IMG/VR virus record: IMGVR_UViG_3300033143_002040
Span: 99,712 to 126,561 of that record
Reading direction: 5' to 3' (one strand)
DNA length: 26,850 nucleotides
Source of the DNA: a virus
Positions 1 to 26,850 of the stretch are shown here, one piece after another (the first letter of the stretch is position 1; every line of letters starts with the position of its first letter). Below the pieces are notes generated by a model that saw only the letters and a program-made list of their open reading frames with translations, did no database searches and was not told the DNA's origin. Made by a program: the position numbers and the translations under genes.

Positions 1-89
1 GTAAGTGTACTGTTGAGTACGCTATACTCGTTGAACGTGTATACATGCTCTTTGCCGAACTTACTGTATATTCTGATTAAACAACTCAT
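1..89 (-). CDS. Partial small hypothetical protein, cut by window edge
   Basis: An ATG at 87-89 opens a reading frame that stays open for 29 codons to the first base of the window, so only the N-terminus is present. It begins MSCLIRIYSKFGKEHVYTF. There is no good Shine-Dalgarno sequence before the ATG, and unlike its neighbours it does not overlap the preceding gene. An in-frame stop lies just upstream, so this ATG is the only likely start. No family is recognised. It may be the next accessory gene of the minus-strand operon or a chance frame. Confidence 0.3.
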   Translation of the reverse strand, partial: MSCLIRIYSKFGKEHVYTFNEYSVLNSTL

Positions 90-272
90 AACTATTAATC
101 TAGGTTAGGACTAAAGTGGAAACACACTGGACAGCGTTAAGCTGGACTGGTGTTTACTCTTTTGTTCTAAACTCTATAGTTTCTCCTCCTGTTAAAATTC
201 GTCGTTCTTACTCGCTTTTACTCGTACTTAATCTGGTTGTGCTTTGATCGTCATTTGCTCTCAATATTGTTA
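90..272. other. Non-coding gap with an orphan ribosome-binding sequence
   Basis: All three minus-strand frames contain stops here, and no plus-strand gene is evident. This is unusual in an operon whose genes otherwise overlap. The minus strand carries a perfect AGGAGGAG (bases 183-190) with no ATG, GTG or TTG at a usable distance after it. A short imperfect inverted repeat (cagc-gttaa-gctg) lies around 132-145. The gap may be the remnant of a decayed small gene or a regulatory leader. I see no tRNA and no clear terminator. Confidence 0.45.
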
Positions 273-602
273 TTACCTACCTAATTGCTGTATGAACTTT
301 TCAAGTGGCATTACTGTGAATCGTGCCTTCAGTGGCATTGTGTAATGCCCTATGCTAGAGAAATTGTACTGCCACTTCAGTTCTCTAGCTATTTCTGTTA
401 TCTTATCTACTGCTGGTTGTAACTCATCTAGTTGTCTGACTTCAATTTCAAACTTAAGTCCACCATCATGTAGAGTCATTAGTTCATTATTAACTCCTAT
501 GTCATAGCTATCTTCAGGAAGAGCATCATATATAGCTTGGATAAACTCTTTCTGTTCATCTGTGTATGGCATGAAGCTCTCTGTTATCTCGTTTGCTTTC
601 AT
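273..602 (-). CDS. Small late accessory protein with EIT leader and F-x-x-x-L tail
   Basis: A 109-aa acidic protein of unknown function. It starts MKANEIT, a variant of the M-K-L-x-E-I(T) leader of its neighbours, and ends PLEKFIQQLGR, which resembles the C-terminal tails of the plus-strand family (for example KELFKARLGG). It is therefore the one protein here with a version of the shared peptide at both ends. The middle has a predicted helix rich in Glu and Asp and a later beta-like segment. Its ATG overlaps the stop of the upstream gene (ATGA at 599-602), which supports the start. It is the last complete gene of the operon that begins with gp25, so it should be expressed late. No domain is recognised. 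Confidence 0.8.
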   Translation of the reverse strand: MKANEITESFMPYTDEQKEFIQAIYDALPEDSYDIGVNNELMTLHDGGLKFEIEVRQLDELQPAVDKITEIARELKWQYNFSSIGHYTMPLKARFTVMPLEKFIQQLGR

Positions 603-946
603 CCTATCACTACTTCAGCGACTAGGTAATCGTCGTTACTTGATTGCCAACCCATGTATAATACATAATTCCTATTCTCACTAAACTTACTCTCTACTGC
701 GTCCTTTACTTCTGCTATGTTTGTTACTACTTTACTTGTCTTCAAGTCATATGTAACTATGCTCTCTGATTCAGTATACATAGAAAGACTTACTACTCTT
801 GCTTTAGGATTATAACTTGAGCGTACTTTCCATTCAAGCGGCTTTAGTAGTCTGCGTAGTTCTTTTATCTTCTGCTTAACTTTCTGCTTCCCAGGATCTT
901 TAAGTCCTTGTATAAACTCCTTCTTTGTTATCTCTGTTAACTTCAT
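599..946 (-). CDS. Small late accessory protein with MKLTEIT leader
   Basis: A 115-aa protein of unknown function. The N-terminus reads MKLTEITKKEFIQGLKDPG, the fullest copy of the shared leader: M-K-L-x-E-I-T followed by K-K-x-F-I-x-x-L-K-D-P. A very basic helix (KQKVKQKIKELRRLLK, about residues 19-35) follows, then an alternating beta-like part to the C-terminus. Gene 1418-1732 begins almost the same way and then diverges, so the leader is shared while the bodies differ. Start and stop both overlap neighbours by ATGA, which indicates translational coupling. The basic helix could contact nucleic acid, but that is a guess. Confidence 0.82.
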   Translation of the reverse strand: MKLTEITKKEFIQGLKDPGKQKVKQKIKELRRLLKPLEWKVRSSYNPKARVVSLSMYTESESIVTYDLKTSKVVTNIAEVKDAVESKFSENRNYVLYMGWQSSNDDYLVAEVVIG

Positions 947-1281
947 ACATGTCCTGGATCAATCATATTAACTCTGTCAACCCAGGGCTTTGCTCTTGCT
1001 TTCTGTTCTTCATCGTCGCTACGCCAGTGTCGCTTCAAGCGATCTGTGAATAGAAACTCGCGAGGTAACTCACGAAATATCCATGTTCCCCATGTAGCGT
1101 TGAAGCCTACGTCAGCTATAATAGCAATTGCAGACCACAAGTACATAGGTATTATAGTGAACCAACTTAGTTCATCTTTATGTGCTTTCAATCTTTGAAC
1201 TGTAGGATATGCTAAGAAGATGCCGCCTAAGATCAACCACGAAGTTAATGCTACTGATAAGATAGTTAGTATAATATTCAT
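943..1281 (-). CDS. Two-segment membrane protein, function unknown
   Basis: A 112-aa integral membrane protein. Two hydrophobic segments are visible, about residues 2-25 and 40-60, followed by the stretch FRELPREFLFTDRLKRH. As I recall, small phage membrane proteins with an F-x-E-x-P-R-E-x-L-F-T-x-R-L-x-R-H ending occur in many phages of Proteobacteria, but I know of no assigned function. The C-terminal 30 residues are charged and probably cytoplasmic. It lacks the MKLxEI leader of the surrounding genes. ATGA overlaps on both sides support start and stop. A holin role cannot be excluded but nothing specific supports it. Confidence 0.82.
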   Translation of the reverse strand: MNIILTILSVALTSWLILGGIFLAYPTVQRLKAHKDELSWFTIIPMYLWSAIAIIADVGFNATWGTWIFRELPREFLFTDRLKRHWRSDDEEQKARAKPWVDRVNMIDPGHV

Positions 1282-1421
1282 GTGCTACACTCGCCTCTGC
1301 ATTTTATCTTGCCACAACGACAACTCTTATCTGGCTTAGGTGCGCAATCTCCTTTGCAACTTATCTTGCCGCATCGACAGCTAGATGATTTACGTTCTTG
1401 TTTAATCTCTGATAGTTTCAT
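1278..1421 (-). CDS. 47-aa Cys-rich protein with two CxC-GKI-C repeats
   Basis: A very short gene, held in place by ATGA overlaps at both ends (1418-1421 and 1278-1281). The protein starts MKLSEIKQERK, again the M-K-L-x-E-I leader. It then carries two near-identical 13-residue repeats, SCRCGKISCKGDC and SCRCGKIKCRGEC, separated by APKPDK. Each repeat has four cysteines, so the mature part has eight, enough to bind two zinc ions or form a small metal cluster. Unlike its acidic neighbours the protein is basic. I do not recognise the family. The leader plus internal duplication suggests a small metal-binding module that duplicated after joining the leader. Confidence 0.78.
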   Translation of the reverse strand: MKLSEIKQERKSSSCRCGKISCKGDCAPKPDKSCRCGKIKCRGECST

Positions 1422-1732
1422 GTCTTCCTCACTACGTAAACAGCGAATTCTTCTTCTACGTCACCCCTAAATGCTTTGAAAGCCCAATGCTGTGAACTCT
1501 TAATTATTCCCTTTATGTTCCCAATCAGATTACCTTCTTGGGTCTCAATATCCATTCTTGGAGGAATGCCTATAATAGTCGCAAGCTCTTTGTCTGCGTT
1601 GTATGCGTTAAAGCTGTATCCTCGACTTGCTGATTGAATCAATCTATCAACAATATCCTGTAATTCTGTTGCTGCTGGGTCTTTAAGATTGCCAACAAAC
1701 TTATCCTTATCTGTTATTTCATTAACTCTCAT
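1418..1732 (-). CDS. Small late accessory protein with MRVNEIT leader
   Basis: A 104-aa protein of unknown function. It begins MRVNEITDKDKFVGNLKDP, which matches the leader of gene 599-946 almost position by position (E-I-T, then K-x-F-(I/V)-x-x-L-K-D-P), after which the sequences diverge. An amphipathic helix follows (about residues 20-35), then a mixed alpha/beta body with no recognisable motif. The stop overlaps the start of the Cys-rich gene and the start overlaps the stop of the gene upstream, so translation is coupled. It belongs to the gp25/gp6 late operon. No catalytic residues can be proposed. Confidence 0.8.
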   Translation of the reverse strand: MRVNEITDKDKFVGNLKDPAATELQDIVDRLIQSASRGYSFNAYNADKELATIIGIPPRMDIETQEGNLIGNIKGIIKSSQHWAFKAFRGDVEEEFAVYVVRKT

Positions 1733-2079
1733 AGTAAACTCTTATTCCACGGGCCTAAGTTGCCTTCTCTTGCTGCTTTAATCATAGCTTCAACTACTGT
1801 ATATTCTATGATATTCTCTGCGTTCATTACATCTCTGTACTTTACTGCATCCATCACTAGTGGATCTTCTTTGCTACGTGAACTGTCTATTGCTTTGCCT
1901 TCTAGTTCTAGCCAGCCATGTGCAAACGTTCTACCCTCTATGTTTGTAACAGTTGCGTGTACTAATGTATATTTGTCTTGTACTTCTTCTGATTCACCTT
2001 TGATAAGATCCATCATCAATCGCCACGAATTGTCGAAACAATGTAGTAGTTCTCTTTGTTGTATCTCATTTAATTTCAT
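1729..2079 (-). CDS. Small late protein with MKLNEI leader and HGW-LE core
   Basis: The ATG at 2077-2079 overlaps the upstream stop as TAATG and gives a 116-aa product starting MKLNEIQQRELLHCF. A slightly longer reading from 2088 is possible but breaks the overlap pattern. The core contains HATVTNIEGRTFAHGWLELE followed by a conserved-looking I-D-S, and later EYTVVEAMIKA and a GPW near the end. This layout (His, then H-G/A-W-x-E, then I-D, then Y-T-x-x-E-A and G-P-W) recalls a family of small phage and bacterial proteins with a HAWVE motif. I cannot name a tested function, and a papain- or transglutaminase-like fold is only a guess. Confidence 0.78.
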   Translation of the reverse strand: MKLNEIQQRELLHCFDNSWRLMMDLIKGESEEVQDKYTLVHATVTNIEGRTFAHGWLELEGKAIDSSRSKEDPLVMDAVKYRDVMNAENIIEYTVVEAMIKAAREGNLGPWNKSLL

Positions 2080-2399
2080 TAAACCCAAAAATGATGTATG
2101 TCATTCTCTAGATCATGTATCCAAAGATTGCCAGACATCGTATCCCTTTCTAATTTTATATTCTCTCTATTTGACATTCGCAATAACTTACTGCTAATCT
2201 CGTTAGGCCAAATTAACTTCTTAAATACTTCTAATTCTACTGGCTCTGCATTCTCAACTGCGTATGCAAACTCTGTAGCATCATCATATCCCATTTCAGC
2301 TAATGCCTCATCTGAACGACAGTCACCTGCATAAACAAGCCCAGCCTTCGATGACCATTCAGTTTTTGCCCAGTTGTTGTCTATCTCATCTAACTTCAT
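2079..2399 (-). CDS. Small late accessory protein with MKLDEI leader
   Basis: The start is set at the ATG at 2397-2399 because AGAGGAGGAAACAG stands directly before it, an excellent Shine-Dalgarno sequence. It then begins MKLDEID, matching the family leader. An in-frame upstream ATG at 2441 would add 14 residues inside the previous gene and hide the leader. The 106-aa product is acidic. It has a Y-A-V-E-N-A-E-P-V-E-L-E-V-F segment and ends HHFWV. It overlaps the previous gene by 14 bases and the next by one. No family is recognised. Confidence 0.78.
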   Translation of the reverse strand: MKLDEIDNNWAKTEWSSKAGLVYAGDCRSDEALAEMGYDDATEFAYAVENAEPVELEVFKKLIWPNEISSKLLRMSNRENIKLERDTMSGNLWIHDLENDIHHFWV

Positions 2400-2832
2400 C
2401 TGTTTCCTCCTCTGTGTAACCAAATCCGCCACAATCATCACAAACCGTTATTGTTTCTTTATCGGGCCACCTTGTAAACGACGGATAATACTCTAGTTGT
2501 CCCTTGCCGACACATGCTTCACAAAAAATACTGTTATCATTGCGTTCTTTGACTAACTGCCTGCTTATATTATTCACGCATTCTTCATTATCCCACAGCA
2601 TATTAATCTTCAATTCATAGTGGGTTCTAATGTCTGATGGCGGTATAATGCTATCACATATGTATTCCCAATAGTTCGTAGGAGTTGTCTCAAAATATAC
2701 TTCAAAGATATAATCTCCACCGAAGTGTAAAGCATCTTCAAGATGTCTAGCAAAGAATGTTCCAACAGTAAAACCGTCTTTCATAATCTTTGCTGCATTC
2801 TCAGCGTTAGTTCCGTGAAACATTATTTTCAT
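2386..2832 (-). CDS. Probable ADP-ribosyltransferase-like domain fused to half a DnaJ-type zinc finger
   Basis: A 148-aa protein. Residues 1-95 have the look of an ART/PARP-fold domain: FHGTNAENAAKIMKDGF at the start (the H-G-T motif that binds NAD in the H-Y-E group), then FFARHLEDALHFGGDYIFEV (aromatic and Ala-rich second motif), then I-I-P-P-S-D-I. A catalytic Glu cannot be placed with certainty. The C-terminus has CEACVGKG and CDDCGGFG, two CxxCxGxG modules as in DnaJ, which has four. T4-like phages use ADP-ribosyltransferases (Alt, ModA, ModB) to modify host RNA polymerase and other proteins. This one is much smaller than those and its target is unknown. It lacks the MKLxEI leader. The start overlaps the upstream stop as TAATG. 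Confidence 0.55.
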   Translation of the reverse strand: MKIMFHGTNAENAAKIMKDGFTVGTFFARHLEDALHFGGDYIFEVYFETTPTNYWEYICDSIIPPSDIRTHYELKINMLWDNEECVNNISRQLVKERNDNSIFCEACVGKGQLEYYPSFTRWPDKETITVCDDCGGFGYTEEETDEVR

Positions 2833-3083
2833 TACGGTCCTTCTGCGTATACAGTTGTTTGCGTAGCATCCATGACTCGCCAGTACTTAACAGCCGTCCA
2901 GCGACTAAACAAGTCTTTTGCTGCTTCAACTGCAATTGGAACTGTGTCATACTTAATTGCGTTAGTGTTCCAGCTATCTTCTGGATCGCCGTGTGTATTG
3001 ACATATACTTTGTATATTCCTGTCTGCTGCCGAACGCCTGTTGCATTACCCCTGCGCGCTTCTTCTATTTCTTCTAGTCTCAT
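2832..3083 (-). CDS. Small late accessory protein with MRLEEI leader
   Basis: An 83-aa protein of unknown function. After MRLEEIEEARRG it has a strand (YKVYVN), then IAVEAAKDLFSRW (a helix with an E-A pair), then KYWRVMDA. This strand, helix with E-A, strand order resembles the core of the plus-strand MKYxI family (for example 9331-9552), so it may be a relative with the leader at the other end. Its ATG would overlap the original stop of gp6 (TGA at 3080-3082), but the 86-bp duplication has moved the present gp6 stop to 3184. It is now about 100 bases from gp6, so translational coupling is probably lost or weakened. Confidence 0.75.
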   Translation of the reverse strand: MRLEEIEEARRGNATGVRQQTGIYKVYVNTHGDPEDSWNTNAIKYDTVPIAVEAAKDLFSRWTAVKYWRVMDATQTTVYAEGP

Positions 3084-3183
3084 GTTGATGCTCCTATGCG
3101 TAGGTTCGTGTCAGTAAGATTTCTTACGATTACTACATCGCCTACTGTTGCTGTACTTAAGAATAACTCATCAGGTTCTCCTT
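3080..3183 (-). other. Displaced original 3' end of gp6
   Basis: Without the duplication, the gp6 frame would run through V-V-I-V-R into NLTDTNLRIGAST and stop at a TGA (3080-3082) that overlaps the ATG of the next gene as ATGA, exactly the junction style used everywhere else in this operon. In the present sequence the shifted frame stops at 3184 and this stretch is untranslated. It is the clearest sign that the unduplicated state is ancestral. Confidence 0.75.
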
Positions 3184-3294
3184 TTACTTGGAAGAGGTTA
3201 CCGAATACCTTACGATTACTACATCGCCTACTGTTGCTGTACTTAAGAATAACTCATCAGGTTCTCCTTTTACTTGGAAGAGGTTACCGAATAC
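3123..3294. repeat. Exact 86-bp tandem direct repeat, two copies
   Basis: Bases 3123-3208 and 3209-3294 are identical over all 86 positions that I compared. The flanks differ immediately, apart from one base after copy 2. Eighty-six is not a multiple of three, so the duplication changes the frame of the overlapping gp6 3' end. It may be a real slipped or recombined duplication, or an assembly error. Confidence 0.92.
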
Positions 3295-6200
3295 CGAATC
3301 TGATTTCTGTGGTACAATGACCACTGAAGCTACTGTTTTAGCTAGCGTTTGATGAATGAACGTCGATAATTCCGTATAAAAAAAGCTCTCTCCAAAATCC
3401 CAATTTGAGATGTCAAAGTAATCATCAATAGCTGAGATAACTTGTGACTTCACTTCGTTGTCTGTTACTGTTGAGCCGTCTACCTTAACTACTTTAAACT
3501 TGGCTTGCAATTCATCCTCTGAACCAGTGCCAAACAATAGCTTGAACTTACCTGGTTTATAGATGATTTGATCTGACATCATCTTGAATTCTTCTAACTC
3601 AGCGAACTGAATACGTAGATCCTCTGTTGTAGGCTCAGTTGGAAATGGCGCAGTTATATCGTTCGATGCCTTCCATGTAATCACTTCACCATAGTATGTA
3701 TTTGTCAATAGCATTACGTCAATGACGTTAGATATGCTAGGATCAATACGATTGCTACGAGGTGCGTAATGCTTCCATTTGAAGTACAACGGATTCTCTT
3801 GTGTTGGATCTGTTATTACATCTAACTCAAAGCTTCTGCCTAACTTAGCATCGTGATTTGTTGTTACTACAATCTCTCCTGTTAGCGTTGTTAGTTGATT
3901 AAACACATAGAATGTCTCTACTGATGCGTTAGCGTCATAGAAAACCATTCCGTTAAATGCTAGGATAGACTCTGCTGCATCAGGAGAGCCTGTGCCTGCT
4001 GGATTAACGATAGCATCGTGTATAGTTCCTGTGCCTAATGCTGACGGATCAAGTGTCGTAACCATAAGATCAACAATCGTTGTTGCTCTATTAGGATCTG
4101 GACTTGAAATCGCTGACATTACGTAGTCTAAGCCAACCTTGCTTACTACTAATGGGCCAGTGTTAAGTTGATACTCACCATGTTCCCAAAGTCTAAAGTA
4201 CTCGTAGTTATCAAAGTCAGTAAATCTCTCAAAGTATACTGTATCAGGTGAGCCGCCGTTGTCTAGAAATATATCAATCTCTAGTGGCTCATCAGGCACG
4301 CCGTCGTTGTTAGTATCTGGTGAACGTACTTCTACTTTACGAGGATCATTGTAACCGTCTTCGTACATCACTAAACTGATAAGCTCTAGGTTCACTGGAT
4401 CTACTAGTGCTGCTCCTGAACCAATGCTCGGAGGATTAGTTAATGAGTTTGTAGGCAGAATCTCAACACTATCTTGTAGTGCTAGTCCTGTTGATACATC
4501 AATCGTTGTTCTACTTGGGTCTAAGAAGAACTGTGCATCTTCCTTAGACTCGAATATATATCGCTTACCACGAGCCGTGAATGTCCATACTGAATCTACT
4601 GCATCGAATGAACAGAATACTAACCAACTTGCAACCTCTGTTATATCAGCTACAAACGTTTCATCTCCGCTAGGAGCAGAAGCGAAACCATTTGTTGTAT
4701 CAATTACATACCATGCGCCGGCCTTAAGATCACCTGAAACTGTTGCTGCTACGTCATATCCTATGCCAAAGTCTGCTGCATTTGTAATTGCAGTCTGAAT
4801 CAATGTAGACTCTGCTGCGCTAAATGCTGTTCTGAATGTTGGGATAAGATCAAGTGCGTATCTATCATCATTAACTAAATCAGTTAGCTCAATTGGGCCT
4901 GTAGCTGTTAGGTTAGTTGGAGTTGGAGCGACTCCGTCTAGAATGAGTGAGTTAACTACTCGCCATTCTAGAATTGTTGATGTTCCTACTGTTGAAGCAT
5001 TACCGAAGCGTATTTGTGCGCCTGTTCGAAAGAACGTATCTGCTGTAGAGATAGGCACAATGCTATCAACTGATGGGTTCAAATAACCTGTGTCATTGCT
5101 TGTGTTGATAGGTTGTGGTTGCCAGTACACATTACTCGGAGCGGCACCAAATTCTGTATTATCTGTGATATTAAACGCATTTGGATTCAGTGTCAAATAA
5201 CTAGTACGGTAATCACTGTAGTAGAAGTTTGCTAGTTCTTGATTATCAATAAAAGCATCTAGGTTTACGTTTGTAATAGTTGATGCGCCTAATGTTGAAT
5301 CTACTGTAGTACGATCTCCTTCATCATCCTCATACAATGCGCCATCATCACCAAATACTAAGGTATTCTGTGCTGTTCCCGTAGGATCATTGATGTCGAT
5401 GTATCGACTATGTCCTGCGTGTGTGCGATTCAAACTCTTGATCTTGTTAATCTCGTTGCCTCGTGTCAATGGGAATACGTTATAGTCTTCACCGTTGACC
5501 ATTCTGTTCTGAGTGTAGAACACTTGAGGAGCACGCTCTTTGATCTGCCTACTTGTTTCAGTTGGTGCGCCGTTAGCTACTGTAGATTCTAAGCTAAAGA
5601 GTAGTCGTGCGTTGTACTCTTGACTGTCTGCGCCAAAGTACGGAATGTTTATCTCAAAGTTCTGTACATCATCTGCTCGTAGTGTTAGATTCTTGTTAGC
5701 AGAGACACGCATCCATGTACGAAAGATGCCTACAGGAGTATTACCGAAGTTGCCATCAGCAAACTTCAGAGTAACCTGATCGTTCAATCGTGGTAGGACA
5801 TTAAAGATTGTACGTAGAGCATTGTTCAAACTGTTGAAAATAACATTTGTGCCTACTAAGCTAGGGACTTTTGTCCATTGCTCTAATACGTTACCGTCTT
5901 GATCTATTTCTTGTACATATACATCATCTTCGTTAATGTTGTTGATGTTAATGTCTAGTGTTCTATTACGTACAGGCAAATCGTAGCGATTATCCTGTCG
6001 TTCTAGTGTGCCCTGCTTGAACATCAAGAAGAATCCTGTGTTCTCTGAGCCTAAGCCCTCGCCATCATTGCGATAGATAACGTGAAAGTTATCTGCTGGG
6101 TTAGGTGGACGTTCGAAGAAGAACTCACCATCAGTGAAGTCAGGATTGACTACATCAAACGGTACTTGATCTCCTCGAATAGATATGTTAAGATTATACG

Positions 6201-6792
6201 CTACTTCAACGTTAGGTACGTTGTTGAGTCGATAGATGTCAGTAGGAATGTTGCCAATCGTGCCTGTCTTGAACGGACGGCCAAATGGGTTGTTACTATT
6301 GAACACAGCGTTAAGGATAGTTGTGAACTGCTCAAAACTATCAGGGTTATTTACATCATTCCAAAAGATAGTTGTATTGTTTAAGTCACGATCCAAACTA
6401 TCTGTGATTGGCTCATTGGTCTCTACTCCTGACAGCTTAAACAAACCTGATAGAGCTATGTTACGCTTAGGGGTATATGAGAGCATCCTAGCAAGTCGTA
6501 TAATACTATCTCTGCGTTCTGCTGTATCTAAAAAATTCTCTCGCGTGTTCAAATCTGCTCTAAAGTTGAGCGATGTACCGAGATATGACAGCAATTCTAT
6601 TGTTGCAATGAATTCACTTGACTGGATGTAATCGTTGAACGATTCAGGATAGTGGGCACGAACGTAGTCAATAAGACTTGCTCGTAGAGTATCGAAATCA
6701 TATGCGCGGAAGTCAACATCTGAAAACGACTTGTAAATTGTGGTCCAGTCTTCTGCTGTAAACAGATTACTTTGTCTTACTGATTGTGACAT
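3184..6792 (-). CDS. gp6: Baseplate wedge protein gp6, enlarged, C-terminus altered by duplication
   Basis: A structural subunit of the contractile-tail baseplate; in T4, gp6 forms the ring that joins the wedges. The N-terminus (FRAYDFDTLRASLIDYVR, YPESFNDYIQSSEFIAT, LLSYLGTSLNFRADLNTREN) is typical of T4-like gp6. At 1202 aa it is far longer than T4 gp6 (660 aa), with a large middle region that includes DTNNDGVPDEP, a calcium-loop-like Asp/Asn motif. The last seven residues (YSVTSSK) come from a frame shift caused by the 86-bp tandem repeat; the expected ending is 13 residues, NLTDTNLRIGAST. A GAGGAAGAAGGA ribosome-binding sequence precedes the ATG. It lies in the late operon started at 8012-8019. 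Confidence 0.92.
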   Translation of the reverse strand: MSQSVRQSNLFTAEDWTTIYKSFSDVDFRAYDFDTLRASLIDYVRAHYPESFNDYIQSSEFIATIELLSYLGTSLNFRADLNTRENFLDTAERRDSIIRLARMLSYTPKRNIALSGLFKLSGVETNEPITDSLDRDLNNTTIFWNDVNNPDSFEQFTTILNAVFNSNNPFGRPFKTGTIGNIPTDIYRLNNVPNVEVAYNLNISIRGDQVPFDVVNPDFTDGEFFFERPPNPADNFHVIYRNDGEGLGSENTGFFLMFKQGTLERQDNRYDLPVRNRTLDININNINEDDVYVQEIDQDGNVLEQWTKVPSLVGTNVIFNSLNNALRTIFNVLPRLNDQVTLKFADGNFGNTPVGIFRTWMRVSANKNLTLRADDVQNFEINIPYFGADSQEYNARLLFSLESTVANGAPTETSRQIKERAPQVFYTQNRMVNGEDYNVFPLTRGNEINKIKSLNRTHAGHSRYIDINDPTGTAQNTLVFGDDGALYEDDEGDRTTVDSTLGASTITNVNLDAFIDNQELANFYYSDYRTSYLTLNPNAFNITDNTEFGAAPSNVYWQPQPINTSNDTGYLNPSVDSIVPISTADTFFRTGAQIRFGNASTVGTSTILEWRVVNSLILDGVAPTPTNLTATGPIELTDLVNDDRYALDLIPTFRTAFSAAESTLIQTAITNAADFGIGYDVAATVSGDLKAGAWYVIDTTNGFASAPSGDETFVADITEVASWLVFCSFDAVDSVWTFTARGKRYIFESKEDAQFFLDPSRTTIDVSTGLALQDSVEILPTNSLTNPPSIGSGAALVDPVNLELISLVMYEDGYNDPRKVEVRSPDTNNDGVPDEPLEIDIFLDNGGSPDTVYFERFTDFDNYEYFRLWEHGEYQLNTGPLVVSKVGLDYVMSAISSPDPNRATTIVDLMVTTLDPSALGTGTIHDAIVNPAGTGSPDAAESILAFNGMVFYDANASVETFYVFNQLTTLTGEIVVTTNHDAKLGRSFELDVITDPTQENPLYFKWKHYAPRSNRIDPSISNVIDVMLLTNTYYGEVITWKASNDITAPFPTEPTTEDLRIQFAELEEFKMMSDQIIYKPGKFKLLFGTGSEDELQAKFKVVKVDGSTVTDNEVKSQVISAIDDYFDISNWDFGESFFYTELSTFIHQTLAKTVASVVIVPQKSDSVFGNLFQVKGEPDELFLSTATVGDVVIVRYSVTSSK

Positions 6793-6921
6793 TTATCCTT
6801 CTTCCTCTAATTGTTGTAGACGGCTAGTATATGTATACTCGCCTATCACATCACCTATAGCTTTAGCTTCTGCTAGTAGTTCTTTGACTGTTGCTATCTG
6901 TGCTTCTGTATATTCGCTCAT
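6793..6921 (-). CDS. 42-aa helical protein upstream of gp6
   Basis: A very short gene between 6918-7394 and gp6. Its ATG overlaps the upstream stop (ATGA at 6918-6921) and its TAA is immediately followed by the gp6 ATG. The product begins MSEYTEAQIATVKELLAEAK, is mostly helical and acidic, and ends LQQLEEEG. The last codons also form the strong ribosome-binding site of gp6, so the gene may partly serve to couple gp6 translation. No family is recognised. Confidence 0.72.
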   Translation of the reverse strand: MSEYTEAQIATVKELLAEAKAIGDVIGEYTYTSRLQQLEEEG

Positions 6922-7394
6922 CTTTTCTTCTGCCAATCGCTGAATGCAGCATACTCATCATCTTGTCCGTGCCCAGCATCCTCATGCCCAGCAAAGTATC
7001 CTGCTATGAATGTTTTTTCAGTTTGTTCTTGTTGCATTTCAATCATAGTCTCGTATGAATCACACATACTGCTCAATCGTTGAAATGCTTGTTCTAATTC
7101 TTGTTGTGTAGGCGGAATACTAAGCTGCGGTCGTTTCATTCTAAAGTCACGAGGTTTAGCTGATCCTGCTTCACTTAGTTCTTTGTGTCTCTCTACATGT
7201 ACTGCGAATTCATCTTTGTCCATCCATTGATATGGTGAATGGTTAAGAGTGATTCTCTCCCCTTTAGGAGTAGTCATGTAGTGCCATTTCTTACTGTTAT
7301 TGCCGTCTGATTCAACGTCTTCTTCCTCGTTGTATCCGTATCCGTCTACTACGTACTGAAATCGTTGTTCATTTAGTATGTCTTGAAATCTCAT
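6918..7394 (-). CDS. Late accessory protein, 158 aa, unknown
   Basis: It begins MRFQDILNEQRFQYVVDG, a possible distant version of the MKLxEI leader (M-R-F-x-D-I). An acidic stretch (EEEDVESD) follows, then a H-Y-M-T-T-P-K-G-E-R-I segment with aromatic residues, a proline-containing linker, and a C-terminal helix of Gln and Glu residues. The end is rich in His, Gly and Asp (FAGHEDAGHGQDDEY), which could bind a metal. It sits between gp25 and gp6 in the late operon, so a virion or assembly role is plausible. No known domain is seen. TAATG and ATGA overlaps support both ends. Confidence 0.8.
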   Translation of the reverse strand: MRFQDILNEQRFQYVVDGYGYNEEEDVESDGNNSKKWHYMTTPKGERITLNHSPYQWMDKDEFAVHVERHKELSEAGSAKPRDFRMKRPQLSIPPTQQELEQAFQRLSSMCDSYETMIEMQQEQTEKTFIAGYFAGHEDAGHGQDDEYAAFSDWQKKR

Positions 7395-7603
7395 TATCGC
7401 TCCTGCGCCATCAGTTCAACCCAATGATCCTTGCCTGCACGATAAGCTTCACGCGCCCAACCTTTTGCATACACTTCAGGACGATATACTCTATTTTTTG
7501 CATCACGAAACCCCTCTTGATTGAATAATAATTCGTGATCTCGTTGGGCTTGATCTGCTATGCTTTCATTTACATCTTGCTTAGTTATTTCATCTAGTTT
7601 CAT
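7394..7603 (-). CDS. Small late protein with MKLDEIT leader, directly after gp25
   Basis: A 69-aa protein beginning MKLDEITKQDVNESIADQ, the family leader. The rest contains DHELLFNQEGFRDAKNR and KGWAREAYRAGKDHW and looks helical and basic towards the C-terminus. Its start overlaps the gp25 stop as TAATG, so it should be made at the same time as gp25. Function unknown. Its place right behind a structural gene, with the leader that recurs nearly 5 kb away, makes it a good member of the putative leader family. Confidence 0.8.
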   Translation of the reverse strand: MKLDEITKQDVNESIADQAQRDHELLFNQEGFRDAKNRVYRPEVYAKGWAREAYRAGKDHWVELMAQER

Positions 7604-7983
7604 TACTGAGCCTCTATGTTCTGACGATCATATTCGATCTGTAAGCTATCAACTACGTCTAGTGGAACATAATTCAATACTATGTCTAGGCGTAGCGTAT
7701 GTTCTAATTCGCGTACATCAATACTCACCATTGTGAATCTAGGATCACCGCTGATAATATCTACTGCGTCATCGACTACTTGCGCTCTCGTTTCTTCGTC
7801 AAACGGCTCAAATAGCAAGTCAAATATAATTGATCCAAAGTCAGGACGCATCACTCGCTCGCCACGTTGAGTGTGAAACACATTCATTAAGTCCTGTTTC
7901 GCAAGCTTCAAGTTCTCCAGAGTAAATGGAGGTCGGCGCTTGCCGAATGTAGAGTAGCCTATGTTGGTGCCGCGTAACGCCAT
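7603..7983 (-). CDS. gp25: Baseplate wedge protein gp25
   Basis: A 126-aa protein with the features of the GPW/gp25 family (T4 gp25 is 132 aa): F-T-L-E-N-L-K-L-A-K-Q-D-L near the N-terminus, GERVMRPDFGSIIFDLLFEP in the centre (the R-x-x-P-x-F-G core), and a C-terminal beta part ending L-Q-I-E-Y-D. gp25 sits in the inner baseplate, contacts gp6 and primes sheath assembly. The ATG at 7981-7983 has AAGGA about seven bases before it. It is the first gene of the minus-strand late operon, about 30 bases below the late promoter box. Confidence 0.93.
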   Translation of the reverse strand: MALRGTNIGYSTFGKRRPPFTLENLKLAKQDLMNVFHTQRGERVMRPDFGSIIFDLLFEPFDEETRAQVVDDAVDIISGDPRFTMVSIDVRELEHTLRLDIVLNYVPLDVVDSLQIEYDRQNIEAQ

Positions 7984-8011
7984 GATTATCCTTGTCTTTA
8001 TGTACTGCTGT

Positions 8012-8019
8012 TATTTATC
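8012..8019 (-). promoter_or_regulatory. T4-type late promoter for gp25/gp6 operon
   Basis: The minus strand reads TGATAAATAACAGCA here. The core GATAAATA differs by one base from the T4 late box TATAAATA. The same 15-base string is found upstream of the other minus-strand structural operon (22504-22511), at a similar distance from the first gene. Transcription would start a few bases downstream and give a leader of about 25 bases before gp25. Confidence 0.75.
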
Positions 8020-8089
8020 ATAAAAGATGTAACGGGTTTTAATGAAATCAGCAACTTACAAGTTATTGTTATCAAAGAACTTTTAGGTA

Positions 8090-8118
8090 TTGACAAACGG
8101 GCGTATTTCCTCTATAAT
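8090..8118 (+). promoter_or_regulatory. Consensus sigma70 promoter of the accessory operon
   Basis: TTGACA (8090-8095) and TATAAT (8113-8118) both match the consensus exactly and are spaced by 17 bases. Transcription should start near 8125. The sequence before the -35 box (taggtattgacaa) resembles that of the gp55 promoter (aaggcattgacaa). This fits recognition by unmodified host polymerase early in infection. Confidence 0.88.
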
Positions 8119-8150
8119 AGTTACAATTGAGGCAAGAATGGATAGCTACA

Positions 8151-8345
8151 ATGGCCGACAAGAGAGCATTTTGTGAACATGCTGATTGTGCAGGTGAGTT
8201 CTACGTGCGCGATATGGAAGAAATGCAGGATGGCGATGGCGGCCATATCTATGTCTGCCAGCATCACTTAGAAACAATGGAAGATCAGTCTGGTTTCTGC
8301 TCAATGAATTGCCAGCTTGGTTACGGCTGCGATGATAGTTGCTAG
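8151..8345 (+). CDS. 64-aa Cys/His-rich putative zinc-binding protein
   Basis: The first gene after the sigma70 promoter. The protein has seven cysteines (residues 8, 13, 36, 50, 54, 60, 64) and histidines at 10, 32, 38 and 39, in patterns such as CEHADC, CQHH and CSMNC. It probably folds around zinc; the family is not recognised. The middle is acidic. The ATG at 8151 is taken as the start. A TTG at 8127 would leave almost no leader after the predicted transcription start, and a better ribosome-binding site is not evident for either. As an early, acidic small protein it could target a host factor, but nothing shows which. Confidence 0.68.
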   Translation: MADKRAFCEHADCAGEFYVRDMEEMQDGDGGHIYVCQHHLETMEDQSGFCSMNCQLGYGCDDSC

Positions 8346-8346
8346 T

Positions 8347-8568
8347 ATGAAATATGTAATTCATTTAGCATACGAGATTAAGAAAACGAATTACTATTCA
8401 GGGCCGCTAATCGTTGGTGGGCAAACACCAAAACTGTCTAAAGCGGCAACGTATAACTCACATACAGAAGCGAAGGTTGTTGCAGATGAAATAAGTGAGG
8501 CGTGGTTTGCTAGTGTTACTGAAGTTTCTGACAGAGAACTATTTGAAGCGAGGCTCAAAGGAATATGA
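8347..8568 (+). CDS. MKYxI family paralogue 1 with C-terminal LFEARLKG tail
   Basis: A 73-aa protein starting MKYVIHLAYEIKK one base after the upstream stop. The layout is shared with at least five other genes of this operon: an N-terminal beta strand (M-K-Y-x-I), a middle segment ATYNSHTEAKVVADEI (aromatic, then Ser, then E-A in a helix), and the ending VSDRELFEARLKGI. The tail matches (I/V)(T/S)xxxLFxxRLKG in paralogues at 9052, 9331, 9770, 13189 and 15347. An upstream in-frame ATG at 8317 is less likely because it overlaps the previous gene by 29 bases. Function unknown. Confidence 0.78.
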   Translation: MKYVIHLAYEIKKTNYYSGPLIVGGQTPKLSKAATYNSHTEAKVVADEISEAWFASVTEVSDRELFEARLKGI

Positions 8569-8777
8569 AAATATATCAAATCTATTTTTGGCACGGCAGA
8601 TCAGAAAGTCTTGCCGGTGAACTAATGGCGATTGAGGGCATATCTCAAACAGACGATACTCTGCATTATATTGGGACACTAGATAACTTCGCCGAACAGT
8701 ATGGCAGACAGTTCATAGTTCGCTCCCCTGATAACCTTATTTGCGTAACCCAATACAATTCATGGAGTGCAAGATAA
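8565..8777 (+). CDS. Small protein, possible diverged MKYxI family member without tail
   Basis: A 70-aa protein beginning MKIYQIYFWHGRSES, so it opens with the same kind of N-terminal strand as the MKYxI family. It ends QYNSWSAR, without the LFxxRLKG tail. A helix-like segment (LDNFAEQYGRQF) lies where the family has its E-A helix. It overlaps the gene before it by ATGA (8565-8568) and the gene after it by TAATG. It may be a paralogue that lost the tail or an unrelated small beta protein. Confidence 0.7.
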   Translation: MKIYQIYFWHGRSESLAGELMAIEGISQTDDTLHYIGTLDNFAEQYGRQFIVRSPDNLICVTQYNSWSAR

Positions 8778-9049
8778 TGAGTAATGAAGAAAACCATATA
8801 TTTTTAGGGATGTTTATTGCCATCATGTTCATAGGAATGGCTAACCTTCCAGCTTTAGTACAAGACAACTCAAATGATGATATTTATATGCGTCACATTG
8901 AGCAAGGCATGGAAGTATGCGAGCAGAACGGCGGTCTTGTAAAAATAGAAGGTCAGACTTTTTCCCAGCACTTACTCATCTGCGAGAACGGTGCAATATT
9001 TAAATACGTACCGCCTAAGATAGTAAATGATTGGCCAGACGCCGAATAA
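8777..9049 (+). CDS. Single-pass membrane or exported protein
   Basis: The ATG at 8777 overlaps the previous stop as TAATG and has GGAG upstream, giving a 90-aa protein. Residues 8-28 form a hydrophobic segment (FLGMFIAIMFIGMANLPALV) after a charged N-terminus, and the rest is soluble. Two cysteines (in M-E-V-C-E-Q-N and L-L-I-C-E-N) flank a beta-rich part and could form a disulfide if this part is periplasmic. The pattern is that of a membrane-anchored or secreted domain. No family is recognised. Confidence 0.75.
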   Translation: MSNEENHIFLGMFIAIMFIGMANLPALVQDNSNDDIYMRHIEQGMEVCEQNGGLVKIEGQTFSQHLLICENGAIFKYVPPKIVNDWPDAE

Positions 9050-9051
9050 TC

Positions 9052-9330
9052 GTGAACGGGCTTATACACTTAATTATAGCTGACAGGGACGATAATCTTG
9101 GCGTCGTCTATTCATATTATGCCTGCGAGCCTCAGCGAATACGTGACGGTAGTGGAGAATACGCAGGCGGATTCGAAAGTGATATAACTAACGCAATCAC
9201 TTTCGATAATATCTTGTTAGCGCACATAAATCGTAAGAGGCTACAGGATATGTATTCTGATATACCTGCTAAGATGAAAGTCATAACTATGACAACCAAA
9301 GAATTATTTAAAGCGAGACTCGGAGGATAA
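9052..9330 (+). CDS. MKYxI family paralogue 2 (GTG start) with LFKARLGG tail
   Basis: Read from GTG at 9052, the 92-aa product begins MNGLIHLIIADRDDN, which aligns with MKYVIHLAYEIKK of gene 8347. A TTG at 9031 is an alternative but would overlap the previous gene. The middle has ITFDNILLAHINRKRLQDMY, comparable to the family helix, and the end is TTKELFKARLGG, the shared tail. It overlaps nothing and is followed directly by the next paralogue after a GGAGGATAA that serves as its ribosome-binding site. Function unknown. Confidence 0.7.
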   Translation: MNGLIHLIIADRDDNLGVVYSYYACEPQRIRDGSGEYAGGFESDITNAITFDNILLAHINRKRLQDMYSDIPAKMKVITMTTKELFKARLGG

Positions 9331-9552
9331 ATGAAGTATTTGATAGTACAGAACAATCCTTTGAGAACTTATATACAGGATCGGAAAAGAGATACTGTAC
9401 ATATTAATGAAGCACTAATATTTGACTCAAAGAAAGAATGCCAGACTTTCATAAAGGACAATCCGCTTCGAACTAAACACATGGGATTGCTATTCTACGA
9501 TATTATAGAAATATCTAAACAAGATTTATTTATAGAGAGATTAAAAGGATGA
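9331..9552 (+). CDS. MKYxI family paralogue 3 with LFIERLKG tail
   Basis: A 73-aa protein that shows the family layout clearly: MKYLIVQNNPLRTY (strand), EALIFDSKKECQTFIKDN (aromatic-Ser then E-C helix), and EISKQDLFIERLKG at the very C-terminus. The start follows the previous stop directly and has GGAGG in front. It lies back to back with paralogue 2, which suggests tandem duplication followed by divergence. The tail ends at the last codon before the TGA that overlaps the next ATG. Function unknown. Confidence 0.82.
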   Translation: MKYLIVQNNPLRTYIQDRKRDTVHINEALIFDSKKECQTFIKDNPLRTKHMGLLFYDIIEISKQDLFIERLKG

Positions 9553-9773
9553 CTATTTACAAGAAAGAAACAACAGAAGAAAAAGTCATGCGAATAGTGA
9601 CACGAATAATGTCTGTAGTAATGGGGCTTATGATTTTATGGGTTGTAGCAGCGACACCAGCTACCTTTACAGAACTAACAATTGATGATGCTACAGCATT
9701 ACGAACAGCAGCGATGCTAGGTTTCATGGGTTGGATGTTTGTTTTTGTATCTGCATTTAGGCCTCGCGAATGA
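9549..9773 (+). CDS. Two-segment small membrane protein
   Basis: A 74-aa protein with hydrophobic segments at about residues 17-38 (containing MSVVMGLMILWVVAA) and 53-70 (MLGFMGWMFVFVSAF), separated by a short loop with acidic residues, and a charged N-terminus (MTIYKKETTEEK). Size and topology are compatible with a holin or a superinfection-exclusion protein, but no motif decides. ATGA overlaps at both ends place it within the operon. Confidence 0.75.
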   Translation: MTIYKKETTEEKVMRIVTRIMSVVMGLMILWVVAATPATFTELTIDDATALRTAAMLGFMGWMFVFVSAFRPRE

Positions 9774-10039
9774 CACCGTCTGACACAATCTATGTATTAT
9801 CATTTACGTATAGTGATGGTTATGGTGATGGTTCGATGTACCTGAGTGGTCGTTACGAACCAAGTAATGGCGAACTTAATGCTATTAGTGATACCATTGC
9901 AACTGATTTAGTAGATGCTAAAGTGTTTTACAGCAAACAGGAAGCGTGGAATTATCGTGAAGATGCTTCGAGTAACGGTTGGCAGATAACTCCAATCTCA
10001 GCAAAGAAATTATTTACCAAAAAGTTGAAAAGCAAATGA
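9770..10039 (+). CDS. MKYxI family paralogue 4 with LFTKKLKSK tail
   Basis: An 89-aa protein beginning MTPSDTIYVLSFTYSDGYGD. The strand, the segment AKVFYSKQEAWNYRED (aromatic-Ser then E-A helix) and the ending ITPISAKKLFTKKLKSK follow the family plan, with a slightly longer N-terminus and more basic tail. The middle is rich in Gly, Asp and Ser. ATGA overlaps link it to a membrane protein upstream and a lipoprotein downstream. Function unknown. Confidence 0.78.
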   Translation: MTPSDTIYVLSFTYSDGYGDGSMYLSGRYEPSNGELNAISDTIATDLVDAKVFYSKQEAWNYREDASSNGWQITPISAKKLFTKKLKSK

Positions 10040-10299
10040 ATATGATTATGAAAATGATACCACTGTTTATTCTGTTAACTGGATGTACGTATAATCCAGG
10101 TGAAGCAACAGCAGACTTCGAACTGGCTGTATGCACAGATACGAGAGACGGCAAGCAATTCACTATCATTGGTTCGACGTTAAGGAACTACAGAGCAGGA
10201 GTCGGTGCGCCAAGTACTTACGAAATAGACGATACTGAAGGACGTACTCGAACTTTATCGTCAGATATGAATGCATGGTTAAAGTGTGTGCCGCAATGA
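10036..10299 (+). CDS. Small lipoprotein
   Basis: Read from the ATG at 10036 (ATGA overlap), the N-terminus MNMIMKMIPLFILLTGC is a lipoprotein signal peptide with the lipobox L-L-T-G-C, so Cys17 would be lipidated after cleavage. The 71-residue mature part is small, has two more cysteines (LAVCTDT and LKCVPQ) and probably sits at the inner or outer membrane facing the periplasm. Phage lipoproteins of this size often block superinfection or form outer-membrane spanins. This one lacks the proline-rich spanin look and has no obvious inner-membrane partner next to it. The host would have to be Gram-negative for a spanin role. Confidence 0.72.
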   Translation: MNMIMKMIPLFILLTGCTYNPGEATADFELAVCTDTRDGKQFTIIGSTLRNYRAGVGAPSTYEIDDTEGRTRTLSSDMNAWLKCVPQ

Positions 10300-10634
10300 T
10301 TGAATGGGACGAAAGAACAATCAAACAGTTGCGCGAAGGCGATACTAAGAATCGCTTAGTGAAGGACAAATTCGTTAGCAATTTGAGAGGCGGCAGTCAG
10401 TATGAATGGAAAGGTACGTTTCGTAGAAGTTCGCCAAAAGACGTACACGCATGGCGCTCTGTTGAGTTACGTACATCAGTTCACGGTACGGCTGTGCTGA
10501 TTGTATTGAAAGGTGGCGAAATGGCTCGATTTTCAATGAACGCAAAACTACATGCAGACCCTAGCTATTATAGAGATATAGCAGAAGTAATCGAAGAAGG
10601 TCAACTAATAGCAGCAGAACTGAGGGTGAAATGA
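10296..10634 (+). CDS. Small protein with internal K-D-K-F-x-x-x-L-R-G motif
   Basis: A 112-aa protein from the ATG at 10296, which overlaps the lipoprotein stop. It starts MIEWDERTIKQLREGD, then carries LVKDKFVSNLRGG (about residues 21-33), very close to DKDKFVGNLKDP of the late gene at 1418-1732 and to the tails of the MKYxI family. The rest is beta-rich with several basic residues (KGTFRRSSPKD) and ends in a helix. This is a third position, internal, for the shared peptide. No known domain is seen. Confidence 0.75.
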   Translation: MIEWDERTIKQLREGDTKNRLVKDKFVSNLRGGSQYEWKGTFRRSSPKDVHAWRSVELRTSVHGTAVLIVLKGGEMARFSMNAKLHADPSYYRDIAEVIEEGQLIAAELRVK

Positions 10635-11053
10635 AAATTGGATTCGACATACACGGCGTGATCGACACGTTTCCTGCATTCAGGATGATGATCGAAAAGT
10701 ATATTGATGATCCTGATGTAGAAGTGCATGTAGTTACTGGCCTAGCTAGAGCAACAGCAGACAAAGAGATAGGTCACTTGGTTGACTTGGATAAGATCGA
10801 CGGATACTTTTCGATTGCAGATTACTTAGAGAGTAGGCCAGACGTTGAAGTTAAATGGATTGACGGTCTACCTTGGGCAGATGAGATTGCATGGAACAAT
10901 GCTAAAGCAGATTATTGCTACGAAAACCAAATTGATATAATCTTTGATGATAGTCCTATCTATGCAGACACATTCAAAGATATTGACACAGTTTATGTAC
11001 AGATTCATAATTCAAACAGAAAGTCATTCAAGACGAGGCCAAACACAAAATGA
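10631..11053 (+). CDS. HAD-like phosphatase fold protein with altered motif I
   Basis: A 140-aa protein beginning MKIGFDIHGVIDTFPAF. This is HAD motif I with Asp6 as the expected nucleophile, but the second Asp of D-x-D is His8. VVTG (residues 34-37) fits motif II, Lys92 could be the motif III lysine, and IIFDDSP (104-109) fits motif IV with Asp106 and Asp107. HAD enzymes of this size in phages include nucleotidases and polynucleotide phosphatases, and the substrate here is unknown. Loss of the second Asp usually weakens phosphatase activity, so the role may differ. Overlaps by ATGA on both sides. Confidence 0.65.
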   Translation: MKIGFDIHGVIDTFPAFRMMIEKYIDDPDVEVHVVTGLARATADKEIGHLVDLDKIDGYFSIADYLESRPDVEVKWIDGLPWADEIAWNNAKADYCYENQIDIIFDDSPIYADTFKDIDTVYVQIHNSNRKSFKTRPNTK

Positions 11054-11487
11054 ACAAATTAAGTAGACAAGGACAAACTAATTTAATAATCATATTGTCA
11101 GGTATGCTATTTATGAGTATTGCATTGTTTAATATAGCACTCAATAACGCAAACAATCGCGCAGATAGAGCAGAGCAAACAATAGAACGCCTGACAGAAT
11201 ACACTGACCGTAAATCTGGTGGAACGTCATTGCTTACTGGCAGCAACATTAATTATGATCTTCGTACATTTGACGGCGGCCTAACTTGGTACGCAGTTGA
11301 ACGTAACAATGATTGGGGCTTTAAGATCATTGGTGACTCAGAAGAGGTGTACCCTGGTTTGCTAGACCATATCGAAGCAATGGACAGATTGACACAGCAC
11401 GTTCAAACGAACGGGGCAATTGATTTAAGCAACTTAGACAACATTAAGTTGCTGGAAGATGCAGGGTTTGAGGTAAAGAGAAAATGA
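11050..11487 (+). CDS. Membrane-anchored protein with soluble C-terminal domain
   Basis: A 145-aa protein with one N-terminal membrane segment (about residues 11-31, IIIILSG-MLFMSIALFNIA in essence). A coiled-coil-like stretch (NNRADRAEQTIERLTEYTDR) follows, then a mixed alpha/beta domain ending LLEDAGFEVKRK. The basic N-terminus suggests that the C-terminal domain faces the periplasm. It opens a run of membrane genes extending to 12648. No family is recognised. Confidence 0.75.
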   Translation: MNKLSRQGQTNLIIILSGMLFMSIALFNIALNNANNRADRAEQTIERLTEYTDRKSGGTSLLTGSNINYDLRTFDGGLTWYAVERNNDWGFKIIGDSEEVYPGLLDHIEAMDRLTQHVQTNGAIDLSNLDNIKLLEDAGFEVKRK

Positions 11488-11621
11488 ATAACGTAATGGA
11501 CATGGTTTATTGTGTGCATTGTAATTTCTGGTTTCGCGCACAGCAAATGGCTACTCGATTTTGGCGGCATCCAGACGAAGGTCTATGTGATGATTGCGAC
11601 AAAACAGTTAGGGAAAAATAG
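11484..11621 (+). CDS. 45-aa zinc-knuckle protein
   Basis: A short gene with an ATGA overlap at its start. The protein has CVHC near residues 10-13 and CDDC near 35-38, separated by an aromatic and basic stretch (NFWFRAQQMATRFWRH), so four cysteines could hold one zinc in a ribbon-like fold. It stops two bases before the next gene, and its last codons (GTTAGGG) provide that gene's ribosome-binding sequence. Function unknown; nucleic-acid or protein binding are both possible. Confidence 0.72.
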   Translation: MNNVMDMVYCVHCNFWFRAQQMATRFWRHPDEGLCDDCDKTVREK

Positions 11622-11623
11622 GG

Positions 11624-12052
11624 ATGAGTTCTTTTATACAAACACTCAATGAAATGTATCATTGGCTTCCTGGGGATGCGACAGCACCTATTAGTTTTTG
11701 TGTACTCGGATTTATATGGGGCGTGTCTCGCTACTTTCGTTCATTCAAATATATGTATTACTATTATATTGAAAATGGTATCGTTATTTGGTCCATGGAC
11801 GAAAAAAGATCAGAAATGGATCGGATTGCTAAGAAATACAATCTTCCTAATTCTGATTACTTTGAACCTAGCGGATATGTTACAGGTTTAATAATTATTC
11901 TTTTGTGTACTATATTAGGAATAATTGTAGGAACACTGTGGCCTTTGTCACTCATAATCGGAGTGTTAACAATACCAAATTTTATTCTTCGCCGTATTGC
12001 AAGAGAGAAACGAAACAAAGCAGTATTTGAACAAACATTGAAGGGAAAATAA
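11624..12052 (+). CDS. Three-segment membrane protein with VFEQTLKG tail
   Basis: A 142-aa protein with hydrophobic segments at about residues 20-37, 84-103 and 104-122 and a central soluble loop (EKRSEMDRIAKKYNLPNSDY). The basic C-terminus ends KAVFEQTLKGK, close to the LFxxRLKG tail of the MKYxI family although the body is unrelated. If the tail is a true module, it has been attached to a membrane protein here. Function unknown. The stop overlaps the next start as TAATG. Confidence 0.76.
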   Translation: MSSFIQTLNEMYHWLPGDATAPISFCVLGFIWGVSRYFRSFKYMYYYYIENGIVIWSMDEKRSEMDRIAKKYNLPNSDYFEPSGYVTGLIIILLCTILGIIVGTLWPLSLIIGVLTIPNFILRRIAREKRNKAVFEQTLKGK

Positions 12053-12357
12053 TGAACAGAGTAAAAGCATTTATAGTTAATCACTGGGTGTCATGGGTCA
12101 TTGAACTTTCTATTCTCGGCGTAGTTGGAATGATAACTATAGCTGAGGTTCGAAAGACCAACGAACAAACGCGAGCTATGCTGACTTCTATTTCACAATT
12201 TGCATCAGAACGTAAAGAAGCAGTCGGTGATGCAATTGATTCTATTGCTGGTGAAGCACAGAACATAGAGATCGAAGGCAAAATTGATATTAGCACACTT
12301 GGCTCAAAAGCTAAAGAGATGTGGGATAATCGTAACAACGATGAGGATACAGAATAA
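12052..12357 (+). CDS. Single-pass membrane protein with helical cytoplasmic or periplasmic domain
   Basis: A 101-aa protein with a membrane segment at about residues 12-31 (VSWVIELSILGVVGMITIA). A long helical region (TNEQTRAMLTSISQF and ERKEAVGDAIDSIAGEA) follows and then an acidic end (NRNNDEDTE). Overlaps by TAATG on both sides place it within the membrane-gene run. The layout resembles anchored coiled-coil proteins such as inner-membrane spanins, but no partner is proven. Confidence 0.74.
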   Translation: MNRVKAFIVNHWVSWVIELSILGVVGMITIAEVRKTNEQTRAMLTSISQFASERKEAVGDAIDSIAGEAQNIEIEGKIDISTLGSKAKEMWDNRNNDEDTE

Positions 12358-12545
12358 TGGACTTTCTACTTGGTGTAATCTTTATCTACGCAGGAACGCG
12401 ATTTTATAAGCATTACAAAAAGCCTTATGAATCTTCACGCGCAGATATACGCATGATGGCAATTCTTATCATGGTGTACACAATCGGCTACGGTGCATAT
12501 AGATTGTATCTCGGCTTTGGTGGCACACCGTGGGCAGTATTTTAA
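12357..12545 (+). CDS. Two-segment small membrane protein
   Basis: A 62-aa protein with hydrophobic segments at about residues 2-17 (FLLGVIFIYAGTRF) and 33-52 (MMAILIMVYTIGYGAYRLY), joined by a basic loop (KHYKKPYESSRADIR). By the positive-inside rule both ends would lie outside the cytoplasm. Starts by TAATG overlap. No family is recognised. Small size and hairpin topology are compatible with a holin-like or membrane-modulating role. Confidence 0.72.
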   Translation: MDFLLGVIFIYAGTRFYKHYKKPYESSRADIRMMAILIMVYTIGYGAYRLYLGFGGTPWAVF

Positions 12546-12546
12546 G

Positions 12547-12648
12547 ATGAAATTCCCATTATACTTCTTTGGAATTATATTTCTCGTCGCAGGCAACCCG
12601 CTAGTCGGACTAGTGCTTGTTGGCGCAGGATGGTTGGCAGCAGAATGA
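12547..12648 (+). CDS. 33-aa hydrophobic miniprotein
   Basis: A tiny gene one base after the previous stop, ending in an ATGA overlap with the next gene. The protein MKFPLYFFGIIFLVAGNPLV and the 13 residues after it are almost wholly hydrophobic, with one short turn (G-N-P) and two glycine-rich faces (GLVLVGAGW). It must be membrane-inserted if made. Such miniproteins in phages can modulate holins or host membrane enzymes, but no target can be named. Support comes from the exact fit between neighbours. Confidence 0.6.
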   Translation: MKFPLYFFGIIFLVAGNPLVGLVLVGAGWLAAE

Positions 12649-12926
12649 AAAAGATAATCTTAGAACAAATACCCGTGAAGTGGACAACACTCACAATGTA
12701 TACTTATGACGACGGAGAAAATGTAGATGTCGTTTGTGATGTATCAGATGGCAAAAAGACTGAGTGGATGGATACGAAGTATGATTCATTCTACAAGAAA
12801 GCTATCTGGCCGCATCAAGAAAGACTTCAACACACAAAAGAGAATGCCTTGAAAGCATATGGCTATCTCCCCGCACAAATAATCATCATAGAATGTGATT
12901 TCTCAGAGTTTAGGAATCTAAGATAA
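12645..12926 (+). CDS. Small hypothetical protein
   Basis: A 93-aa soluble protein from the ATG at 12645 (ATGA overlap); an in-frame ATG at 12630 is less likely. It begins MKKIILEQIPVKWTTLTMYT, has a D-D-G-E-N-V-D-V-V-C strand region, a central helix with KKAIWPHQERLQHTKENALK, and ends FSEFRNLR. The alternating strands and one helix suggest a compact alpha/beta fold. No family is recognised. It marks the end of the membrane-gene run. Confidence 0.72.
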   Translation: MKKIILEQIPVKWTTLTMYTYDDGENVDVVCDVSDGKKTEWMDTKYDSFYKKAIWPHQERLQHTKENALKAYGYLPAQIIIIECDFSEFRNLR

Positions 12927-13192
12927 TGAGCAGAGTACATAAAGACAAACACGGCATATATGTCAAGGCAGGCGGATATATTATTCGCCCAGATATTAGC
13001 GAACGCTTCTACAATCAAGAAGATTGTCTCAAAGGCAAAACGCAATATGTTGCTGGCGATGAAGTCAAGGCTAATCACATAGCTAGTTCAGGTTTAGGAT
13101 TAGTTGGTGATGAATATTGGTTCACACACGGCAGCTACTATGATTACGAAGGCGGCCAAATAAGCAGCGAGGAATGTTGGGAAGTAAAATGA
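12926..13192 (+). CDS. Small hypothetical protein rich in Gly, Tyr and His
   Basis: An 88-aa protein beginning MSRVHKDKHGIYVKAGGYII after a TAATG overlap. It is beta-rich, with an E-D-C-L-K-G segment, and ends in an acidic stretch (SSEECWEVK). Two cysteines and several His and Tyr residues are present but form no clear metal site. An R-P-D-I-S-E-R-F-Y-N-Q-E-D segment is predicted helical. Function unknown. Confidence 0.72.
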   Translation: MSRVHKDKHGIYVKAGGYIIRPDISERFYNQEDCLKGKTQYVAGDEVKANHIASSGLGLVGDEYWFTHGSYYDYEGGQISSEECWEVK

Positions 13193-13458
13193 AATACATT
13201 ACTTACCAAGTACGCTATGCAATCGTGCGCGGAGACATGCAATCTACGCGCACGTACCTCATGCAAATGAATCCATACAGCATAGGCATGTCATATGTTA
13301 GGTCTGATGCATTGATTTTTGACAACGAGGAAGAAATTAAAACTACCATTGTTGAAGCTAAGAATAATGATTATGATGAAAATGATTACGAAGCTGATAA
13401 TTGGATTATCGAACCCATAACAGAAAAAGAAGTGTTCGTGCAAAGATTAACGCGGTGA
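13189..13458 (+). CDS. MKYxI family paralogue 5 with ITEKEVFVQRLTR tail
   Basis: An 89-aa protein that starts MKYITYQVRYAIVRGD by ATGA overlap. The middle DALIFDNEEEIKTTIVEAK is closely similar to EALIFDSKKECQTFIKDN of paralogue 3, then an acidic stretch with D-Y-D-E-N-D-Y-E, then EPITEKEVFVQRLTR at the C-terminus. The tail is strikingly like the leader EITKKEFIQGLK of the late gene 599-946. An upstream ATG at 13174 overlaps the previous gene and is rejected. Function unknown. Confidence 0.8.
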   Translation: MKYITYQVRYAIVRGDMQSTRTYLMQMNPYSIGMSYVRSDALIFDNEEEIKTTIVEAKNNDYDENDYEADNWIIEPITEKEVFVQRLTR

Positions 13459-13586
13459 GTGTAATATTTGGAATTTTTATTGTTGTAATTTTGCTCACGA
13501 TTGCAAATTTACTCAATGAAATATTAAGTGAGCTACGATTAGCTAAGAGAGACAGGGAAGATGCAAGTTCACAGAGGAAGGGTTGA
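13455..13586 (+). CDS. 43-aa single-pass membrane protein (GTG start)
   Basis: GTG at 13455 overlaps the previous stop as GTGA. The product MSVIFGIFIVVILLTIANLL has one membrane segment (residues 2-22), followed by a charged helix (EILSELRLAKRDRED) and a basic end. A longer reading from ATG at 13401 would lie inside the previous gene and is rejected. The anchor plus coiled-coil form is seen in many tiny phage proteins. No function can be assigned. Confidence 0.62.
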   Translation: MSVIFGIFIVVILLTIANLLNEILSELRLAKRDREDASSQRKG

Positions 13587-13589
13587 AAG

Positions 13590-13874
13590 GTGAGTGAAGA
13601 AGTTATCTCAGTTGTGAAGTGGGTTAACAGAACAAAGGTAGCTGGTATGTATTGTTATTACGGTAAAACTGAGTTTGGCAGCGGAGATAATGAACCAGGA
13701 AGATACGCTACATTCTTAGAGGCAATCGCACTTGAGATTGAATCAAAGTATCGTCAGATTGAAGAATTAGATTGTCAAGGAGAGTGGTGCGGGAAGTCTC
13801 CTAATAAGCATGACGATGGACTGTGTGGTGTTTGTAAGATGCAGAAAGAATTATTTGTAGACAAGTTAGGTTGA
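13590..13874 (+). CDS. Cys-rich protein with LFVDKLG tail (GTG start)
   Basis: A 94-aa protein starting at GTG with GAGGAAGGG upstream. The N-terminal half is beta-rich with a helix (FLEAIALEIESKYRQIEELD). The second half has four cysteines in the order C-Q-G-E-W-C and CGVCK, probably one zinc site, and it ends MQKELFVDKLG, the shared C-terminal tail. It therefore joins a putative zinc module to the tail of the MKYxI family. Position between two membrane genes is unremarkable. Function unknown. Confidence 0.72.
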   Translation: MSEEVISVVKWVNRTKVAGMYCYYGKTEFGSGDNEPGRYATFLEAIALEIESKYRQIEELDCQGEWCGKSPNKHDDGLCGVCKMQKELFVDKLG

Positions 13875-13878
13875 TATT

Positions 13879-14160
13879 ATGAATTTCTTTGAATGGTACG
13901 GAACAGGAATTGTAATCATACTAGCATTGTTTTGTTGGCAAGCATATACATTAAACGACACAATAATGAAAGCAGTAGATGAAGTGTATGATATATTCAT
14001 ACGCAGAGCAGATGGATTATCAACTAGTCTTCTACTTGTACTCGCATTGTTAGGTCCATTATTGATTCCAGCAATAGCATACTTTAAATTTCGTGAATGG
14101 CAAGATAGTTTAGCAGTAGATGATGATGACAATATAGATTATCCTTGGAGGGATGAATGA
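13879..14160 (+). CDS. Two-segment membrane protein with acidic C-terminus
   Basis: A 93-aa protein with hydrophobic segments at about residues 8-26 (GTGIVIILALFCWQAY) and 49-69 (SLLLVLALLGPLLIPAIAYF), and an acidic soluble end (LAVDDDDNIDYPWRDE). The loop between the segments is charged (KAVDEVYDIFIRRAD). It overlaps the next gene by ATGA. The topology could suit a holin but the motif-free sequence gives no proof. Confidence 0.75.
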   Translation: MNFFEWYGTGIVIILALFCWQAYTLNDTIMKAVDEVYDIFIRRADGLSTSLLLVLALLGPLLIPAIAYFKFREWQDSLAVDDDDNIDYPWRDE

Positions 14161-14465
14161 ACATTAGCATGTACAGAAAGGTCTTAGGATACATGGGTGG
14201 TGACAAGAAACAACCTATCTATCAGCATATGCCAGGAGCGTTAGTGACTCAAGCATTCATTCATTGCAGTCAATGTATGGCAGCTATCAGCGGTCAAAAT
14301 GGTCCTCGTAGGGATGCATGGTGCATCAAGTGTACAGATGAAAAGGTTGAGACTGATGCGGAGGCAAAGAAGGTAGCTAGAAAGAAAGCTACTGCTGATG
14401 CGCTAGCTAAAAAGAAAGCAGAATTAGAAGCAGCAGCAAAGAAAAAGAAAGCGGAAGAAGAATGA
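14157..14465 (+). CDS. Zinc-finger protein with Lys/Ala-rich helical tail
   Basis: A 102-aa protein. CSQC (residues 37-40) and CIKC (56-59) make a four-cysteine zinc site. From about residue 65 on the protein is a continuous Ala/Lys/Glu helix (KKVARKKATADALAKKKAEL and onward) that ends AEEE. The helix is strongly basic and could bind nucleic acid or form a coiled coil. The coding DNA there is purine-rich (repeated aaagaaagc-like words), consistent with growth by slippage. ATGA overlaps on both sides. Function unknown. Confidence 0.75.
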   Translation: MNISMYRKVLGYMGGDKKQPIYQHMPGALVTQAFIHCSQCMAAISGQNGPRRDAWCIKCTDEKVETDAEAKKVARKKATADALAKKKAELEAAAKKKKAEEE

Positions 14466-14794
14466 ACGAATGGCAACAAGTAGGCAGATTAGTTAGCAGT
14501 TACGAGAAAGGTGAGCTTCGTTTCGTTGTATTGAAGTCTCGTGGTACAGGCAAAAGTATGATTGCACAAAATATGATACGATTCAGTGACTCATGGACAA
14601 AATGGAAAGATGAATGGTCGTGGAAGCCTCGCGTATCTAGCAGAAGTGGTAATATAATTTGGGGCAACATTATGGTACGAAAGAGCAAGTTTGTTCTTAG
14701 TAACTTTGGCCGAGAAGTGATTGAATATGCATCACCAAACGAAGCACTAAAACAGCAGAGAGAAGAATTTAAGGAGATATTAAGTCGTGGCTAA
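14462..14794 (+). CDS. Basic, Trp-rich small protein
   Basis: A 110-aa protein starting MNEWQQVGRLVSSYEKGE by ATGA overlap. It has a beta-like FVVLKSRGTGKSMIAQNM (about residues 21-38), a run of tryptophans (SWTKWKDEWSWKPR), then N-I-I-W-G-N-I-M-V-R-K-S and a C-terminal helix. GTGKS looks like part of a P-loop, but the upstream Gly is missing and the protein is too short for a complete NTPase. The basic, aromatic composition suggests nucleic-acid binding. No family is recognised. Confidence 0.74.
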   Translation: MNEWQQVGRLVSSYEKGELRFVVLKSRGTGKSMIAQNMIRFSDSWTKWKDEWSWKPRVSSRSGNIIWGNIMVRKSKFVLSNFGREVIEYASPNEALKQQREEFKEILSRG

Positions 14795-15053
14795 AAGAAT
14801 TGACATCGGTGAGAAATCATTTAGATTACGCAGAGGCGTACTCGTAGAGATACCTAAGAAATGGATAGGTAAAACTCTTAGCGATCAAACGAAACGTAAG
14901 CGTCAAAGCAAACTAACACGCAAACAAAAGAATCAAGGGTTTGGTAGAGTTTGGAAAAATCCTAGCAAAGAAATAGGCTGGGGCACATGTATGTATCTGC
15001 GCCGCAGTCGTGGTGAAGATGTTTTTAATGAGGTTGATGAACATGAATACTAA
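14787..15053 (+). CDS. Very basic small protein (GTG start)
   Basis: An 88-aa protein beginning at GTG 14787 with AAGGAG about ten bases before it, overlapping the previous gene by eight bases. The centre is extremely rich in Lys and Arg (QTKRKRQSKLTRKQKNQ), followed by aromatic and Gly residues (GFGRVWKNPSKEIGWG). It is probably nucleic-acid or nucleoid binding, though ribosome binding is also possible. The end turns acidic (EDVFNEVDEHEY). No family is recognised. Confidence 0.7.
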   Translation: MAKRIDIGEKSFRLRRGVLVEIPKKWIGKTLSDQTKRKRQSKLTRKQKNQGFGRVWKNPSKEIGWGTCMYLRRSRGEDVFNEVDEHEY

Positions 15054-15345
15054 ACGAGTAGTTGAAGACATGGGAGATCGTCTAGAGCAAGAGTATCCTG
15101 ACATCAAACCTAAAAAGATTACTGGCGATTATCTTGCAACAGTGAGCGAGATAGAAACAGGTTCTTACGAAGTTGCAGCACATCTGAAATGGATGATTGA
15201 GCAAATGAAAGAAATGGATGAATACGCCCAAGATGATTTTGACGCATGGGGTAAACAGATGCGTTGGATAGGATTCATACAAGGTGCTCTTTGGGGTCTC
15301 GGTTATGTTTCAATTGATGAGTGGCGGGAGTTGAACATTGAGTGA
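15043..15345 (+). CDS. Acidic helical protein, 100 aa
   Basis: The start is set at ATG 15043 because GAGG lies nine bases upstream; the ATG at 15037 would be too close to it. The product starts MNTKRVVEDMGDRLEQEYPD. A long helix follows (AAHLKWMIEQMKEMDEYAQD), with a hydrophobic C-terminal part (WIGFIQGALWGLGYVSIDEW) that could be an amphipathic or membrane-touching segment. It overlaps the previous gene by 11 bases. No family is recognised. Confidence 0.72.
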   Translation: MNTKRVVEDMGDRLEQEYPDIKPKKITGDYLATVSEIETGSYEVAAHLKWMIEQMKEMDEYAQDDFDAWGKQMRWIGFIQGALWGLGYVSIDEWRELNIE

Positions 15346-15346
15346 C

Positions 15347-15589
15347 ATGAAATATATAGTTCAAGTATTTAACGGTAGAGGATACGAATATTTTTCTGGT
15401 AGTGCGAATCCTCACACTGGTTACTACGGTGGATTTGACACTTGTTTGCACCAAGCAACATTATTTGAATCTGAACATGTAGCACAGTCAACATTAGCAT
15501 ATCTCAGACAAGTAGGAATGGCAATGGGCATCGGTGAAGTGATTGCAAAGACAGATGCAGAAATATTCAAAATTAAGCTGAAAGGCTAA
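15347..15589 (+). CDS. MKYxI family paralogue 6 with IFKIKLKG tail
   Basis: An 80-aa protein from ATG 15347: MKYIVQVFNGRGYEYFSG (strand), ATLFESEHVAQSTLAYLRQ (aromatic-Ser then helix), and IAKTDAEIFKIKLKG at the C-terminus. It is the last gene of the long accessory operon. The stop is followed by about 70 non-coding bases with new promoter signals. TTG at 15338 is a weaker alternative start. Function unknown. Confidence 0.8.
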   Translation: MKYIVQVFNGRGYEYFSGSANPHTGYYGGFDTCLHQATLFESEHVAQSTLAYLRQVGMAMGIGEVIAKTDAEIFKIKLKG

Positions 15590-15606
15590 TAGTGGAAAAA
15601 TAGTGG

Positions 15607-15635
15607 TTGCTATATAAATAGCAGCATGTTATAAT
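15607..15635 (+). promoter_or_regulatory. Possible sigma70-type promoter overlapping a late box
   Basis: TTGCTA (15607-15612) and TATAAT (15630-15635) are spaced by 17 bases. The -10 is perfect and the -35 matches only in part. The spacer contains a perfect T4 late box (15613-15620), and TGCTAT-ataa-ATAGCA forms a six-base inverted repeat over it. The gene it serves is 15660-15899. Confidence 0.5.
15613..15620 (+). promoter_or_regulatory. T4-type late promoter, perfect TATAAATA
   Basis: TATAAATA followed by GCAGCA, which resembles the ACAGCA that follows the box in the two minus-strand late promoters. It lies about 40 bases before the ATG of 15660-15899, a normal distance. Confidence 0.72.
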
Positions 15636-15659
15636 TGTTTTTTAATCAGAGTGATAATC

Positions 15660-15899
15660 ATGGCCAAGATGAAGAAAGAAGAAATCGCAGTTAAATTTGC
15701 AACATTGTCCGATGTAGCAAAAACCAAAAATATCAAAAACAAGAACAAACGTTTTCTTCCTATGTCACACGTTAGGAACAGCAAACTTCAAGAGTTTGGA
15801 CTGTATGACTATGTGACGAAACGTTACACTTTGGGTAGCATTCATTCTGCGAAAGCTCAAACTATTCTCAAAGAAATGAGAGAAATGTTGGATAAATAA
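15660..15899 (+). CDS. Small basic late protein
   Basis: A 79-aa basic protein starting MAKMKKEEIAVKFATLSDVA. ATG 15660 is preferred to GTG 15651 because GAGTGA lies upstream at a workable distance. The body has KTKNIKNKNKRFLPMSHVR and then KLQEFGLYDYVTKRYTLGS, followed by a helix. Its own late box (15613-15620) suggests late expression. The basic character would suit DNA or capsid interior contact. The last codons contain the next late box (GATAAATAA encodes D-K-stop). No family is recognised. Confidence 0.74.
   Translation: MAKMKKEEIAVKFATLSDVAKTKNIKNKNKRFLPMSHVRNSKLQEFGLYDYVTKRYTLGSIHSAKAQTILKEMREMLDK
15891..15898 (+). promoter_or_regulatory. Possible T4-type late promoter
   Basis: GATAAATA overlaps the final codons of the preceding gene and is followed by ACTACATA. 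It lies about 27 bases before the GTG of the next gene. The match is the same as in the two minus-strand late promoters, but since D-K-stop forces part of the sequence it is less certain. Confidence 0.5.
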
Positions 15900-15924
15900 C
15901 TACATAAAACGCATCGGAGTAATC

Positions 15925-16269
15925 GTGTCAAAAACACCCACTTTTCATCATATTATTGGGCTGCGTTTAATAGCAGAGAAACGACATCATCACAAACCTA
16001 TGACAGAAGAACAAAAAGATGATCGTGACCCGAACGATCCTGTAAAGATTTCATTTAATGTTAAAGATGAATCAATGGAACCTTGGTTTGACAAACGAAT
16101 TGCTGATCTAAAAGAGTACGATCCAGGATTCTATTGTCAGATTAACAGTTGGCTGCACGGAGCACTCTATACACTATCTACAACTCGCAAACACCTAGAA
16201 CACGAAGAATTCAAGAAATTTATGTTCCAAGTAAAACTCAAGTTGGGTGAAGATGTCAAAATACGGTGA
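15925..16269 (+). CDS. Small hypothetical late protein (GTG start)
   Basis: A 114-aa protein starting at GTG with GGAG five bases before it: MSKTPTFHHIIGLRLIAEK. It has a His-rich start, an acidic middle (EEQKDDRDPNDP) and helices (LHGALYTLSTTRKHLEHEEF). Near the end, FMFQVKLKLGED resembles the LFxxxLKG tail but is six residues from the C-terminus. Probably late, from the box at 15891-15898. It overlaps the next gene by 17 bases. No family is recognised. Confidence 0.74.
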   Translation: MSKTPTFHHIIGLRLIAEKRHHHKPMTEEQKDDRDPNDPVKISFNVKDESMEPWFDKRIADLKEYDPGFYCQINSWLHGALYTLSTTRKHLEHEEFKKFMFQVKLKLGEDVKIR

Positions 16270-16588
16270 GAAAAAAGTAACAGAAAAGTTTTACCGCATG
16301 ACATTTAGTGTAGGCGAAGTCACAGAAAAAGAAATAGCAGATATACGCAAAATCATGCAAAAATTAGAGAAGATTGATGGTGTCATGCGTTGCTTCCAAA
16401 ATATTGATCGTGCGACAAACAGAAGCTTAGATCAGCAATTGTGGCAAGCAGAAATGGAAGGCTCTGATTTTACAATATACTACAGAGAAAATTGTGAAGC
16501 AGCACTAAACAAATTGTTATTCAAACTGAAACTAAAATACCCTGACTTCTCGCTCTGTAAAGAAGAAACACTACAATCTTATATTTAA
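16253..16588 (+). CDS. Small hypothetical late protein
   Basis: A 111-aa protein from ATG 16253 (MSKYGEKKVTEKFYRM); GTG at 16247 is an alternative. Helices dominate: EKEIADIRKIMQKLEKIDG and EAALNKLLFKLKLKYPD, the latter again with an F-x-x-x-L-K motif as in the preceding gene. The two proteins may be distant paralogues. Its stop overlaps the stop of gp5 on the other strand (16585-16588), so the two transcripts converge with no room for a terminator between them. No family is recognised. Confidence 0.74.
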   Translation: MSKYGEKKVTEKFYRMTFSVGEVTEKEIADIRKIMQKLEKIDGVMRCFQNIDRATNRSLDQQLWQAEMEGSDFTIYYRENCEAALNKLLFKLKLKYPDFSLCKEETLQSYI

Positions 16589-18258
16589 CTCTCAGGTGTA
16601 CTATCTTGTCCGCCTGTGTTTGTATGTTCAGGACAGGGCTCATACGTCAAGAACCTTCCTACCATTGTTAGCACTGGCTGAGTCAATCGTGTATCATTGA
16701 CTGGCGGGACAAAATTAAGTAACACGTTTGTCTTTGATTCTGGCTCTGTCGGTGTCGCAGGGACTGCTGCTGTAGCAACACCTGCTGTAGGTCCAGAAAC
16801 ACTACCACTACCGCCAGTTCCTATAAACGGTAAAGTCTTACCAGCAGAAGAACCGCTAGAAATAACATGATCGTGACCATTTAATGCATTAAGACTTGTA
16901 GTTGAAGTCTTAACATCGCCGCCTGCTGTTATGTTGCCACCAGCAGCGATCTTACCTGTTGTTCCAATACCAGAACTTGCAACATCAAAATTAGAACTGC
17001 CTACGCCAAAGACACCATTTGTTGACATCGTGATACCGCTTGTTGCATTTACATCAAGTGAACCTGTCGCTGTCAGTATTTGATTGCCGCCAACTAATAG
17101 ACTATCATCGCCGATAACATTTGTTGTACGATTGCCTGTGATAGAAGTAGTCACATCACCTACGAGTACAGTAGTTGTCATGCTTCCTTGTACTGATGTA
17201 GTTGTAAGATCATTCGCAGCTTCGATAATAATGTCTCCGCCTTCTCCGACTAACGGTGCTCCTACTGCTGCCGTTTCAATAGGTATGCCCGTATCAGGAA
17301 CTGGCAGCTTATCTGCTGCTGCTTTAATAAGAATGTTACGTCCTGCTTCAATGTTAATATCTTGGTCAGCACGAAAGTTTATATCTTTAACTGATCGTAC
17401 ACTCATACTTTGTGCAGCGTAAATATCAAAGTTACCTTCAGCATCCATTTGCATCCAGCTTGTGCCAAGCTTATTGATTGCATATACAATACCGTTAGTC
17501 TCATCTACTAAAAACTGTGCTCCACTCTTTGTACGTATGCGAATGTGTTCACTACCTACGCCATCATCCATAACAAATACTGAACCGCCTAGACGTTTTC
17601 CAGGAGCATCTTCATTCTTTGGCCCAGGTGTTAGCATACCGTACACCTCTGACGGCGACTCGCGACGGGCGCCACTAGTAGATACTCCTCGTATTTGATC
17701 GTGAATTAAACCTTGAGCATTAATGCCTTCTGCAATTGTTATAGCAGCAGGTCTTTTGGAAGCATCAGTCTTAGTCCCAGGTGCTTGCTTATTATACTCA
17801 GCAGTTGGTGCATCAGTTGTTGGAAATTGAAATGTACTACCTGCGGGTATCCCAGGAACCATTTGATTCATAAACTGTTGATACAAACAACCCATCACGA
17901 CTCCGCGAGTAGGATCACCATTTGCAAACATGACTGTAACTTGATTGTCTAGATCAGGCGGTACAGCCCAAAAGCCGTAGCTTGTTTGTGTTTGTGAATC
18001 TAGCTGTTCATTATTTCCTAATAGCTTAGGACTAGTTGCTCCAGCAAACGGAGATGAATAAGATACAGTTAGCCAACCCGTCTTATCTTCCTCTTGTGAG
18101 CCGAACTCAGGAATCCAAATTTGCAAGCGTCCCATCTTCTGTATATCAGCATTAGCTTTGACATAGCCAATATACATTCCATCATATCGTTTTGATCGAC
18201 CGACTGTATCATATGCTTTATCTGTTTTAGTTGTGCGTGTAAGTTTAGCCATCGTCAT
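16585..18258 (-). CDS. gp5: Baseplate spike protein gp5-like, without lysozyme domain
   Basis: A 557-aa protein. Residues about 20-130 form the OB-fold (YDGMYIGYVKANADIQKMGR, LQIWIPEFGS, then QVTVMFANGDPTRGVVMGC). The middle has the gp5/VgrG spike signature GGSVFVMDDGVGSEHIRIRT, then repeats of the type DINFRADQDINIEAGRNILI, which build the triple beta-helix needle. A GHDHV motif lies near the end. T4 gp5 has a lysozyme domain between OB-fold and helix; none is visible here. It overlaps the hub gene by 14 bases; ATG 18252 is an alternative start. It is the last gene of the late operon from 22504-22511. Confidence 0.9.
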   Translation of the reverse strand: MTMAKLTRTTKTDKAYDTVGRSKRYDGMYIGYVKANADIQKMGRLQIWIPEFGSQEEDKTGWLTVSYSSPFAGATSPKLLGNNEQLDSQTQTSYGFWAVPPDLDNQVTVMFANGDPTRGVVMGCLYQQFMNQMVPGIPAGSTFQFPTTDAPTAEYNKQAPGTKTDASKRPAAITIAEGINAQGLIHDQIRGVSTSGARRESPSEVYGMLTPGPKNEDAPGKRLGGSVFVMDDGVGSEHIRIRTKSGAQFLVDETNGIVYAINKLGTSWMQMDAEGNFDIYAAQSMSVRSVKDINFRADQDINIEAGRNILIKAAADKLPVPDTGIPIETAAVGAPLVGEGGDIIIEAANDLTTTSVQGSMTTTVLVGDVTTSITGNRTTNVIGDDSLLVGGNQILTATGSLDVNATSGITMSTNGVFGVGSSNFDVASSGIGTTGKIAAGGNITAGGDVKTSTTSLNALNGHDHVISSGSSAGKTLPFIGTGGSGSVSGPTAGVATAAVPATPTEPESKTNVLLNFVPPVNDTRLTQPVLTMVGRFLTYEPCPEHTNTGGQDSTPES

Positions 18259-20767
18259 CTGTCTCTGGTGCTGGTGTCGGTCCTACAGGTGTTAACTCTG
18301 GATCAAGGACATCATCAAACATACCCTGAAATGGGTTGGTGCCGAACGCTTCTGTGCGTATGTTCAAACCGTTTTCTCCTGTGATTCGCTCATCACCTGA
18401 ATTAAGAGATTCAATGGCTTGATTAGCAAAATACTTATTGTCTTCTTTCTCTGATTCAGAAAGTACTCCTAAGTGTGCGAGTAGATTAACATTACTAACA
18501 TTAATCTTTGGGTCTCTGATTCCGTGTAACGTTTGAGTAAATGTGCCGCCAGCAAAAGTATGTGTAACTGTTCGAACTCCATACACACCATTCAATACGT
18601 TATTAGATTTCTTTCCTGCAGGAGTGATGCCTGTTTTTGGATCAAACTGTTGTGGAGTAAATGATCTAAAAACCATGTATGTTTGTGCATTACTAGCATT
18701 TGCTGTTGTAAAATTCTGTGGTTGTGTTTGTTTATCAGAAGATTCTTCAGAACTAGATTCTTCTGCACTATCGCCAGAGTCAATAAATCCTCTATCTGCA
18801 AGCATACGATCAAGTGTTGATCGTGGCGCAGCATTACGATGAATTGGTGGGGGCTCAAGCCAATAAGGGTCGCCCTTGATATTAAGATCAATATTTAATA
18901 AGTCACCTGACACTGGACTTTTTGCTTGTTCAAACATTGCACTTAGCATTGTTCTACCAGATGTTTGTGAGCCTTGCGCTATATCAGCAGCATTGTCGCC
19001 AGACTTAGACTCAGTTGTAGATTGTTTAAGTACTTCTTCTAATTTCTCTCCGATTTTCGGATCATCTAAAAATATATCTTGTTCGCGTAATGCGTCTTGA
19101 GCAGAACTTGCCGAGCCAATGTCTGGTGTATTAACACGAGGTAGTTGTGTTCCTGCGACTAGTCGATCAACAAGTGTGCCAGTGCCAGGTATTACTGGAA
19201 CGCCTGGAACAACCTCTGGAATATCGGCGATGCCAGCTTGTACAGTATCAAGTGCAGCATCGGCATCAGCAATTGCTGGTCCAATAACATCATCTATTTC
19301 TGTTTGTGCTTCATCTAATTCATTTTTTACTTGATCTAGCTCGTCAGTTACTGGACTAAAGAATTCACTCAATGCATCTTCAATAAATGAGGTCGGTGCA
19401 AATCCTGCAGGATTTGCAAGAAAAGAACGTAACTGATTAACTTTGTCAGCAGTTTCTTCTAGTGATTCTCGCTGTTCGTCTGTCAATGTTGCTTTCGGTT
19501 CTGCGGCTGCAGGGTTTGTAGATCGCCCTGCTTGTAAAGGTAATGCTGCATACCAATTAAAATTGAATACTAATTCAAAATCTAATACTTGATCGTTCAA
19601 TCCTGTATAGATATAGTTATATAATTTCTTAACAAGTCCCTTGCGAGCCTTAGCTTGATATAATTCTTCATCGCCTTGAGTAGATCCTTGACTATCAGGA
19701 GTGGTAATCGTAGACATTGGATATGGGATAATGAGATAGCGGAAATTACGAGCATAATCTGAACGAGTCTCATCGTATTCACCTAGTGTTGTATCAGTAA
19801 TAACACGATAAAGATTTTGAAATGTTGGTTCATCTGCTGTATTGTTTCCATTCTCATCTGGAACAAGTTGCTGAAACAGTGTCGTAAGTGATAAAATATT
19901 CTCTACCATGCGATCTACTGAAATACCAGGTTGAAAAGTAAATGTCATCTTACCATTCGCATCTAAAAATGTTCCAGCGCGGCTCTGTCGCTCCTCGATG
20001 AGATCAGGCACAATGAGAGCCTTCGCAATTTCTTCATCAACATAGAATGCATATGTATCAGCAACTTTATAATTTGCTGTCTCTATTTTCTCTGTTTCAC
20101 GTAAATTCATTTGTGTTTGTAATCCAGTGAACCAATCACCAACAGTGAGAGCATCAACTGTAATCGTTTTCTGTGCATCAGAAGCTTCGTTAGTATATGC
20201 TAGGTCACCATAGATAGCAGCTTTTAATGAATATACTGTGCCACCTGTAGTGACATCCATTGCCATTTTTGTTAGAAGTATAGGCCAAGTCCAAACTAGA
20301 TCAGCCAGCTCACCAATGGAGCCAGGTCTTTGTGATTGTCCTTTTCCTGCCTTTCTTCCTTTGAATGATACTTCTAAGAAAAATGGAATTTTTGCAAAGT
20401 TTTTAATGTTTAAGAATTTAGCTGCATTAGAAACATCATCTAATAATGTTGCTCCGAATGGTTCTTTCAATGTGAGACTAAACTCTGTAGCAGTTCCAAC
20501 GCCTGATTCTCTAGATATGCCAGATACAGTATGTATCTCCACCTCATCTATTTCTAGAACTGTAACACCACTTTCAGCAATTACGACGCGCTCGTTTTTA
20601 GCTTTAGGTCCGAATATGCCCTTTCGCACAGCATCATCTGACATCATATAAAATCGTATATGATATGTTGGAAGATCAAACTTGTCTAGAATATTATCTT
20701 CAATGTCAGTAGATATATCTACGCCGCCACGGATGGGTGGAACTGTCTGTGCATTATTATCGCTCAT
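18245..20767 (-). CDS. Large virion protein, probable baseplate hub (gp27-like)
   Basis: An 840-aa protein directly before gp5. The N-terminal half is beta-rich (residues about 25-330, with EVEIHTVSGISRESGVGTAT), and around 400 there is LNDQVLDFELVFNFNWYAA. A coiled-coil region follows (ELDQVKNELDEAQTEID), then proline- and serine-rich linkers (GDSAEESSSEESSDKQTQ) and a C-terminal beta part (TPAGKKSNNVLNGVYGVRTV). In T4 the gp5 trimer sits on a gp27 trimer, so a hub role fits the place and the size. I infer this from context; similarity to T4 gp27 itself (391 aa) is not evident. The start lies one base after the gp53 stop. Confidence 0.68.
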   Translation of the reverse strand: MSDNNAQTVPPIRGGVDISTDIEDNILDKFDLPTYHIRFYMMSDDAVRKGIFGPKAKNERVVIAESGVTVLEIDEVEIHTVSGISRESGVGTATEFSLTLKEPFGATLLDDVSNAAKFLNIKNFAKIPFFLEVSFKGRKAGKGQSQRPGSIGELADLVWTWPILLTKMAMDVTTGGTVYSLKAAIYGDLAYTNEASDAQKTITVDALTVGDWFTGLQTQMNLRETEKIETANYKVADTYAFYVDEEIAKALIVPDLIEERQSRAGTFLDANGKMTFTFQPGISVDRMVENILSLTTLFQQLVPDENGNNTADEPTFQNLYRVITDTTLGEYDETRSDYARNFRYLIIPYPMSTITTPDSQGSTQGDEELYQAKARKGLVKKLYNYIYTGLNDQVLDFELVFNFNWYAALPLQAGRSTNPAAAEPKATLTDEQRESLEETADKVNQLRSFLANPAGFAPTSFIEDALSEFFSPVTDELDQVKNELDEAQTEIDDVIGPAIADADAALDTVQAGIADIPEVVPGVPVIPGTGTLVDRLVAGTQLPRVNTPDIGSASSAQDALREQDIFLDDPKIGEKLEEVLKQSTTESKSGDNAADIAQGSQTSGRTMLSAMFEQAKSPVSGDLLNIDLNIKGDPYWLEPPPIHRNAAPRSTLDRMLADRGFIDSGDSAEESSSEESSDKQTQPQNFTTANASNAQTYMVFRSFTPQQFDPKTGITPAGKKSNNVLNGVYGVRTVTHTFAGGTFTQTLHGIRDPKINVSNVNLLAHLGVLSESEKEDNKYFANQAIESLNSGDERITGENGLNIRTEAFGTNPFQGMFDDVLDPELTPVGPTPAPETDDDG

Positions 20768-20768
20768 G

Positions 20769-21065
20769 TTAGATTATATCCTGTACTGTCTCAGGATTAG
20801 GTACAAATATTTGAACACCAGTTTTAAAATCTCCTATAGGATCTACTAGTGTATCCATGTTGCGTGTAGCTAAAACCCACCACAGTCGAGGTGATCCGAA
20901 GTAATCGTTAGCAAATAGATCAGGTCGTTCATTATACTTTGCTTCTATAGTAACTAGCTCATCATTTGAACTAGGCGGTATTGTTCGTTTTGTCATTACA
21001 TCAAGATAAAAATCCTTGATAGGAGTATTTAAGTATGGTGAGGTTGTCTTATGGATTCCGGCCAA
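20769..21065 (-). CDS. gp53: Baseplate wedge protein gp53-like, TTG start inside endonuclease gene
   Basis: A 98-aa protein with the gp53 signature NDYFGSPRLWWVLATRNMDT followed by D-P-I-G-D-F-K-T-G-V-Q-I-F-V-P, a LysM-like fold. T4 gp53 is longer (196 aa). Translation must begin at the TTG at 21063-21065: AAAGGAGAAAGAAA stands just before it, and the next codons read A-G-I-H-K. The ribosome-binding site and first five codons lie in the end of the endonuclease gene, overlapping by 17 bases. T4 gp53 links wedges to the central hub during baseplate assembly. Confidence 0.85.
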   Translation of the reverse strand: MAGIHKTTSPYLNTPIKDFYLDVMTKRTIPPSSNDELVTIEAKYNERPDLFANDYFGSPRLWWVLATRNMDTLVDPIGDFKTGVQIFVPNPETVQDII

Positions 21066-21774
21066 TTTCTTTCTCCTTTAATTTACAATTATCAAAATGC
21101 CAACGTTTCATAGCAGGTTTTCCGCCTACTTTTTTACAATGAATACATGACACCTGCTCTTTCTTGATTCCTATGGTCTTATCTTTAATAAGTTGAATTG
21201 TTTTGCTTGTATGCTGATTACCAAAATTTGGTGCTTTCATTCCAACCCTATCTCTACGTAATCGTTTCAATCTATTGGCTTCCTGATTTCCGAACAATTC
21301 CTCATACGTTTTACCTTGGCGTCGATCAGACGCTTTCTGTATCAAATCTCTAGCTATTGTTGACCCAAACAGTTCCGTATATGTTTTATTTTGACGATTC
21401 AACGATAGTTGGGTTCGAAGCTGGTCAGCAATGGCCTTAGGATAACGATCATAATAAGATAAACCTTTGTATAATTGATTATTAACACAGCCAGATATAT
21501 TTTGATTAAGCCAACGATCATCCTCTAGAACATTTAATCGAGTTAAAACTAATTCTTCCCATATAATTGCATGATCTATGTTATCAAATATTTTACGAAC
21601 CTGTATAATATCAGGCTCACCAACTTTTTCACGCATCTCTGATACATACTTACTCGATGTAAAGTATTCATGCCATAGGTCTTCTGCTGGTAAAAGTCTA
21701 TTTGCATAACGAACACCATAATAATGTTTATCATACTCTGTCCAACCAATTCTATATGTATATGGAGAGATCAT
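21049..21774 (-). CDS. GIY-YIG homing endonuclease inserted in baseplate operon
   Basis: A 241-aa protein. The N-terminus YTYRIGWTEYDKHYYGVRYA is a GIY-YIG core (Y-R-I and Y-Y-G-V-R), and DLWHEYFTSSKYV is typical of phage members. Repeated modules YTELFGS and YEELFGNQEANRLKRL plus FGNQHTSKTIQLIKDK are NUMOD-like DNA-binding repeats. The C-terminus has CIHC and MKRWHFDNC, a zinc finger found in many such enzymes. These free-standing nucleases cut related phage genomes near their own site and spread by repair. The gene sits between the gp48/54-like gene and gp53, with TAATG overlap upstream and its tail used by gp53. Confidence 0.85.
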   Translation of the reverse strand: MISPYTYRIGWTEYDKHYYGVRYANRLLPAEDLWHEYFTSSKYVSEMREKVGEPDIIQVRKIFDNIDHAIIWEELVLTRLNVLEDDRWLNQNISGCVNNQLYKGLSYYDRYPKAIADQLRTQLSLNRQNKTYTELFGSTIARDLIQKASDRRQGKTYEELFGNQEANRLKRLRRDRVGMKAPNFGNQHTSKTIQLIKDKTIGIKKEQVSCIHCKKVGGKPAMKRWHFDNCKLKEKEIGRNP

Positions 21775-22481
21775 TAAATAAATCCACGATTGATTAACGC
21801 GCCGCTCTTAAACGCATCAAGATCAAACTTGTCACGAACTTTACGTGGGTTTTCTTGTACCATGAGCATAGCTGTGATGACCATTCTAGTTGGAACATAT
21901 GTACTATTATCATCTACTTGTACAAGATCAGTACCAAAAACACTCTGGCCGAAAACAGTACGCTCCTCAGGAGAGAGTGCACCTGGCAAATTAACTTCCA
22001 CGTAATCAACTGTATCCTCTAATAGATAGTTATATGTAGTCAACACAACAGGAACATTATTAAATTGGTGACCACCTAGATAATTAAATCGTAATACGGG
22101 TGGCGGGGTTCCTGCGATACCCTTGCGTGCTGCTGCTGCTCCAAATTCTATCATAGTAGCTGCGCGAAGGAAGCGCATAACAGCAATCATATAGCGGCCT
22201 TCTTCATTTGTTTGTGCAGTAAATGTTCCAGTTATCTGTATCTCAGACGGCATAGAATTTTGATAATTGTGCTGTTGAAAATTGCTGTGAGTGAAATGCC
22301 ATTGATTATAGTTTGCTGTTCCACCAAAGTTTAGCTGTGGGGTGTACGGAAATAGTACACCTTTTGTAGCATGAAGTGGCTGTAGAAGATTATTACAATC
22401 TGTAGGATCGCCTAGTACAGTAGTCATTGCTGCAGGCGCGGGTCCTAATCTTGCTCGTTTATTCGTGGTAAATGTTGACAT
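21774..22481 (-). CDS. Baseplate/tail-tube protein, gp48/gp54-like
   Basis: A 235-aa protein from ATG 22481, chosen because GAGGAA lies eight bases before it; TTG at 22487 is too close. Core features are MPSEIQITGTFTAQTNEEGR, MRFLRAATMIEFG, GTPPPVLRFNYLGGHQFNNV and DTVDYVEVNLPG. I associate this pattern with the tail-tube cap or initiator proteins of marine T4-like phages. T4 gp48 and gp54 are longer (364 and 320 aa), so assignment to one of them is not possible by eye. It is the first gene after the late promoter at 22504-22511, ahead of gp53 and the hub. Confidence 0.65.
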   Translation of the reverse strand: MSTFTTNKRARLGPAPAAMTTVLGDPTDCNNLLQPLHATKGVLFPYTPQLNFGGTANYNQWHFTHSNFQQHNYQNSMPSEIQITGTFTAQTNEEGRYMIAVMRFLRAATMIEFGAAAARKGIAGTPPPVLRFNYLGGHQFNNVPVVLTTYNYLLEDTVDYVEVNLPGALSPEERTVFGQSVFGTDLVQVDDNSTYVPTRMVITAMLMVQENPRKVRDKFDLDAFKSGALINRGFI

Positions 22482-22503
22482 ATACAATGTTCCTCTTTGC
22501 TGT

Positions 22504-22511
22504 TATTTATC
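22504..22511 (-). promoter_or_regulatory. T4-type late promoter for the tail/hub operon
   Basis: The minus strand reads TGATAAATAACAGCA, identical over 15 bases to the signal before gp25 (8012-8019). It lies about 23 bases upstream of the first gene. Two identical copies in front of two structural operons are strong support for a real promoter class. Confidence 0.78.
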
Positions 22512-22544
22512 ACCAAAATTATATACTATGTTAACGTAAGGTAT

Positions 22545-22552
22545 GATAAATA
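22545..22552 (+). promoter_or_regulatory. Possible late promoter upstream of gp55
   Basis: TGATAAATAGTAC on the plus strand has the same GATAAATA core as the other late boxes. It lies about 90 bases before gp55 and upstream of the sigma70 promoter, diverging from 22504-22511. If active it would let gp55 drive its own late transcription and that of gp47/46. Confidence 0.45.
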
Positions 22553-22581
22553 GTACTATAATAGTTTGCCTATGTAAGGCA

Positions 22582-22611
22582 TTGACAACATAAGTCGTTG
22601 TATGTTATACT
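22582..22611 (+). promoter_or_regulatory. Sigma70 promoter of gp55-gp47-gp46 region
   Basis: TTGACA (22582-22587), an 18-base spacer and TATACT (22606-22611). It stands about 30 bases before the gp55 start. The -35 and its flank resemble those of the promoter at 8090. Host polymerase should recognise it early in infection, which suits a late sigma factor and recombination genes. Confidence 0.8.
22587..22606. promoter_or_regulatory. Inverted repeat in the promoter spacer, possible operator
   Basis: AACATA (22587-22592) and TATGTT (22601-22606) are exact inverted copies separated by eight bases. They fill the space between the -35 and -10 boxes of the gp55 promoter, where a repressor could block polymerase. 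A chance occurrence is possible for a six-base arm. Confidence 0.4.
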
Positions 22612-22642
22612 AGATCACATAATAAGAATAACAAGGAGCAAC

Positions 22643-23581
22643 ATGGCAGCACGCAATAAGTATTTAAATAATAAAGAACTGCTCAAAGAAATCCACATAA
22701 GCAAAACCTCATTTAGTGAATTTGATAAACCAGAATATAATCGCTTCGATGCAATTGTAGAAGAATATGATAACTTATTTACATATTCTGAAAAAGTCGA
22801 AAACACCATTGACAAAACAACAGGCGAAATTACAAGCACCAAAGGCACTGGCGAATGGCATTACCCTGTAGTGCTAGAAGCACAAGAGGCAAAAGCTGCA
22901 CGAATGGCAGCAGAAGATTATGCAGCAAAGATGGCAATTTGGGAACAGGGACCGAAAAAGGCATCTAACAAGCCCAGACTAGTTGACTGCAAATTTGATC
23001 CCACTACCCTAGCAGAAGATGAACTAGTATATCGTGTAATGACATTTGAACACATTCCACTTGAACCTGGCCGCAAGAAGAATCCCCGCAAAGAATCAGA
23101 ATATTACGTCAAACTCAATTTCATTCCTTTCAAACATTACATGATTACAGACATAGCTAAAGAAGAAGCTGTCGAAGTAGGAAAGAGTCATAGTAAAGAC
23201 GGAGAGTATTGTCAGACACATGGCGCAATGACAGACAAGTTAGCAGTTATGTACATGCTATTAGTAGAGCGATACAGCCAACGATCAAACTGGCGCGGCT
23301 ACACATACTTAGATGAAATGAAGGGTCAAAGTCTGTTACAACTATCATCAATGGGTTTGCAGTTTAACGAAGCGAAAAGTAAGAATCCATTTGCATACTA
23401 CACACAAGCATTGACGCATAGCTTTACGCGAGTGCTAAACATAGAAAAGAAAAACCAAGATATTAGAGACAAGATACTTGTAAGCAAAGGACTAACGCCG
23501 AGCTTCTCTAAGCAAATCGAACATGAAAACAAATTACGTCAGATGCGTGAAGACGCAAAGAACACAGCAGAGAATGAATAA
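22643..23581 (+). CDS. gp55: Late sigma factor gp55-like, with large insertion
   Basis: A 312-aa protein from ATG 22643, with AAGGAG four bases upstream; the frame extends 15 codons higher without a good start. NKYLNNKELLKEI (residues 5-17) matches the N-terminal NNKELL of T4 gp55. LAVMYMLLVERYSQRSNWRG (200-219), then YLDEMKGQSL and KSKNPFAYYTQALTHSFTRV (245-264), form the sigma-2-like core that recognises late promoters. Between these lie about 175 residues, including two Ala/Lys helices and a YYVKLNFIPFKHYM segment. T4 gp55 is only 185 aa. It ends REDAKNTAENE, with no visible hydrophobic clamp-binding tail of the T4 type. Probable function: directs RNA polymerase to the (T/G)ATAAATA boxes. 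Confidence 0.85.
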   Translation: MAARNKYLNNKELLKEIHISKTSFSEFDKPEYNRFDAIVEEYDNLFTYSEKVENTIDKTTGEITSTKGTGEWHYPVVLEAQEAKAARMAAEDYAAKMAIWEQGPKKASNKPRLVDCKFDPTTLAEDELVYRVMTFEHIPLEPGRKKNPRKESEYYVKLNFIPFKHYMITDIAKEEAVEVGKSHSKDGEYCQTHGAMTDKLAVMYMLLVERYSQRSNWRGYTYLDEMKGQSLLQLSSMGLQFNEAKSKNPFAYYTQALTHSFTRVLNIEKKNQDIRDKILVSKGLTPSFSKQIEHENKLRQMREDAKNTAENE

Positions 23582-23612
23582 AACATAAAAATAACAAGTG
23601 GTGTGGGAGTAC

Positions 23613-24275
23613 ATGACTGAGAATTTACTTAACGGATTTGTCTACAGGTGGACAAATCAAATCAACTGCAAATGGTACATCGGTTCTCATAAGGGAACTG
23701 TGGATGACGGCTATCGGCATACTAGCGAAATTATGGCATTAGCTGAAGCAAAGCATGGCACAGAAAATTTCACACGCGAAATATTATTTGAGGGTGACTA
23801 CGAGAAAGATAAAATTCGTGAAGTGGAAGCGAAACTCCTTAGAGAAAATAACGCAGCACATGATAGAATGTCCTATAACAGGTCAAACATCACAGGCCCG
23901 AATTGTGTTTCAGATGAAACACGGGATAAAATCTCTCAAAATCGCGCTGGCATCAAAACAGGGCCGCTTTCTGCTGAACACATAGCAAAAATATCTGCGT
24001 CATTAACTGGTAAAAAGAGACAACCATTCACAGAAGAACACAGAACTAATATGTCAATCTCACATAAAGGCCAAGTTACATGGATGAAGGACAAAGAACA
24101 CACACAGGAAACAAAAGAATATTGGTCAAAAATAAGAAAAGGTTCTGTACCGTGGAATAAAGGTAAGACTAACATATATTCTGAAGAAACGCTTAGTCTT
24201 ATGTCAGATAAGAAACGTGGAAAGCCTTGGAGTGCTTCAAGAAGGCAAGCACAAGAGGATAAGAAACAAAAATGA
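23613..24275 (+). CDS. GIY-YIG homing endonuclease between gp55 and gp47
   Basis: A 220-aa protein from ATG 23613, which has GGGAG just upstream; GTG at 23598 is weaker. GFVYRWTNQINCKWYIGSHK is a clear GIY-YIG core, and EVEAKLLREN holds the conserved Glu. The C-terminal half is a series of NUMOD3-type modules (SDETRDKISQNRAG, SAEHIAKISASLTGKKR, TEEHRTNMSISHKGQ, SEETLSLMSDKKRGKPW), as in T4 Seg proteins. It separates gp55 from gp47 and overlaps gp47 by ATGA. Such enzymes are selfish elements that cut phages lacking them. Confidence 0.88.
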   Translation: MTENLLNGFVYRWTNQINCKWYIGSHKGTVDDGYRHTSEIMALAEAKHGTENFTREILFEGDYEKDKIREVEAKLLRENNAAHDRMSYNRSNITGPNCVSDETRDKISQNRAGIKTGPLSAEHIAKISASLTGKKRQPFTEEHRTNMSISHKGQVTWMKDKEHTQETKEYWSKIRKGSVPWNKGKTNIYSEETLSLMSDKKRGKPWSASRRQAQEDKKQK

Positions 24276-25288
24276 CAAATCAATTGTTTCAAAACGTAGC
24301 TTGTCTAACAGATGTTCATTTTGGCTTGAAACATAATAGCCGTTTGCACAACGGTGATTGTATACGTTTTATAAATTGGTTTATAAAACAAGCACAGAAA
24401 AGAAACTCTGAAACGTGTATCATGCTAGGTGATTGGCACCATCATAGGGCATCTATTAATGTTTCTACATTAAACTATAGTATGCAAGCACTATCTCTAT
24501 TAAATGATGCGTTTGATGATGTGTATTTTATTGTAGGCAACCATGATTTATATTATAAAGAAAAACGAGAACTCAATTCGATTCCGATGGCTGAGTTATT
24601 TCCTAACATACATCTCATTGATGAAATAACTAAGAAAGATGATGTTGCTATTGTTCCGTGGCTAGTAGGTGATGAATGGAAGAAAGTAGCAAAGATTAAA
24701 TCGAAATATATGTTTGGTCATTTTGAATTGCCTAAGTTTAAAATGAATGCTCACGTAGAAATGCCAGATCATAATTTGCTACATGCAGAAGACTTCCAAC
24801 ACCAAGACTACATCTTCTCTGGTCATTTTCACAAGAGACAGAACAAGGGTATTATTCATTACATCGGCAATCCTTTCGGACACAACTTTGCAGACATATG
24901 GGACTTTGATCGCGGCGCAATGTTTCTAACATGGGGCGACAAGCCTGAGTATGTTAATTGGGAACATGGTCCTAGATATATCTCAATGGATTTAAGTGTC
25001 TTGCTTGAAGATCCTGAGAAGTATCTAAATGCGCATACATATGCGAAAATTGAACTAGATGTCGATATTTCTTACGAAGAGGCAAACTTCTTACGTGAGA
25101 CATTCTTTAACAACTACGAGATACGAGAACTTAAGTTACTACCTAAACACGAAGAAACTGATTCAGATGTACTTCTCGGTGACATTAAATTTGAGACAGT
25201 AGATCAGATAGTCACAGAAAGCATACAAACAATGGATTCTACTACATTCAATGTTGATGTACTGACACAAATATATAATGACTTATGA
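24272..25288 (+). CDS. gp47: Recombination nuclease subunit gp47 (SbcD/Mre11-like)
   Basis: A 338-aa protein, almost the same length as T4 gp47 (339 aa). The metallophosphoesterase motifs are all present in order: TDVHFG (Asp14, His16), LGDWHHH, VGNHD, then FGHFE and FSGHFHKRQ with the metal-binding histidines. With gp46 it forms the Mre11/Rad50-type complex that trims DNA ends for recombination-dependent replication, which T4 needs for late DNA synthesis and indirectly for late transcription. It starts by ATGA overlap with the homing endonuclease and overlaps the following small gene by 11 bases. Confidence 0.95.
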   Translation: MTNQLFQNVACLTDVHFGLKHNSRLHNGDCIRFINWFIKQAQKRNSETCIMLGDWHHHRASINVSTLNYSMQALSLLNDAFDDVYFIVGNHDLYYKEKRELNSIPMAELFPNIHLIDEITKKDDVAIVPWLVGDEWKKVAKIKSKYMFGHFELPKFKMNAHVEMPDHNLLHAEDFQHQDYIFSGHFHKRQNKGIIHYIGNPFGHNFADIWDFDRGAMFLTWGDKPEYVNWEHGPRYISMDLSVLLEDPEKYLNAHTYAKIELDVDISYEEANFLRETFFNNYEIRELKLLPKHEETDSDVLLGDIKFETVDQIVTESIQTMDSTTFNVDVLTQIYNDL

Positions 25289-25520
25289 TGATTTAGTAAA
25301 AAATGAATACATAGCATATCTTATAGAAGAAGGTGGAATGTGTGTAGGAATAACTGAGCGCGGAATTGAATTAATCCCGTTCACAGATAAGAATGTTTTT
25401 ACTATGGCTACAATGACGAAGGAAGAAGGAATTGAATTACTACGTTTACTGCGACTAAGTGGTGGTATAACAGGTTTAGGAAATGCATATGTAACTTCGC
25501 ACGCGTGGTATCCAGGATAA
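25278..25520 (+). CDS. Small protein between gp47 and gp46
   Basis: An 80-aa protein starting MTYDDLVKNEYIAYLIEEGG inside the end of gp47. It has MCVGITERGIELIPF, a central KEEGIELLRLLRLSGG helix and ends SHAWYPG. T4 also has small genes near 46 and 47, but I see no clear match to them. Its place suggests an accessory role in recombination or simply a passenger gene. The last codons (CCAGGATAA) give the gp46 ribosome-binding site. The start has only a weak ribosome-binding sequence of its own, so translation is probably coupled to gp47. Confidence 0.72.
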   Translation: MTYDDLVKNEYIAYLIEEGGMCVGITERGIELIPFTDKNVFTMATMTKEEGIELLRLLRLSGGITGLGNAYVTSHAWYPG

Positions 25521-25523
25521 CTA

Positions 25524-26850
25524 ATGATAATAATTAAAAACATAGCAATCAAGAATTTTATGAGCATTGGTAATGTCACACAAAGCATAAACTTTATTGA
25601 TAAAGACCTTGTACTTGTGTTGGGTGAAAATCTTGATCTAGGAGGCAATGATTCACGTAATGGTGTAGGTAAGAGTACAATTGTCAATGCTCTATCATAT
25701 GCGCTGTATGGATCAGCACTCACTAAGATTAGAGTAGATAATCTTATCAATAAAACTAATGCGAAGAATATGATAGTGACACTGGAGTTTGAAAAGGATG
25801 GTGTAGAGTATTTGATTGAGCGTGGACGTAGGCCAAGCAAGTTTGCATTTATGATAGCTGGCACAGAATCTAATGCTGACGAAGCTGACGAAGCACAGGG
25901 TGATAATCGTGTAACACAGAAAGAACTTGAGCGTGAGATTGGCCTCAGTCATACTATGTTCAAGAACATTGTAGCTCTGAATACCTACTCAGAACCGTTT
26001 CTTGCAATGAAGGCAGCAGATCAACGAGAACTTATTGAACAACTATTAGGAATTACAAAACTTAGCGAAAAAGCAGAAGTCTTAAAGGAGAAGCTAAAAG
26101 AAACTAAGGACACTATTAAAGAAGAGGAATTTAGAATAGATGCAGTTAAAGGAGCAAACAAGCGCATTGAAAACAATGTTGAAAGCTTACGTATCAAGAA
26201 GGCAGCATGGGACACGAATCAGACAAAGCTTATTGAAGACACTAAAGCAGCCATCGGAGTCCTCGAAGGAATTGACATCGAGACCGAGATTGAGAATCAC
26301 AAAGTTCTCACAGTTATTAAAGACAAACAAACAGCCAAAGACAAAATAGATCAAACTTGTAAAACAAAGAAATTACAACTACTTGAATCTAGCCGTCGTC
26401 TACAAAAAGCATATGATGATCTAGTCGTACTTGATAGTCAAACTTGTCACACATGCGGACAAGACTTACACGACGAAGCACACAAGACACTACAAGATCA
26501 AGTAGTTGTACGCATAGATAAGCATGAAGGAGAGACATTGGGCCTCACTAAAGACATTGCTGTACTAGAACCCAAGAGCGCAGAATTAGTTATTGATGCT
26601 AAACCAAATACGTTCTACGATGATCTTGAATCAGCATACGATCATAGATCAAGCCTAGAAACTCTACAGACTACATTTGAAACTGAGTCAGAAAGAGATA
26701 ATCACTTTGTAGAACAAATTGAAACACTTGAGAAGACTGGCATACAAGTAATTGACTACACAACGATGAATGAACTGACTGTCTTACGCGATCACCAAGA
26801 CTTCTTGTTTAACCTATTAACTAAGAAGGATAGCTTTATACGTAGAAAGA
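25524..26850 (+). CDS. gp46: Recombination nuclease subunit gp46 (SbcC/Rad50-like), partial
   Basis: The frame is open from ATG 25524 to the window end, giving 442 residues (T4 gp46 is 560 aa). The ATP-binding site near residues 34-52 reads GENLDLGGNDSRNGVGKST, a Walker A with extra residues before GxGKS. EPFLAMKAADQRELIEQLLG marks the end of the N-terminal ATPase lobe. Coiled coils follow (EKAEVLKEKLKETKDTIK), and the zinc hook CHTC lies at residues 308-311. The second coil continues to the end; the C-terminal lobe with signature motif and Walker B lies outside. The partner is gp47. AGGA lies six bases before the ATG. Confidence 0.95.
   Translation, partial: MIIIKNIAIKNFMSIGNVTQSINFIDKDLVLVLGENLDLGGNDSRNGVGKSTIVNALSYALYGSALTKIRVDNLINKTNAKNMIVTLEFEKDGVEYLIERGRRPSKFAFMIAGTESNADEADEAQGDNRVTQKELEREIGLSHTMFKNIVALNTYSEPFLAMKAADQRELIEQLLGITKLSEKAEVLKEKLKETKDTIKEEEFRIDAVKGANKRIENNVESLRIKKAAWDTNQTKLIEDTKAAIGVLEGIDIETEIENHKVLTVIKDKQTAKDKIDQTCKTKKLQLLESSRRLQKAYDDLVVLDSQTCHTCGQDLHDEAHKTLQDQVVVRIDKHEGETLGLTKDIAVLEPKSAELVIDAKPNTFYDDLESAYDHRSSLETLQTTFETESERDNHFVEQIETLEKTGIQVIDYTTMNELTVLRDHQDFLFNLLTKKDSFIRRK

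Follow-up and report, generated by a model that had tools for sequence, protein, structure and literature searches.

The 126.6-kb contig of a T4-like phage encodes at least 47 small proteins that share a 13-residue tag, [VI]-[ST]-x-K-[ED]-x-F-K-x-K-L-K-G, which corresponds to about one quarter of its small proteins. The tag is a feature of one phage clade. It is likely, in our judgement, that it represents a short linear motif through which many unrelated, mainly early proteins dock to a single common partner. The stretch of DNA from which this analysis started, referred to as the window, comprises 26,850 nucleotides of the contig, that is positions 99,712 to 126,561 of IMGVR_UViG_3300033143_002040; its tagged and tag-like genes are compiled in Table 1.

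Recurrence of the tag across the contig

Tags were scored with a matrix trained on the contig holding the window (G0), using a threshold score of 14. Within this contig, 46 of the 199 proteins shorter than 400 amino acids reached the threshold as compared to 0.18 in shuffles; the 46 are a lower bound, with genes called by our own procedure rather than by Prodigal and the gene at 9052 missed by the caller. The pattern [KREDQ]..F..[KR]L.G was observed 17 times, as compared to 0.15 expected and a maximum of two in 1000 shuffles, and unsupervised motif discovery ranked K..F...L first (36 proteins versus 4.3 expected; log10 p -20.6). A preliminary description of the window had reported a shared peptide on small proteins, and all peptides quoted there are indeed present at the respective genes. 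Ten of these genes score 17.3–24.8, but genes 273-602 (6.6) and 599-946 (4.9) fail. The peptide is thus real but not local to the window, since it recurs throughout the contig and in related phages. Chance F-x-x-x-L endings, considered in the same description, do not explain it, such endings lying far above shuffles.

The tag has a strong C-terminal bias, with 34 of 46 located no more than 22 residues from the end versus 9.7 expected. Enrichment at the N-terminus is weak: 13 non-redundant tags have their F in the first 13 residues versus 7.2 expected (P 0.026). Among 107 tags, the F lies in the last 13 residues in 57 cases and in the first 13 in 16. Hence, the earlier proposal of a tag at both termini holds inasmuch as N-terminal tags exist, but the two ends are used unequally. 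Tags occur in 45 of 172 plus-strand proteins as compared to 1 of 27 minus-strand proteins (p 0.007).

After masking of the tag, the 46 carriers fall into 42 body groups, a few bodies being paralogous, which bears out the earlier impression that the bodies mostly do not match. Clustering at full length yielded 40 components, with paralogue components of 5, 4, 3 and 2. In an alignment of the 46 proteins, only the F and L of the tag are at least 90% conserved, apart from Met1. The recognisable replication proteins of the phage are untagged. Searches of Pfam, PHROGs and solved structures returned no family explaining the tag. A profile search of the PDB mainly led to tandem polyubiquitin (FVKTLTG repeated), for which no single stretch passed and which we judged to be an artefact of repeat summing. 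The literature search, which covered few subscription journals, likewise returned no description of such a tag, in agreement with the earlier statement that none was known.

Table 1. Tagged, tag-like and leader-bearing genes of the window (window positions; scores from the genome-trained matrix; prelim., preliminary description; CTS, capsid targeting sequence)
Feature	Sequence	Position	Strand	Gene	Placement	Score	Remarks
Tag	VSDRELFEARLKG	8524..8562	+	8332-8568	C-terminal	24.8	distant G006 homologue tagged too
Tag	MTTKELFKARLGG	9289..9327	+	9052-9330	C-terminal	20.5	
Tag	ISKQDLFIERLKG	9511..9549	+	9331-9552	C-terminal	23.3	
Tag	ISAKKLFTKKLKS	9995..10033	+	9770-10039	C-terminal	20.2	kept in L110 and L111 orthologues (49-56% identity)
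Tag	RLVKDKFVSNLRG	10353..10391	+	10296-10634	near N-terminus	17.3	
Tag	KRNKAVFEQTLKG	12008..12046	+	11624-12052	past last hydrophobic span	21.3	kept in L111 orthologue
Tag	ITEKEVFVQRLTR	13417..13455	+	13189-13458	C-terminal	23.1	
Tag	KMQKELFVDKLG	13836..13871	+	13590-13874	C-terminal	19.4	
Tag	KQQREEFKEILSR	14750..14788	+	14462-14794	C-terminal	17.2	kept in L110 orthologue; absent from prelim. list
Tag	KTDAEIFKIKLKG	15548..15586	+	15347-15589	C-terminal	23.9	
Tag	ALNKLLFKLKLKY	16502..16540	+	16253-16588	near C-terminus	22.3	F...L kept in L110, L111 and L113 orthologues (34-51% identity); absent from prelim. list
Tag	ITDKDKFVGNLKD	1679..1717	-	1418-1732	N-terminal, right behind MRVNE leader	20.2	sole minus-strand gene with full tag
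Weak tag-like	EITKKEFIQGLKD	896..934	-	599-946	N-terminal, behind MKLT leader	4.9 (at F11)	K..F...LK core present, flanks absent
Weak tag-like end	VMPLEKFIQQLGR	276..314	-	273-602	end; leader MKANEITE at start	6.6	below threshold
Late gene, CTS-like leader pattern	MKLDEITKQD	7394..7603	-			-3.8	untagged
Late gene, CTS-like leader pattern	MRFQDILNEQ	6918..7394	-				untagged
Late gene, CTS-like leader pattern	MRLEEIEEAR	2832..3083	-				untagged; G006 orthologue MKLKEIEEAR
Late gene, leader pattern	MKLDEIDNNW	2079..2399	-			0	untagged

Clade restriction and conservation of the tag

Related phages were scanned with the matrix trained on G0 only, which was left unchanged. The number of tagged proteins (shuffled in brackets) was 26 (0.4) in G1, 15 (0.5) in G004, 7 (0.2) in G005 and 13 (0.1) in G006, and 33 of the 61 tagged proteins of the relatives have no homologue in G0. 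Unsupervised search ranked K..F...L first in G1 (log10 p -15.5) and G006 (-8.2); in G004 and G005 combined, it was on a par with F...LK (-8.4). The tag is kept at the aligned place in 31 of 32 orthologue pairs, orthologues being defined by whole-protein BLAST, by which diverged pairs with a lost tag could be missed. In diverged orthologues, retention in the tag as compared to the body amounts to 97 versus 48% for F (p 2e-7), 93 versus 46% for L (p 6e-7) and 88 versus 50% for K/R (p 1e-4). That is, relatives do not keep the bodies while losing the peptide, a scenario raised in the preliminary description; rather, the peptide is better kept than the bodies.

Outside the clade, no clear excess was detected in T4 (2 matches versus 1.8 in shuffles), PA5oct (1 versus 1.0) and Ecwhy_1 (3 versus 1.4), nor in the other jumbo phages G008 (0 versus 0.5), G009 (1 versus 0.8) and G010 (0 versus 1.5). 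The jumbo phage SCTP-2 has 8 matches versus 2.2 in shuffles, about half of them lacking the F, which is again no clear excess. Scans of viral and bacterial collections with DNA patterns revealed many tags per contig in this clade alone and isolated matches elsewhere. On these counts, the tag is not a general feature of T4-like phages.

The preliminary description had also counted the N-terminal MKLxEI starts of the late minus-strand genes as the same peptide. Judged by their sequence, these starts are a distinct leader, which resembles the T4 capsid-targeting type. N-terminal M[KR]xx[ED][IL] is found across different late proteins, 10 in G0 (0.26 shuffled), 12 in G1 and 7 in G008, as well as in 108 of 2589 proteins of other relatives; unlike the tag, this type of leader is common in other T4-like phages. 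Inspection by eye places an [LI]xE site in MRFQDILNE, MKANEITE and MRANEILNE, whereas none is evident in MKLDEIDNN and MKLSEIKQE.

The tag as a candidate docking motif

Within the tags, F is encoded 23 times each by TTC and TTT, Gly by GGA (10), GGT (10) and GGC (6), and Leu by all six codons, and the mean pairwise DNA identity is 47%. Since the codons vary, selection acts on the peptide. Capping residues are enriched, E/D/Q at -2 being present in 34 of 46 tags and G at +6 in 28 of 43, and the sequence is compatible with a short helix that has caps and lies mostly at the C-terminus. In the carrier at contig position 66128, the one carrier examined with a usable AlphaFold model (underlying alignment of 5 sequences), body blocks from residue 21 onwards have average pLDDT values of 61–88, mostly above 75, and almost all of the tag residues 1–16 fall below 50, residues 5–10 being modelled as a helix. 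Thus, in this carrier the tag is predicted to lie off the folded body.

The tag has the sequence properties of a short linear motif: it is short, recurs in unrelated proteins and has a core more conserved than its surroundings. Mechanistically, the ~13 residues would fold into a short, self-capped amphipathic helix, with an N-cap box composed of S/T/D at -5 and E/D at -2, hydrophobic residues at -6 and -1, and G at +6 as C-cap. K-3, F0 and L+4 would share one helix face and fit a groove of a single partner, and the tag, located near the end of unrelated, fast-evolving proteins, mostly at the C-terminus, would recruit all of them to the same place. Strand and position suggest that these carriers are mainly early. 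As the late strand has hardly any tags and bears separate capsid-type leaders instead, we consider a hub in the cytosol, from host or phage, a more likely partner than the capsid. No partner emerged from the analysis; the contig probably represents only part of the genome, and the gene in question may be located elsewhere. The product of contig gene 9783-10046, an N-tagged protein of 87 amino acids with 85–92% identity between phages, was considered as hub. It has no match in INPHARED; its predicted model is helical (pLDDT 68), and Foldseek returned weak, non-significant matches to this model only, several of them helix-turn-helix proteins.

An alternative is that the tag loads its carriers into the prohead for injection with the DNA, similar to the CTS but mostly from the C-terminus. 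Short and portable, the T4 CTS is found on internal proteins that are unrelated to each other (PMC9026906), one tagged protein begins with a fragment of the gp23 N-arm (Pfam Gp23, 2.8e-7), and the late gene 1418-1732 combines leader and tag. However, a position table of the 46 tags reveals no consistent [LI]xE cleavage site, and the C-terminal preference, the near absence from the late strand and the separate CTS-like leaders of this phage all speak against packaging, which we regard as improbable. A handle for quality control or turnover, to which a phage or host protein (AAA+ unfoldase, protease or J-protein) would bind, is about as improbable: the contig does encode a DnaJ-type protein (contig 22374-23147) and an AAA ATPase (contig 13433-14518), both kept in G1, and a terminal tag would suit a degron or chaperone handle, but many phages beyond the clade also possess relatives of the two proteins, and a direct link is absent.

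Two further explanations dispense with docking. If the carriers were one very old paralogous family, the tag could be its last conserved helix. Some carriers are clear paralogues, and other jumbo phages seem to have expanded families that evolve fast and retain a single conserved block (FQ motif in Ecwhy_1; F.L.W in G010). Nevertheless, the masked bodies and the variable position of the tag, which occurs at the N-end, the C-end or in the middle of differing architectures, 5–118 residues from the C-end, largely refute a single family, and the tag is unpacked in the one model; we consider this explanation very unlikely. An origin at the nucleic-acid level, either by copying of DNA or because a following gene's Shine-Dalgarno sequence is read as LKG at gene ends, might be suspected from the tight gene overlaps and the resemblance of AAA-GGA to a ribosome site. 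This origin is refuted by the mixed codons of the tags; their mean DNA identity also speaks against it, and the same peptide also occurs internally and at N-ends, its most conserved residues being the upstream K, F and L; we attach practically no weight to it.

Taken together, the best-supported reading is the one put forward in the preliminary description, in which a portable module is recognized by a common partner, because about 40 unrelated carriers share the tag, independent relatives carry the same peptide, K, F and L are under selection and the tag is unpacked in one model. Supporting evidence was found for none of the partners named there, i.e. capsid, polymerase, chaperone or protease. 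Small early proteins of phages mostly lack homologues and a known function, and a shared docking motif would give many of them a common role; its partner, if shared by dozens of proteins, could be fished out in one experiment. More tentatively, the clade may possess its own proteome-wide addressing system, in which newly acquired small early proteins are fitted with one helical tag that a single receptor recognizes. Accessory proteins, as a large and changing set, would thereby reach a single complex or site within the infected cell, and the tag would show how a phage swaps or adds accessory proteins yet keeps their destination.

Comparison with known systems

Clamp-binding boxes, such as bacterial QLxLF and the gp45-binding C-terminal peptides of T4, are short terminal peptides by which many proteins reach one hub. 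Unlike in these cases, the replication proteins recognised here lack the tag, and the spacing K..F...L.G differs. Cargo-loading peptides of encapsulins are short, usually C-terminal, attached to unrelated cargo and in some cases end with SLKG or SLRG; however, no encapsulin was seen here and the K..F...L core of the tag fits a helix, leaving a resemblance only. In Asteriusvirus Ecwhy_1, about 60 small proteins have [ST]EExxFQxS[LT][IV] in common, which matches the spacing of the tag (S/T at -5, hydrophobic at -1, F0, L/T at +4). In contrast to the tag, this motif is acidic rather than basic and nearly always located 27–80 residues before the C-end, which suggests the core of a single, rapidly evolving family instead of a terminal tag. 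The CTS of the T4 internal proteins IPI–IPIII is a short portable peptide that is shared while the attached proteins diverge (PMC9026906), and the tag is similarly short, portable and found on diverging proteins of a T4-like phage. Head proteins carry the T4 CTS at their N-terminus, and gp21 cleaves it, whereas the tag favours the C-terminus, shows no recurrent cleavage site and is all but missing from late-strand genes. The MKLxEI/MRFQDILNE leaders of the window, a set apart from the tag, do resemble the T4 CTS.

Recurrence of the tag in one phage contig

To score the peptide, hereafter the tag ([VI]-[ST]-x-K-[ED]-x-F-K-x-K-L-K-G, numbered from its phenylalanine, F0), we used a matrix trained on a single contig, the full 126,561-base virus record G0, of which the window is positions 99712-126561. 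Genes of the whole contig were called by our own procedure (213 genes, 94% coding). Among the 199 proteins shorter than 400 residues, 46 match the matrix as compared to 0.2 for shuffled proteins, a lower bound because the gene caller overlooked at least one carrier. The strict pattern [KREDQ]..F..[KR]L.G occurs 17 times (0.15 expected; maximum of 2 across 1000 shuffles), and a motif-blind search of G0 ranks K..F...L first, with 36 proteins versus 4.3 expected. All peptides quoted in the preliminary description are present in the sequence, and ten of its twelve examples score well, while two fail; the window contains two carriers beyond that list (see table).

G0 is a T4-like phage, since its baseplate wedge protein resembles that of PA5oct and a gp55-type late sigma factor is encoded; the contig probably covers just part of the complete genome. 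Judged from their sequences, its DpdA-like and QueE-like genes hint at possible deazaguanine DNA modification.

Features of the window (W) and of the whole contig (C); contig coordinate = window coordinate + 99711
Coordinates	Feature	Remarks
W 273-602	Example from the preliminary description	End fails with matrix
W 599-946	Example from the preliminary description	Start fails with matrix; leader-tag joining weak
W 1418-1732	Leader joined to full tag	
W 3184-6792	Baseplate wedge protein	46% identity with the protein in PA5oct (a Pseudomonas jumbo phage) and relatives
W 9052-9330	Carrier	Overlooked by gene caller
W 14462-14794	Additional carrier	
W 16253-16588	Additional carrier	
W 21049-21774; 23598-24275	GIY-YIG/HNH homing endonuclease-like, read by eye	Close to structural and gp55 genes
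C 9783-10046	N-tagged 87-residue protein	85-92% identity between phages
C 13433-14518	AAA ATPase	
C 22374-23147	Phage DnaJ	J and C-terminal domains
C 40409-41938	tRNA-guanine-transglycosylase/DpdA-like, judged by reading sequence	Pfam and PHROG without match
C 41928-42275 (L003:3928-4275)	Small carrier	First 40 residues match gp23 major capsid N-arm (Pfam 2.8e-7)
C 50148-51062	QueE-like	Weak radical-SAM match

Position, shape and conservation

The tag had been proposed to sit at either end of small proteins, which is correct but unequal: for 34 of the 46 tags the C-end is no more than 22 residues away (9.7 under random placement), whereas the N-end excess is small (13 non-redundant versus 7.2 expected, P 0.026; e.g. 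MSSEKRKFKYKLSG and MDEKAQFLLKLKG in the related contig G006). Position -2 is E/D/Q in 34/46 (background 0.17), +6 is G in 28/43 (0.07) and, more mildly, -5 is S/T/D/N in 21/46 (0.25), with hydrophobic residues at -6 and -1. These preferences are consistent with a self-capped helix, on which K-3, F0 and L+4 would, from helix geometry, share one face.

In 31 of 32 orthologue pairs the tag occupies the aligned place. At 75% identity or less, its F (28/29), L (27/29) and K/R (23/26) are kept, as compared to 46-50% for the same residue types within the bodies. The F, L and G codons are mixed, which rules out both copied DNA and a ribosome site read as protein.

Carriers, leaders and a putative partner

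With the tag masked, the 46 carriers fall into 42 groups, by inspection including zinc-ribbon-like proteins, coiled coils, small alpha-beta proteins and two membrane proteins tagged beyond their last hydrophobic span. They diverge fast (median identity to the related 119-kb contig G1, IMGVR_UViG_3300033153_001906, of 37% versus 68% for other proteins). One four-member family is N-tagged; AlphaFold predicts a body rich in beta structure, where blocks across residues 21-121 average pLDDT 61-88 (most above 75), with nearly all of residues 1-16 below 50.

It seems most likely to us that the tag is a docking motif for one putative partner. Less probable alternatives, about level with each other, are that it is a signal for packaging into the phage head or that a chaperone or AAA+ protein recognises it. 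A second, separate feature is a leader of the type M[KR]xx[ED][IL], which starts eight minus-strand genes of the contig. Other T4-like relatives commonly have this type of leader too, and [LI]xE often comes after it (MRIDEIINES, MRAREFIIEN). In T4, a short capsid targeting sequence stands at the N-terminus of the internal proteins and is cut off by gp21, ten IPIII residues being enough (PMC9026906); the minus-strand leaders are putatively of this known kind. The timing of carrier expression is something we infer.

The carrier with the gp23-like start, whose G1 orthologue begins similarly, is an accessory protein in which a capsid fragment has been put to new use. The N-tagged 87-residue protein has no match in INPHARED and surpasses DNA polymerase in its conservation between G0 and G1. 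Both serve as leads only to the docking partner.

Distribution among phages

Relatives provide an independent test of the matrix: G1 yields 26 matches versus 0.4 shuffled, and the related contigs G004, G005 and G006 yield 15, 7 and 13 (0.5, 0.2 and 0.1 shuffled). Record names assign G1 and G006 to one sample and G004 and G005 to another, so the four may represent two phages. Unsupervised discovery returns K..F...L as top motif in G1 and in G006, and tied with F...LK in G004 plus G005. Among tagged proteins of the relatives, 33/61 have no G0 homologue once the tag is masked. No clear tag excess is seen in T4, PA5oct, Ecwhy_1, SCTP-2 or three uncultured relatives of large size, and about 80 loci each at gp6, gp5 and DNA polymerase of other phages gave isolated matches alone, except in tag-clade members. 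The tag is a property of one clade, not a general one. In 3.9 Mb of outside-phage sequence, homologues exist for only 1/46 carriers, as compared to 56/167 untagged proteins.

Other recurrent patterns were seen: F.L.W / D...F...W in about 25 small proteins of G010, the 518-kb viral contig behind locus L242, and [ST]EExxFQxS[LT][IV] in about 60 genes of Escherichia phage Ecwhy_1 (MH791411.1). The latter is spaced like the tag, but is acidic and lies nearly always 27-80 residues ahead of the C-end.
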